DNA of 48,475 nt from an uncultured Bacteroidales bacterium (lineage in GTDB: Bacteria; Bacteroidota; Bacteroidia; Bacteroidales; Paludibacteraceae). The notes below the pieces were generated by a model. The model saw only the letters and a list, made by a program, of their open reading frames with translations. It ran no database searches and was not told the DNA's origin. This document shows, in pieces, positions 1 to 48,475 of this stretch (position 1 is its first letter; every line of letters begins with the position of its first letter). The stretch lies in NCBI GenBank assembly GCA_900318245.1, contig ONJT01000016.1:1-48475 (forward strand). The letters are read 5' to 3'. Both the position numbers and the translations under genes were made by a program.

Positions 1-243
1 TACATCCGTGGTTTGGGTTCCGTAACTCGCTCTACGGTACCGCAGGCGAAAGAGCTCGCAGCACGTTCGCGCTTCGCATCGGTAGCAGCTGCTGTCAAAG
101 CGCGCAGCAAGGACCTGATGCAGCAGGCGACCGACATCACCAACTTCCTCGCACAGAAGGACACCGCCGGTGGCAAAAAGACCATGAAGGCGTACCTCTG
201 GAAGGTTTGCGGCGATGCGTACGACGCAGCTCTCAACGGCTAA
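1..243 (+). CDS. Hypothetical protein, C-terminal fragment
   Basis: The frame is open from the first base of the window to a TAA at 241-243, so the 5' end lies outside and the first visible TTG is not a trusted start. About 80 residues are seen. They are rich in Ala and Lys, mostly helical in character, with no signal peptide, membrane segment or catalytic motif. The end reads KAYLWKVCGDAYDAALNG. I do not recognise the family. Codon use looks like the neighbouring core genes, so it is probably a real gene rather than a chance frame. It is followed by a GC-rich structured segment and a rho-independent terminator, which suggests it ends a transcription unit. Confidence 0.55.
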   Translation, partial: YIRGLGSVTRSTVPQAKELAARSRFASVAAAVKARSKDLMQQATDITNFLAQKDTAGGKKTMKAYLWKVCGDAYDAALNG

Positions 244-249
244 CGAAAT

Positions 250-368
250 GGGGGCCCCCAACGGGCGCTAACGTAGTGCACCCGGTGGGGAAAGCGGAGC
301 TGCCCCGAGTACTTACTGCTAAAACAGAGTTTTAGTACATGTACGAGGGGTTAGCCCGCGCGGCAATG
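250..368 (+). ncRNA. Candidate structured RNA of unknown family, or structured 3' UTR
   Basis: This noncoding segment has extensive self-complementarity. One long hairpin pairs CCCC 303-306 with GGGG 347-350, has a symmetric GA/GA internal loop (307-308, 345-346), then GTAC 309-312 with GTAC 341-344, TAC 314-316 with GTA 335-337, a TGC bulge (317-319), and TAAAAC 320-325 with GTTTTA 329-334 closing an AGA loop. A second hairpin pairs 256-268 with 278-290 imperfectly. A competing long-range helix can form between CGGGC 262-266 / TAA 269-271 and TTA 351-353 / GCCCG 354-358. The terminator at 369 follows directly. I see no promoter of its own, so it may be the 3' UTR of the preceding gene. It matches no RNA family I can name. 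Confidence 0.45.
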
Positions 369-402
369 GAGTCTCTCTAATTCATGAGAGGCTCTTTTTT
401 TT
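369..402 (+). terminator. Rho-independent terminator
   Basis: A 9-bp stem (GAGTCTCTC 369-377 with GAGAGGCTC 386-394, one G-T pair) encloses an 8-nt loop and is followed by eight T residues (395-402). It ends the unit containing the first gene and the structured segment, and insulates rho. Confidence 0.85.
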
Positions 403-440
403 GCAAAAGATATAAAAATTTCAGAAAAGTGATATACACT

Positions 441-473
441 CTTGTGTATGTCATTTTTTTGTTGTACCTTTGC
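441..473 (+). promoter_or_regulatory. rho promoter, Bacteroidota type
   Basis: TACCTTTG at 465-472 matches the TAnnTTTG -7 consensus, with a TTG at 442-444 at roughly -33. A short inverted repeat (ATACAC 434-439 / GTGTAT 444-449) overlaps the -33 element. The 33-nt block is almost identical to one at 42646-42678. The predicted leader to the rho ATG at 537 is about 55-60 nt. Confidence 0.75.
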
Positions 474-536
474 AGCCGATTTTTGTTGGAGTTCTTTCTG
501 ACAGAAGCTTTACCAGTACATACATTAATTGAATTT

Positions 537-2326
<1,790 letters not shown>

Positions 2327-2327
<1 letters not shown>

Positions 2328-2770
2328 TGAAGGTACTGATACTAAACGGACCGAATTTGAATCGTCTGGGACTGAGAAAGCCAGAGATATACGGCTCGAA
2401 GACGATGGCACAGATTTTGCTGGAGATCCAGCGAGCTCTGCCGGAGGTGCGTTTGGAGTACCGGCAGTCCAATCATGAGGGAGACCTGATTGATTGGATT
2501 CAGGAGGCGAATGGTGGATTGATGAATGATGAGAATGGTGTAAAAGGTATCGTCCTCAATGCCGGGGGGTATAGTCATACGAGTGTGGCGCTACGGGATG
2601 CGGTAGAAGAGAGCGAGGTGCCGGTAGTGGAAGTGCACATAAGCGACATCAAAGCGCGTGAGCCGTTTAGGCAGGTGAGTCTGCTGACGGACGTATGCGC
2701 GCATAGTATAATAGGAAAAGGAACAGGTGGATATGTAGAGGCGGTAGAATGGATTTTAGGTATTAGTTAA
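2327..2770 (+). CDS. aroQ: Type II 3-dehydroquinate dehydratase
   Basis: It dehydrates 3-dehydroquinate to 3-dehydroshikimate in the cytosol, the third step of the shikimate pathway. The 147 residues match the small dodecameric type II family. The start MKVLILNGPNLNRLGLR carries the catalytic Arg loop, KPEIYG gives the catalytic Tyr, NAGGYSHTS holds the substrate-binding Asn and catalytic His region, and EVHISDIKAREPFR is the characteristic late motif. The start codon overlaps the rho stop, so translation is probably coupled. The shikimate dehydrogenase gene aroE lies elsewhere in the window (21940), so the pathway genes are dispersed. Confidence 0.95.
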
Positions 2771-2778
2771 AGGTAAAT

Positions 2779-5349
2779 ATGAAAAGATTATTTGGATTAA
2801 TCAGCCTCTTTGCACTGGCGCTCAGTGCGTTTGCGGCACAAGTGACCGGTAAAGTGATAGACGCCGGCACAAAGCAAGCGATTGATTTCGCCAACGTGAG
2901 TGTACTCAAAGGCACCGACCCTGCCCCGGTCAAAGGAACAGTGACGGACGAGAAAGGAGAGTTCGCGCTGGACTTAGCCGACGGCACGTACACGCTCGTG
3001 GTGTCGTTTATGGGCTACAGCGAGCAGAAACGCGAAGTGACGGTAGCCGGCAAACCGGTACAGGTGCGCTTTGCGCTGCGCGAGGACAGCAAGATGCTGC
3101 AGGACGTCGAGGTCGTCGGACAAGGTAGTTCGATGCGCTTCGAGCTCGATAAGAAAGTGTTCACCGTGGATCAGAACATCGCATCGGCGGGTGCATCGGT
3201 AGCGGACGTGCTGGAGAACATCCCGTCGGTGGAAGTGGATCAGGAAGGAAATGTCAGTCTGCGTAACAGCGAGGACGTGGAGATCTGGATCAACGGTAAG
3301 CCGGCCGGACTGAACAGCGACAACCGCGGTCAGGTGCTCCAACAGATGCCTGCCGGAACGATTGAGAAGATAGAAGTCATCACCAATCCTTCCGCCAAAT
3401 ACAGTCCGGAAGGTACGTCGGGTATCATCAACCTGGTGATGAAACGCGACCGCGCGGCGGGTTTCTACGGCTCCGTACGCGCCGGTATCGACTATTCCTT
3501 GGCAGCGCCATGGAACGTGCCGCCCGGCGCCAACGTAGGTTTTAACATCAACTTCAACGCCGGTCCGGTAGACGGCTATTTCAACGTCGGATACCGCTAC
3601 CACATCAGCAACGGCGGTAGTTATACGAACCGCTATAACCTGAACGGCGAAGGCAGCGCGCAGTTGGACTCGAGTCTGATCATGAGTCACCTGAATCAGG
3701 AAGGTCATCAGACGCACCGCGGCGGCGGTATCTTCGCCCGCGGAGGACTGAATTTCCGCGTAGCGGAAGGCCACATGATCGGAGTGTCGGGATTCGGTAT
3801 GGTGAGTGATCCGAAGGTATTCAAGATGAGCAACACCACGAACCGCACGTACCTGCTGATGAACGCTACCGGCGACACGCTGCGCCAGTATAACCGCAAC
3901 CAGTTGGCGACCGGTAGTCACCCGGGCGGAAATGCGACGCTCGACTACACATTCGAGATGGACGAGCATAAACTCTACGTGAGCGGCACGTACAACCATT
4001 TCGGATTTAACATGCTGACCAACTACCAGCAGGAAGAAAAAGACAAAAATCCGCTTTACCAGAACCAGAACAGTGAGAGCCTGGAACAAGGTATCGAGGT
4101 GAAGGCAGAGTACGAATGGAAACCGACGCCGCAGAGTCGTCTGGAGGCCGGATATAACTACACGCGTAACTGGGGCACCAGTTTTGCTGACGCTTATAAC
4201 ACCAGACCTGACGGGTCCTATACGGACGCCGATGAGTTGTTCCCGTACTACACGACCTTTAACGGCCTGAACCAGAACCATGCGTTCTACGTGACGTACG
4301 GAAACCGGTTCTGGGATAAGCTGTCGATCCAGGTAGGTCTGCGCGGCGAATACTATACACGCCATCTTGAATCGACCTACAAGGACGATGCGGGCAACAT
4401 ACACGACGCGTACGAGAACTATCCGGGCAAGAAAGACACGGCGTATTTCCAGGTTTATCCGAGTGCGTATATCAGTTATGACTTCGGACACGGCCATGAG
4501 TTACAGTTGAACTACACGCGCCGCGTACGTCGTCCGTGGGGACACCAGATCAACCCGCGTATGGACTTCAGCGACTCGACGAACATCAGTTACGGTAACG
4601 TCGACCTGTTGCCGGCTTTCTCGAATAACTTAGAGCTCAACTACCTCAAGAACTGGGAGCGCCACACGCTGAGCGCCGGTGTATTCTGGAAATACAACGA
4701 GCGGGCTATCCAGAACTACAAATACATGGATCCGGCGGACCCGCAGATCATGAAGAATACCTACTTCAACATCGGTTCGCGCATGGACTTAGGTGTGGAG
4801 TTGGTAGCCAAGAACCGCCTGTTCGGCGAGTTGCTGCAGTTGACGACCAGCGTCAATTTCTATTGGAACAACATCGCATCGGTGCATGACAGCATCCTGC
4901 ACCAAGGTATCACGATACCTGTCGACCTGCCGGAACAGAATATTTTCGCAGCGTCGGTGCGCGTGAATGCACAATTCCTTTTCACGAAGAATTTCAGCGG
5001 TCAGTTGACGGGTATGTACCGCTCGCCGCGCGTAGTAGCACAAGGAGCGACGACTCATAGTTACTCCATCGACGTGGGTCTGCGCTACACGCTGCTCAAC
5101 AAGCAGTTGGCGCTCGCGCTTAACGTCCGCGACCTGTTAGACAGCCGCGCACGTAGTAATACTACGTGGGGTGACGGCTTCTGGCAGTTCAGCGAGAACA
5201 GATGGCACAGCCGCTCCGTCAGCTTCACCATCACCTATAACTTCGGCAACCAGCGCGGACGTCGTCCGAACAGACCGGACGGAGACCTCGGCGGCGCCGG
5301 TGATGATTTCGACGATAGTGGTAATACCAATACGGATAGTAGCTTCTAA
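2779..5349 (+). CDS. TonB-dependent-receptor-like outer membrane beta-barrel protein
   Basis: A probable outer membrane protein of 856 residues. A signal peptide (MKRLFGLISLFALALSAFAA) is followed by a carboxypeptidase-regulatory-like domain (about 21-105, VTGKVIDAGTKQAIDFANVS), a plug-like domain (about 115-215, ENIPSVEVDQEGNVSLRNSE and IEKIEVITNPSAKYSPEGTSG) and a long barrel of alternating aromatic strands to the C-terminus. The layout matches the outer_membrane_beta-barrel group of TonB-dependent-receptor-like proteins rather than SusC, which has a longer plug and is normally paired with SusD; no SusD is nearby. The substrate is unknown. The C-terminus is an Asp/Gly/Asn-rich tail instead of a terminal aromatic strand. 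It lies 8 bp after aroQ. Confidence 0.85.
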   Translation: MKRLFGLISLFALALSAFAAQVTGKVIDAGTKQAIDFANVSVLKGTDPAPVKGTVTDEKGEFALDLADGTYTLVVSFMGYSEQKREVTVAGKPVQVRFALREDSKMLQDVEVVGQGSSMRFELDKKVFTVDQNIASAGASVADVLENIPSVEVDQEGNVSLRNSEDVEIWINGKPAGLNSDNRGQVLQQMPAGTIEKIEVITNPSAKYSPEGTSGIINLVMKRDRAAGFYGSVRAGIDYSLAAPWNVPPGANVGFNINFNAGPVDGYFNVGYRYHISNGGSYTNRYNLNGEGSAQLDSSLIMSHLNQEGHQTHRGGGIFARGGLNFRVAEGHMIGVSGFGMVSDPKVFKMSNTTNRTYLLMNATGDTLRQYNRNQLATGSHPGGNATLDYTFEMDEHKLYVSGTYNHFGFNMLTNYQQEEKDKNPLYQNQNSESLEQGIEVKAEYEWKPTPQSRLEAGYNYTRNWGTSFADAYNTRPDGSYTDADELFPYYTTFNGLNQNHAFYVTYGNRFWDKLSIQVGLRGEYYTRHLESTYKDDAGNIHDAYENYPGKKDTAYFQVYPSAYISYDFGHGHELQLNYTRRVRRPWGHQINPRMDFSDSTNISYGNVDLLPAFSNNLELNYLKNWERHTLSAGVFWKYNERAIQNYKYMDPADPQIMKNTYFNIGSRMDLGVELVAKNRLFGELLQLTTSVNFYWNNIASVHDSILHQGITIPVDLPEQNIFAASVRVNAQFLFTKNFSGQLTGMYRSPRVVAQGATTHSYSIDVGLRYTLLNKQLALALNVRDLLDSRARSNTTWGDGFWQFSENRWHSRSVSFTITYNFGNQRGRRPNRPDGDLGGAGDDFDDSGNTNTDSSF

Positions 5350-5350
5350 A

Positions 5351-5378
5351 GTGTAAAGTATAAGGTGTAAAGTGTATA
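5351..5378 (+). repeat. Heptanucleotide tandem array, 4 units (GTGTAAA type)
   Basis: The units GTGTAAA, GTATAAG, GTGTAAA and GTGTATA begin one base after the TAA stop of the upstream barrel gene (5347-5349). The GTG that opens porT at 5372 is the first triplet of unit 4. Confidence 0.85.
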
Positions 5379-6124
5379 AAATTCGGAACATAGCATTTTT
5401 ATGCCTGCTGGCGGTGGTGCTACCGGTGAAGGCGCAACGGGCGCAGAACAGGCCTTACGTGGATGACAAACTGATTCACTTCGGTTTTCAGTTGGGCGTC
5501 AACTTCGCGACCTTCCAGGTGACGGACAGCGAGGTGCCGGTGGAGTTCACCGACGCCCTGACGGGGCAGCACATGGTGGACACGGTGCACTCGCGCGTGA
5601 GCACCCTGCTACCCGGTTTTCACGTGGGTTTTGTGAGCGACTTGCGTCTGTGTAAGTACCTCAACCTGCGTTTCTGTCCGGGTATGCTGTTTACGAGTCG
5701 TACGCTCACGTACAAGTCCGCTAAGGGCGATCCCGTGAAGGGCGCGGTGGGCACCAGTACGACCGTAGATGTGCTGGCTATCCCGATCTCCCTACCCCTT
5801 TATCTTAAATGGTCGGCGGAGCGCGAAGGCAACTACCGGCCATACGTGATTGCCGGCGGTGGTGTCAGTTTTAATGTGGGCCGCGACCACGAGAAACCCG
5901 TGCTGCTGACGACCACAGACTATTTCTGCGAAGTGGGCTTTGGTGTGGACCTGTATTTCTCTTGGTTTAAGTTCTGTCCGGAGATCACCTACCGCATCGG
6001 TTTTGCGAACCAACTCTGTCCGACGGACGGACGAAATGAGTTGCCGCGGGAGAACATGTTCTATACGGATGCTATCTCGCGCCTGACGAGTCATTGCGTG
6101 TGTCTGACCTTTAATTTTGAATAA
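5372..6124 (+). CDS. porT: PorT-like outer membrane protein of type IX secretion
   Basis: The 250-residue protein has a signal peptide ending near VKAQRAQ and a small barrel. Recognisable PorT features are DDKLIHFGFQLGVNFATF after the signal, the central LNLRFCPGMLFTSRTL, and a glycine-rich strand pattern through IAGGGVSFNVG to the last strand CVCLTFNFE. PorT is required for type IX secretion and is located in the outer membrane. The start is taken as GTG 5372, since no in-frame ATG precedes the signal core; that GTG is part of a heptamer array. A similar array follows the gene. The family call is by motif memory; another DUF of the outer membrane beta-barrel group is the alternative. Confidence 0.72.
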   Translation: MYKIRNIAFLCLLAVVLPVKAQRAQNRPYVDDKLIHFGFQLGVNFATFQVTDSEVPVEFTDALTGQHMVDTVHSRVSTLLPGFHVGFVSDLRLCKYLNLRFCPGMLFTSRTLTYKSAKGDPVKGAVGTSTTVDVLAIPISLPLYLKWSAEREGNYRPYVIAGGGVSFNVGRDHEKPVLLTTTDYFCEVGFGVDLYFSWFKFCPEITYRIGFANQLCPTDGRNELPRENMFYTDAISRLTSHCVCLTFNFE

Positions 6125-6125
6125 G

Positions 6126-6174
6126 GTGTAAGGTGTACGGTGTAAAGTGTAAAGTGTAAGGTGTACGGTGTAAG
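6126..6174 (+). repeat. Heptanucleotide tandem array, 7 units (GTGTAAG type)
   Basis: Seven consecutive 7-mers read GTGTAAG, GTGTACG, GTGTAAA, GTGTAAA, GTGTAAG, GTGTACG, GTGTAAG. The array begins one base after the porT stop (6122-6124). The likely start codon of the next gene (GTG 6161) is the first triplet of unit 6. Confidence 0.92.
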
Positions 6175-7612
6175 AAACATAATATTTGTGTTGGCGGCAG
6201 TCCTTTGTCTTTTTGCGGGCTGCAGCGAGTACCGCACGAGTGACGACCCGACGCTTCGTCTGGCGTTCTCATGCGACACGCTGAGTTTCGACACCGTCTT
6301 CACAGCTCAAGGCAGCGCGACGGCGCAGATGAAGGTCTATAACCGCAACGCATCGGCGCTGCTCATCGACCGCGTGTGGCTCAAGGACGGAAAAGCCTAT
6401 CGCGTGAACATCGACGGCGAACCCGATGCCGACAAGTGGCGCGACATCCAGATCAACGGACACGACAGCCTGTACCTCTTCATCCGCGTGGAGATTGATC
6501 CTTTGGATCAAGATAACCCGGTATTAGTCACCGATCAGCTCTGTTTTCATCTTAAGAACGGCCATACGCAAGAAGTTGAACTCGAGGCCTACGGCCAGGA
6601 CGTGAAGCGTATCGGACACAAAGGCTGCGGTCGAACGGACACGACGAGTCTGGTCTTCACGGCCGAGCGTCCGTATCTGGTCTTCGACACCCTTATTATT
6701 CGCGAGAACATGCTTTTGGAGGCCGGCACAACGGTCTACATGCACAACGGCGCGTGTATCTACGTAGGCGGCGATGTGACGGCAGCAGGAACGGTGTCCC
6801 ACCCGATCGTCTTTCGCGGCGACCGCTTAGACCGCCTCTTCGACAGCGTGCCGTATGCTTTCGCCGGCGGCAGTTGGAACGGCATCTATCTGCAAGGAAC
6901 GCCCGCGCAGAAATATGAGTTGCAATACGTGGATATCCTCTCCGGCAACATCGGTCTGTACAGCTATAACGACGGCAAAGGTGCGACGCTGCCGCAACTG
7001 ACGATGAACGGATGCCGCATCCATAACCACTCGATGTACGGTCTGGTACTCGTCAACACCGACGCGACGGTGACCAATAGCGAGATCAGCAACTGCGCCT
7101 CCTACTGCGTGTACTGCGCCGGCGGCACACAGAAATTCATCCACACGACGGTGGCGTCCTATTTCGGGTTCACCAACATCCGTATTCAGTCCGTAGCCAA
7201 AGACGATGTGGCGGCGGTGTTCATCGACAACCTCGACAAGACCGCGCACACCACGACCTCGTTCTATAACAGCATCATCACCGGCTATCTAAGCAATCAG
7301 TTAGTCGTCGCGACGCCGTTCGACCAGTATTATCCGGGCGAGTTTATCGGCAACTACCTCAAGACCGACACGCTCGACATCCCGAACGCGCGGGATAACA
7401 CGTATTGGCAGAAGACGGACACCGCGGAGCTGTTTGTGAACGATTTCTATAAGTATAAGGAGTATATCTATTATAACTTCCATTTAGACAGCATCAGTCC
7501 GGCTATCGGCATCGCCGACAGTCTGCTCGCAGTGCCCTATCCTTTGGATAGAGACGGCGTCTCACGCGCAGGACTTAAGCCAGACGCAGGATGCTATCAA
7601 CATCTTCCTTAA
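6161..7612 (+). CDS. Secreted lipoprotein with predicted parallel beta-helix
   Basis: The protein has 483 residues. The signal peptide ends in a lipobox (LCLFAGC), so it should be a lipoprotein. Residues about 30-150 look like a beta-sandwich region (SFDTVFTAQGSATAQMKVYNRN). From about 175 the sequence has right-handed beta-helix character: VYMHNGACIYVGGDVTAAGT, then short strand-turn repeats such as IHNHSMYGLVLVNTDATVTN. The end (LDRDGVSRAGLKPDAGCYQ) resembles the terminal motif of beta-helix/choice-of-anchor proteins. No catalytic site is visible, so the function is unknown. GTG 6161, inside the heptamer array, gives a normal 20-residue lipoprotein signal; a GTG ten codons later would leave an unusually short one. 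The 3' end overlaps convergent ribF by 38 bp. Confidence 0.75.
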   Translation: MYGVRNIIFVLAAVLCLFAGCSEYRTSDDPTLRLAFSCDTLSFDTVFTAQGSATAQMKVYNRNASALLIDRVWLKDGKAYRVNIDGEPDADKWRDIQINGHDSLYLFIRVEIDPLDQDNPVLVTDQLCFHLKNGHTQEVELEAYGQDVKRIGHKGCGRTDTTSLVFTAERPYLVFDTLIIRENMLLEAGTTVYMHNGACIYVGGDVTAAGTVSHPIVFRGDRLDRLFDSVPYAFAGGSWNGIYLQGTPAQKYELQYVDILSGNIGLYSYNDGKGATLPQLTMNGCRIHNHSMYGLVLVNTDATVTNSEISNCASYCVYCAGGTQKFIHTTVASYFGFTNIRIQSVAKDDVAAVFIDNLDKTAHTTTSFYNSIITGYLSNQLVVATPFDQYYPGEFIGNYLKTDTLDIPNARDNTYWQKTDTAELFVNDFYKYKEYIYYNFHLDSISPAIGIADSLLAVPYPLDRDGVSRAGLKPDAGCYQHLP

Positions 7613-8426
7613 TCTGCGCCTGCAGTTCTTCTAAGGTCTCGAAATGTCGCTCTTCGCGCAAGAAACGCACGAAGCGGATTTTGAGTATCTGATCGTATAG
7701 GTCGCCCTTGAACGAAGGCACATAGACCTCGATCAGTTGATTGGTGTCTATATTGACGAACGACGGTGTGTTGTCGCGCATGGGCGTATCGACGTAGGCG
7801 AGGTATACGCCGGTCTTAGGGATGATCTTATGCGGGTCGAGCGGGGCGATGTTGGCGGTCGGAAAACCGATGGTGCGGCCGAGCGCTTTGCCATGCACGA
7901 CGCGGCCACGTAAGGTATACGGGCGGCCCAATAACTCGTTCGCCATGACGATGTTGCCGTTCTCGAGCGCCAGGCGGATCTCCGTGGACGACACATGCCA
8001 TTCGTTCTCCACGTACTCGTTGAGCGTGAGCACTTCGACGCCGCACTGCTCGCCTACTCTGCGGTAGTCCTGCGGGTGCTTGAGTCGGTCGGAGCCGAAA
8101 CGGTGGTCGTAGCCCATAAGGAGGACGGAGACGCCGTACTCGTCGCGCAAGCGCGTCATAAACTCCTGCGCTGTAAGAGGCTGGATATCCGCAAAAGGCA
8201 GCATCAGCACTTCGCCGTATTGGGATAAGTGCTTCTCGCGCTCCTCGCGGGAGGTGAGCAACTGCGGGATATAGTCAGCATCGAGCACCGCCCGCGGATG
8301 GGTATCAAAGGTGACGATAAGCGGTGCCAGCCCGCGTTCCTGAGCCAGCGCACGCAAGTGGGTAAACAAGAACTGATGGCCCTTGTGCACCCCGTCAAAA
8401 AAACCTATGGTGGCTATTCGTCTCAC
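7575..8426 (-). CDS. ribF: Bifunctional riboflavin kinase / FAD synthetase
   Basis: It phosphorylates riboflavin to FMN and adenylylates FMN to FAD. The N-terminal nucleotidyltransferase has GFFDGVHKGHQ (HxGH-type motif), MGYDHRFGSDR and STEIRLALENGN. The C-terminal flavokinase domain has GRVVHGKALGRTIGFPTANI and KTGVYLAYV. At 283 residues it is slightly short for the family because it starts almost directly on the nucleotide-binding motif (MRRIATIGFFDG). The ATG overlaps the stop of the upstream - strand gene by 4 bp, so the two are translationally coupled. Confidence 0.94.
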   Translation of the reverse strand: MRRIATIGFFDGVHKGHQFLFTHLRALAQERGLAPLIVTFDTHPRAVLDADYIPQLLTSREEREKHLSQYGEVLMLPFADIQPLTAQEFMTRLRDEYGVSVLLMGYDHRFGSDRLKHPQDYRRVGEQCGVEVLTLNEYVENEWHVSSTEIRLALENGNIVMANELLGRPYTLRGRVVHGKALGRTIGFPTANIAPLDPHKIIPKTGVYLAYVDTPMRDNTPSFVNIDTNQLIEVYVPSFKGDLYDQILKIRFVRFLREERHFETLEELQAQIKEDVDSILRLA

Positions 8427-8776
8427 TCTTCGGTGTAATAGCCTTTGGCTATTCCGTATTGGAGTTCGGCATCCTGGATGAGTTGGATCTGGACGCTGCT
8501 GAGCGCACGCTGGTGCTTCTTGGCTGCTTCGAGCACGAAGTTCAGTTGCTCCGTCTCGTCCACTTCGCCGTCGAGGTACTCTACCTCACCCGTCTCGGGA
8601 TCTTCGCGCAACAGGCCCTGCGTCTCGAGGTAGTTATCCATTTCGTCGAGCACAAAGAGGATGTCGTCAGCGCTCAGCGCTCCGCGATCCTCAGCGGGAA
8701 TAGCATTGTAGATATACTCTACCAACTCGCGTTCTTCGGCGTCCATCAAGGACAATTCTAAAGTGTTGTTCTCCAT
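8423..8776 (-). CDS. Conserved acidic hypothetical protein
   Basis: A 117-residue, very acidic cytoplasmic protein with no signal peptide, membrane segment or catalytic motif. It begins MENNTLELSLMDAEERELVEYI and has helical character, with acidic stretches around DILFVLDEMDNYLE and DGEVDETEQLNFVLEAAKK. I take it to be a small conserved Bacteroidales protein of unknown function. It is the first gene of a two-gene unit with ribF (ATGA overlap) and has its own Bacteroidota-type promoter. Confidence 0.75.
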   Translation of the reverse strand: MENNTLELSLMDAEERELVEYIYNAIPAEDRGALSADDILFVLDEMDNYLETQGLLREDPETGEVEYLDGEVDETEQLNFVLEAAKKHQRALSSVQIQLIQDAELQYGIAKGYYTEE

Positions 8777-8805
8777 AATTCGTCGTTTTTTTCAAAATCT
8801 GGTGC

Positions 8806-8813
8806 AAAAGTAC
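8806..8813 (-). promoter_or_regulatory. Promoter -7 box for the small gene-ribF unit
   Basis: On the - strand TACTTTTG matches TAnnTTTG, about 30 bp upstream of the ATG at 8776. It is divergent from the cdsA promoter about 40 bp away. Confidence 0.65.
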
Positions 8814-8844
8814 TACTTTTTTTGCATATATCAAAATAATTTTG

Positions 8845-8852
8845 TAATTTTG
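8845..8852 (+). promoter_or_regulatory. Promoter -7 box for cdsA
   Basis: TAATTTTG matches TAnnTTTG and lies 20 bp before the cdsA ATG, implying a very short leader, as is common in Bacteroidota. Confidence 0.65.
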
Positions 8853-8872
8853 CGGCGCAAAATTGTTGAAAT

Positions 8873-9742
8873 ATGAGTGAATTTTGGAAGCGAACCCTTA
8901 GCGGGGCGGTATTTGTGGGCTGCATCGTCGGCAGTATTCTTTGGAGCGAGTGGGCTTTTGCGGGCCTGCTGTTGCTGATTTGTCTGCTGGCGGTGGATGA
9001 GTTTCATCGCTTGCAACAATCCCACACGGTACTTCGCGTATGTGCTGCCCTGGCGACGTTCGTGCTATGGGGCACGTTTGTCGGCATCGCATACAACCCC
9101 TTAGGCGGTGAGTTCTACCGCGCGTTCGGTATATCCGGCATTATGATCTATCTGCCGATCATCGTGATCGGGCTCTTGGACGAGGTGTGGAACCTCTCCG
9201 GCAAACCCATGCAGAACTGGGGAAACATGCTTATCTCGCAGTTGATGATCGCCCTTCCGCTCTGCTCGATGTGCCTTCTGATGAGTTTGAGTAAATGGCT
9301 ATTACTCGCGCTGTTTATCCTTATCTGGGTGAACGACACGGGCGCGTATTGCGTAGGCAGTCTGACGGCGAAACGCCCGAACGGAAATCATAAGATGGCG
9401 CCGCATATCAGTCCCAAGAAAAGTTGGGAAGGTTTGTTCGGAGGTATCGGTTTTGCCTTCCTCGCCTCGGTCATTCTCTTCGCCTGTGGATGGTTTGATG
9501 AAATATCTGCGAACGGGCTAGGGTTGGTCGTGGCGTTCGGCTTCGCATTTATCGCAAGCGTATTCGGAACGCTCGGCGACCTGATGGAGAGTTTGTTTAA
9601 ACGGTCAATAGGCGTGAAGGATTCCGGTCGTTTTCTGCCCGGACACGGAGGTGTATTGGACCGCTTTGACAGTATGTTATTGGCTGCTCCGCTTATTACT
9701 TCGTATTGCTGGCTATGCTACTTCATTGTGCCGCTCTTCTAA
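8873..9742 (+). CDS. cdsA: Phosphatidate cytidylyltransferase (CDP-diacylglycerol synthase)
   Basis: This integral membrane enzyme forms CDP-diacylglycerol from phosphatidate and CTP for phospholipid synthesis. The 289 residues contain about seven or eight hydrophobic segments. The diagnostic motifs are SPKKSWEGLFGGIGFA and the C-terminal signature KDSGRFLPGHGGVLDRFDSM, with LGDLMESLFKR just before it. It is the first gene of a three-gene envelope unit; the next gene starts 28 bp inside its 3' end. Confidence 0.94.
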   Translation: MSEFWKRTLSGAVFVGCIVGSILWSEWAFAGLLLLICLLAVDEFHRLQQSHTVLRVCAALATFVLWGTFVGIAYNPLGGEFYRAFGISGIMIYLPIIVIGLLDEVWNLSGKPMQNWGNMLISQLMIALPLCSMCLLMSLSKWLLLALFILIWVNDTGAYCVGSLTAKRPNGNHKMAPHISPKKSWEGLFGGIGFAFLASVILFACGWFDEISANGLGLVVAFGFAFIASVFGTLGDLMESLFKRSIGVKDSGRFLPGHGGVLDRFDSMLLAAPLITSYCWLCYFIVPLF

Positions 9743-10581
9743 GTAAGATGCCGCTGCGCGTCCATTATGGATTCGCGGATTGGCTCTTGTTTCCGGTGAT
9801 GTACCACGTGGTGCGTTATCGGCGGAAGATGGTGGACAGGAATCTGGCTTTGGCCTTCCCGGAGAAGAGCGAGGCGGAGCGCCGGCATATCGCGCGGGCG
9901 TTTTATCACCAGTTCTGCGACACGATCGTGGAGACGATATACGGCTACAGGTGTTCGGACGAGGAGTTGCGCGAACGGGTGGTGTTTGACCACATGGACG
10001 AGGTGAACCGCTTGGTGGACGCCGCCGGAGGAGGGATCTTCATGCTGGCGCATTTCGGCAACTGGGAGTGGATGGCGAGTATCCAGCAGTGGTTGACAGA
10101 GGGCGTGAAGGAGTTGAATGTCTATCGGCAGTTGAAGAACAAAAGCATGGATCGGCTGATGTTAGCCCTCCGCGCGAAACGCGGCGGGGCATGCGTGGAG
10201 AAACAGCGGATCTTACGCGAGATGATTCGCTACCGAGCCGAGAAACAACCCGTGACGATTGGTCTATTGAGCGACCAGAAACCAAGGCCGGAAGTGACAC
10301 GCACGTGGGTGAACTTCTTGCACCAAGAGACGGGCTTTTTGGACGGCGGCGAGGTGCTCGGAAAGAAATTCGGCTACCCGGTGTTCTACCTCTACATCAC
10401 CCGCACAGAAAGGGGTTATTACCACGTCGATATGCGCACACTTGCGGCAAAGCCGCAACAGACGACAGAAGGCGAGATCACCAAGGCGTATGCGCATGTG
10501 CTGGAGCAGAACATACAAGCACAGCCGGCGTTGTGGCTGTGGACACATAATCGTTTCAAATATCGAAAGAATGAAATGTAG
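9715..10581 (+). CDS. LpxL/HtrB-family lysophospholipid acyltransferase
   Basis: A predicted membrane-associated late acyltransferase of lipid A assembly. The acyltransferase motif is HFGNWEW (HX4E type) near residue 110, with a later substrate-site motif LLSDQKPRP and NFLHQETGFLDGG. The N-terminus has a short hydrophobic segment. ATG 9715 is preferred over an upstream TTG. At 288 residues the length is normal for the family. The neighbours cdsA and a glycosyltransferase support an envelope role; the exact acyl acceptor cannot be read from sequence. The 3' end overlaps the next gene by 11 bp. Confidence 0.85.
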   Translation: MLLHCAALLSKMPLRVHYGFADWLLFPVMYHVVRYRRKMVDRNLALAFPEKSEAERRHIARAFYHQFCDTIVETIYGYRCSDEELRERVVFDHMDEVNRLVDAAGGGIFMLAHFGNWEWMASIQQWLTEGVKELNVYRQLKNKSMDRLMLALRAKRGGACVEKQRILREMIRYRAEKQPVTIGLLSDQKPRPEVTRTWVNFLHQETGFLDGGEVLGKKFGYPVFYLYITRTERGYYHVDMRTLAAKPQQTTEGEITKAYAHVLEQNIQAQPALWLWTHNRFKYRKNEM

Positions 10582-11455
10582 TGTTATCATATTAAACTGG
10601 AACGGGGCAGAAATGCTGAGAAGGTACCTGCCGTCGGTCGTTGCGCATACCAAAGGCACGGAAGTCATCGTAGCCGACAACGGCAGCACGGACAACAGTC
10701 TCGAGGTATTGGCGAAAGAGTTTCCGAAGGTCAAGACGATCGTGCTGGACAAGAACTACGGTTTTGCGGAGGGATATAACCGCGCGATCGCGCAGGTGGA
10801 CAGCGAGTACGTCGTGCTGCTGAACAGCGATGTGGAAGTGACGGAAGGTTGGTTAACTCCCCTACTCGCCTATCTGGATGCGCACTCGGATGTCGCGGCG
10901 GTTCAGCCGAAGGTGCGCAGTTGGCTCCGGCGCACGCATTTTGAGCACGCAGGTGCGGCCGGAGGGTATTTGAGTAAGTTCTACTTCCCCTACTGCCGCG
11001 GACGTATCTTATGGCATGTGGAGGAAGACAAAGGTCAATACGACACGGAGGCCGAGGTAGATTGGACGAGCGGCGCGTGTATGTGCGTGCGAACGAAGGT
11101 ATATAAGGAGTGCGGCGGCTTGGACGCGGCGTTCTTTGCGCATATGGAAGAGATCGACCTTTGCTGGCGGATGCGCAACGCAGGCTGGCGGTTGGTATGT
11201 CTGCATGAGAGCGTAGTGTATCACCTCGGCGGCGGTGCGTTGAGTTATGAGAGTCCGCGAAAGACCTACCTGAATCACCGCAACAACCTGCTGATGATAT
11301 ACAAAAACAAACAGCACGCGTGTGGTGTGCTGTTCGTTCGAGGGATTCTGGATTATGCCGCCGCTTGTTTCTATTTGCTGCAAGGTCGTTGGGGCGCTTT
11401 CAAGGCGGTGTTCCACGCTCGTAAAGACTATAGAAAAATGAGAAAGGCGTACTAA
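10571..11455 (+). CDS. Family 2 glycosyltransferase
   Basis: The 294-residue GT-A enzyme starts at ATG 10571, directly on the nucleotide-binding strand (CSVIILNWNGAEMLRRYLPS). It has ADNGSTDNSLEVL, a metal-binding DxD-like region (LLNSDVEV), the acceptor loop with WTSGACMCVRTKVYKECGGLD and the family motif EEIDLCWRMRNAGW. It closely resembles rhamnosyl/WcaA-type GT2 enzymes that build surface polysaccharide or O-antigen. The sugar is not predictable. It ends the cdsA unit, with its stop codon in the loop of a terminator. Confidence 0.9.
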   Translation: MKCSVIILNWNGAEMLRRYLPSVVAHTKGTEVIVADNGSTDNSLEVLAKEFPKVKTIVLDKNYGFAEGYNRAIAQVDSEYVVLLNSDVEVTEGWLTPLLAYLDAHSDVAAVQPKVRSWLRRTHFEHAGAAGGYLSKFYFPYCRGRILWHVEEDKGQYDTEAEVDWTSGACMCVRTKVYKECGGLDAAFFAHMEEIDLCWRMRNAGWRLVCLHESVVYHLGGGALSYESPRKTYLNHRNNLLMIYKNKQHACGVLFVRGILDYAAACFYLLQGRWGAFKAVFHARKDYRKMRKAY

Positions 11456-11469
11456 CCTTTCTCATTTTT
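11434..11469. terminator. Bidirectional terminator between convergent units
   Basis: A perfect 14-bp inverted repeat (11434-11447 with 11456-11469) with an 8-nt loop, A-run on the left and T-run on the right, can terminate transcription from both strands. The glycosyltransferase stop codon (11453-11455) lies in the loop, and the Wzi-like gene on the - strand ends 2 bp away. Confidence 0.9.
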
Positions 11470-11470
11470 T

Positions 11471-13345
11471 TTAGAATCCAAAACTTAGTCCGCAGGTGAA
11501 GGTGAATTTCTGTCCCTGCAGATAGACAGGAGTATATTTATTTAAGTAATACTCTTTGAGTTCATCACCCGCGAGGTTCATCGACGTACCATCCGCGTTC
11601 CATCCTCGGTCCTCCGACGGGATGCGCTCCGAGGTGGGCGCAAAGGCACGGACATTCGAGTACTCGAAGTCCACATGCGCGTAGCAGTTGTTGAAGACCT
11701 CATACACGGCGTGGAAACCGATCACATCACTCTTCCAGATCTTCTCGCTGAAGGGTTTCTGCGCAATGACCGGGTACGGATTTCCACCGGTAGAACCGAT
11801 ATATGCGCGGAAATAGTCGTACGCGCGATACTTCGTATCGCCGGTATAGTCCAACATGAGTCGCAAACTACGCGTCGGACGATAGGACAGTTGCACAAAG
11901 ATACTCTGCGCGTTATCGCCCATGTAATGGCCCATATTAAAGGAATTGGACGTATAGTCGAGTACCTTAATCGAGTGCGTGTAGCAAGCGATATACGAGC
12001 GCGTGAACTCTCCGCGGAGAGCGAGTCCTTTGACCGGCCAACCGCTCCAGTTAAATCCTACGAGATAAGAGATAGGGTTCTTCTCCTTATTCGAAGGGCT
12101 CAAACGGGCGAACTTAAACTCATCGAGGAAGAACGAACCGTAGAGACGGAGGTGATCCGTCGGGCGCACGGTGATAGTCGCAAAGACTTGCGAGTTCTGG
12201 TTCTCGGAGTGAAGCCCCTTCGTTAAGAGGTGGTCCAAAGACTTAAAGAACGCGATAGGAATGAAGTACGCCGCCTGCACATTACGCTCTGCGTAAACAA
12301 TCGAATTTCCAAAGCTGAATTGCACGTATTTGCAAGGCATGAACGTGAACATGTTCGCCGCCATAAACTTGTTGGCCGGGCGGTACTCGCGTTCCGTGAC
12401 GCCTTCGCTGACTTTCTCGACATAATAATAGGTCGAGTCAACCACATTCGAGGGCAACCACGCATGGAAATAGTCGAATTGGAACCATTTACAGGGCGTG
12501 AGTTGAAGCGTCACCATCGGGACAGCAGGATTGTGCGCCGAGAGGATGTTCGAGCAGTGCTGTGCGTCGCCCCAGGTGATGCGCTCGCGCTGCACACCGA
12601 TAGAACCCCACCAAGTGTAGAGGGAGATACCACCACGCGAGTCGGAGAAATCACCACCGTAATTGGCTTCTTTGTACTGCACACCGGGGATGTTATTCAG
12701 TGCCGGCGCACCGACCAAATAGGATAGTTCACCACTCCCTACTCGTGTCCATCCGAAATGGATTTTCGAATCCTTTTCTCCTTGTCCACCCCAACTGTTA
12801 TCGCGAATAGAACCCCAGATAGATAGGTGCTTGGCAATGTCCATCTGGATGTCGATACCAAACCAACGATGCTGGAGCAGTCCGTTTTTGTTGGCGTACA
12901 AGTCCATACCTAAGATCGGACGCACGCGCATCTTAAAGACTTTGTCTTTAGTCAAGATATGCAAGGACGGATCAGCCAACGAGAGGTTCGACACCGGCGT
13001 GATCCACTGCGTCACATGACGATGACCGTAACTGTAATACACCGGTAGGGTGTCGAGTTCCAAGGCATAGTCCTGCAGATAGAACTGCAAGTCATCGCGC
13101 TGACGCTTATTGAGCAGCGAGTCCTTACTCTGCGCCTCGACCAACAGCCGCGCGATGTAGTCCCGCGTATAGGGCTTGATGGCCGCATTGGAGCGGATGA
13201 TTCCGTCCGTCGTCAGTTCCTCGAGGAAATCATAGATTTCCGTGTACTCAATCGCCTGCGGGATACGCTGAGCGTATGCTTTTGGCAGAGCCAAAAACAT
13301 AAACACCAGCACAATAAGAACTATTTTACTTCTGGTAGCGCGCAT
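11471..13345 (-). CDS. Wzi-like outer membrane beta-barrel (capsule-assembly family)
   Basis: A secreted outer membrane protein of 624 residues. The signal peptide (IVLIVLVFMFLALPKAYAQ) is followed by an N-terminal helical region (about 30-95, IYDFLEELTTDGIIRSNAAIKPYTR) and then a long barrel with strands such as HRWFGIDIQMDIAKHL and LALRGEFTRSYIACYTH, ending FTFTCGLSFGF with a terminal Phe as expected for barrel assembly. The layout fits the capsule assembly Wzi family of Bacteroidota, but a role in capsule attachment is only inferred. ATG 13345 is chosen over TTG 13357. The gene overlaps the ompH stop by 20 bp and is last in its unit. Confidence 0.75.
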   Translation of the reverse strand: MRATRSKIVLIVLVFMFLALPKAYAQRIPQAIEYTEIYDFLEELTTDGIIRSNAAIKPYTRDYIARLLVEAQSKDSLLNKRQRDDLQFYLQDYALELDTLPVYYSYGHRHVTQWITPVSNLSLADPSLHILTKDKVFKMRVRPILGMDLYANKNGLLQHRWFGIDIQMDIAKHLSIWGSIRDNSWGGQGEKDSKIHFGWTRVGSGELSYLVGAPALNNIPGVQYKEANYGGDFSDSRGGISLYTWWGSIGVQRERITWGDAQHCSNILSAHNPAVPMVTLQLTPCKWFQFDYFHAWLPSNVVDSTYYYVEKVSEGVTEREYRPANKFMAANMFTFMPCKYVQFSFGNSIVYAERNVQAAYFIPIAFFKSLDHLLTKGLHSENQNSQVFATITVRPTDHLRLYGSFFLDEFKFARLSPSNKEKNPISYLVGFNWSGWPVKGLALRGEFTRSYIACYTHSIKVLDYTSNSFNMGHYMGDNAQSIFVQLSYRPTRSLRLMLDYTGDTKYRAYDYFRAYIGSTGGNPYPVIAQKPFSEKIWKSDVIGFHAVYEVFNNCYAHVDFEYSNVRAFAPTSERIPSEDRGWNADGTSMNLAGDELKEYYLNKYTPVYLQGQKFTFTCGLSFGF

Positions 13346-13952
13346 TGAGACCCTCAATTACTTCGTCGGTGATGTCATAACCAGCTACTTTATTCAGCAG
13401 TATAGCGTCGTTAAGGACGAGGTGGTAGCGACCATCCGCATTGAATTCACGCAGGTAGGTCTGGATGGAGTCTTGGAGTTGTTGCGTCAGCGCTGCCTGT
13501 TCGTCCATAAAGTCGGCACTGAGTTTCTGACGAAGGTTCTCCAGATCCTGCTGCTTGGCCATGAGTTGCTGCTCTTTCTTCTGTAAACGAGCCTGCTCGC
13601 TCTCTGCGCGCTCGCGGCTGAGGAACGCATTCGCTTCTACCTTGCGTTGGAAATCAATGACGTCTTTCTGGAAAGTCTCCATCTCTTTCTGCAGCGATTT
13701 CGCTTTGGTGTCGAGTTTTACGGTCGACTCCTCATAGCGAGCCATCAGTTTGTCCGAAGCCTCCTCGGCGAGAGTGTAGTGCTTGAGGATCGAATCCGTG
13801 TTGATGATAGCAATAGGCATCAGCTCTCCGCTCGCAGCAATCTCGTCATGGTTGACTTTTTTTGCGTGCGGATTAACCGTAAAGAAGAGTACGAACAGGG
13901 CAACAACAGCTGCTGCCAAAATCGATTCAATGATAATAGTGATTTTGTTCAT
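13326..13952 (-). CDS. OmpH/Skp-family periplasmic chaperone
   Basis: The 208-residue protein has an N-terminal hydrophobic segment (residues 5-27), a short strand (LMPIAIINTDSILKHY) and a long coiled coil (about 60-160) rich in Gln, Lys and Glu, ending in a small beta region (YHLVLNDAILLNKVAGYDITDEVI). This is the Skp layout: a trimer whose helical tentacles hold unfolded outer membrane proteins in the periplasm. A co-transcribed barrel gene downstream is a plausible client. The N-terminal segment may act as an anchor rather than a cleaved signal. Confidence 0.87.
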   Translation of the reverse strand: MNKITIIIESILAAAVVALFVLFFTVNPHAKKVNHDEIAASGELMPIAIINTDSILKHYTLAEEASDKLMARYEESTVKLDTKAKSLQKEMETFQKDVIDFQRKVEANAFLSRERAESEQARLQKKEQQLMAKQQDLENLRQKLSADFMDEQAALTQQLQDSIQTYLREFNADGRYHLVLNDAILLNKVAGYDITDEVIEGLNARYQK

Positions 13953-13957
13953 AAGTG

Positions 13958-14164
13958 TTATAATTTTTTAGTGTCTATTTGATGCTTTTTCTTGCGTCTT
14001 AGCTCTTTATCCTGCGCGGTCGAGCAATGAATATGGTCTTCGCGCATCCGCTCGTTCTCATGTATATGTTGCGAGCGAAAAGAGTGGTCACTACGAAAAA
14101 TCACCCCTATTGAGAGGAGGATTATCGCGACCGCGATCAGGGCTATGACGAGTATCATTTTCAT
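13958..14164 (-). CDS. Small single-pass membrane protein
   Basis: A 68-residue protein that starts at ATG 14164 (MKMILVIALIAVAIILLSIGVIF), with one strong membrane helix at the N-terminus, followed by a charged tail with a single Cys (HIHCSTAQDKELRRKKK). Small Bacteroidales membrane proteins with a similar CxxTQDKExRRKK-type tail exist, to my recollection, but have no function I know of. It is first in the unit with ompH (5 bp spacing) and has a recognisable promoter. The charged tail should face the cytoplasm or periplasm depending on orientation, which is not decidable here. Confidence 0.7.
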   Translation of the reverse strand: MKMILVIALIAVAIILLSIGVIFRSDHSFRSQHIHENERMREDHIHCSTAQDKELRRKKKHQIDTKKL

Positions 14165-14185
14165 TTTTGCGCACAAAAGAGCATG

Positions 14186-14193
14186 CAAAGGTA
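14186..14193 (-). promoter_or_regulatory. Promoter -7 box for the small membrane protein-ompH unit
   Basis: On the - strand TACCTTTG matches TAnnTTTG exactly, 22 bp before the ATG at 14164. Confidence 0.7.
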
Positions 14194-14201
14194 CGAAAAA
14201 T

Positions 14202-14229
14202 AGTGGAAAGTGGAAAATGAAAAGTGAAA
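14202..14229. repeat. Heptanucleotide tandem array, 4 units (AGTGGAA type)
   Basis: The units are AGTGGAA, AGTGGAA, AATGAAA and AGTGAAA, followed by AATTTTT. The array lies between the divergent promoters of the ompH unit and bactofilin, just upstream of the - strand -7 box. Unlike most arrays here it sits in a promoter gap rather than between a stop and a start. Confidence 0.7.
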
Positions 14230-14308
14230 AATTTTTCGTTTTTAGTGCCTTTTGTGCTTTTTTTACTAAAAAAGTGCGCGCGTACTTGCGTATGTGAAAT
14301 AGAATTTG

Positions 14309-14316
14309 TATCTTTG
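14309..14316 (+). promoter_or_regulatory. Promoter -7 box for bactofilin
   Basis: TATCTTTG matches TAnnTTTG, and CTTGCGTATG (14285-14294) stands at the -33 position. The same -33 decamer occurs at the WYL promoter. This probably drives the long + strand run that follows. Confidence 0.7.
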
Positions 14317-14356
14317 CACGCTAATTTTGTGAAATACATTAAAAAATTGAGATATT

Positions 14357-14725
14357 ATGGCTAATGAGAAACAACAGAGCGGATTAATGTTCAATGCGTT
14401 AACCGCAGGCAGTAAGATTGTAGGTACCATCACGGCAGACAGCGATTTTCGCATCGACGGTCTGATTGAAGGTGATTTGAATTGTAGCGGCAAGGTCGTC
14501 ATTGGTGAGGCCGGTCGCGTCAAAGGCACGATCGTATGCCAAAACGCAGAGATCTTAGGTTTGTTAGACGGTAAGATCAATTGTCACCAGCAGTTGTCGC
14601 TGCGCACCAGTGGTAAGATCCACGGCGAAGTACAGACTAAGACCTTGATCGTTGAACCGGGCGCATTGTTCAATGGTTCTTGCGCTATGGGTAGCACCGA
14701 GGCTCCGAAAGCTCCGGCGAAGTAA
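14357..14725 (+). CDS. Bactofilin (polymer-forming cytoskeletal protein)
   Basis: A 122-residue protein of the bactofilin family, which forms nucleotide-free filaments through a right-handed beta-helix core. The core (about 15-105) shows regularly spaced glycine turns: GTITADSDFRIDGLIEGDLN, GKVVIGEAGRVKGTIVC, EILGLLDGKINC, TSGKIHGEVQTKTLIVEPGA. Short unstructured ends (MANEKQQSG and STEAPKAPAK) are typical. Bactofilins help place cell wall or envelope machinery; the specific role here is unknown. It is the first gene of the 25-kb + strand run. Confidence 0.93.
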   Translation: MANEKQQSGLMFNALTAGSKIVGTITADSDFRIDGLIEGDLNCSGKVVIGEAGRVKGTIVCQNAEILGLLDGKINCHQQLSLRTSGKIHGEVQTKTLIVEPGALFNGSCAMGSTEAPKAPAK

Positions 14726-14762
14726 TTCCGAGTATTCCGAATCATCAGAATAATCTAAGTTT

Positions 14763-16028
14763 ATGAGAATCAAACCTTTTAAGGGTATTCGGCCGCCGAA
14801 GGACTTGGTAGAACAAGTCAGCAGCCGTCCGTACGATGTATTGAATTCGGAAGAGGCACGCAAAGAGGCGGCCGGCAACCCGAAGAGTCTGTATCATATC
14901 ATCAAGCCGGAGATCAATTTTGAGCCTATGCTTGATGAACACGATCCGCGTGTGTATGAGGCAGCAGCCCTACAATTTGCCGAGTTCAAGGCAGAAGGAT
15001 GGTTGGTGCAGGATCAGGAAGAGCGGTATTACGTCTATGCCCAGACAATCTTGGCCGATAATCCGCTGTCAGGAGGCAAAGAGAAGACGCAATACGGATT
15101 GGTGGTCGGTGCATGGGTGGATGACTATTTGGAGGGACGCATCAAGAAGCATGAGTTGACGCGTCGCGACAAAGAGGAAGACCGCATGAAGCATGTACGT
15201 GTGTTGAACGCGAACATGGAGCCGGTTTTCTTTGCGTACCCGCACCGAGACGATCTGGATGGTCTCATTGCGCGCGTATGCGCCGGCAAGCCCGAGTACG
15301 ACTTTGTGGCTGCGCCGGAAGGATTTAGACATACCTTCTGGGTGATTGACGACCAAGCGACGATCGATCAGATCACCAAGATCTTTGCTCAGATTCCTGC
15401 GATGTACATCGCGGATGGTCACCACAGAAGTGCAGCCGCAGCAGGCGTCGGCGCAGAGAAGCAAAAAGCAACCGGCGACAAAGAGGCGGAGTTTAATTTC
15501 TTCCTTGCGGTGTGCTTCCCGGACAACCAACTCAATATTATCGACTATAACCGTGTAGTGAAAGACCTGAACGGGCTGAGCAGCGAGGCATTCTTGGAGA
15601 AAGTAGCCGAGGATTTCGAGATAGAAGACAAAGGCACGGAGATCTATAAGCCGCAGCGCTTGCATAATTTCAGCCTCTACCTGGACGGACACTGGTATTC
15701 GTTGACGGCCAAAGAAGGAAGATACAACGATGCAGACCCGATTGGCGTCTTGGATGTCACCATCTCGAGTAACTTGATCTTGGATAAGATCTTAGGTATT
15801 AAAGACCTACGGTCGGACAAACGTATTGATTTCGTAGGTGGTATCCGCGGACTCGGTGAGTTAAAGCGCAGAGTGGATAGCGGCGAAATGAAAGTGGCGC
15901 TGGCACTCTACCCTGTTACCATGCAGCAGATCATTGACATCGCAGACAGCGGAAACATCATGCCGCCGAAAACCACATGGTTCGAGCCAAAACTGAGAAG
16001 TGGATTAGTCATTCACGAACTAGGATGA
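14763..16028 (+). CDS. DUF1015-family protein
   Basis: The 421-residue cytoplasmic protein begins MRIKPFKGIRPPKDLVEQV, the usual opening of DUF1015. It carries RPYDVLNSEEARKEAAGNPKSLYHI, the conserved MYIADGHHRSAAA motif near residue 220 and FVGGIRGLGELKRRVDSG near the C-terminus. The biochemical function is not known to me. In other Bacteroidales it is often beside serine biosynthesis genes, but none is present here. Its stop codon lies inside a decamer array that also supplies the next start. Confidence 0.92.
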   Translation: MRIKPFKGIRPPKDLVEQVSSRPYDVLNSEEARKEAAGNPKSLYHIIKPEINFEPMLDEHDPRVYEAAALQFAEFKAEGWLVQDQEERYYVYAQTILADNPLSGGKEKTQYGLVVGAWVDDYLEGRIKKHELTRRDKEEDRMKHVRVLNANMEPVFFAYPHRDDLDGLIARVCAGKPEYDFVAAPEGFRHTFWVIDDQATIDQITKIFAQIPAMYIADGHHRSAAAAGVGAEKQKATGDKEAEFNFFLAVCFPDNQLNIIDYNRVVKDLNGLSSEAFLEKVAEDFEIEDKGTEIYKPQRLHNFSLYLDGHWYSLTAKEGRYNDADPIGVLDVTISSNLILDKILGIKDLRSDKRIDFVGGIRGLGELKRRVDSGEMKVALALYPVTMQQIIDIADSGNIMPPKTTWFEPKLRSGLVIHELG

Positions 16029-16049
16029 CCTAGGAAGACCTAGGTAGAC
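16020..16049 (+). repeat. Decanucleotide tandem array bridging stop and start
   Basis: Three 10-mers (CTAGGATGAC, CTAGGAAGAC, CTAGGTAGAC) are followed by a partial unit CTATG. The DUF1015 stop TGA (16026-16028) is in unit 1 and the porE ATG (16052-16054) is formed by the partial fourth unit. Confidence 0.85.
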
Positions 16050-16051
16050 CT

Positions 16052-18100
16052 ATGAGAAAGCAAATCATCTACATACTATTAGCGGCGTTGTTGATGAGCA
16101 GTTGCTCTATTCAGCAGCGCGTGAAGCGGGCGGATAAGAAATTCGCTATCGGTGAGTATTACAATGCGGCGGACCTGTATAAGCAGTGTTACAGCCGATT
16201 GAATACCAAAACCGATCGCGAGTTGAAGGGCTATGTGGCTTTCAAGCAGGGCGAGTGTTATCGCATCTTGAACAATCCCCGTGCGGTCAATTGTTACAAC
16301 AACGCTTTGCGTTGCAAATACCAGTTGCGCGACTCTACTGTCTTCCTGAACGCCGGCTTGGCGCTACAGTACCAAGGTAAGTATAAAGACGCAGCCAAGA
16401 GCTACGATCTCTACTTGCAGTCCCACCCGGATAACTACGTTGCGCGGGCGGGCAAGTACGCATGCAGCAAGATCGACGAATGGAAGAAAGACGGTTCGAG
16501 ATACAAAGCGAGCGAAGCGAAGGAGTTTAACCAAAAGCGCACCGGCAACTTCTCGCCGATGTTTATCGGCAATCAGACGGATGCGATCATGTTCACCAGC
16601 AACCGGCAGGAGAAGCAGACAGGCACGAAGAAGTTAAAACGACCAAGTAATGTAACGGGTCAACAACTCTTCCAACTATACCAGACGCGTAAGAACGCCG
16701 CCGGTGAATGGGGCGAGATCTCGTTGGCGGAAGGACTGTATGGTTCTCCGGAGAGCGAGCAACAGAACGACTCCACCAAACAGGCCGGGAATGCCGAGAT
16801 CGGGGTGTGCAGTTTTACCAAAGACGGCCGCACGATGTATTTCACCTATTCGAAACCTATCAACGGTAAAGACTTAGGTGCTAAGATCTATCGCAGCGAG
16901 CGCGCGAGTGGTGAATGGAGTGAACCGCAAGAAGTGAAGTTGTTTGCCGACAGTTCTATCACGGTGGGTCATCCGGCATTGAATGCCACCGCCGACACAC
17001 TCTATTTCGTAAGCGACGCACCGGGTGGTGAAGGAGGTAAAGATATATGGATGGCAGAGTTGGACGGCGACCAATGGGTCAATGTACAGCCCTTAGGGGC
17101 AGGCATCAACACCGCGGCCGATGAAATGTTTCCGTACGTACACGAAGACGGCTCGTTGTATTTTGCTTCGAACGGTCATCCGGGCTACGGCGGCTTGGAT
17201 ATCTTCAAGGCCTATAGAGACACGACGCGCACAGACACGACGATCTGGGTGCTCTATAACATGGGTCCGACCTTCAATGGTATCGGTGATGATTTCGGCA
17301 TCACTTTTGCGGGAAACAGCCAAGACGGATTCTTCTCGTCCAACAGAGGCGACAAGAAAGGCTTTGATAAGATATACCGCTTCTGGTTGCCGGAAATGGA
17401 GTTTATCGCGGAAGGAACGGTGAATGATGAGTTAGGCAATCCTATCTCGGATGCCAAGTTACGCTTGGTAGGCAGCGACGGAACGATCAGTAAGGTGAGT
17501 GCCCGCCGAGACGGAACCTATAAGATCAAACTCAAGAAGGACGTCAAATACGTCATGTTGGCGACAGCACGCGGATTCCTAAACGCCAAGCAACAATGGA
17601 ACACCTTGGACTTAAAGGACAGTAAGACCTATACGATGGATTTTGCGTTGAGTCCTATCTCGCGACCGGTAAAGATGGAGAATATCTTCTATGAATTCGG
17701 CCGCTGGGAATTGACCAAAGCTTCGGAGACGGAGTTAGACCGTCTGGTGAAGTTGCTCAACGACAACCCTAATATCACCATTGAACTCTCTGCGCACACT
17801 GACTTGAAAGGTAATGACGAGTTTAATAACGAGTTGTCCCAGAAGCGTGCACAGAGCTGTTGCGACTACCTCATCGCGCGCGGCATCGAGAAAGAGCGCC
17901 TCACGCCGGTGGGATACGGAGAGAGCAAACCGGTGATGGTAGACAAAGCGCTGAATAAGCAGTATCCGTGGCTCCCGGTCGATCAAGCGCTGGACGAAGC
18001 GTATATCCTGACGCTGCCGGCGGACAAACAGGAGATATGTAACCAAATCAACCGTCGTACAGAGTTTAAGGTGATCAAGACGACGTATAATTTGTATTAA
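16052..18100 (+). CDS. porE: PorE-like lipoprotein of type IX secretion (TPR, propeller, CRD, OmpA)
   Basis: The 682-residue lipoprotein has a signal ending LLMSSC. The domain order is: TPR-like helices about 25-150 ([36 protein letters not shown]); a PD40/WD40-like propeller about 165-465 ([54 protein letters not shown]); a carboxypeptidase-regulatory-like domain about 468-545; and an OmpA peptidoglycan-binding domain about 560-675 ([36 protein letters not shown]). This four-domain order and length match PorE of Porphyromonas gingivalis, thought to anchor the secretion complex to peptidoglycan. Confidence 0.87.
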
Positions 18101-18134
18101 CCGGAGAGCCTCCGGAGGCAAACAACATAGCATA

Positions 18135-18929
18135 ATGAAACAGTATTTAGACTTATGTAAGCGCGTACTGGAAGAAGGTACGGTGAAGCATGATAGAACC
18201 GGCACGGGAACAATCTCTGTGTTCGGTCATCAGATGCGTTTTAAGATGGAGGACGGTTTTCCGCTGTTGACCACCAAGAAGTTGCACCTCAAGTCCATCA
18301 TTTACGAGCTCTTGTGGTTCTTGCAGGGCGACACGAACGTGAAGTACTTGCAGGAGCACGGGGTGCGTATCTGGAACGAATGGGCGGATGAGAACGGCGA
18401 TTTGGGTCCGGTGTATGGTCACCAGTGGCGCAGTTGGCCCGACTATAACGGTGGCACAATAGACCAAATCGCGAATATCGTGGAAATGATCAAAAAGAAT
18501 CCCGACAGCCGCCGTATGATGGTAAGCGCATGGAATGTGGCGGAAGTGGAGAAAATGGCGCTACCGCCGTGTCACTGTCTGTTCCAGTTCTATGTAGCGG
18601 ATGGGAAGTTGAGTTTGCAACTCTACCAACGCAGCGCCGATATTTTCCTGGGTGTGCCGTTTAATATCGCGAGCTACGCTCTACTCCTTCAGATGATGGC
18701 GCAGGTGACGGGGCTCCAATGCGGCGATTTCGTGCACACACTCGGCGATGCGCATATCTATCTGAACCACCTGGAGCAGGTGAAGTTACAGTTGACGCGC
18801 GAGCCGCGACCGCTGCCAAAAATGATTATTAACCCTGAGGTCAAAGACCTGTTTGGTTTCCAATTCGAAGACTTCCAATTGGAAGGGTACGATCCCCATC
18901 CTCACATCACAGGAGTTGTAAGCGTATGA
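18135..18929 (+). CDS. thyA: Thymidylate synthase
   Basis: It converts dUMP to dTMP with methylenetetrahydrofolate, yielding dihydrofolate. The 264 residues match the standard bacterial enzyme. Visible motifs are the N-terminal [17 protein letters not shown], the active-site [14 protein letters not shown] (catalytic Cys after PP), [20 protein letters not shown] for dUMP binding and the C-terminal [13 protein letters not shown]. The next gene, dihydrofolate reductase, overlaps by 4 bp and recycles its product. A small GC hairpin (CCGGAG/CTCCGG, 18101-18115) lies between porE and this gene. Confidence 0.97.
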
Positions 18930-19414
18930 TTTCTATTATAGTAGCTATCGCAGAGAATTATGCGATCGGCAAGAAAGGTGACCTGCTGTGCCACATGCCG
19001 GCGGACTTGAAGCATTTCAAAGAGATCACCAGCGGACATACCGTTATGATGGGTGAGCGAACGTTTCTGTCGCTGCCTAAACACCCGCTGCCAAATCGGC
19101 GGAATATCGTCTTGACCGACGTCAAGGGAAAGACTTTCGAAGGCGCAGAGACAGTGTATTCATTGGATGAAATGGAGCAAGCCGTTCATGGTGAAGAAGA
19201 GGCCTTCGTCATTGGCGGCGGTATGGTGTACCGGCAAATGATGGAGCGCGCGGACAAACTCTATATTACGCATATTCATCATTCTTGGGAAGACGCCGAT
19301 ACCTTCTTCCCGGAGATTGACCCGAAAATTTGGAAACAGCTAAGCGCAGAGCGCCACAACGCTGATGATAAGAACCCCTACGATTATACATTCGCAGAGT
19401 ATGGTAGACGATAA
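18926..19414 (+). CDS. folA: Dihydrofolate reductase
   Basis: It reduces dihydrofolate to tetrahydrofolate with NADPH. The 162-residue protein starts [35 protein letters not shown], with the usual catalytic acidic residue in the PADLKHFK helix. It has [25 protein letters not shown] for cofactor binding and [14 protein letters not shown] as the GG motif. It forms the usual pair with thyA, overlapping it by ATGA. The 3' end overlaps the ettA start by 14 bp. Confidence 0.96.
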
Positions 19415-21077
19415 GAAGATTATTTTCTCGATGGTGGGACTGAACAAGAGTTTCGGTCCTCAGAAACAGGTATTAAAGAATATCTACCTGAGTTTTTTCT
19501 ATGGTGCCAAGATTGGTATCATTGGTTTGAACGGTGCAGGAAAATCGACCCTGCTCAAGATCATCGCGGGCATAGAGAAAGAGTATCAGGGAGAAGTAGT
19601 ATGGTCGCCCGGTTACAGTGTGGGTTACTTGGAGCAAGACCCGAAACTCGATCCGAACAAGACGGTAAGAGAGGTCGTTCAGGAAGGTGTACAACCGATC
19701 ATGGACATGCTCAAAGAGTACGACGACATCAACATGGCCTTTGCTGAACCCGATGCGGATTTCGATAAGTTATTGGCGCGCCAGGCAGAGTTACAGGATA
19801 AGTTAGACGCAGCCGATGCATGGAATATCGACCAGAAACTCGACCGCGCGATGGACGCTTTACGTTGCCCACCCGATGACGCAAGTGTCACTACCCTCTC
19901 CGGAGGTGAGCGTCGCCGCGTAGCGCTGTGTCGTCTCTTGCTGCAGCAACCCGATGTGCTGTTGCTCGACGAGCCGACGAACCACTTGGACGCGGAGTCG
20001 ATCGATTGGTTGGAGCAACACTTGCAACAATACGCAGGTACGGTGATCTGCATCACGCACGACCGCTATTTCCTGGACAACGTAGCCGGATGGATTCTCG
20101 AACTCGACCGCGGCGAAGGTATTCCGTGGAAAGGCAACTACTCCTCTTGGTTGGAGCAGAAGACGAATCGTATGGCGCAGGAAGAGAAACAGGCTTCTAA
20201 GCGCCGTAAGACCCTTGAGCGCGAGTTGGAATGGATCCGCATGGCACCGAAAGCAAGGCATGCGAAGCAGAAAGCGCGTCTGGAGTCCTACGACCGCATG
20301 CTGAACGAGGAGCAGAAAGAGCGCGAGGAGAAGCTGGAGATCTTTATTCCGAACGGTCCGCGCTTGGGTAATAAAGTCATCAATGCCGAAGGAGTGGCGA
20401 AATCGTTTGGGGACAAACTACTGTTTGAGGATCTCAACTTCATGTTGCCGCCGAACGGTATTGTAGGCGTCATCGGCCCGAACGGAGCCGGCAAGACCAC
20501 GCTCTTCCGCATGATCATCGGTTCGGAGAAAGCCGACAAAGGTACGTTCAGTGTGGGCGAGACGGTGAAGATCGGCTATGTGGACCAACAGCACACCGAC
20601 ATCGACCCGAACAAGAGTGTTTTTGAGACCATCAGTGGCGGAACAGAGTTCATCCGCGTAGCTGGTCGCGAGATCAATGCGCGTGCGTATTTGAGTCGCT
20701 TTAACTTCACGGGCGCAGACCAAGAGAAGAAATGCGGTGTGCTGTCCGGTGGTGAACGAAACCGCCTGCACCTTGCCTTGACGCTCAAGAGCGAAGCCAA
20801 TGTGCTGCTGCTTGACGAGCCGACCAACGACATCGATGTCAATACCTTGCGTGCCTTAGAGGAAGGTCTGGAGAACTTCGCCGGCTGCGCCGTAGTGATC
20901 AGCCACGACCGTTGGTTCCTCAACCGTATCTGCACGCACATCCTGGCCTACGAAGGCGACGGAAAGGTGTTCTGGTTCGAAGGCAGTTACTCGGAGTACG
21001 AGGAGAATAAGAAGATGCGACTCGGCGAAGAGGCGTGTCAGCCCAAACGAGTAAAATACAGAGGTTTAGGAGACTAA
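19401..21077 (+). CDS. ettA: Energy-dependent translational throttle protein EttA (ABC-F ATPase)
   Basis: A cytosolic ABC-F protein that binds the ribosomal E site and gates entry into elongation according to energy state. It has 558 residues from ATG 19401, chosen over upstream starts inside folA. The first ATPase has GLNGAGKST, LSGGERRRV and LLLDEPTNHLDAES; the linker (about 245-325) is charged and helical; the second has GPNGAGKTT, LSGGERNRL and LLLDEPTNDIDVNTL. Length and paired motifs fit EttA rather than Uup. It lies between folA and tilS with no intergenic space. Confidence 0.94.
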   Translation: MVDDKKIIFSMVGLNKSFGPQKQVLKNIYLSFFYGAKIGIIGLNGAGKSTLLKIIAGIEKEYQGEVVWSPGYSVGYLEQDPKLDPNKTVREVVQEGVQPIMDMLKEYDDINMAFAEPDADFDKLLARQAELQDKLDAADAWNIDQKLDRAMDALRCPPDDASVTTLSGGERRRVALCRLLLQQPDVLLLDEPTNHLDAESIDWLEQHLQQYAGTVICITHDRYFLDNVAGWILELDRGEGIPWKGNYSSWLEQKTNRMAQEEKQASKRRKTLERELEWIRMAPKARHAKQKARLESYDRMLNEEQKEREEKLEIFIPNGPRLGNKVINAEGVAKSFGDKLLFEDLNFMLPPNGIVGVIGPNGAGKTTLFRMIIGSEKADKGTFSVGETVKIGYVDQQHTDIDPNKSVFETISGGTEFIRVAGREINARAYLSRFNFTGADQEKKCGVLSGGERNRLHLALTLKSEANVLLLDEPTNDIDVNTLRALEEGLENFAGCAVVISHDRWFLNRICTHILAYEGDGKVFWFEGSYSEYEENKKMRLGEEACQPKRVKYRGLGD

Positions 21078-21079
21078 AG

Positions 21080-21958
21080 GTGTTACGACGTGTGACGACA
21101 TACATTCGCCAGCGGGGTTTGTTGGTTAAAGACCAACCGGTGTTGGTGGCCGTTAGCGGCGGCGCAGACAGCGTAGGATTGCTGGATGTGCTGGTTCGCG
21201 CAGGGTATCAATGTATCGTCGCACATTGTAATTTTCACCTGCGGGGCGCAGAGAGTGACCGCGACGAAGCGTTTGTAAGGGAATTATGTGAGCGCATGAA
21301 GGTGCAACTCTTTGTCAACCATTTCGATACCTTGGCTTACGCGCGAGCACATGAAGCGAGCGTGGAGGTAGCAGCGCGGGAACTACGCTATGCGTGGTTT
21401 GAGGAAGTGGCAAAAGAAAACGGTTGCCAAGCGGTGGCCGTAGCGCATCACCAGAATGACCAAGCGGAGACTTTGCTGCTGAATCTCAAGCGCGGGGCAG
21501 GTCTGAGAGGTTTGGCAGGAATGCGTCCGAAAAGTGCCAATCCGATGGTGCCAAACGGTGTGCCAATAGTACGTCCACTGCTTTGCACCACCCGGGACTA
21601 TATTGAACATTATTTGCAGGACAAGCGGCACATCAATTGGGTCGTAGATAGTACCAACAGCGACACTTCAATTACCCGAAATGCTATCCGCGAACAACTC
21701 AAGACTTACAGCAAATCAGAGATCGAGCACATGGCTCAAACGGCCGAATACATGCAAGGCTACGCCGATATGTTGGACGGTAAAGACACGCGCGAAGCAG
21801 GAATTGCAAAACTATACGAAGAACTTCGCGAATATAATTTCGCGGAAATAGATAAGATTTACGATGCGTTGCAGAAGGGTGAAGGAGGAAAAATATTCAC
21901 GTCAAAGACCCATCAAGCAACGATAAAGAAAGGAAAATTATGCGTCATTTCGGTATAA
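21080..21958 (+). CDS. tilS: tRNA(Ile)-lysidine synthase, short form
   Basis: It modifies C34 of the CAU-anticodon tRNA-Ile to lysidine so that it reads AUA. The N-type ATP pyrophosphatase domain is clear: LVAVSGGADSVGLLDVL (PP-loop SGGxDS), CIVAHCNFHLRGAESDRDEAFV, VAVAHHQNDQAETLLLNLKRGAGLRGLAGM and DSTNSDTSITRNAIREQL. GTG 21080 is chosen because AGGAG stands 7 nt upstream and it follows the ettA stop by 2 nt. The protein is only 292 residues, ending soon after the catalytic and linker regions, so the usual C-terminal TilS domain seems to be absent. The 3' end overlaps aroE by 19 bp. Confidence 0.9.
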   Translation: MLRRVTTYIRQRGLLVKDQPVLVAVSGGADSVGLLDVLVRAGYQCIVAHCNFHLRGAESDRDEAFVRELCERMKVQLFVNHFDTLAYARAHEASVEVAARELRYAWFEEVAKENGCQAVAVAHHQNDQAETLLLNLKRGAGLRGLAGMRPKSANPMVPNGVPIVRPLLCTTRDYIEHYLQDKRHINWVVDSTNSDTSITRNAIREQLKTYSKSEIEHMAQTAEYMQGYADMLDGKDTREAGIAKLYEELREYNFAEIDKIYDALQKGEGGKIFTSKTHQATIKKGKLCVISV

Positions 21959-22686
21959 TAGGATATCCCCTGTTGCACTCGTTCTCGGCGAAATATTTCA
22001 ATGAGAAATTTGCAACAGAAAAGATCGATGCGGAGTTTAGTCTGTATCCTCTTCTGGCGGAACAAATTCCTTCTCAGATAGAAGGATTGATGGAGCGCCT
22101 AGACGGGTTTAATGTGACCTTGCCCTACAAGCAGGCCATTATTCCGTATCTGGATCGCTTGGACGAGACGGCGCAAGTGATCGGAGCGGTGAATGTGGTG
22201 CACCAGCGTGTGGGTTACAACACCGACTGCATCGGATTTATGGAATCCATCAAACCTTTGCTGCGGAAGTACGACCAAAAGGCACTGGTGTTAGGCACCG
22301 GAGGCGCATCGAAGGCGGTTTGTTACGGTCTGCGGAAATTGGGCATCACCCCTACCCTCGTGAGCCGCAGTCCGAAAGAAGGGATGTTAGGGTATGAGGA
22401 ATTGAATAAGGACATTATGACAGCCCATACCGTGATCGTCAATTGTACGCCGCTGGGCATGTTGCCGGATGTGGACAGTTGTCCCGCAATCCCATACGAA
22501 CTCATCACCCCGCGGCACTTGCTCTTTGACTGCGTGTATAATCCCGAAGAGACCCTCTTTTTGCAGAAAGGCAAAGCGCAGGGAGCAACCATCCAAAACG
22601 GCATCGGAATGCTGTTGGGTCAAGCGAGGGCTGCCTGGGAGATTTGGAATTCTGAACAGCAGAATGCCTGCATAAACGCTGCATAA
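21940..22686 (+). CDS. aroE: Shikimate dehydrogenase
   Basis: It reduces 3-dehydroshikimate to shikimate with NADPH. The 248 residues include FGIIGYPLLHSFSAKYFNEKF (shikimate-binding Ser pair), FNVTLPYKQAIIPYLD with the catalytic Lys, GAVNVVHQ, NTDCIGF, VLGTGGASKAVCYGL for NADP binding and IQNGIGMLLGQARAAWEIW. It is slightly short for the family. The last residues (NACINAA) and the stop codon are encoded by the first units of an 11-nt array. Confidence 0.95.
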   Translation: MRHFGIIGYPLLHSFSAKYFNEKFATEKIDAEFSLYPLLAEQIPSQIEGLMERLDGFNVTLPYKQAIIPYLDRLDETAQVIGAVNVVHQRVGYNTDCIGFMESIKPLLRKYDQKALVLGTGGASKAVCYGLRKLGITPTLVSRSPKEGMLGYEELNKDIMTAHTVIVNCTPLGMLPDVDSCPAIPYELITPRHLLFDCVYNPEETLFLQKGKAQGATIQNGIGMLLGQARAAWEIWNSEQQNACINAA

Positions 22687-22719
22687 ACCCTGCATAAACC
22701 CTGCATAAACAAGCATAAA
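22669..22719 (+). repeat. 11-nt tandem array at the aroE stop
   Basis: Four 11-mers (TGCATAAACGC, TGCATAAACCC twice, TGCATAAACAA) and a partial fifth (GCATAAA) cover the end of aroE. Each unit carries TAA, and the one at 22684-22686 is the aroE stop. The next gene begins 10 bp after the array. Confidence 0.9.
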
Positions 22720-22728
22720 ATCAAACAT

Positions 22729-23811
22729 ATGATGAAAAAGTTATTTTTTATACTCGTATCAATGATGATGGTTTGCGCGATGCAAGCGACCATCATCGAA
22801 GAGAATGAACCGGCGTTGATCTATTACACGCCGAAGACCGTGCTGGCTCTGGACTTCACGTACACCGTGGAGAAAGAAGAGGTAGGTCCTTATGCGCAAT
22901 TCGCAGCAGACATGCTTGGTGCGACGGATTTTGTGAAGGAAAACAGAATGGTCTACACCTTGGAGAACGTCATGATCGGCACAAAAGCCGAAGCCGATCC
23001 CACTCGCCCGCATAAGGTCGTGCCGGAGAAAGGACTGGATATGCAGTTGTTGCGCCTCAACGAGAAGAATATCCTCGTAGGTTATAATATCCCAGCTGAG
23101 ACCGAAAAGGCGGCACATCCGAAGCATCATACCAGCACAACGGAAGGAGTAAAGTCTAGGATTACCAGCATCCACGTAGCACCTTACCCCGAGGAAGTAC
23201 TGAAAGCCAGTACACCGCAGGCACAGGCTTATGAGATCGCGAAGCAGATCTTCCACATCCGCGAGACACGTATGTATCTGCTGAGCGGCGAGGTAGAGCA
23301 CGCGCCGGCGGAGGGCAAGGCGATGGAGCTCGTGTTGGCGGAACTGGACAAGCAGGAGCGCGAGTTGACGGAACTGTTTGTCGGAAAGCGCAGCGTCACG
23401 ACGGAGCATAAGCGCATCATGTGGGATCATATCACCCGCGACAATCACATAGTTCGTGCGAGTCAGAAGGATTTTCTGTATTTCTCGGAGGAAAACGGAT
23501 TTACCGACCAGGACAATGTCGATGCGGACTCGATAACCATTTTCATCGGTCATCGGGCTCAGGAATACACCCTTCCCCGCGCAGACAAGAAGTCCAAGAA
23601 AGGCGAGGCCCTTTCGCAGATCTCGTATAACCTGCCGGGCAGTGCGATTGTTCGTATTATCTACCAAGGTCGGCTGTTGGGCGAGCGCACCATTCCGGTG
23701 GCGCAGTTAGGTGTCGATGTACCGCTGCCGCAGAGTTTGTTCACCGGTAAACAGTTGCCGAAGATTCAGTTTAACGAAAAGACCGGAAATATTATCTCCA
23801 TTTCGAAATGA
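22729..23811 (+). CDS. DUF4831-family secreted protein
   Basis: The 360-residue protein has a signal peptide (MMKKLFFILVSMMMVCAMQA) and probably acts in the periplasm or at the outer membrane. The opening after the signal (PALIYYTPKTVLALDFTYTVEKEEVGPYAQFAADMLG) and the middle (REMYLL-type MYLLSGEVEHAPAEGKAMELVLAELDKQERELTELFVG) fit DUF4831. Its function is not known to me. The gene overlaps the porD-like gene by ATGA, so the two may work together, but this is inferred from position only. Confidence 0.8.
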   Translation: MMKKLFFILVSMMMVCAMQATIIEENEPALIYYTPKTVLALDFTYTVEKEEVGPYAQFAADMLGATDFVKENRMVYTLENVMIGTKAEADPTRPHKVVPEKGLDMQLLRLNEKNILVGYNIPAETEKAAHPKHHTSTTEGVKSRITSIHVAPYPEEVLKASTPQAQAYEIAKQIFHIRETRMYLLSGEVEHAPAEGKAMELVLAELDKQERELTELFVGKRSVTTEHKRIMWDHITRDNHIVRASQKDFLYFSEENGFTDQDNVDADSITIFIGHRAQEYTLPRADKKSKKGEALSQISYNLPGSAIVRIIYQGRLLGERTIPVAQLGVDVPLPQSLFTGKQLPKIQFNEKTGNIISISK

Positions 23812-24713
23812 GAAAAATACTGCTATTCATAGGTTTAATCCTGGTTTCTTGGGTCTCGGCGCAAGAGATCAATTGTACCGTGACCATCAATTCGGACCTC
23901 ATTGAAGGGACGAACAAACAGGTGTATGAGACGCTGAAGGCGGGTATCGAGGAGTATATGAACCAGAACCGCTGGACAAACATGACATACGCGGACAACG
24001 AGAAGATCGAGTGCAGCATGCTGATCGTGGTAAAGAAGGTCGAAGGGGAAATGTACACCTGCGAAATGACCTTGCAGAGCCGCCGACCGGTGTATGGCAC
24101 CACCTACACGACGCCGATCCTGAATTTCAAGGACGGTGCGTTTAACTTTGCCTACAAGGAGTTCGACCGCTTGGACTGGCAGCAGAACCAATTCACGACC
24201 AACCTCACGGCAATGCTCGCGTACTATTGCTACCTCATCATCGGCCATGATCAGGACAGTTTCCAGCGCCTCGGAGGTACGCCGTTTTTCCAGCAATGCG
24301 AGCAAATTGCCGATGTATGTCAGACGGCGTCTATGGACGGACACGAGCAGACAGGATGGTTGGCGTTCGAGAGCAACCGAAACCGCTATGCGCTGATTCA
24401 TAACCTCGTGGACGATGCATTCAAGAAATATCGCAATTTCTATTATGAGTACCACCGCCTGGGTTTGGACGAGATGAGCAATAACGTCGCCAATGCCCGC
24501 GGTCGCATCGCCGAAGGCATGCCTGTGCTCAAAGAGGCGTATCGCTCGCGCCCCGCGACCTATGTCATCAACACTTTCCTCGACGCCAAGGCCGATGAGT
24601 TGGTGGATATCTTCAGCAAAGGTACGGACAAAGAGAAGAAAGCGGTGTATGAGATCTTGACGGACATCGACCCGACACGCGTCAACACCTACGATCGAAT
24701 GAACGAGAACTGA
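23808..24713 (+). CDS. porD: DUF4835-family protein, PorD-like (type IX secretion)
   Basis: A 301-residue secreted protein. The signal peptide (ILLFIGLILVSWVSAQ) is followed by EINCTVTINSDLIEGTNKQVYETLKAGIEEYMNQNRWT, the typical start of DUF4835, annotated as PorD in the type IX secretion literature. Further family features are CEMTLQSRRPVYGTTYTTPILN, a central LAYYCYLIIGHDQDSFQRLGG and the C-terminal RSRPATYVINTFLDAKADELVDIFSKG. The gene overlaps the DUF4831 gene (ATGA) and the recN start (TGATG). The family call is good; the name PorD follows the family annotation. Confidence 0.85.
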   Translation: MRKILLFIGLILVSWVSAQEINCTVTINSDLIEGTNKQVYETLKAGIEEYMNQNRWTNMTYADNEKIECSMLIVVKKVEGEMYTCEMTLQSRRPVYGTTYTTPILNFKDGAFNFAYKEFDRLDWQQNQFTTNLTAMLAYYCYLIIGHDQDSFQRLGGTPFFQQCEQIADVCQTASMDGHEQTGWLAFESNRNRYALIHNLVDDAFKKYRNFYYEYHRLGLDEMSNNVANARGRIAEGMPVLKEAYRSRPATYVINTFLDAKADELVDIFSKGTDKEKKAVYEILTDIDPTRVNTYDRMNEN

Positions 24714-26290
24714 TGTTAAAGCATTTACACATACAGAACTACGCGCTGATCAGTCACCTGGACATCGACTTCGGAGCCGGCTTCTCGGTGATGACGGGTG
24801 AGACGGGCGCCGGAAAGAGTATCATCCTCGGTGCGCTGGCCTTGGTGCTCGGTGCTCGCGCGGACAGCAAAGCGATCACCGACGGCGAAGACAAGTGTAT
24901 CATTGAGGCGGAATTTGACGAAGGCATCATTCGCCGCGAGTTATACGCCAATGGCAAGAGTCGTTCGTTCGTGGACGACAGTGTAGTGACCTTGCAGGAG
25001 TTGAAAGTACTGGCCAACAAACTGATTGATATCCACTCGCAGCACGCGAATCTGCTCATCGAGAACGCGGATTTCCAATTGGAAGTACTGGATGCGATCG
25101 CACAGAACGAAGCCCTGCGGGCGGATTATAGCGCGCATTACGGGGCGTATGTAGCGGCTGTAGAGGCCTTGCGTAAGTTGCAGGACTTGGCCAAGAAGAG
25201 CCAGCAGGATGCGGATTATATTCAGTACCGCTACAAACTGCTGGACGAAGCAGACTTGCAGGCTGGAGAGTTGGAAGAACTGGAGCAAGAGCAGTACCGC
25301 CTGAGCCATGCCGAAGAGATTCGTTCGGCCTTAGAGACCGCTGTCGCGGCACTCAACGGCGAGCAAGGCAGTGCTTTGGATGCCATCCGTGCATGCCGCT
25401 TGGACGAAGCCGCGCCGGACTTACAGGAACGCCTCGAGAGCGCCCGTATCGAGTTGCAGGATATCGCTGAGGAAGCGGAGCGGCTGGCGAACCGCGTCGA
25501 GATGGATCCGCAGCGCCTGATGTGGGTCGAAGAGCGGATGGACAACCTGAACGGCTTGCTGCATAAGTTCAGCGCGGAGAAGATCGAGGAGTTGATCGCA
25601 CTGCGGGACGAGTTGGCGGAACAAGTCAACCGCCTGGACAGTTTTGATTTCGATATCGCACAGGCAGAGAAAGCGGTGGCCGCCAAGCGCGCAGCGCTCA
25701 CCAAGGCGGCAGAGACGCTGACCAAGAGCCGAAAGGCCGTCGTGCCGCAGATATGCGAGCGACTCATAAACGGACTGACGCGCCTGGGTGTGGCGCATGC
25801 CAAAGTGGAGATCCCTGTCTTGCCCACCGCGGACTTTACGCCGTCGGGCTGCGACGAAGTACAGATACTCTTTGCCGCGAACCTCAACCAGAGCCTGCGC
25901 AACGTGAGTGAAGTGGCTTCGGGCGGTGAGATAAGCCGGTTGATGCTGTGCGTCAAAGCACTTATCGCCAGCACAAAGGGCCTGCCGACGATCATCTTTG
26001 ATGAGATAGACACGGGCGTGAGTGGTGACATCGCGACGCAAATGGCAGCAATCATGAAAGAAATGGCGACCCATCGCCAAATCATCGCCATCACCCACCT
26101 GCCGCAAATCGCGGCGCTGGGACAAACCCATTATAAAGTATTTAAGGCCGACACGGACAAGCGCACCGAGACGCATATCAGTCTGTTGAATGAGACCGAA
26201 CGCGTGACAGAGATCGCGTCGATGCTCAGCGGCAAGAACGTCACAGAGGCTGCACTGAATACAGCACGAGAATTACTATGTTACCATTAG
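24713..26290 (+). CDS. recN: DNA repair protein RecN
   Basis: An SMC-like cytosolic ATPase acting early in double-strand break repair. The 525 residues begin MLKHLHIQNYALISHLDIDFG and have Walker A MTGETGAGKSIILGALALVLG, the DIHSQHANLLIENADFQLEVLD region, two coiled-coil arms (about 155-355), the signature ASGGEISRLMLCVKALI and Walker B TIIFDEIDTGVSGDIATQMA with the following ITHLPQIAALGQTHYKV. It overlaps the porD-like stop by one base and the rarA start by 13 bp. Confidence 0.96.
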   Translation: MLKHLHIQNYALISHLDIDFGAGFSVMTGETGAGKSIILGALALVLGARADSKAITDGEDKCIIEAEFDEGIIRRELYANGKSRSFVDDSVVTLQELKVLANKLIDIHSQHANLLIENADFQLEVLDAIAQNEALRADYSAHYGAYVAAVEALRKLQDLAKKSQQDADYIQYRYKLLDEADLQAGELEELEQEQYRLSHAEEIRSALETAVAALNGEQGSALDAIRACRLDEAAPDLQERLESARIELQDIAEEAERLANRVEMDPQRLMWVEERMDNLNGLLHKFSAEKIEELIALRDELAEQVNRLDSFDFDIAQAEKAVAAKRAALTKAAETLTKSRKAVVPQICERLINGLTRLGVAHAKVEIPVLPTADFTPSGCDEVQILFAANLNQSLRNVSEVASGGEISRLMLCVKALIASTKGLPTIIFDEIDTGVSGDIATQMAAIMKEMATHRQIIAITHLPQIAALGQTHYKVFKADTDKRTETHISLLNETERVTEIASMLSGKNVTEAALNTARELLCYH

Positions 26291-27498
26291 CAGAACGCAT
26301 GCGTCCAAAGACCTTGGACGAATACATAGGCCAGAAGCACCTGGTGGGCGAAGGAGCAATCCTCCGTAAGATGATCGAGAGCGGCAATATCGCCAGTTTT
26401 ATCTTGTGGGGTCCTCCGGGCGTCGGTAAGACCACCCTTGCGCGTATCATTGCGCACCAACTCCAGCGGCCGTTCTATACGCTGAGCGCTGTGACGAGCG
26501 GTGTGAAAGAGGTGCGGGATGTGATCGACAAAGCCAAACGCAACGCGAGTCTCAACAGCGGTCTTTTTGCTCCTGCTGACAGCCGCAGTCCGATACTCTT
26601 CATCGATGAGATCCACCGTTTCAGCAAGAGTCAGCAGGACAGCCTGTTGGGGGCCGTCGAAGAAGGCACGATCATCCTTATCGGTGCGACCACCGAGAAC
26701 CCGAGTTTTGAGGTCATCACTCCCTTACTCAGCCGCTGCCAGGTGTATGTATTGAAATCGCTGGACAAAGACGATCTACTGGAGTTGTTGAACCGCGTGC
26801 TGACCAAAGATGAGTATGTCAAGTCGCTCGGGCTGCAGATCCAAGACACGGAAGCGTTGCTGCGCTACAGCGGCGGCGATGCGCGCAAACTGCTCAACAT
26901 CATTGAGTTGGTGAGCAACAGCGGCGCGAAAATCATTGACAATGAGACGGTCACCAAGCAGCTGCAGCAAAACCCCGTAGCCTATGACAAAGACGGAGAA
27001 ATGCACTATGATATCATCTCGGCCTTCATCAAGTCGGTGCGCGGCAGTGATCCGCAGGCGGCTATCTATTGGCTCGCACGCATGATTGAAGGTGGCGAAG
27101 ACCCGAAGTTCATCGCGCGGCGACTGGTGATTCTGGCGAGCGAGGATATCGGTTTAGCTAACCCGAATGCGATGCTGTTGGCCAACACCTGCTTCGATGT
27201 GGTGAACAAGATCGGCTGGCCGGAAGGACGTATTCCGCTGGCGGAGACGACCATATACTTGGCGACCTGCAAGAAAGATAACTCGGCCAACCTGGCGATC
27301 GAAGCAGCCTTAGCGAAGGTGCGCGAGACAGGCAACCTGCCGGTGCCCTTGTACCTGCGCAATGCCCCGACGAGCCTGATGAAAGAACTGGGCTACGCCG
27401 ACGGCTATAAGTACCCGCATGACTTCCCGGGTCACTGGGTTGAACAGCAGTACTTGCCGGATGAGTTGGTGGGTACGGTATTTTGGAAGAAAGATTAG
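26278..27498 (+). CDS. rarA: Replication-associated recombination protein A (AAA+ ATPase)
   Basis: An AAA+ protein related to the clamp loader, acting at stalled forks. The 406 residues start LAERMRPKTLDEYIGQKHLVGEGAILRKMI and include Walker A ILWGPPGVGKTTLARIIA, SAVTSGVKEVRDVIDKA, Walker B ILFIDEIHRFSKSQQDSLLG, sensor 1 ILIGATTENPSFEV and the C-terminal MgsA region (YDIISAFIKSVRGSDPQAAIYWLARMIEGGEDP). Its stop overlaps the hemW GTG (TAGTG). Confidence 0.96.
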   Translation: MLPLAERMRPKTLDEYIGQKHLVGEGAILRKMIESGNIASFILWGPPGVGKTTLARIIAHQLQRPFYTLSAVTSGVKEVRDVIDKAKRNASLNSGLFAPADSRSPILFIDEIHRFSKSQQDSLLGAVEEGTIILIGATTENPSFEVITPLLSRCQVYVLKSLDKDDLLELLNRVLTKDEYVKSLGLQIQDTEALLRYSGGDARKLLNIIELVSNSGAKIIDNETVTKQLQQNPVAYDKDGEMHYDIISAFIKSVRGSDPQAAIYWLARMIEGGEDPKFIARRLVILASEDIGLANPNAMLLANTCFDVVNKIGWPEGRIPLAETTIYLATCKKDNSANLAIEAALAKVRETGNLPVPLYLRNAPTSLMKELGYADGYKYPHDFPGHWVEQQYLPDELVGTVFWKKD

Positions 27499-28574
27499 TG
27501 GCCGGCCTGTACATCCATATTCCGTTTTGCAAGAAGCGCTGCCTGTACTGCGACTTCTTCTCCACGACCCTCTTGGAGCGGCGGGAGGAATACGTAGAAG
27601 CGCTCATCCGCGAAATTCAGGCGCGCAAACACGAGGCCGACGAACCCATACGTACGATCTACCTCGGCGGAGGAACACCCAGTACGTTGGACATACAAGA
27701 CATACAGCGGCTGTTAGCGGCTATTGATACGCCGGAGGCCGAAGAAATCACGATGGAACTCAATCCGGGCGATGCAACACCGGAATACCTGCAAGCCTTG
27801 AAAAAAGCGGGTATCAACCGCTTGTCGATGGGTGTTCAGTCGTTTCAGGACGAGCTCTTGCACTTGATCGGCAGAAGGCACAATGCGGCGCAAGCGATCG
27901 ACACCGTGCACCGGGCGCAGGAAGCCGGTTTTGACAACCTTTCCATCGACCTCATGTACGCGCTGCCGACGCAGACAACGAACCAGTGGCAAGCGGATAT
28001 CGAGACCGCCTTACGGCTGGGCATACAGCATATCTCGTGCTACGGGCTGATGTATGAAGAAGGCACGGCGATGACCCGCATGCGTGACCAAGGTGAGTTG
28101 ACGCCTATCGACGAGGACACGGAGAACGCGATGTATGACTACCTCTGCGCGCGACTGAGGGACGCAGGCTTCGCACATTACGAGGTAAGCAATTTTGCGC
28201 TGCCGGGCTTTGCGTCCAAGCATAACAGCCGCTATTGGGACGGCACGCCGTATATCGGTGTCGGCGCCGGAGCACATAGTTATATAGGGAATATCCGTAG
28301 TTGGAATCCCGATGACTTAGACGCCTACCTCCGCGGCATCCAAGACGGAAACCTCGTTCGCGAGAGCGAGACGCTAACGGATCAAGACGTCTATAACGAG
28401 CGAATCATGTTGGGCCTTCGTACCTGCCAAGGTGTGCCCCGCAAAGCGATACAAACGGACCTCAGCGCGTATATCGCGAAAGGCTTGCTGCGCGAGACAA
28501 ACGAAGGAAACATAGTAGCCACGCAAAGTGGCATCCATATATTAAACAGGATAATTGAAGATTTGATGATATGA
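27498..28574 (+). CDS. hemW: HemW-type radical SAM heme chaperone
   Basis: A radical SAM enzyme related to HemN. The cluster motif is CKKRCLYC (CxxxCxxC) in YIHIPFCKKRCLYCDFFS, followed by TIYLGGGTPSTLD, ELNPGDATPEYLQAL, NRLSMGVQSFQDELLHLIGR and SIDLMYALPTQT. The fourth Cys of true HemN coproporphyrinogen oxidases is absent after the motif (YCDFFS), which fits HemW, a heme-binding chaperone, rather than HemN. GTG 27498 overlaps the rarA stop and gives 358 residues; a TTG five codons upstream is possible. Confidence 0.9.
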   Translation: MAGLYIHIPFCKKRCLYCDFFSTTLLERREEYVEALIREIQARKHEADEPIRTIYLGGGTPSTLDIQDIQRLLAAIDTPEAEEITMELNPGDATPEYLQALKKAGINRLSMGVQSFQDELLHLIGRRHNAAQAIDTVHRAQEAGFDNLSIDLMYALPTQTTNQWQADIETALRLGIQHISCYGLMYEEGTAMTRMRDQGELTPIDEDTENAMYDYLCARLRDAGFAHYEVSNFALPGFASKHNSRYWDGTPYIGVGAGAHSYIGNIRSWNPDDLDAYLRGIQDGNLVRESETLTDQDVYNERIMLGLRTCQGVPRKAIQTDLSAYIAKGLLRETNEGNIVATQSGIHILNRIIEDLMI

Positions 28575-30841
28575 ACACAAAAAAGTGGTATAAACCGTTT
28601 TTGCTTTGGTTTTGGGGCCTTTTCTTCGGAGGCATCTTGATCATTTTCCTCGTCATGTGGTTGATCACGCGAGGCGCTTTGGGCTACCTGCCGCCTTTGG
28701 AGGAACTGCAAAACCCGAAGAACACCTTCGCGAGCGAGATTTTCTCGTCGGACATGCAGTCGCTCGGACGCTATTACCGCTACGAGAACCGTGTTGGCGT
28801 GCAGTACACCGACCTCTCGCAGGACTTGATTGATGCGCTCATCGCGACGGAGGACGTGCGTTTCTACGAGCACACCGGTGTGGACTTCAAATCTATGTTC
28901 CGCGCGATTCTCAAACTCGGTCGCGCCGGAGGAGGCTCTACCCTCACCCAGCAGTTAGCGAAGCAACTCTGGTCGCCGCGCGCCAATAACATCCTCGAGC
29001 GCGCCATGCAGAAGCCTATCGAATGGGTCATCGCTACCAAACTGGAGCGTCTCTACTCGAAGGACGAGATACTCCTCATGTACCTCAACCAGTTTGACTT
29101 CCTCTACAATGCCGTAGGCATTCAGTCGGCTTCGCAGGTTTATTTCTCCACGACGCCGAAGGACCTCAAACTCGAGCAGGCAGCGATGCTGGTCGGCATG
29201 TGTAAGAACCCTTCGCTCTATAACCCTGTCCGTCATCCGGAGCGCGCGACGGGCCGCCGCAACACCGTGCTAGGGCAAATGGAGAAATACGGATATATCG
29301 ACGAGGCGACGCGCGACTCGGTAGCCGCCTTGCCGCTGGAACTCAAATATAGTTCGGTCGATCATAAGCAAGGCATGGCGCCGTATCTGCGTGAGTATCT
29401 GCGTGTTACGCTGACCGCCAAAGAACCCAAAGAGAGTAATTATCCCGAGTGGAACAAAGCGCAATACGCCTTGGACAAGCAGCAGTGGGACACTAATCCG
29501 CTATACGGTTTTTGCGAGAAGAACCACAAAGCCGACGGATCGAAATACGATATCTACCAGGACGGTCTGAAGATCTATACCACCATCGACTCGCGCATGC
29601 AGCGCTATGCCGAGGAGGCGGTGAGCGAGCATATGCAAGAGCAGCAGAAATCGTTCTTCCGCGAACTCAAACGCAAGAAGAACGCGCCGTTCTCCAAGCA
29701 ACTGACCCAAGAGGAAGTGGATGGTATCATGAACCGCTCTATGCGTCAAACCGACCGCTATCGGGCGATGCGCAAAGCCGGTTGCACTGCCGACTCGATC
29801 ACCAAAGCCTTTATGACGCCGCGTGAGATGCAGGTCTTCACCTACGACCGCGGAATGGTGGACACCATCCTCTCGCCCTATGACTCCATCAAGTGGCTCA
29901 AGAGTTACCTGCGCTGCGGATTCATGTCCATCGACCCGCACACCGGACATGTCAAAGCCTATGTCGGCGGACCGAATTTCGCGCATTTCCAATACGACAT
30001 GTGTACCAAGGGCAAGCGCCAAGTGGGTTCGACCGTCAAGCCCTACCTCTACACCCTGGCGATGGACGAAGGTATGTGGCCGTGCGAGACTTGGGTCTAC
30101 GACTCTGTCGTAGTCATCCTGCCGAACGGCGACCGCTGGGCGCCGCGTGACACACACGAGAAATACTGGGGTGACACCGTCTCCCTCACCTGGGGACTCA
30201 AAGAGTCGTCCAACTGGATGGCGGCCTACCTGATGACCCTCTTCACGCCGGAACAACTCGTCAAGATGATGCAGTCCTTTGGTATCCAAGGCCAACTCGA
30301 TCCTGTCGTATCGCTCTGTCTCGGTCCGTGCGAGGTAAGCGTCGAAGAGATGGTCGATGCCTATACCACCTTCCCCAACAAGGGTATCCGAACCGAACCG
30401 CTCTACGTCACCCGTATCGAAGATAACAACGGCAATGTCATAGGTACCTTCACGCCGCGAACACACGAGATCATCAGCGAGAGCACCGCCTATAAGATGA
30501 TCTATATGCTCCGCGCGGTGCTCGACCACGGTACCGGTGTGCGCACCCGCTTCAAATACGGCATCACCGCCCCGATGGGAGGAAAAACGGGTACGACGAA
30601 CAATAACTCCGACGGATGGTTCATGTGCTTCACGCCTTCGCTGGTTTGCGGCACGTGGGTCGGCGGCGAAGATCGTGGCATACATTTTGATAATATGGCT
30701 GAGGGACAAGGTGCCTCAATGGCACTGCCTATCTGCGCATTGTTCATGCAGAAAGTGCTGGCGGACCCCGACTTAGGCTACAGCCCCGAAGAGCAGTTCG
30801 ACATCCCCGAGTGGTTTGACCCCAATGAAGGATGCAAGTAA
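28571..30841 (+). CDS. Class A penicillin-binding protein (PBP1A family)
   Basis: A bifunctional cell wall synthase of 756 residues: one N-terminal membrane helix (about 10-35) then periplasmic domains. The glycosyltransferase region (about 60-240) has ATEDVRFYEHTGVD with the catalytic Glu and GGGSTLTQQLAKQL. The transpeptidase has GSTVKPY (SxxK with catalytic Ser), KESSNW (SxN) and GGKTGTTNNNSDGWF (KTG). Between them is the usual Bacteroidales insert with FFRELKRKKNAPFSKQLTQ. The start overlaps hemW (ATGA). One base after its stop begins a seven-unit heptamer array. Confidence 0.95.
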   Translation: MNTKKWYKPFLLWFWGLFFGGILIIFLVMWLITRGALGYLPPLEELQNPKNTFASEIFSSDMQSLGRYYRYENRVGVQYTDLSQDLIDALIATEDVRFYEHTGVDFKSMFRAILKLGRAGGGSTLTQQLAKQLWSPRANNILERAMQKPIEWVIATKLERLYSKDEILLMYLNQFDFLYNAVGIQSASQVYFSTTPKDLKLEQAAMLVGMCKNPSLYNPVRHPERATGRRNTVLGQMEKYGYIDEATRDSVAALPLELKYSSVDHKQGMAPYLREYLRVTLTAKEPKESNYPEWNKAQYALDKQQWDTNPLYGFCEKNHKADGSKYDIYQDGLKIYTTIDSRMQRYAEEAVSEHMQEQQKSFFRELKRKKNAPFSKQLTQEEVDGIMNRSMRQTDRYRAMRKAGCTADSITKAFMTPREMQVFTYDRGMVDTILSPYDSIKWLKSYLRCGFMSIDPHTGHVKAYVGGPNFAHFQYDMCTKGKRQVGSTVKPYLYTLAMDEGMWPCETWVYDSVVVILPNGDRWAPRDTHEKYWGDTVSLTWGLKESSNWMAAYLMTLFTPEQLVKMMQSFGIQGQLDPVVSLCLGPCEVSVEEMVDAYTTFPNKGIRTEPLYVTRIEDNNGNVIGTFTPRTHEIISESTAYKMIYMLRAVLDHGTGVRTRFKYGITAPMGGKTGTTNNNSDGWFMCFTPSLVCGTWVGGEDRGIHFDNMAEGQGASMALPICALFMQKVLADPDLGYSPEEQFDIPEWFDPNEGCK

Positions 30842-30842
30842 A

Positions 30843-30891
30843 GTGAAAGGTGAAAGGTGAAAAGTGAAAGGTGAAAGGTGAAAAGTGAAAG
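30843..30891 (+). repeat. Heptanucleotide tandem array, 7 units (GTGAAAG type)
   Basis: Seven 7-mers read GTGAAAG, GTGAAAG, GTGAAAA, GTGAAAG, GTGAAAG, GTGAAAA, GTGAAAG. The array starts one base after the PBP stop (30839-30841), and the only plausible start of the next gene, GTG 30878, is the first triplet of unit 6. Copy number and start position match the array at 6126-6174, with a different 7-mer. Confidence 0.93.
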
Positions 30892-32857
30892 GATACATAA
30901 TAGATGGAGATGGTTAGGGCTGATGGTCCTTTCAATTTTCAATTTGCAATTTTCAATTTCCTATGCGCAGCTGAACACCGATCGTATCACTGCGATAGGA
31001 CGGAATGCCTTGTATTTCGAGGACTATGTGCTGTCGATTCAGTATTTCAACCAGGTCATCCATCTCAAGCCCTACCTCGCCGAACCCTATTTCTACCGCG
31101 CGATCGCGAAGATCCAACTGGAGGACTACCAAGGCGCCTTGAGGGATTGTAACGCCGCCATCGAGCGCAATCCTTTCTCGCCCGGTTGCTACTATGCCCG
31201 CGGGTATATATACCGCCAGTTGAACCAACTCGACCTGGCGGAAGCGGACTATACGCAGGCGCTGAGTTTCTCGCCGGAGAACCGCACCTATATGATTTTG
31301 CGCGCAGACACGCGTGCGTTGAGGAAGCACTACGACGAAGCCCTGGAGGACATCGACCAACTCTTGCGCCGCGAGCCGCAATCGGCTTCGGGCTGGAGCG
31401 AGCGCGGACGCGTATGTATGCTCAAGGGCGACACCTTATTGGCTTTGGAGGCCTTCTCCGAAGCCGTCAAATACGACAAAGTGAACCCTGCCGCATGGTC
31501 GGCGCTCGGTGTGACCAACCTCATGCTCAATCACGAGGACGAAGCCTATGCCCAACTCACGCAGGCGATCAACCTGGGCTCGAAATGGGCGGGCGACTAT
31601 ATCAACCGCGGCCTACTCCACTACCGCCGCCATAACTACCGCGGCGCATTGGCGGACTATGACCAGGCGGTGAAGATCGCGCCCAACGAAGCCGATTGTT
31701 ACTACAACCGCGGTGTGATGCGCCAGGAGGTGGGTGACTACAACCGCGCCCTGGAGGACTTCAACAAAGCGATCGACCTCGAGCCGGACAAAGTCGAGAT
31801 GCGCTACCAGCGCGCCTTAGTCGAGATGCAACTCAAACAGTGGAAAGAGGTAGTGAAGGACATGGACGCCCTCATCGCGCGCTATCCCTATTTCCTGCCC
31901 AGTTACTACCTCGCGGCGCAAGCCAAGGCGAAGCAAGGCGACCAAGCCGCCGCCTATCGCTATCGTCAGAAAGCGCATGACTTAGAAGAGCGCAAAGATG
32001 CTATTCAGGCGCAGCAGGCGGCGCAACCCAATACCGAGATGGTCATCGCCGACGCCCAGCCGCAGAAGAAAGACTATCGCAAGCAGTTCTCTGCCACAGC
32101 GGCTCAGAACCAGTCCGAGCCGACGGAGGACGAGCAGAAATACGGTTCGCAGACCCGCGGCGCCGTGCAGAAGAAGCACCAGAACATCGTCAACGAGCCC
32201 CAGATCATCCTCAGTTACTACGCACAGGACATGAGTCTCAGGCGCACCAATTACTACCATCCTTTGGTAGATCAACTGAATCGTCAAGGCGTGCTGCCGG
32301 CAGCGATGAAGTTCACCTCACAGGAACTGACGCTCACCGCCGAGATGGTGGACTTCCATTTCTCGGAGATACGGCGCCTCACCCAACTCATCGACCAGTC
32401 GGAGAATATGGCGATCTACCTGGCGCGCGCCATGGAGTTTGCCATCATCAAGGACTATGCGAGTGCCGTCGATGACTGCACGAAAGCCCTTCTGTTGGCG
32501 GATAGCGACACCGAGCCTATCGTCGTCTTCTGCCGCGCCAACTGGCGCTACCGGATGGCCGATCCGGACTATGAACTCATCCTGCGCGACTATGACCAAG
32601 TGCTGCGCCTGCGCCCGGACTTCAGCTTTGCGTACTATAACAAAGCCAACATCCTCTGCGCAACCCGCGAGTACCAAGAGGCTATCAAATACTACAGCCT
32701 GGCGATCGACATCGACGCCGACTTCGCGGAGGCGTACTTCAACCGCGGACTGACGTATATCTATACCGGCGACACCGAGCGAGGCCTGGCGGACCTCAGC
32801 AATGCCGGAGAATTAGGCATTTACCAAGCGTATAATATGATTTCCCGATTCAAATGA
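30878..32857 (+). CDS. Secreted tetratricopeptide-repeat protein
   Basis: The 659-residue protein opens on GTG 30878 inside a heptamer array. A signal peptide (WLGLMVLSIFNLQFSISYAQ) is followed by at least eight TPR units to about residue 365, for example FYRAIAKIQLEDYQGALRDC, YIYRQLNQLDLAEADYTQAL and YNRGVMRQEVGDYNRALEDF. After a charged linker (about 370-420) come more TPRs (DYDQVLRLRPDFSFAYYNKA, YFNRGLTYIYTGDTERGLAD). It is probably a periplasmic or envelope protein-interaction scaffold, with no enzymatic motif. The upstream in-frame TGA excludes an earlier start. It overlaps the next gene by ATGA. Confidence 0.85.
   Translation: MKSERIHNRWRWLGLMVLSIFNLQFSISYAQLNTDRITAIGRNALYFEDYVLSIQYFNQVIHLKPYLAEPYFYRAIAKIQLEDYQGALRDCNAAIERNPFSPGCYYARGYIYRQLNQLDLAEADYTQALSFSPENRTYMILRADTRALRKHYDEALEDIDQLLRREPQSASGWSERGRVCMLKGDTLLALEAFSEAVKYDKVNPAAWSALGVTNLMLNHEDEAYAQLTQAINLGSKWAGDYINRGLLHYRRHNYRGALADYDQAVKIAPNEADCYYNRGVMRQEVGDYNRALEDFNKAIDLEPDKVEMRYQRALVEMQLKQWKEVVKDMDALIARYPYFLPSYYLAAQAKAKQGDQAAAYRYRQKAHDLEERKDAIQAQQAAQPNTEMVIADAQPQKKDYRKQFSATAAQNQSEPTEDEQKYGSQTRGAVQKKHQNIVNEPQIILSYYAQDMSLRRTNYYHPLVDQLNRQGVLPAAMKFTSQELTLTAEMVDFHFSEIRRLTQLIDQSENMAIYLARAMEFAIIKDYASAVDDCTKALLLADSDTEPIVVFCRANWRYRMADPDYELILRDYDQVLRLRPDFSFAYYNKANILCATREYQEAIKYYSLAIDIDADFAEAYFNRGLTYIYTGDTERGLADLSNAGELGIYQAYNMISRFK
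30930..30957 (+). repeat. Heptamer array inside the TPR-protein signal peptide
   Basis: Four in-frame 7-mers (TTTCAAT, TTTCAAT, TTGCAAT, TTTCAAT) encode SIFNLQFSI of the signal peptide hydrophobic core, only 38 bp after the GTGAAAG array. Since 28 bp is not a multiple of three, any unit gain would shift the frame. Confidence 0.85.
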
Positions 32858-33756
32858 CCCGTCTTAAATACATATTCGTCCTTGCGCTTTTAGCCTTCTG
32901 CTGTTCAATGAAGGCGCAGGTCTTGTATGAGATCAGCGGCCGCTCGGTCAAGCAGAAGTCATATATCCTGGCGACGAACCGCCTGGTGAACATGCAGTTC
33001 CTGGATACTATCCCGAACGTCTTCAAGTGCTTCAGCAAGTGCCACAAAGTGGTGACGGAGTTTGCCATGCAGGATTATGAAGCGATAGCGGCCCTCCGTA
33101 AGGCTGCCGTCCTACCCGACTCCGTCAAACTGAGCAATTTCTATAGCGAGACCGAATACGAATATATCGACAACACGCTGCGCATCAACCTCGGTATGGG
33201 CCTGGACCAGCTATGCCGCATGAAGCCCTCCTACCTCACGGAGATGTTCCGAACCGAACTGATGAAGCAGTGGCTCCAATACGACGAGCAGCACTCGATG
33301 GAGTCGTTCTTCGAGTCCGTCGCTGCCGAGCGTGGCATTCCTGTCGTAGGACTCGATAATATCGGCGAGACGATGTATATGCTCTTCGACCGCGAGCCTT
33401 TCTATTGGCAGTGCCAAGAGTTACTCAAAGTTATCGAGTACCCCGAGAACGAAGTCAAGCAGGAGCGCGCCATCCGGGATATGTACCGCAACGGCCGCTT
33501 GTCCGACATCGCCTACCAGGTCGAAGGACCGAATAACAAGACGAGTATCTCCTATTCGGACTACAAGGTCTATTGTCAGCGCAACCAACAATGGGTGAAG
33601 CGCCTGCAACCCTTGCTCGCGCAAGGCGGATGTTTTATCACGCTCAACGCCATCTATCTCGGCGGAGACGAGGGCTTATTGGAGCAATTACGGTCGGCCG
33701 GATATCGCGTGCGACCGGTGAACAGACTATTAAAAATTAACAAAGATAAAGTATGA
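32854..33756 (+). CDS. TraB/GumN-like secreted protein lacking the usual His residues
   Basis: The 300-residue protein has a signal peptide (YIFVLALLAFCCSMKAQ). The layout is that of the TraB/GumN family: a first strand (YEISGRSVKQKSYILATNRLVN), long central helices including GLDQLCRMKPSYLTEMF and ERGIPVVGLDNIGETMYML, and the closing motif GGDEGLLEQLRSAGYRVRPV. In the family the opening G-T-x-H and the late GxxHLxGxxGLL carry His residues; here they read LATNR and LNAIYLGGDEGLL, without His. It may be an inactive relative. It overlaps both neighbours by ATGA. Confidence 0.72.
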   Translation: MTRLKYIFVLALLAFCCSMKAQVLYEISGRSVKQKSYILATNRLVNMQFLDTIPNVFKCFSKCHKVVTEFAMQDYEAIAALRKAAVLPDSVKLSNFYSETEYEYIDNTLRINLGMGLDQLCRMKPSYLTEMFRTELMKQWLQYDEQHSMESFFESVAAERGIPVVGLDNIGETMYMLFDREPFYWQCQELLKVIEYPENEVKQERAIRDMYRNGRLSDIAYQVEGPNNKTSISYSDYKVYCQRNQQWVKRLQPLLAQGGCFITLNAIYLGGDEGLLEQLRSAGYRVRPVNRLLKINKDKV

Positions 33757-34310
33757 AAAAAGTATGTATGTTGTTACTGGCTGTGTTGTCAGTACTTACG
33801 ATGAGTGCCGCTGAGCGCGGTAAGTTTATCCATGTGGACAGTTCTATCAACAAGAATCTCAAGCCGCAGATTGCCTTCTGCCAAGAGCACAAGGGCGGTC
33901 AGGATGTCACCACCCTGCTCGTCAAGACGGTGAACGTCAACGCCTACAACGAGTTCACAGACGCTTCGCGTGTCCTGGTGCGTTTTGCGGATGGCAAGGC
34001 CATTCGTCTCAACCGCGTAGCCGGTTCGGAGGTACAGAAGAACAAGTTCACCAAGAAGAACGGCAATGCCACGATCTCGTATTACGAGACCACTACCTCT
34101 TATGAGGTAGCGCCGGAGGTCATCGAGAAACTCAAAGCCGGCATCGCTATCATCAAAGTGCGCGTGGTCTTCAAGGAGAACGAAGCCAAAGATTATGATA
34201 TCGCCGAAAGCTATCAGGCGAAGATGGCAGCCGATTTGCTCAAGTCTTACCAAGAGGCCGAACTGGCAAATCGCAAGAGTAACACCGACCTGAGTGATGA
34301 GGATTTCTAA
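33753..34310 (+). CDS. Hypothetical secreted protein
   Basis: The 185-residue protein has a signal peptide (MKKVCMLLLAVLSVLTMSAAE), a beta-rich middle (KFIHVDSSINKNLKPQIAF, DVTTLLVKTVNVNAYNEF, SRVLVRFADGKAIRLNRV) and a helical, charged C-terminus (ADLLKSYQEAELANRK). It has no motif I recognise and no lipobox. It lies between the TraB-like and amidase-like genes with overlapping ends, so all are likely translated from one transcript. Confidence 0.7.
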   Translation: MKKVCMLLLAVLSVLTMSAAERGKFIHVDSSINKNLKPQIAFCQEHKGGQDVTTLLVKTVNVNAYNEFTDASRVLVRFADGKAIRLNRVAGSEVQKNKFTKKNGNATISYYETTTSYEVAPEVIEKLKAGIAIIKVRVVFKENEAKDYDIAESYQAKMAADLLKSYQEAELANRKSNTDLSDEDF

Positions 34311-36519
34311 GACGATTTCCAAGTACGTAGTACTTGCGTTTCTGTCTTCTGTACTCTGTACGCCTGCTTACGCCACCATCGGCATGCAGGAACTCGGAGA
34401 CTCGCTGACGGCCTTCACGGGTTTCTCCCGTGTGTGGTCGCCGCCTGTGCGTGTCAAGAATCTGCGCGTGAATGGCCAGAACATCACCGTGCGGACCAAC
34501 ACCACCCTGCACGACGTACGATGGACGCCGCAGAACATCAAAGACCTCAAGCAGCAAGTCAGTCGCTGGGTCTTGGGTCATCCGAACGGCAAAGTGACCA
34601 TCTACACCGGCAAGACGGATATCGACGAACTGGTGACGGATCTCGCCAAAGGGACTATCCCGGCGGGCGAACAGAAAGACCTCACGGAGCGAAATATCGC
34701 GCTCTGGCCGAGTCACGGCTTGTACTACAACGCCGACCGCGGCGAGTGGATATGGCAGCGCGCGACGCTCTGGACCACCGTCGAAGACCTCTATAGCCAG
34801 GAGTACGTCAAGCTCATCCGACGCATGCTCGAGAACGCCGGCGCGACGGTGCATATGCCCCGCGCGGGACTGGAGAACCAAGAGACGGGCGCATCCGGCC
34901 TACCGCGGTGGGCGGAAGGAGCGCGCTATTGGCTCAAAGACAAAGGCGTCGATCCCGCGATATGGGACCTCTACGAAGGCAATGAGTACAAAGACGACAT
35001 GAAATGTCGGCCGCTGTGGGTCAACGAACTCGGCGCGCCGATGGACCTCTGCCTCGCTTTCCATACCGACGGACAGGACAGCGGCGATGACTCCACGATC
35101 ATCGGCACACTCGTCATCTATACCTCCCGCGACGACGATGGCAACCGCGTGCTGAGGGACGGACGAAACCGCGAGAAGACGAATCGTAACTTCGCCGACT
35201 ATATCCAGACCCAGGTGACCAAGGACCTCAAGACGCTCGCACCGGAGTGGACGCGCCGCCAACTCAAAGAAGCGAACTACTGCGAGTCGCGCGTACCCGT
35301 CGTGCCGAGTATCATCCTCGAGCTGCTGAGCCATAAGAACATGGCGGATATGCGCTACGGCCTCGATCCTAAGTTCCGCTTTGCCGCCGCCCGCGCGGTG
35401 TACAAAGGTATCTTACGTTACCTCAACGGCAAGTCCGCCGTCGTGCAACCCTTGCCGGTGGAGCAACTGGCGATCGATGCCAAGGGACTGCTGCGGTGGC
35501 AACCCAAAGAGGATCCGCTCGAGCCCGAAGCCGCTCCGACCTATTACATGGTCTATATCCAACAGAACGAAGGCGAATGGGACGTGCAGCAAGTCAACAA
35601 AGGATGCCAACTCCAGACCTCCCTCCAACCCGGCGTAAGGTATAACTACTACGTCGTGGCGGGCAATGACGGCGGCCTGTCCTTCCCCAGCCCGATGGTC
35701 AGCGCCTATCTAAACAGCGAAAGCGGTCCGAAAGCGCTCATCGTCGACGCCTTCGATGACGTCTACGGTGTCGAGTGGTTTGCGGACTCCACCTATGCCG
35801 GCATCGTGCCGGGCAGTTATGCCTGCGAGGACGGCTTCAGCTGTGCCTATATCGGTGCGCAGTGGGACTACCGCCGTGCGAACGAATGGATCAATGATGA
35901 TAACTGCGGCTGGGGTTCCTGTTACCGCGATCATGCCGGACAGATGACGGTAGGTAACACCCATAACTGGAGCGCGATACATGGCAAAGCCCTTCAGGCG
36001 CTTAAGCTCAGTTATGTCAGCGCGACGGAAGGGTTCGCGCAGATAGACTCTACCTATGCCCTGGTCGATGTGGTATGCGGACGCCAGCGTCAACCGCTTG
36101 CCGACCCTACCCGCGCGCAACTCGCATCTTATATCCGTCAAGGCGGCAAGGTCCTCATGAGCAGCGACCACCTCAGCGCCGTCGATCCCGCATGGCTGCG
36201 CGCGAACTTCCATGCGTCCTATTATGCCAAGCAGGCTACGCGCAGCGGACGTATCGGCATCCTCGGACATCGGTCCTATCAACTGTTCACCGAACCAAAC
36301 GAAGAGCAACTCTTCACCTGCACGTCCGAAGGACTGAATCCCGAGGGAACGGGTGCCAAGCGCACTGCGCTGTACATGGACATGCGTTGCGGCGCCGCGG
36401 TGGGGTATACGAACGCACAAGGAGAACGAACGACCCTCCTGTACGGTTTTCCGCTGGAGGCCGTGCGGAATTTTGAGAGCATTTACAAACACTCGATAGA
36501 GTGGCTATTAGCGAAATGA
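34297..36519 (+). CDS. Secreted amidase/golvesin-like protein (xanthan-lyase annotation group)
   Basis: The 740-residue protein starts at ATG 34297 (a GTG stands directly before it) and has a signal peptide ending near CTPAYA. Residues about 110-370 resemble a zinc amidase_3-type fold: LWPSHGLYYN, a long helix (YVKLIRRMLENAGATVHMPR), LCLAFHTDGQDSGDDS and a late helix with Glu (IILELLSHKNMADMRYGLD). A fibronectin type III-like segment follows (about 385-465), then an FN3/golvesin-like and glutamine-amidotransferase-like C-terminal region (KALIVDAFDDVYG, LASYIRQGGKVLMSSD). Similar proteins are labelled xanthan lyase in Bacteroidales. Cell wall hydrolysis is inferred, not shown. Confidence 0.65.
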   Translation: MRISKTISKYVVLAFLSSVLCTPAYATIGMQELGDSLTAFTGFSRVWSPPVRVKNLRVNGQNITVRTNTTLHDVRWTPQNIKDLKQQVSRWVLGHPNGKVTIYTGKTDIDELVTDLAKGTIPAGEQKDLTERNIALWPSHGLYYNADRGEWIWQRATLWTTVEDLYSQEYVKLIRRMLENAGATVHMPRAGLENQETGASGLPRWAEGARYWLKDKGVDPAIWDLYEGNEYKDDMKCRPLWVNELGAPMDLCLAFHTDGQDSGDDSTIIGTLVIYTSRDDDGNRVLRDGRNREKTNRNFADYIQTQVTKDLKTLAPEWTRRQLKEANYCESRVPVVPSIILELLSHKNMADMRYGLDPKFRFAAARAVYKGILRYLNGKSAVVQPLPVEQLAIDAKGLLRWQPKEDPLEPEAAPTYYMVYIQQNEGEWDVQQVNKGCQLQTSLQPGVRYNYYVVAGNDGGLSFPSPMVSAYLNSESGPKALIVDAFDDVYGVEWFADSTYAGIVPGSYACEDGFSCAYIGAQWDYRRANEWINDDNCGWGSCYRDHAGQMTVGNTHNWSAIHGKALQALKLSYVSATEGFAQIDSTYALVDVVCGRQRQPLADPTRAQLASYIRQGGKVLMSSDHLSAVDPAWLRANFHASYYAKQATRSGRIGILGHRSYQLFTEPNEEQLFTCTSEGLNPEGTGAKRTALYMDMRCGAAVGYTNAQGERTTLLYGFPLEAVRNFESIYKHSIEWLLAK

Positions 36520-37955
36520 AAAAGAAAAACTTACCTATATACGAGCACGTAGAGATCACCGGTGTGGCCGCCGAAGGCAAAGCCCTGGTGCGCATCAACG
36601 ACATCGTCACCTTTGTGCCGAACTGCGTGCCGGGCGATATCGTCGATCTGCAGATCACCAAGAAGAAGCACTCCTTCATGGAGGCGAAAGTGCTGCGCAT
36701 CGTAGAACCGAGCAAAGTCCGCTGTGAGGCGCGATGCAAGCATTTCGGGGTGTGCGGCGGATGCAAGTGGCAGATCCTGCCCTATGCCGAACAACTCAAG
36801 TACAAACAGCAGCAGATCGTCGATAACCTCACCCGCATCGGCAAGATCGAACTGCCCGAGATAAGCCCTATCCTCGGCTCGAAGCATATCTACGAGTACC
36901 GCAACAAACTCGAGTTCACCTGCGCCGACCGCAAGTGGTTCCCTTGGGAAGTCATCGAAGCCGCCGGAGGACTCGATAAGGTGGATAGCACCTACGGACT
37001 GGGCTTCCATATCCCTAACTGCTTCGACAAAGTGCTGGATATCGAGACCTGCCACCTCATGCCTCCTATCAACAACCGCATCCGCAATGCGGTGCGCGAG
37101 TATGCGCGGGCGCACGGCCTCACGTTCTATAACGAACATACACACGAGGGACTGCTCCGCAACCTCATCCTCCGCAATAACCACAAAGGCGAACTCATGC
37201 TCGTCGTCTCGTTCGGACAGAAAGTGAACGAAGCGGCGATGGGGCTTCTGGAGTATTTGCATACCGAATTTCCGGAGATCATCTCGTTGATGTACGTGGA
37301 GAACACGAAGTTCAACGACACCATCGGAGACTTGGACGTCAAGACCTATTTCGGTCAGGACCATATCATGGAATCGATGGAGAACCTGCAGTTCAAAGTG
37401 GGCCCGAAGTCCTTCTACCAGACCAACACCGAGCAAGCCTACGAGCTCTATAAAGTCGCGCGGGAATTTGCCTTCGACCAATTACAAATGACAAATGACA
37501 AATTACCATTAGTCTACGATTTATACACAGGAACGGGCACCATTGCCAATTTCGTCGCCCGTCAGGCCCGCCAGGTCATCGGTATCGAGTATGTGCCGGA
37601 GGCGATTGAGGACGCCAAAGTGAACTCGAAGATTAATGGCATCGAGAACACCCTTTTCTTCGCAGGCGACATGAAGGATATCCTCAACGATGACTTCGTT
37701 GCGCAATACGGTCGGCCGGATGTCATCATCACCGACCCGCCCCGCGCCGGCATGCACGAGGATGTCGTCAACGTCATCCTCAACGCCGCGCCGCAACGCA
37801 TCGTCTATGTCAGCTGTAACCCTGCTACCCAGGCCCGCGACTTAGCGCTGCTCGATGCCAAATACCACGTGACGAAGGTGCAACCCGTGGATATGTTTCC
37901 GCACACCCAGCACGTAGAAAACGTCGTACAACTGGAATTAAAATCTACAATCTAA
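36516..37955 (+). CDS. TrmA/RumA-type 23S rRNA uracil-5-methyltransferase
   Basis: The 479-residue protein starts at ATG 36516 (ATGA overlap with the previous gene). The TRAM-like N-terminus (HVEITGVAAEGKALVRIND) is followed by the iron-sulfur cysteines CEARCKHFGVCGGCKWQ. The methyltransferase domain has FYQTNTEQAYELYKVA, VYDLYTGTGTIANFVARQA for SAM, ITDPPRAGMHEDVV and the catalytic YVSCNPATQARDLALL with its Cys. It transfers methyl to uracil C5 in 23S rRNA; whether it acts at U747, U1939 or elsewhere cannot be decided by eye. A heptamer array interrupts the frame before the SAM motif. Confidence 0.9.
   Translation: MKKKNLPIYEHVEITGVAAEGKALVRINDIVTFVPNCVPGDIVDLQITKKKHSFMEAKVLRIVEPSKVRCEARCKHFGVCGGCKWQILPYAEQLKYKQQQIVDNLTRIGKIELPEISPILGSKHIYEYRNKLEFTCADRKWFPWEVIEAAGGLDKVDSTYGLGFHIPNCFDKVLDIETCHLMPPINNRIRNAVREYARAHGLTFYNEHTHEGLLRNLILRNNHKGELMLVVSFGQKVNEAAMGLLEYLHTEFPEIISLMYVENTKFNDTIGDLDVKTYFGQDHIMESMENLQFKVGPKSFYQTNTEQAYELYKVAREFAFDQLQMTNDKLPLVYDLYTGTGTIANFVARQARQVIGIEYVPEAIEDAKVNSKINGIENTLFFAGDMKDILNDDFVAQYGRPDVIITDPPRAGMHEDVVNVILNAAPQRIVYVSCNPATQARDLALLDAKYHVTKVQPVDMFPHTQHVENVVQLELKSTI
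37484..37504 (+). repeat. Heptamer array inside the rRNA methyltransferase gene
   Basis: Three 7-mers (ACAAATG, ACAAATG, ACAAATT) encode part of QLQMTNDKLPL, immediately before the SAM-binding VYDLYTGTG. The array is 21 bp, a multiple of three, so it fits as an in-frame insertion in a surface loop. Confidence 0.7.
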
Positions 37956-37973
37956 AATTTAAAATCTACAATA
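37939..37973 (+). repeat. Heptamer array bridging stop and start, 5 units
   Basis: The units TAAAATC, TACAATC, TAAAATT, TAAAATC and TACAATA contain the methyltransferase stop (37953-37955) and run into the subtilase ATG (37973-37975), whose A is the last base of unit 5. Confidence 0.82.
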
Positions 37974-39403
37974 TGATTAATTTATTAATCATCTTATCCG
38001 TTTATTTCGTGACTTTCACGGATAAACCCGAGAAAACAGCGCCGCAACTGTCCCCGCGGGCAGTAGAGCAGCGCGCCAAGTGGAATATACCTACCGACGC
38101 GATGGATTATCCCGTCAGTCCGATGTACCTGGGTCAGGTACGCGATGCAGGTGGTAAGATCATGCACAAGAGCCGCTGGTTCAATGGTGCGACCGTCGAG
38201 ATGGATGCCGAGACGGCAACCAAAGTGGCGGCACTCAAGTGTGTCACCTCCGTCGAGATGACGCGCGACGACAGTGAACCCAACCTATACCTGCCCAAGC
38301 GCCTGGCGCGCAAGCGCGAGCAGAGTTCGGACATCCCCGGTGCCTACACCGACGCCCAACTCGCCCTCTATAACCTCCGGCCCCTGCACGCAGCGGGTTT
38401 TGAGGGCCAGGGTATCCTCATGGCGATATGCGACGGCGGGTTCTATAACGCCGACAAGATCAATGCTTTCCGGCAGGAACAGGAACTCGGTCATTTTGAC
38501 TTCACCGATGACGATAAGTTCGGCTATGATTTCTACGGCAACACCGGCGACCACGGCACTGAGTGTCTCAGTACCATCTCCGGCATCCGGGGCGACTATT
38601 TCTACGGCGCTGCCACCAAGGCGCAGTATTACCTCATGCGCTCCGAAGAGAACGATACCGAGAGTCCGAAAGAGATGGACAACCTCGTAGCGGCGCTCGA
38701 GAAAGCCGATTCCTTAGGCGTCAATGTCTTCTCCGTCTCTTTGGGTTATTCCCGCTTCGACAACTCCGCCTGGGACCTTCCTAAGTCCGCTTTTGACGGC
38801 AAGAGCACGCGCTGCAGCAGGGCCGCTACTATCGCCGCGCGCAAAGGTATGCTCGTATGTATCGCCGCGGGTAACGATGGCGATGAGTTGGGCAACCCGC
38901 CTCATACCTTAGGTATACCCGGTGATGCAGACAGTACGCTCACCGTAGGAGCCGTCAACACCGACGGCGAGATAGGTTATTTCTCCAGCTACGGACCTAC
39001 CTCCGACATTCGTATCAAACCCGAGGTATGCGCAGTAGGTGTCAAGACGACGCTCATCAACCATACCAACGGCGTCGTGCAGTCCAATGGCACCAGTTTT
39101 GCGACGCCTCTTCTGGCGGGTTTTGCCGCGGCCCTCTGGTCCGCACTGCCCGACGAGAACGCCATGCAGATACGCGAACGTATCCTCCGCTCTTCCGACC
39201 GCTACGACAACCCCGACGTACTCAACTATCAGTACGGCTACGGCATCCCCGACGCCTGGAAAGCCTATACGATGGATATCCCCACCGGCATAGAGAGTAT
39301 TCAGAATTCAGAAATCAGTTATCAGAAGATCCTGCGCGACGGCCAACTCCTGATTATAAAAGGCGGCGAGAGCTATACCCTCACTGGGCAAAGAACACAT
39401 TAA
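37973..39403 (+). CDS. Secreted subtilisin-like serine protease (S8)
   Basis: The 476-residue protein has a short hydrophobic N-terminus (MINLLIILSVYFVTF) likely to serve as a signal, a propeptide-like region (about 25-105) and a subtilase domain with Asp in MAICDGGFYN, His in GDHGTECLSTI, oxyanion Asn in VCIAAGNDGDELG and Ser in NGTSFATPLLAGFAAALW. The C-terminus (KILRDGQLLIIKGGESYTLTGQ) looks like a short form of the tail seen in Bacteroidales secreted proteins and resembles the type IX sorting domain end, but is not a full one. A heptamer array codes the linker before the tail. Type IX export is possible, not proven. Confidence 0.88.
   Translation: MINLLIILSVYFVTFTDKPEKTAPQLSPRAVEQRAKWNIPTDAMDYPVSPMYLGQVRDAGGKIMHKSRWFNGATVEMDAETATKVAALKCVTSVEMTRDDSEPNLYLPKRLARKREQSSDIPGAYTDAQLALYNLRPLHAAGFEGQGILMAICDGGFYNADKINAFRQEQELGHFDFTDDDKFGYDFYGNTGDHGTECLSTISGIRGDYFYGAATKAQYYLMRSEENDTESPKEMDNLVAALEKADSLGVNVFSVSLGYSRFDNSAWDLPKSAFDGKSTRCSRAATIAARKGMLVCIAAGNDGDELGNPPHTLGIPGDADSTLTVGAVNTDGEIGYFSSYGPTSDIRIKPEVCAVGVKTTLINHTNGVVQSNGTSFATPLLAGFAAALWSALPDENAMQIRERILRSSDRYDNPDVLNYQYGYGIPDAWKAYTMDIPTGIESIQNSEISYQKILRDGQLLIIKGGESYTLTGQRTH
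39299..39326 (+). repeat. Heptamer array inside the subtilase C-terminal linker
   Basis: Four 7-mers (ATTCAGA, ATTCAGA, AATCAGT, TATCAGA) encode IQNSEISYQ, the joint between the catalytic domain and the C-terminal tail. Confidence 0.75.
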
Positions 39404-39580
39404 TAATTTATTTTTGTTTATTGCTTTAAAATGATTGTACTCGTAGAGTGGTGGTAATTGGTGGTAAAAACTGTCTAAAAATTTATTTTTAAGGAGTTTT
39501 TAGCAGTAATTAGCATGGGAAGCGTAGCTTTTAATCATTTTAAAGGGTTTATTTTTGTTTATTTTTCTTTTTAAAAAACA
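39404..39580. other. AT-rich intergenic segment
   Basis: About 180 bp between the subtilase stop and the SRP RNA 3' end. I see no credible coding frame. It contains a short direct repeat of GGTGGTAA near 39450-39467 and long T- and A-runs at its right end, the latter serving as the SRP RNA terminator tract. No promoter towards either side is obvious. Confidence 0.4.
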
Positions 39581-39699
39581 AAAAAAAGGTAGGCTAACTA
39601 CATCGCACCGCTACAACCTCCTACCCTTGCTACGGTCAAGTCCTGGGGGAGTTCAGAGGGAGCTGGTCGTATAGCACCTACCTATGCTTAAACCGAAAA
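39581..39699 (-). ncRNA. ffs: Small signal recognition particle RNA
   Basis: Read on the - strand, the conserved SRP core is visible: CTCCCCCAGG on the 5' side and AGCAAGGGTAGGAG on the 3' side of an apical stem-loop, preceded by GGTGCTATACGACCAGC and followed by GGTTGTAGCGGTGC. The 5' end GGTAGG (39683-39678) pairs with 3' CCTACC (39593-39588), closing a long hairpin of about 95-110 nt, and a run of T follows. The RNA binds Ffh and directs membrane-protein targeting. The exact ends are estimates: 5' near 39690-39699, 3' near 39581. The apical loop reads ACTTGACCGT where a GGAA tetraloop is expected. Confidence 0.82.
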
Positions 39700-39705
39700 G
39701 TGCGG

Positions 39706-39713
39706 CAAAATTA
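39706..39713 (-). promoter_or_regulatory. Promoter -7 box for the SRP RNA
   Basis: On the - strand TAATTTTG matches TAnnTTTG and would start transcription within about 10-15 nt of the predicted SRP RNA 5' end. Confidence 0.6.
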
Positions 39714-39796
39714 CTACAAAATATTCAAATATGCAAGACTTTGACGGAAAAAAATAAAAAATATATATATTATTTTAGTTTTTTGCGGCTAAGGTT

Positions 39797-41215
39797 ATGT
39801 TGACGGACTTCATTATAGCGCGTATTAAGGCGGAACTGCCGTGGCAACCGAACGAAGAGAAAGAGGGCTTGCTCAAGTCCCTCGGTGCCTTCCTTGTGTC
39901 CCGCGACCCGCGCAAGGCTTTCATCCTCCGCGGCTACGCGGGTACAGGTAAGACGAGCGTGATGAGTGCGCTCGTCCGCGCGCTTGACGGCCTCAAGCAA
40001 CCCTGTGTCCTGCTCGCCCCCACCGGCCGTGCCGCCAAAGTCCTCAGCAAGTACTCGGGCTTTCCGGCTTATACCATCCATAAGAAGATCTACCGCCAGC
40101 GCCAACTCGGCATGGAGGCTTTCTCGCTCTCCGACAACCGCCATATCCGAACCCTCTTCATCGTGGACGAAGCGTCCATGCTCTCCGGCTCGCGCGATAA
40201 TCCTACCTTCGGTAGCGGCTGCCTGCTCGATGACCTCGTTCGCTATGTCTATAGCGGCCAGGGCTGCAGCCTGCTCCTCCTCGGCGACGATGCCCAGTTG
40301 CCCCCCGTCGGCTCGCTCTCCAGCCCCGCCCTCGATGCGGACTATATGGCCACAACCTTTCAACTTTCAACTTTCAACTTTCAACTCTGTCAAGTGGCTC
40401 GTCAGGCCCTTGACAGTGGCATCCTCTCCGAAGCCACCCGCCTCCGCGAAGAACTTTCAAATCTTCAATCTTCAATCTTCAATCTTAAATCTCCGATCTC
40501 CCTCACCCCCAACGCCGACATCATTAAGGTCCCCGGCGACGAGGTCATCGACACCCTCGAGACCAGTTGGCGCACCGTAGGCGCCGAAGAGACCCTTATC
40601 ATCGCCCGCAGCAATAAGATGACCAACCTCTATAACGGCGGTGTGCGGGCGCGCGTGATGTGGAAAGAGGACGAGCTCTCCAACGGCGACCGGGTGATGA
40701 TCAGCAAGAACAACTATTTCTGGGCGCAAGAGTACAAGGACCTGGAGTTCCTCGCCAACGGCGACATGCTCGAGATCCAGCGCCTGACGAACATCCATGA
40801 GCTCTACGGTTTTCATTTCGCCAAAGCCCAACTCAAGTCCGTCGATTATGACTGGGAGATAGAGGCCCTCGTATGGCTCGATACGCTGACCACCGACAGC
40901 CCCGAGGCTAACTATACGCTGCAGCGCGAACTCTTCGCGCGCATCGCCGAGGACTTCCCCAAGATACGTAATAAGAAAGACCTCGTCAAGGCGGTCTATG
41001 ACTCGCCGTATTATAATGCGCTCCAGATCCGCTATGCCTATTGCGTCACCTGCCATAAAGCCCAGGGCGGGCAGTGGCGCCATGTCTATATCGACACCTC
41101 CGGCATCGGCGAGGATGAGTCCCGTATGTCCGACCCTGCCGAGCGCCGCGAGTACCTCCGCTGGCTCTACACCGCCCTCACCCGCGCCACCGAAAAAATC
41201 TACCTCCTGCGATAA
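39797..41215 (+). CDS. RecD-like superfamily 1 DNA helicase
   Basis: The 472-residue cytosolic protein has helicase motif I (GYAGTGKTSVM), Ia (VLLAPTGRAAKVLSKYSG), II (TLFIVDEASML), III (LLLLGDDAQLPPVGS) and motif VI near the C-terminus (VTCHKAQGGQWRHVYID and RWLYTALTRATEKIYLL). This is the AAA_30/UvrD_C_2 type related to RecD2, without the long N-terminal domain. Compared with what I expect for the family, the region around residues 180-240 carries two foreign-looking stretches (TTFQLSTFNFQL and SNLQSSIFNLKSPIS) coded by heptamer arrays. It starts at the ATG after a weak AT-rich promoter region. Confidence 0.85.
   Translation: MLTDFIIARIKAELPWQPNEEKEGLLKSLGAFLVSRDPRKAFILRGYAGTGKTSVMSALVRALDGLKQPCVLLAPTGRAAKVLSKYSGFPAYTIHKKIYRQRQLGMEAFSLSDNRHIRTLFIVDEASMLSGSRDNPTFGSGCLLDDLVRYVYSGQGCSLLLLGDDAQLPPVGSLSSPALDADYMATTFQLSTFNFQLCQVARQALDSGILSEATRLREELSNLQSSIFNLKSPISLTPNADIIKVPGDEVIDTLETSWRTVGAEETLIIARSNKMTNLYNGGVRARVMWKEDELSNGDRVMISKNNYFWAQEYKDLEFLANGDMLEIQRLTNIHELYGFHFAKAQLKSVDYDWEIEALVWLDTLTTDSPEANYTLQRELFARIAEDFPKIRNKKDLVKAVYDSPYYNALQIRYAYCVTCHKAQGGQWRHVYIDTSGIGEDESRMSDPAERREYLRWLYTALTRATEKIYLLR
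40353..40388 (+). repeat. Heptamer array inside the helicase gene (CAACTTT type)
   Basis: An 8-mer CAACCTTT is followed by three CAACTTT units and CAACTC. In frame it encodes TTFQLSTFNFQL, replacing or extending the segment between motif III and the conserved QVARQALDSGIL helix. Confidence 0.88.
40458..40500 (+). repeat. Heptamer array inside the helicase gene (CAATCTT type)
   Basis: An 8-mer CAAATCTT is followed by three CAATCTT units and two degenerate units (AAATCTC, CGATCTC). It encodes the segment around SNLQSSIFNLKSPIS. It lies 70 bp after the CAACTTT array but uses a different 7-mer. Confidence 0.85.
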
Positions 41216-41254
41216 AAAATTCGCAAATTCCTTGCACAATTCAAAATTTTATTG

Positions 41255-41262
41255 TACCTTTG
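41255..41262 (+). promoter_or_regulatory. Promoter -7 box for the DUF4143 ATPase
   Basis: TACCTTTG matches TAnnTTTG exactly, with TTG at 41232 about 20 bp upstream. The leader to the ATG at 41328 is about 60 nt. Confidence 0.72.
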
Positions 41263-41327
41263 CGGCGGATTTTATAAAACACGATTTAATAAAACCTCAA
41301 CGAAAAATAAAATACCATTTAACAAAC

Positions 41328-42599
41328 ATGGATAAACAGGTTCTTAAACAAGTCCTTCTGGATAATGCACAATTGGTGGAGAAAATAGAGGTATTGCCCC
41401 GTGCATATGCCTTGGATGAATCGGTAAACTATGTGTTCACCGGCGTACGGCGTGCAGGTAAATCGTACATGATGTATGCCATCATCAAGCAACTATTACA
41501 AAACGGCTGTTCGATGGCCGACATCCTGTACCTGAACTTCGAGGACGAACGTATAGACAACTTCACTGCGGCTGATTTTAACCTCTTGTTAGAGTGCCAT
41601 CAGGAGATTTACGGTCGCGAGCCGCGTATCTTCCTTGACGAGATGCAGAATATTATCGGCTGGGAGAAATTTGCGCGTCGTATGGCAGATAGCAAAGCGC
41701 ATATATGTCTTACCGGCAGTAATGCCAAGATGTTGAGCAAAGAGGTGTTAAGTACTCTTGGCGGTCGTTTTATCCCCAAGGACATCTATCCGTATAGTTT
41801 CAAGGAATACCTGAACGCGCTGCAGATCCCGTATGACAAGAAAGCGCTGCTAACTACTTCCGGTCGGGCACTATTCTTCCAGCATTACAGGGAATATTTC
41901 TTATGGGGAGGCATGCCGGAATCGGTGGGAATGAAGATCAAACGCGATTACTTGAGTAGTACGTACCAAAAGATTTATCTGAACGATATTGTTTCGCGCA
42001 ATAAGATTAGCAACATAGCCGCCTTGCGTCTGTTAATCAAAAAGATGGCAGAATCGGTGAAACAACCGGTGTCCTACAACCGAATGAGCAATATTCTCTC
42101 TACCATCAACGGTAAAATCTCCGTGCCGACCGTGCAGAGTTATATCTCCCATACTGAAGATGCTTGGTTCTTGTTGCGCCTGCGTAACATCACCGGCGCG
42201 CTGTCCGAGAAAGAGAGTATTTGTAAATACTACTTCATTGATAACGGTTTCTTAAATCTCTTCTTGTTGGATGGTGAGTCTGCGCTTTTGGAGAATATGG
42301 TTGCGTTGGAACTCTTCCGCCGTTACGGTCACGATCCTGAGAATGATACGGTCTATTTCTATAATGCCGGAGAGGAAGTGGACTTCTATATCCCGGAAGA
42401 AGAATGGGCCATACAAGTAGCGTATAACCTGTCCGAAGATACTACTCGCCAACGCGAAGTGACTGCATTGACCAAGATAGTTAATGCGATACCTTGCAAA
42501 CGGCGTACCATTATCACCTACGACACCAAGGATACTATCACCGACGTACACGGCGAGCTAGAGGTTGTACCTTGCTGGGAATGGCTGGTAAATCAATAA
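41328..42599 (+). CDS. AAA ATPase with C-terminal DUF4143 domain
   Basis: The 423-residue protein starts at ATG 41328, after the promoter, although the frame is open upstream. The N-terminal ATPase has Walker A FTGVRRAGKSYMM, Walker B PRIFLDEMQNI, a sensor-like ICLTGSNAKMLS and GGRFIPKDIYPYSFKEYL. The C-terminal DUF4143 region (about 225-420) has LWGGMPESVGM, YISHTEDAWFLLRLR, CKYYFIDNGFLNLFL and a nuclease-like end with EEVDFYI and IQVAYNLS. Such proteins are frequent in accessory regions and their role is poorly known. A second gene of this type ends the window on the opposite strand. Confidence 0.88.
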   Translation: MDKQVLKQVLLDNAQLVEKIEVLPRAYALDESVNYVFTGVRRAGKSYMMYAIIKQLLQNGCSMADILYLNFEDERIDNFTAADFNLLLECHQEIYGREPRIFLDEMQNIIGWEKFARRMADSKAHICLTGSNAKMLSKEVLSTLGGRFIPKDIYPYSFKEYLNALQIPYDKKALLTTSGRALFFQHYREYFLWGGMPESVGMKIKRDYLSSTYQKIYLNDIVSRNKISNIAALRLLIKKMAESVKQPVSYNRMSNILSTINGKISVPTVQSYISHTEDAWFLLRLRNITGALSEKESICKYYFIDNGFLNLFLLDGESALLENMVALELFRRYGHDPENDTVYFYNAGEEVDFYIPEEEWAIQVAYNLSEDTTRQREVTALTKIVNAIPCKRRTIITYDTKDTITDVHGELEVVPCWEWLVNQ

Positions 42600-42631
42600 A
42601 AATCCCTCCCCTGCGGTTACCTTTTGCACAA

Positions 42632-42678
42632 AAATGACATGCGTGCTTGCGTATGTCATTTTTTTGTTGTACTTTTGC
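42632..42678 (+). promoter_or_regulatory. Promoter with inverted repeat upstream of the WYL gene
   Basis: TACTTTTG (42670-42677) is a TAnnTTTG -7 box. An inverted repeat, AAATGACAT (42632-42640) with ATGTCATTT (42653-42661), overlaps the -33 region, with CTTGCGTATG at 42646. The block 42646-42678 is near identical to the rho promoter. The inverted repeat could be an operator. Confidence 0.65.
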
Positions 42679-42690
42679 GCAGTCTTTCAC

Positions 42691-42718
42691 TTTGTGGGAG
42701 AATGAGGCAGTAATTTTG
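42691..42718 (+). promoter_or_regulatory. Second promoter of the WYL gene, shared with the LRR operon
   Basis: TTTGTG at 42691 and TAATTTTG at 42711-42718 with 16 bp between TTTG and the -7 box. GCAGTAATTTTGCA is exactly repeated at 44916, with the same spacing. A 7-bp hairpin (CTTCCCG 42731-42737 / CGGGAAG 42746-42752) follows in the leader, without a T-run. Confidence 0.55.
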
Positions 42719-42799
42719 CACCCGGAACGTCTTCCCGGCGGAGAACGGGAAGAGTGGCTTCCGCATAGAAAGGTTGCTTTAACAAAATCGTATATACAT

Positions 42800-43714
42800 A
42801 TGAAAAAATCATCAACTGCTTATCTATTAGAGTGCTACATCTGGCTCGTGAACACGCTCGCACGCGGTCCTATTTCACGTAAAGAGATAGACATAAAGTG
42901 GGCGCACTCGTCTGTGAATGACTACAAACAGGATTATCTGCCTGAAAGTAATTTTCATCGTTGGAAAAGCACTATAGAATTGCTCTTCGATATTAAGATC
43001 AAGTGTAATTCTAATAATGAGTACTACATTGCAGAGATGGATGAATCAAGCGATGCGGACTTACACAATCGTTTGATTTCTATTATGGGAGTTAACAGCT
43101 TGCTCAAGGACAGCAAGAAACTCCGCGATAGAATTCTTTTTGAGCATGTTCCTTCAGGAGAGAAGTTCCTCGCGCCAATAATAGAGGCCTTGCGCGACCA
43201 CTATTCCATCCAAATCACCCATCAGGGATTTGGGAAACCAAGACCATATACTTTTGTTGTAGAACCTTATTGTTTAAAAATGTTCAAGCAACGCTGGTAT
43301 ATGTTGGCACGTTCTCCATACGATGATGAGTTCCGCGTGTATGGTCTTGATCGTATTTTAGCGCTTGAGTCCACGGGTCAGAAATACGATCTCCCCGATG
43401 GTCCTTGCGCAGCAGAAAGGATTTTTCGTCAGGTATATGGTGTCACAATGTTGGAGGGGGGAACTGAAGAAATTATCATTTCAATAAGTGAAGATCAAGC
43501 GCCCTATTTGCGCACATTGCCCATACATCCTTCTCAGCGTGAGATTGAACCTATTAACGGCTATCCGGCTTTTAGTTTCAATGTTTACCCGTCCGCTGAG
43601 TTCTGTCAGGAACTATTCAAGTATGGATCCGATTTAGAAGTCCACGAGCCGGAATCATTACGGAATTATTTCGCTGAAGATGCTGAAAAAACGAATAATA
43701 TGTATAACCACTAA
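42800..43714 (+). CDS. WYL-domain transcriptional regulator
   Basis: The 304-residue protein has an N-terminal DNA-binding region (AYLLECYIWLVNTLARGPISRKEID, winged helix-like) and a WYL domain from about 140-220 (ILFEHVPSGEKFLAPIIEAL, TFVVEPYCLKMFKQRWYMLAR, EFRVYGLDRILALEST). RWYMLAR is its W-Y-L-type core. The C-terminal WCX-like region runs from 230-300. WYL regulators often sense a nucleic acid or nucleotide ligand and control defence or repair genes, as in CapW/BrxR. ATG 42800 is chosen for the absence of coding character upstream. Its own promoter has an inverted repeat, so autoregulation is possible. Confidence 0.85.
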   Translation: MKKSSTAYLLECYIWLVNTLARGPISRKEIDIKWAHSSVNDYKQDYLPESNFHRWKSTIELLFDIKIKCNSNNEYYIAEMDESSDADLHNRLISIMGVNSLLKDSKKLRDRILFEHVPSGEKFLAPIIEALRDHYSIQITHQGFGKPRPYTFVVEPYCLKMFKQRWYMLARSPYDDEFRVYGLDRILALESTGQKYDLPDGPCAAERIFRQVYGVTMLEGGTEEIIISISEDQAPYLRTLPIHPSQREIEPINGYPAFSFNVYPSAEFCQELFKYGSDLEVHEPESLRNYFAEDAEKTNNMYNH

Positions 43715-43720
43715 ATACTT

Positions 43721-44626
43721 ATGATTATGGAAGATTATGTAGGAAAAAATCAGCGTATTCTTGATAAATGGCGCGCTAAGTTTATTGAAGACAAAAAAGC
43801 AGAAGAAAATTATTCGGATTGGACTCTTGAAGAAATCTCTACTCTATTTGCAGAAGATGGTATTATGAATAAAGGAGAATTTTATCCTGAAGATGACGGC
43901 GTATGCAGGCGAAGACCGAACGGGAATGAAAACGAACTATGGACAAAAGCTCCATTACGTGTATTATTCCTGACAAAAGATGAAAATATCAGTAGCACCG
44001 GAAGAGTTTGGGATGTCAGAACAGAGACTTTTCATTTGAAGAATATCGAGATTCCTATTTGTGATTATCATATTTTGAATAATCCATTTTATAAAAACGA
44101 AGCAAATATATTATATGGAATACTGAATACTCGAACAGATGAGATGGTCGGTTTTCATGAGTTTTCATATGAAGATGCCGTTAAACTTTCAGATGAAGTT
44201 ATATTTGCTCGAATTAACTGCAAAAAAGAAGGAGGAGGTAAAACGATTAAGGATGATGATTTACAAAAAGCTATTGATAAATATTATAAGAATTTAAAGG
44301 AACAAATCCTCGCATTTGATGCAGACATCTTTATTTGCTGTGGCACGCAGAAGGACGATAACGTAATATTAAAAAATTTGCGTAAAATTTTTAAAGATGA
44401 GTATAAAGAGGAGTTCGAATACATTCCCTTGCGCACATCAGATAAAACCGGAAGCGGCATAAATTATCTTAGAAGCAAAAATAAACTAGCTATTGATGCA
44501 TATCATTTGGCATATTCTCAAAACGGAGGAGAACAACTTCGATATTATGAAGTAGTTGGCGCATATTATGAGTTTATTAAATATCTAAAGACAACAAAAG
44601 GAATAGATTTTACTAAACATCGTTAA
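43721..44626 (+). CDS. Hypothetical AT-rich protein, possibly uracil-DNA-glycosylase-like
   Basis: A 301-residue cytoplasmic protein (a second ATG lies two codons in). The N-terminus is helical (QRILDKWRAKFIEDKKAEEN). From residue 80 a Rossmann-like core follows: APLRVLFLTKDEN, a variable insert, EVIFARINCKKEGGGKTI, ILAFDADIFICCGTQKDD and a late AIDAYHLAY. The order of a first strand, IN-KK-GG loop, ICCG and a late His resembles uracil-DNA glycosylase-superfamily proteins, but this is weak and catalysis is not claimed. Base composition is far more AT-rich than the core genes, suggesting recent transfer. It lies 6 bp after the WYL gene, so they probably form an operon. Confidence 0.55.
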   Translation: MIMEDYVGKNQRILDKWRAKFIEDKKAEENYSDWTLEEISTLFAEDGIMNKGEFYPEDDGVCRRRPNGNENELWTKAPLRVLFLTKDENISSTGRVWDVRTETFHLKNIEIPICDYHILNNPFYKNEANILYGILNTRTDEMVGFHEFSYEDAVKLSDEVIFARINCKKEGGGKTIKDDDLQKAIDKYYKNLKEQILAFDADIFICCGTQKDDNVILKNLRKIFKDEYKEEFEYIPLRTSDKTGSGINYLRSKNKLAIDAYHLAYSQNGGEQLRYYEVVGAYYEFIKYLKTTKGIDFTKHR

Positions 44627-44638
44627 ATATCAATCACT

Positions 44639-44872
44639 ATGGCACTTTGGAGAATTTCAGTTAAAAGAAGCGAGTCCGTCAATGGTGTTCGCTTGGAGAA
44701 AGGGATGTTTGTAGAAATGGTAACACCCGTAAGTATGTCAGACCCATTGAGGTCTAACCCCGGAGAGAACAAACCGAAGATCAACAACTTGTTTGTTAGC
44801 AAGTATGGTGTTGATTTGCTGAAGCCCGGTTTGATTTCGGTAACTCATCTTGAGTCGGAAAAAATCACATAA
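44639..44872 (+). CDS. DUF6140-like small protein
   Basis: A 77-residue protein. It begins MALWRISVKRSESVNGVRLEKGMFVEMVT and ends with FVSKYGVDLLKPGLISVTHLE. The pattern of a beta strand, an RLEKGMxVE turn and a YGVDL helix matches small Bacteroidales proteins I recall as DUF6140. Function unknown. It lies 12 bp after the AT-rich gene and is last in the WYL unit. Confidence 0.6.
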   Translation: MALWRISVKRSESVNGVRLEKGMFVEMVTPVSMSDPLRSNPGENKPKINNLFVSKYGVDLLKPGLISVTHLESEKIT

Positions 44873-44899
44873 AATGATTTTTTCTTTGCCCTCTGCTAT

Positions 44900-44927
44900 T
44901 TTGTGAACGAGCGGAGCAGTAATTTTG
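44900..44927 (+). promoter_or_regulatory. Promoter of the LRR-MreB operon
   Basis: TTTG at 44900-44903 and TAATTTTG at 44920-44927 with a 16-bp spacer match the second WYL promoter. Transcription should start within the hairpin that follows. Confidence 0.6.
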
Positions 44928-44960
44928 CAGCGTGATTCGAAAGTCACGCTGCATTTTTTT
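44927..44960 (+). terminator. Terminator hairpin overlapping the LRR operon promoter
   Basis: A perfect 9-bp stem (GCAGCGTGA 44927-44935 with TCACGCTGC 44944-44952), 8-nt loop and T-run (44954-44960). It could end the WYL unit. The stem overlaps the -7 box, so transcripts started there would lack part of its left arm and escape it. Confidence 0.75.
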
Positions 44961-44966
44961 ATTATT

Positions 44967-45740
44967 ATGATTAGTTATCCGCAACAAATTGAACTGCTCA
45001 ACTTGAAAGAGCGTATCGTCAACAATCCGGCTTTGCGCCAACGGCTAACGCAAATGCTTGGACAGAGTAAAGGTTGGCGCGAGTTTAGTGAGGAGCTTGG
45101 CTCCGTCTATAGTATTGTCCGTCACTTGAAAGACATGGCTTTGAGTGAACTGTATTACTCCACTCGTGATTTCACAGCCTTGCGTGCCGAAGTGTTTAAT
45201 GAGGAAAAGGAGGATATGATACGCCATACCAAACGCAAGGCAGTTATCATACTTAATAGCCCCAATGCGGTCGTTGAACTGACCACTATATCCCGCAAAT
45301 CTCTTACAATAGCAACGGCTCGCAAGGCTACACCGGTTTCCGTTGTTGTAAATAACAAGAAAGCATCCGAGACCATCCAGATCTCACACGACACGAACCT
45401 GCCAATATATATCTTCGGCAACGTAGAAGAACTGATCTGTACCGGTCAACGTCTAACGGAATGTTACTTGGTCAATTGCCCGAACCTGTCGCGCTTGGAT
45501 GTCAGCAACAACCAACTCGCCAAAATGCGTCTCTGCCAATCGATGCCCAAACTGCGCAACATAGACCTGCACACCAACTGCCTACCCATCGAGGCTATCG
45601 GTAGGATGTTACAATCTCTCTGCAATCTGACAACTGAGAACCTGTTTGATACTGACCCGCAGATTCTTACAGACGCAAGTATCACCGGCGACCTTCGCTG
45701 GCAAGCCAAACAAATTGGATGGATAATTAAAAACGTATAA
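44967..45740 (+). CDS. Leucine-rich-repeat-like hypothetical protein
   Basis: The 257-residue protein starts at ATG 44967, just after the hairpin. The N-terminal half is helical and charged (IELLNLKERIVNNPALRQRL, YSIVRHLKDMALSELYYSTRDF). The middle is beta-rich (AVIILNSPNAVVELTTISRKS, TIQISHDTNLPIYIFG). From about 185 it has LRR-like spacing: LTECYLVNCPNLSRLDVSNNQL and LRNIDLHTNCLP. No signal peptide is seen, so it is likely cytosolic. It is first in a four-gene operon ending in an MreB-like gene. I do not recognise the family. Confidence 0.7.
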   Translation: MISYPQQIELLNLKERIVNNPALRQRLTQMLGQSKGWREFSEELGSVYSIVRHLKDMALSELYYSTRDFTALRAEVFNEEKEDMIRHTKRKAVIILNSPNAVVELTTISRKSLTIATARKATPVSVVVNNKKASETIQISHDTNLPIYIFGNVEELICTGQRLTECYLVNCPNLSRLDVSNNQLAKMRLCQSMPKLRNIDLHTNCLPIEAIGRMLQSLCNLTTENLFDTDPQILTDASITGDLRWQAKQIGWIIKNV

Positions 45741-45744
45741 AATC

Positions 45745-46020
45745 ATGACCCTTAAAGAAATCAACGACCAGCTCGAATTGCTGCGTCTTAAAGAATTATT
45801 CATGTCGGATATCAAGATCCGAAGTAAAATGGCCATACTCCTTAGCGAGGAATGTGCTGCAGAAATTCCGCCTTATCAGGAGTTTTGCGAACTCACGCAC
45901 TGCACGCCGGAGATAGCCACAATGTTTACAAAAATCAAGTTGTATGATGTGATTCTTACTCCGGAAGAAATCGCAGAAGAGAGAAAACGATTAGTAAGGA
46001 TGAAACATGATACACTATGA
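45745..46020 (+). CDS. Hypothetical protein of the MreB-like operon
   Basis: A 91-residue cytosolic protein, helical and charged throughout (MTLKEINDQLELLRLKELFM, EEIAEERKRLVRMK), with two Cys (ELTHCTPE and LSEECAAE). No family is recognised. It follows the LRR-like gene by 4 bp and overlaps the next gene by 14 bp, so it is tightly coupled within the operon. Confidence 0.65.
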   Translation: MTLKEINDQLELLRLKELFMSDIKIRSKMAILLSEECAAEIPPYQEFCELTHCTPEIATMFTKIKLYDVILTPEEIAEERKRLVRMKHDTL

Positions 46021-46651
46021 CGATCATGCGCTCCAACTCATCGAGAGCGAGATAAGAAGCACTTATAACACAGATGCGGATTATCCGCAAAGCGAATTAC
46101 TGCTTGATATTCGCAGGCGATTACTGAACAATCAAGCACTTATGCGCAAGAATCAGGAAGAACTTCTGCCATATATCATTGCTTTTAATGACGCGCTTCG
46201 TGATGCACTCAAACATATGTACGACCGCGCGCATGGACTCTACCACCAAATGTCCGCTATTCAACCAGATATTGAGTTAATAGCCAAATGCTATCTTGCG
46301 AATAATTATCCATTATTGCACCCCTATCAGGAAGAAGATAGACAAGATCTTTGGGATGCTTTATGCGATTCCGGGTGGAATCAACTTTATGACGATGGTG
46401 TATCTTTTCCCTTGGTACTACCTCGCGACATAAAGCAATCTTTCGATGCTCTAATTGGCATGGATTGCCCACCTCCAAACTGGAATGAAGGTCTGGATAG
46501 AGAATTGACAAAAGACTGTCATCTTATACAACAATTCCATCATCTCTTTGAACACACCAAATTCGCTATCACGGACTTTATCTTTTGTCGTGATTTCGTC
46601 TTTGAGTACAGCATAATTACAGAAGAAAAAACAACTAACAAGGAGCAATAA
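46007..46651 (+). CDS. Hypothetical protein of the MreB-like operon
   Basis: A 214-residue cytosolic protein with mostly helical character: LLLDIRRRLLNNQALMRKNQEELL and AFNDALRDALKHMYDRAHGLYHQM suggest a helical bundle, followed by an acidic region (HPYQEEDRQDLWDALCDSGW). It has no membrane segment, signal or recognised motif. It overlaps the previous gene by 14 bp and lies 2 bp before the MreB-like gene, which has AGGAG 8 nt before its ATG. A filament-partner role is only a positional guess. Confidence 0.65.
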   Translation: MIHYDDHALQLIESEIRSTYNTDADYPQSELLLDIRRRLLNNQALMRKNQEELLPYIIAFNDALRDALKHMYDRAHGLYHQMSAIQPDIELIAKCYLANNYPLLHPYQEEDRQDLWDALCDSGWNQLYDDGVSFPLVLPRDIKQSFDALIGMDCPPPNWNEGLDRELTKDCHLIQQFHHLFEHTKFAITDFIFCRDFVFEYSIITEEKTTNKEQ

Positions 46652-46653
46652 CT

Positions 46654-47667
46654 ATGTTTACACAAAATATCGCCATTGACCTTGGCACAGCAAACACAAT
46701 CATCATCGTGGATGGTCAGATTGTCGTCGACGAACCTTCGGTAGTCGCTATCCGTCGCTCCGATGAGAAGATGGTAGCCGTCGGGCGCAAAGCCGCTGCT
46801 ATGATTGACCATGGCGAAAACAAAATCTACACTGTACGACCGCTCAAGAAAGGCGTCATCGCAGATTACAAAGCCTGCGAGATGATGATTCGCGGTCTTA
46901 TCAACTTGATTCCTACAGGCCGCAGGCTCTTCAAACCTGCCATTAAGATGGTAGTGTGTGTCCCCTCCGGTGCAACTGACGCAGAAATCCGAACCATCAA
47001 CGACTCCTGCGTACAATCGGGTGCACGCGAACTCTACCTCATCTATGAACCCATGGCTGCAGCCCTCGGCATGGGTTTCGACATCGAAGGACCGCAAGGC
47101 TGCATGGTTGTGGATATCGGCGGCGGTACTACCGAGATTGCGGTTATGTCGCTTGGCGCACTCGTTGTCAACAAGTCCATTCCGATAGCCGGTGATGCTC
47201 TCAACCAAGATATCATCCAGTACATGTATTCCCGCAATAACATGCGTATCAGTGAACCTACCGCCGAACGCATCAAAAAACAAATAGGCTCTGCTCTCAT
47301 GGAACTTGACGAACCTATGGAGGAGATGATTGTCATTGGTCCGAACAAAAGTACTGACCTGCCGCTCAAAATACCTGTCAGTTATCAGGAGATAGCGCAT
47401 TGTCTCGATAAAACCATCTTTTCTATCGAGACCGCTATCTTGCAAGCCCTTGGTGAAACGCCCTCTGAACTCTATGCCGACATCGTCGAAAACGGTATCT
47501 ATCTTACCGGAGGTGGAGCTTTACTCCATGGTCTCGCCAAGCGTCTCTCCGACAAAATGACTATCGATTTCCATGTAGCCGAGGACCCTCTGCATTCTGT
47601 TGCCAAAGGCACCGGCATCGCCCTCCAAAACATTAATAACTTCAGCTTCCTTATGAACGGAAATTAA
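46654..47667 (+). CDS. MreB-like actin homologue
   Basis: The 337-residue protein belongs to the MreB/actin superfamily. The ATPase motifs are visible: phosphate 1 IAIDLGTANTIIIVDG, phosphate 2 MVVDIGGGTTEIAVMSLG and adenosine ENGIYLTGGGALLHGL, with LIYEPMAAALGMGF between them as in MreB. Length is close to normal. It differs from core MreB genes by its setting: no mreC, mreD or rodA neighbour, but three unknown cytosolic proteins in one operon. It may be a second, specialised MreB; the chromosome should also hold a canonical one. It opens with TQNIAIDLGT, without an extended amphipathic N-terminus. Confidence 0.88.
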   Translation: MFTQNIAIDLGTANTIIIVDGQIVVDEPSVVAIRRSDEKMVAVGRKAAAMIDHGENKIYTVRPLKKGVIADYKACEMMIRGLINLIPTGRRLFKPAIKMVVCVPSGATDAEIRTINDSCVQSGARELYLIYEPMAAALGMGFDIEGPQGCMVVDIGGGTTEIAVMSLGALVVNKSIPIAGDALNQDIIQYMYSRNNMRISEPTAERIKKQIGSALMELDEPMEEMIVIGPNKSTDLPLKIPVSYQEIAHCLDKTIFSIETAILQALGETPSELYADIVENGIYLTGGGALLHGLAKRLSDKMTIDFHVAEDPLHSVAKGTGIALQNINNFSFLMNGN

Positions 47668-47735
47668 ACTATGACGATTATGAATACTCCCATTTATCCC
47701 TGCCTCGGTAGCGAGGAAAGGACAGCGGGACGAAA

Positions 47736-47752
47736 GCGGGATAGCATCCCGC
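47736..47752. repeat. Hairpin GCGGGAT-AGC-ATCCCGC, left copy
   Basis: A perfect 7-bp palindromic stem with a 3-nt loop, identical in stem to the copy at 48209. The two flank the BRO/DinD-like remnant. There is also a small CCTCG/CGAGG hairpin at 47703-47716. Confidence 0.75.
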
Positions 47753-47787
47753 ACAACGAACGACGTAAACCGGCATAGGATGTCGGG

Positions 47788-48120
47788 CTAATGGACGAAA
47801 AGACGCAGAAGTTGCTCAGAATCAGCCACATCCGTGAGGCGCATCTTACCGTCCGAAGACTTCATTTTCAACTGTCCGATTTTTTCGGACACTTCACTTC
47901 CTTCCTTTTGAAGTTTGCTTGCCATCTGCTGCTGGCAATTTCAGTTGGTGACAATTTGTCACCGTTTGATTTCCTTCTTCCGTGAAGCGTTGCTTGCCAT
48001 CTGCTGCGGTCAATTTCAAAGCGTGACAATTTGTCACGGTTTCATTTCCTTCTTCCGTGAGGCGTTGTTTGAAATACCATTTCTCTTGTTCTTCGTCCCA
48101 GGCAGTCTTATACGTAAGGG
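47788..48120 (-). pseudogene. Remnant of a BRO/DinD-like gene with tandem duplication
   Basis: On the - strand, residues from a BRO-N/DinD-like protein can be read: TAWDEEQEKWYF, then two 25-codon copies beginning KQRLTEEGNETVTNCH and KQRFTEEGNQTVTNCH, each ending ALKLTAADG-like, then a stop at 47894. A different frame continues as KLQKEGSEVSEKIGQLKMK, SSDGKMRLTDVADSEQLLRL, to a stop at 47788. In intact members, WYF is followed by the IVDVV region and the VADTEQLLRLIQSIPSP motif extends further; both are missing here. Two frames, missing domains and stops indicate a decayed gene. The original function is unknown, perhaps phage- or antirepressor-related. Confidence 0.72.
47921..48070 (-). repeat. 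75-bp direct tandem repeat within the remnant
   Basis: Two 75-bp units (47996-48070 and 47921-47995), about 85% identical by eye, encode the 25-codon segment with VTNCH. A third, divergent unit follows in another frame from about 47920 downwards. The differences among copies suggest accumulation from related genes rather than a fresh duplication. Confidence 0.85.
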
Positions 48121-48208
48121 GGGTGACAATTTATCCCCACCCTACGGCTTCTTCCGTTCGAAGCCAAAAGTCAATTGGCTTCTCCACTCTGAAATACAAA
48201 GAAGAAAA

Positions 48209-48225
48209 GCGGGATAAAATCCCGC
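48209..48225. repeat. Hairpin GCGGGAT-AAA-ATCCCGC, right copy
   Basis: The same perfect 7-bp stem as the copy at 47736, with loop AAA. The segment from here to 48291 holds no gene that I can see. Confidence 0.75.
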
Positions 48226-48291
48226 ATCAATAGACGAAACTCCCCCTAAACAGCCATCACCGAAGGTAAGGTAACCTTTGAATGAGGATTT

Positions 48292-48475
48292 TTATAAAAG
48301 ACTTGCGATGTTGCCTTTGAATAAGTCTTCCAAAGGTAAGGCTTGACCGCCAACGACTAACGAATGCTGCGGATTATACATTTGACGGAATGTGCTTAAC
48401 CCGCTATTGCTCTGCCTTTTTCCACTCTTAACTTCAATCGCCAAAAGTTTATCTGCTCTGCGCAAAACGAAATCC
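48292..48475 (-). CDS. C-terminal fragment of a second DUF4143 ATPase
   Basis: On the - strand the frame is open from the window edge to a stop at 48292-48294, giving about 61 residues. It reads DFVLRRADKLLAIEVKSGKR, then LSTFRQMYNPQHSLVVGG, ending DLFKGNIASLL. The EVDFVL...AIEVKSG pattern is the nuclease-like end of DUF4143 proteins, with a conserved Asp and EVK. The 5' part lies outside. It has no visible start here and is recognisable only by reading the partial frame. It is convergent with the MreB-like operon. Confidence 0.8.
   Translation of the reverse strand, partial: DFVLRRADKLLAIEVKSGKRQSNSGLSTFRQMYNPQHSLVVGGQALPLEDLFKGNIASLL

Follow-up and report, generated by a model that had tools for sequence, protein, structure and literature searches.

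Heptanucleotide repeats at stop/start junctions are already known. In marine Beggiatoaceae, direct repeats of TAACTGA overlap the upstream stop codon and precede the start codon; in sense orientation they provide stops in three frames, and within ORFs they occur in reverse orientation (MacGregor 2015; PMC4679880). As described there, the same word is also found in cyanobacteria and five Bacteroidetes, the TAACTGA arrays of two Cyanothece strains differ mostly in 7-nt steps, and in Beggiatoaceae TAACTGA is dominant and related heptamers are rarely repeated (PMC4679880). One Calothrix strain contains three different heptanucleotides, and the GGGAATC and GGGGA(T/C)T repeats of Xanthomonas and Nostoc, which have period 7 and are mostly intergenic, vary in length and sequence among close relatives (PMC4692102). 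More generally, heptamers were reported to be the commonest long simple sequence repeats (LSSRs, units of 5-11 nt) in most genomes (Mrazek et al. 2007, cited in PMC4679880 and PMC4692102), and slippage across a 7-nt polymerase contact was proposed for them (Mrazek et al. 2007, cited in PMC4679880).

The DNA studied here is a stretch of 48,475 nt (the window) from an uncultured bacterium of the Paludibacteraceae (Bacteroidales; contig ONJT01000016.1). A preliminary description of its heptamer arrays knew of no described counterpart, a statement that the junction repeats of Beggiatoaceae and the occurrence of their word in cyanobacteria and five Bacteroidetes contradict (PMC4679880). Like the TAACTGA repeats, the Paludibacteraceae arrays touch the upstream stop codon and precede the start. 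Unlike the Beggiatoaceae, these bacteria have tens of words, sister species exchange one word for another in a given slot, and signal peptides contain arrays as well; TAACTGA was the unit in 0/280 arrays from four genomes and in 1/225 from 80 loci, and there were 33 word classes among the 67 arrays of one genome and 90 classes in a second set. The words of Xanthomonas and Nostoc are G-rich and quadruplex-forming, whereas among 505 arrays analysed here GGGAATC was absent and GGGGATT occurred once. The LSSRs, as cited in the two papers, are a statistical class, described there without slots, word swaps or signal-peptide modules. Seven-base units are shared with the cyanobacterial short tandemly repeated repetitive (STRR) sequences, which we take the Calothrix heptanucleotides to be; this comparison is by period alone, and the host here is, unlike theirs, a member of the Bacteroidales. 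What is new here is the presence of many words on one period, word swapping in fixed slots and a signal-peptide module.

Arrays of the window

All of the 12 arrays named in the preliminary description were recovered by TRF at score 30 over the whole window, each within 8 bases of its given position (Table 1). At score 40, a cut below which the weak arrays at 14202 and 39299 fall, there were 7 non-overlapping period-7 arrays plus one called as period 21, and period 7 was never found in 20 block-wise dinucleotide shuffles of the window. Rows at 8667, 24844 and 39749 match the weak array at 39299 in strength. The placement at gene junctions and inside genes held, with the array at 14202 as the exception, and the single common period, the changing words and the local homogeneity of the copies were likewise confirmed.

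Table 1. Tandem arrays of the window, with positions, placement and basis of each call
Array	Position	Strand	Placement	Basis
(TAAAGTG)~4	5347..5376	+	stop/start junction	TRF, ORFs, Pfam
(TAAGGTG)~7.6	6122..6174	+	stop/start junction	TRF, ORFs
(AGTGAAA)~4	14202..14230	+	divergent intergenic region	TRF score 37, weak
10-nt array (CTAGGAAGAC)	16020..16052	+	junction, stop of 14763-16028 to ATG at 16052	TRF, ORFs
11-nt array (CCTGCATAAAC)x4	22667..22710	+	junction, across stop of 21940-22686; spans stop alone	TRF
(GTGAAAG)~7	30843..30892	+	stop/start junction	TRF, ORFs; also 100% 21-nt repeat
(TTTCAAT)~4	30930..30959	+	within ORF, presumed signal peptide of TPR protein	TRF, translation
(GACAAAT)~4	37476..37503	+	within tRNA_U5-methyltransferase-like gene (36501-37955)	TRF
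(TAAAATC)~5	37939..37972	+	junction, methyltransferase stop (37955) / subtilase start (37973)	TRF, ORFs
(ATTCAGA)~3	39299..39318	+	within ORF, close to 3' end of subtilase gene	TRF score 33, weak
(CTTTCAA)~4	40357..40386	+	slot A, within UvrD/PIF1-like helicase gene (39797-41215)	TRF
(AATCTTC)~5	40460..40492	+	slot B, within UvrD/PIF1-like helicase gene (39797-41215)	TRF

At three junctions the array holds the predicted start of the downstream gene. The first unit of 5347..5376 lies at the TAA stop of a gene for a Plug/beta-barrel outer-membrane protein (2779-5349), and the predicted GTG start (5372) of the next gene, encoding a beta-barrel protein, lies within its last unit. The array 6122..6174 begins at the stop of ORF 5372-6124 and encloses the predicted GTG start (6161) of the following gene, whose N-terminus, VYGVRNIIFVLAAVLCLFAGC, is lipoprotein-like by eye. 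The array 30843..30892 is located downstream of the stop (30841) of a transglycosylase/transpeptidase (PBP) gene and carries the predicted GTG start (30878) and charged residues (VKSER) of a TPR protein, and the array 30930..30959 codes for the hydrophobic part (LSIFNLQFSISYAQ) of the presumed signal peptide of the same protein. A simple open-ORF caller, which gave spurious ORFs, was replaced by a hexamer-scored caller; starts are approximate with both. The ORF starts given above conflict with those of the hexamer-scored caller at 2/3 window junctions, the latter placing the start at 6188 instead of 6161 and favouring 30923 over 30878. True starts in array-rich genomes may fall within repeats, a point to be borne in mind when gene callers are used. 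The array 37476..37503 occupies a variable position of the methyltransferase-like protein, presumably a loop.

Period, vocabulary and placement

An independent lag detector was applied to 690,068 bases of the window genome, including the window, with two shuffles per sequence. Its array counts were 54 for period 7, 15 for period 11, 11 for period 8, 10 for period 9 and 2 for period 10, and 0 at every period in the shuffled sequences; a second set gave 175 period-7 arrays, again with 0 in shuffles. The genome-wide excess of period 7 was thereby borne out. In the window genome period 7 dominates, period 11 forms a lesser peak, and period 10 shows no enrichment; as in the LSSR class, 7 is the commonest unit length among those of 5-11 nt and is above chance. 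Period-7 density was 96-245 per Mb in the four genomes sampled, and outside the Paludibacteraceae a single period-7 array was found in 336 kb from eight other Bacteroidales families. Heptanucleotide simple-sequence arrays are unusually numerous in one lineage, the Paludibacteraceae. The members of this array-rich family are rumen and gut bacteria.

The 10-mer and the 11-mer, which had been counted in the same family of arrays, are apart from the heptamer phenomenon: the former because 10-nt arrays are not in excess in the window genome, the latter because 11-mers have scarcely any common vocabulary (52 word classes among 59 arrays) and rarely touch stop codons (6/41 co-directional ones).

The heptamer words form a restricted set, tens of words on one period. 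Word sharing was 0.125 inside 22-kb loci vs 0.022 across loci, and, to a modest degree, 0.040 inside genomes vs 0.025 across the four genomes; no clear decay with distance was seen over a range of 20 kb. The earlier suggestion, that one local mechanism and not a dispersed element generates the arrays, is too simple, since the words are restricted, recur more within than between genomes, and one module stands before different genes.

Placement statistics were based on 280 period-7 arrays from the four genomes. A stop codon was contacted by 107 arrays vs 11.1 expected; such contact arises in part automatically, since any ORF entering an array is terminated when the word has stops in all frames. 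The position of arrays relative to gene ends is not random; among noncoding arrays 89/124 touched a stop codon vs 19.4 under random noncoding placement. Stop and start were contacted together by 41/124 noncoding arrays vs 4.5, and by 49/280 of all. Read on the sense strand, the unit itself offered a stop together with a start in 51/114 junction arrays vs 30.2 in letter shuffles (antisense 22/114), and in 24/140 coding arrays vs 13.6 in shuffles (antisense 53/140), so that the word set itself accounts for part of the excess, which is not specific to junctions. The predicted RNA hairpin at the junction and signal peptide of the window was unremarkable (z -0.76); the module of one relative had z -2.69.

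The same slots in relatives

The relative L073 is 95.7% identical to the window over 22 kb, and hotspots of divergence lie at the array sites. All seven named heptamer arrays in the common stretch differ, two of them by an in-phase change of word at the same length, while the 11-nt array 22667..22710 is kept with few changes. In L073 the counterpart of the signal-peptide array is (TCTGTAC)n, the word of the methyltransferase array is swapped in phase, the junction 37939..37972 is longer by 42 nt with the word ATCAATA/C, the weak subtilase array is missing, helicase slot A has TTATCAA at equal length, and slot B has a period-9 array of the CCTAG type. Conversely, an array of L073 in an N-terminal region (window position 32854) aligns to ordinary window sequence.

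Other relatives give a similar picture of turnover. The methyltransferase slot is a shorter segment without an array in 11/14 aligned relatives, and in helicase slot A the word varies while length and peptide pattern are kept. Among 10 relatives, the slot of array 5347..5376 has a different word in 3 and no array in 7, and that of 6122..6174 is array-free in 9. One junction was empty in 9/16 rows, with a single common haplotype in L073, L076, L079 and L104. The PBP-TPR slot (30843..30892) was compared in 55 relatives, and its junction had an array word at a lenient threshold in 30/47 rows from separate MAG projects, L111-L113, L115, L133 and perhaps more being excluded from the junction counts because a different gene follows the PBP gene. 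Assembly error was rejected, since separate MAGs have arrays at identical slots.

In 5/6 close pairs, differing columns were more frequent in arrays than in coding DNA; non-array noncoding DNA was more divergent than arrays in two of the six, and in a third pair the two were roughly alike. Gaps of 7n length made up 12/43 in arrays vs 6/126 elsewhere (p=1.1e-4; noncoding 2/54, coding 4/72), in agreement with the unit-step shifts in copy number of the LSSR class, although the majority of gaps in arrays (31/43) were of other lengths. No lag-7 peak was found among 1,006 substitutions of divergent stretches outside arrays, nor among 4,092 elsewhere, after removal of those lying up to 16 columns from a gap; a general 7-nt templated mutation was therefore rejected.

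Origin of the arrays and the signal-peptide module

Pairs of arrays of opposite type form a start-plus-signal-peptide module that lies upstream of different exported proteins in one genome, and these modules are near-identical although on different genes. The linked words AAAGGTG (junction) and AATTTTC (signal peptide) occur together in distant lineages and not in sisters. Arrays in signal peptides were found in 13/462 genes with a hydrophobic N-terminus vs 6/825 other genes (p=0.006), and against mid-gene windows the difference had p=0.06. In the module survey, 18/29 loci, picked for their signal-peptide look, were reread, since the initial caller had missed starts and so labelled several sites intergenic; the remaining 11 stand as first read (six antisense and five intergenic, among the latter L321, for which the site of its neighbour was measured). 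For L075, L082 and L110 the automatic signal-peptide labels were caused by the junction word bleeding in, and parsimony counts of 19, 14 and 19 changes for the PBP-TPR rows were not used as statistics owing to mislabelled rows. The 25-nt pattern of the L073 signal peptide had no second exact match in the L073 draft genome, and ectopic copying is thus unproved at that site.

On balance, slippage plus short-tract exchange of heptamer arrays, with retention where they are usable, appears to be the best explanation. Strand slippage in 7-nt steps would gain, lose and homogenise copies, and short-tract recombination would replace the whole content of a slot from other alleles or other slots. We infer from the sequence comparisons that this exchange takes place by recombination with other alleles or other slots. 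The exchanged unit would be as small as a single array or as large as a module of some 100 nt, which begins at the stop codon of the upstream gene and ends where the signal peptide is cleaved. Selection would retain an array solely where its sequence can be used. At co-directional junctions, stops and GTG, TTG or ATG starts often occur together on the sense strand, in every frame because 7 is not divisible by 3, and an array could thus close the upstream gene and open the next; A/G-rich words would give the charged n-regions of signal peptides and T/C-rich words their hydrophobic h-regions; in loops, arrays may be tolerated in the stop-free orientation.

Passive slippage alone, by which arrays would be born locally through a preferred 7-nt polymerase slip under weak selection, with neither exchange nor function, is the rival that survives best, and we regard it as unlikely. 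Period 7, local homogeneity, the 7n gaps within arrays, the match of words to local composition (A/G-rich at starts, T/C-rich in signal peptides) and the L073 array opposite ordinary window sequence are all consistent with it; against it stand near-identical composite modules on different genes, a linked word pair shared by distant lineages and lacking in sisters, and the lack of a 7-nt templating signal in substitutions outside arrays. That the arrays might be bound by an RNA- or DNA-binding regulator of S1, Csp or Csr type at translation starts seems very improbable: they lie directly 5' of starts, and such a role was proposed for TAACTGA in Beggiatoaceae (PMC4679880), but one genome alone has so many word classes, words are swapped at the same gene between sister species, and coding sequence hosts 34/67 arrays in one genome and 75/225 in the 80 loci. 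It is equally hard to favour phase variation, in which adding or dropping one 7-nt unit would alter frame or spacing and switch surface proteins on and off. The unit length and the arrays at starts and signal peptides of some exported proteins would suit such switches, but arrays in the 70 nt before starts are equally frequent in genes with (36/462) and without (69/825) a hydrophobic N-terminus, and at junction arrays with starts and stops in all frames a change of unit need not switch expression. A templated generator that writes arrays, such as a mobile element or a reverse transcriptase copying a short RNA, is hardly credible, genome-specific preference for words notwithstanding: the window genome, array-rich and 92% complete, has no RVT_1 match, just 8/31 genomes of the genus have one, words vary by site within one genome, and two words tried against a viral-contig collection yielded only 7 and 31 stretches. 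Reverse-transcriptase templating was rejected for the lack of RVT_1 in the window genome, and phage spread on the two viral-contig counts.

It is possible, and we propose it tentatively, that Paludibacteraceae use opposite-type heptamer arrays as an exchangeable gene-start kit, in which the sense array would supply a frame-independent stop, a start and a charged n-region, and the T/C-rich reverse-type array the hydrophobic core of the signal peptide. Shuffled between exported proteins and species by short-tract recombination, such a kit would let export signals evolve as modules apart from the mature protein. Array gain, loss and swapping are visible in close relatives, and the questions of why the period is 7, whether junction repeats play any part in translation, and how signal peptides can turn over faster than the exported proteins are thereby made testable. 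Simple repeats of bacteria are commonly viewed as junk or as phase switches, but the arrays described here have the look of raw material from which secretion signals and gene boundaries are made.

Abundance and vocabulary of the heptamer arrays

The ten heptamer arrays, the 10-mer and the 11-mer of the preliminary description were all recovered by TRF, at most 8 bases from where it had placed them. The arrays are present as described, except that two of those named (14202 and 39299) are too weak on their own. The neighbouring genes are ordinary-looking Bacteroidales genes. At TRF score 40, the window held seven period-7 arrays and one more scored as 21, and no period-7 array was found in twenty block shuffles of it. 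Two longer tandem repeats were also seen, one of 45 nt (2.9 copies, 928-1057) within the N-terminal coding region of the Rho gene (384-2327) and one of 75 nt (2.1 copies, 47915-48071) close to the window end. The sequence TAATTTTGTAATTTTG (8837-8852), upstream of the CTP_transf_1 gene at 8873, resembles a doubled Bacteroidetes promoter -7 element.

A genome-wide excess of period 7 was borne out with an independent lag detector. In 690,068 bases of the own genome (the window and 40 further stretches, together 31% of the genome) the arrays of periods 7 to 13 numbered 54, 11, 10, 2, 15, 2 and 0, and in 80 named relatives (1,490,896 bases) 175, 22, 15, 2, 50, 6 and 0; shuffled sequences of both gave zero. 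Period-7 density was 96, 115, 175 and 245 arrays per Mb in four genomes (400-690 kb sampled from each), a non-random choice in which three were picked for richness in previously searched words. Counts per locus ranged from 0 to 15 among the relatives (80 loci of 4-22 kb), and stretches of eight genomes from other Bacteroidales families (335,677 bases) yielded one array in total. Three words were present as exact triplets in 9, 6 and 13 of the 31 genomes of the genus, and one of them in 9 of 149 genomes of the order, the own genome being counted each time. In an order-wide search, a genome of another family (G161, family f2) gave 17 partly overlapping matches to TTTTCAATTTTCAATTTTCAA, five of them inside 350 nt of contig C52 with both strands represented; therefore the habit arose or spread outside Paludibacteraceae as well, possibly by an independent rise. 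The pattern's reversed control had six matches in G107 (family f66), a further word of this type from a distant family. Period 11 formed a second peak in the 80 relatives (59 arrays, 52 word classes). These arrays are mostly noncoding and not near stop codons, and are a separate repeat class; the window's copy at 22667, which lies over a stop, was retained in the closest named relative (L073, see below).

The words fell into 33 rotation/strand classes for 67 arrays of the G000 sample and 90 for 225 arrays of the relatives. Compared with letter shuffles, class sharing between two arrays was raised about 22-fold and 10-fold, respectively, the sharing in the 80 loci being partly common descent of the same site. 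Same-word pairs made up 12.5% between sites of one 22-kb locus vs 2.2% across loci, and with a mismatch of up to one letter allowed, 0 of 300 permutations reached the observed within-locus sharing. Genome-wide, the values were 4.0% within and 2.5% between genomes (0 of 1000 permutations), which points to some word spread or a common bias per genome; no single word dominates within a genome.

Placement at gene ends and inside genes

Within 10 nt, a stop codon was touched by 107 of 280 arrays in four genomes (11.1 expected), which agrees with the earlier suggestion that arrays are non-random with respect to gene ends, although an all-frame-stop word terminates any ORF entering it and such contact is therefore partly automatic. 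Stop and start were both touched by 49 of the 280 (4.2 expected), and 89 of 124 noncoding arrays touched a stop (19.4 expected under random noncoding placement). Arrays between co-directional genes numbered 24/67 in the G000 sample and 141/225 in the relatives, and those inside predicted genes 34/67 and 75/225. Among 87 noncoding gene-end arrays, 45 had units with stops on the sense strand alone and 7 on the antisense strand alone; 34 had them on both strands and 1 on neither. This count is biased, as an array free of stops would have been taken for coding sequence. A unit with stop and start was found on the sense strand of 51/114 junction arrays (30.2 in within-unit letter shuffles) and on the antisense strand of 22/114. 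Coding arrays (sense 24/140 vs 13.6 shuffled; antisense 53/140) likewise exceeded their shuffles, so the word set itself accounts for part of this excess. For the window's three sense-orientation junction arrays (5347, 6122 and 30843), the longest-ORF start of the next gene was a GTG inside the array; a hexamer-scored caller chose the same start at 5372 for the first, but preferred 6188 and 30923 for the others.

Inside the tRNA-methyltransferase-like gene, 11 of 14 alignable relatives had a short array-free segment at the slot, L073 and L110 had arrays with other words and L074 had a non-array insert. The L095 copy of this gene has an in-frame stop within a conserved motif (GT*TIAN), either a sequencing error or a broken copy. 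At slot A of the helicase gene (array 40357), many distant orthologs encode a GYGLxV-type peptide with ordinary codons. In close relatives, this stretch of 19-20 codons preserves its aromatic/leucine pattern across changing words, namely (GGTTACG)n, (TATCAGT)n, (TATCAAT)n and (CTTTCAA)n. Lag 7 was best in 23 of 41 rows, which include the window itself and a few genomes twice under two handles, and the 23 rows with an identity of 70% or more accounted for 21 of these. Substitutions outside arrays showed no 7-nt templating, which indicates that the behaviour is specific to arrays and not genome-wide.

A second, CCTAGG-based array family of about period 9 was seen in a protein loop and at N-termini of different genes (helicase slot B of L073, L096, L224:4501 and L224:10029). 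A palindrome-like CCCTCCC...GGGAGGG element was likewise seen at N-termini and junctions (L243:3089, L252:16136, the L087 PBP-TPR junction, and L090 in the L089 alignment, 1261-1468), in one case coding SLPFREGVGVG.

Word turnover at fixed slots

The closest named genome was the goat-reticulum MAG 'Paludibacteraceae bacterium isolate RGIG3390' (L073), with 99% protein identity in the PBP gene and 95.7% DNA identity across 22.1 kb. Seven of the named heptamer arrays lie in this shared stretch, and every one differs between L073 and the window.

Named heptamer arrays of the shared region and their counterparts in L073
Array	Extent in window	Location	State in L073
30843	30843-30892	PBP-to-TPR junction, after PBP stop (30841)	replaced
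30930	30930-30959	presumed signal peptide of TPR protein	replaced
37480	37476-37503	tRNA_U5-methyltransferase-like gene	ACAAATG -> ATCAATG, in phase, length equal
37939			changed, +42 nt
39299			absent (window only)
40357	40357-40386	UvrD/PIF1-like helicase gene, slot A	CTTTCAA -> TTATCAA, in phase, length equal
40460	40460-40492	UvrD/PIF1-like helicase gene, slot B	period-9 array instead

L073 also carries two arrays, at 19401 and 32854, that the window lacks. Of 16 rows compared at 19401, nine had an empty junction, four (L073, L076, L079 and L104) a single shared AAAGTTG haplotype, and three (L074, L098 and L110) other sequence. At the PBP-to-TPR junction, relatives had GTGAAAG, TTGAGAA, TTGAAAG, TTGAGAG, TTGATAG, others or no array, and in about 20 of 47 rows the presumed signal peptide that follows was coded by an array as well, of a different word (TTTCAAT, TCTGTAC or GGTACTT). 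Among 10 relatives, the slots of 5347 and 6122 had other words in three and no array in seven, and no array in nine and another word inside the signal peptide in one, respectively.

Differing columns made up a fraction of 0.28, 0.04, 0.56, 0.59, 0.27 and 0.24 of the array columns in six close pairs, vs 0.04-0.08 in coding DNA; in the second pair, arrays did not exceed coding DNA. For noncoding DNA outside arrays the values were 0.39, 0.24, 0.16, 0.19, 0.09 and 0.22 in the same order, so that arrays exceeded it in four pairs, in one barely, and not in two. Gaps in multiples of 7 were 12/43 inside arrays vs 2/54 and 4/72 elsewhere (p=1.1e-4; twelve partly non-independent pairs), which supports slippage.

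Signal-peptide modules and the origin of the arrays

Searches of 12 genomes, with overlapping matches counted apart, gave 29 places in 7 genomes for CCTTTCAATTTTCAATTTTCA and 33 places in 8 genomes for TCTGTAY repeats. Thirty of the latter were located: 10 in-gene sense, 11 antisense and 9 called intergenic; nine of the sense places were within the first 10 codons and the remaining one at codon 21. In all 18 CCTTTCAATTTTCAATTTTCA loci selected for a signal-peptide-like look, the LSIFNFQF frame leads into an ORF of 262 codons or more, and an AAAGG-type unit pair lay about 20 nt upstream in 11 of the 29 places. The module N-terminus (e.g., VKGERTYKVKGERLKVKGMIILFFLSIFNFQFSTCLAQ) takes its charged part from an A/G-rich array, in which one unit in three is altered, avoiding stops, in the copies inspected, and its hydrophobic part from a T/C-rich array. 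Of ten module proteins scanned, two had no Pfam match and eight had one or more: beta-barrel, TPR, metallophosphatase, S41 peptidase, PPIase, a Wzi-like match below its cut-off, carboxypeptidase-regulatory/DUF5686 and carboxypeptidase-regulatory/TonB plug, the last two having one domain in common. With signal-peptide status assigned from hydrophobicity, an array occurred in the first 100 nt of 13/462 hydrophobic-N-terminus genes vs 6/825 others (p=0.006) and 18/1287 mid-gene windows (p=0.06); the module is therefore real yet uncommon.

The module was found on five genes of G046, with its hydrophobic part alone on a sixth. Two adjacent genes of G023 share it (96 nt at 86%), with no BLASTP homology past residue 40. 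Where sisters with and without the module were compared (L116/L117, L084/L088 and window/L073), the replaced stretch was judged by eye to start at the upstream stop codon and to reach the likely cleavage-site codons. AAAGGTG was linked with AATTTTC in 6 of 8 AAAGGTG rows, scattered over the PBP tree, and sisters of those lineages bear other words.

According to MacGregor (2015; PMC4679880), TAACTGA repeats of Beggiatoaceae lie near start codons, overlap the upstream stop and have three-frame stops, and the word also occurs in cyanobacteria and five Bacteroidetes; the same paper relays from Mrazek et al. (2007) the bias towards heptamers and the idea of slippage, and Xanthomonas and Nostoc heptamers are treated in PMC4692102. 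The Paludibacteraceae arrays work alike at junctions, but TAACTGA made up 0/280 and 1/225 of them, and they are not members of that family. Our literature search, thin on subscription papers, found no published description of fixed slots whose words are swapped, nor of signal-peptide modules coded by heptamers.

Pure passive slippage is the main rival explanation. A templated generator writing the arrays, phage spread, and binding of the arrays by a common protein are all disfavoured. A combined process seems most likely, with moderate confidence. Slippage would generate the arrays and keep their copies alike, and short-tract exchange, to which the shared haplotypes and modules point, may relocate the slot contents. 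Selection would then retain those arrays that are usable as junction, signal peptide or loop.
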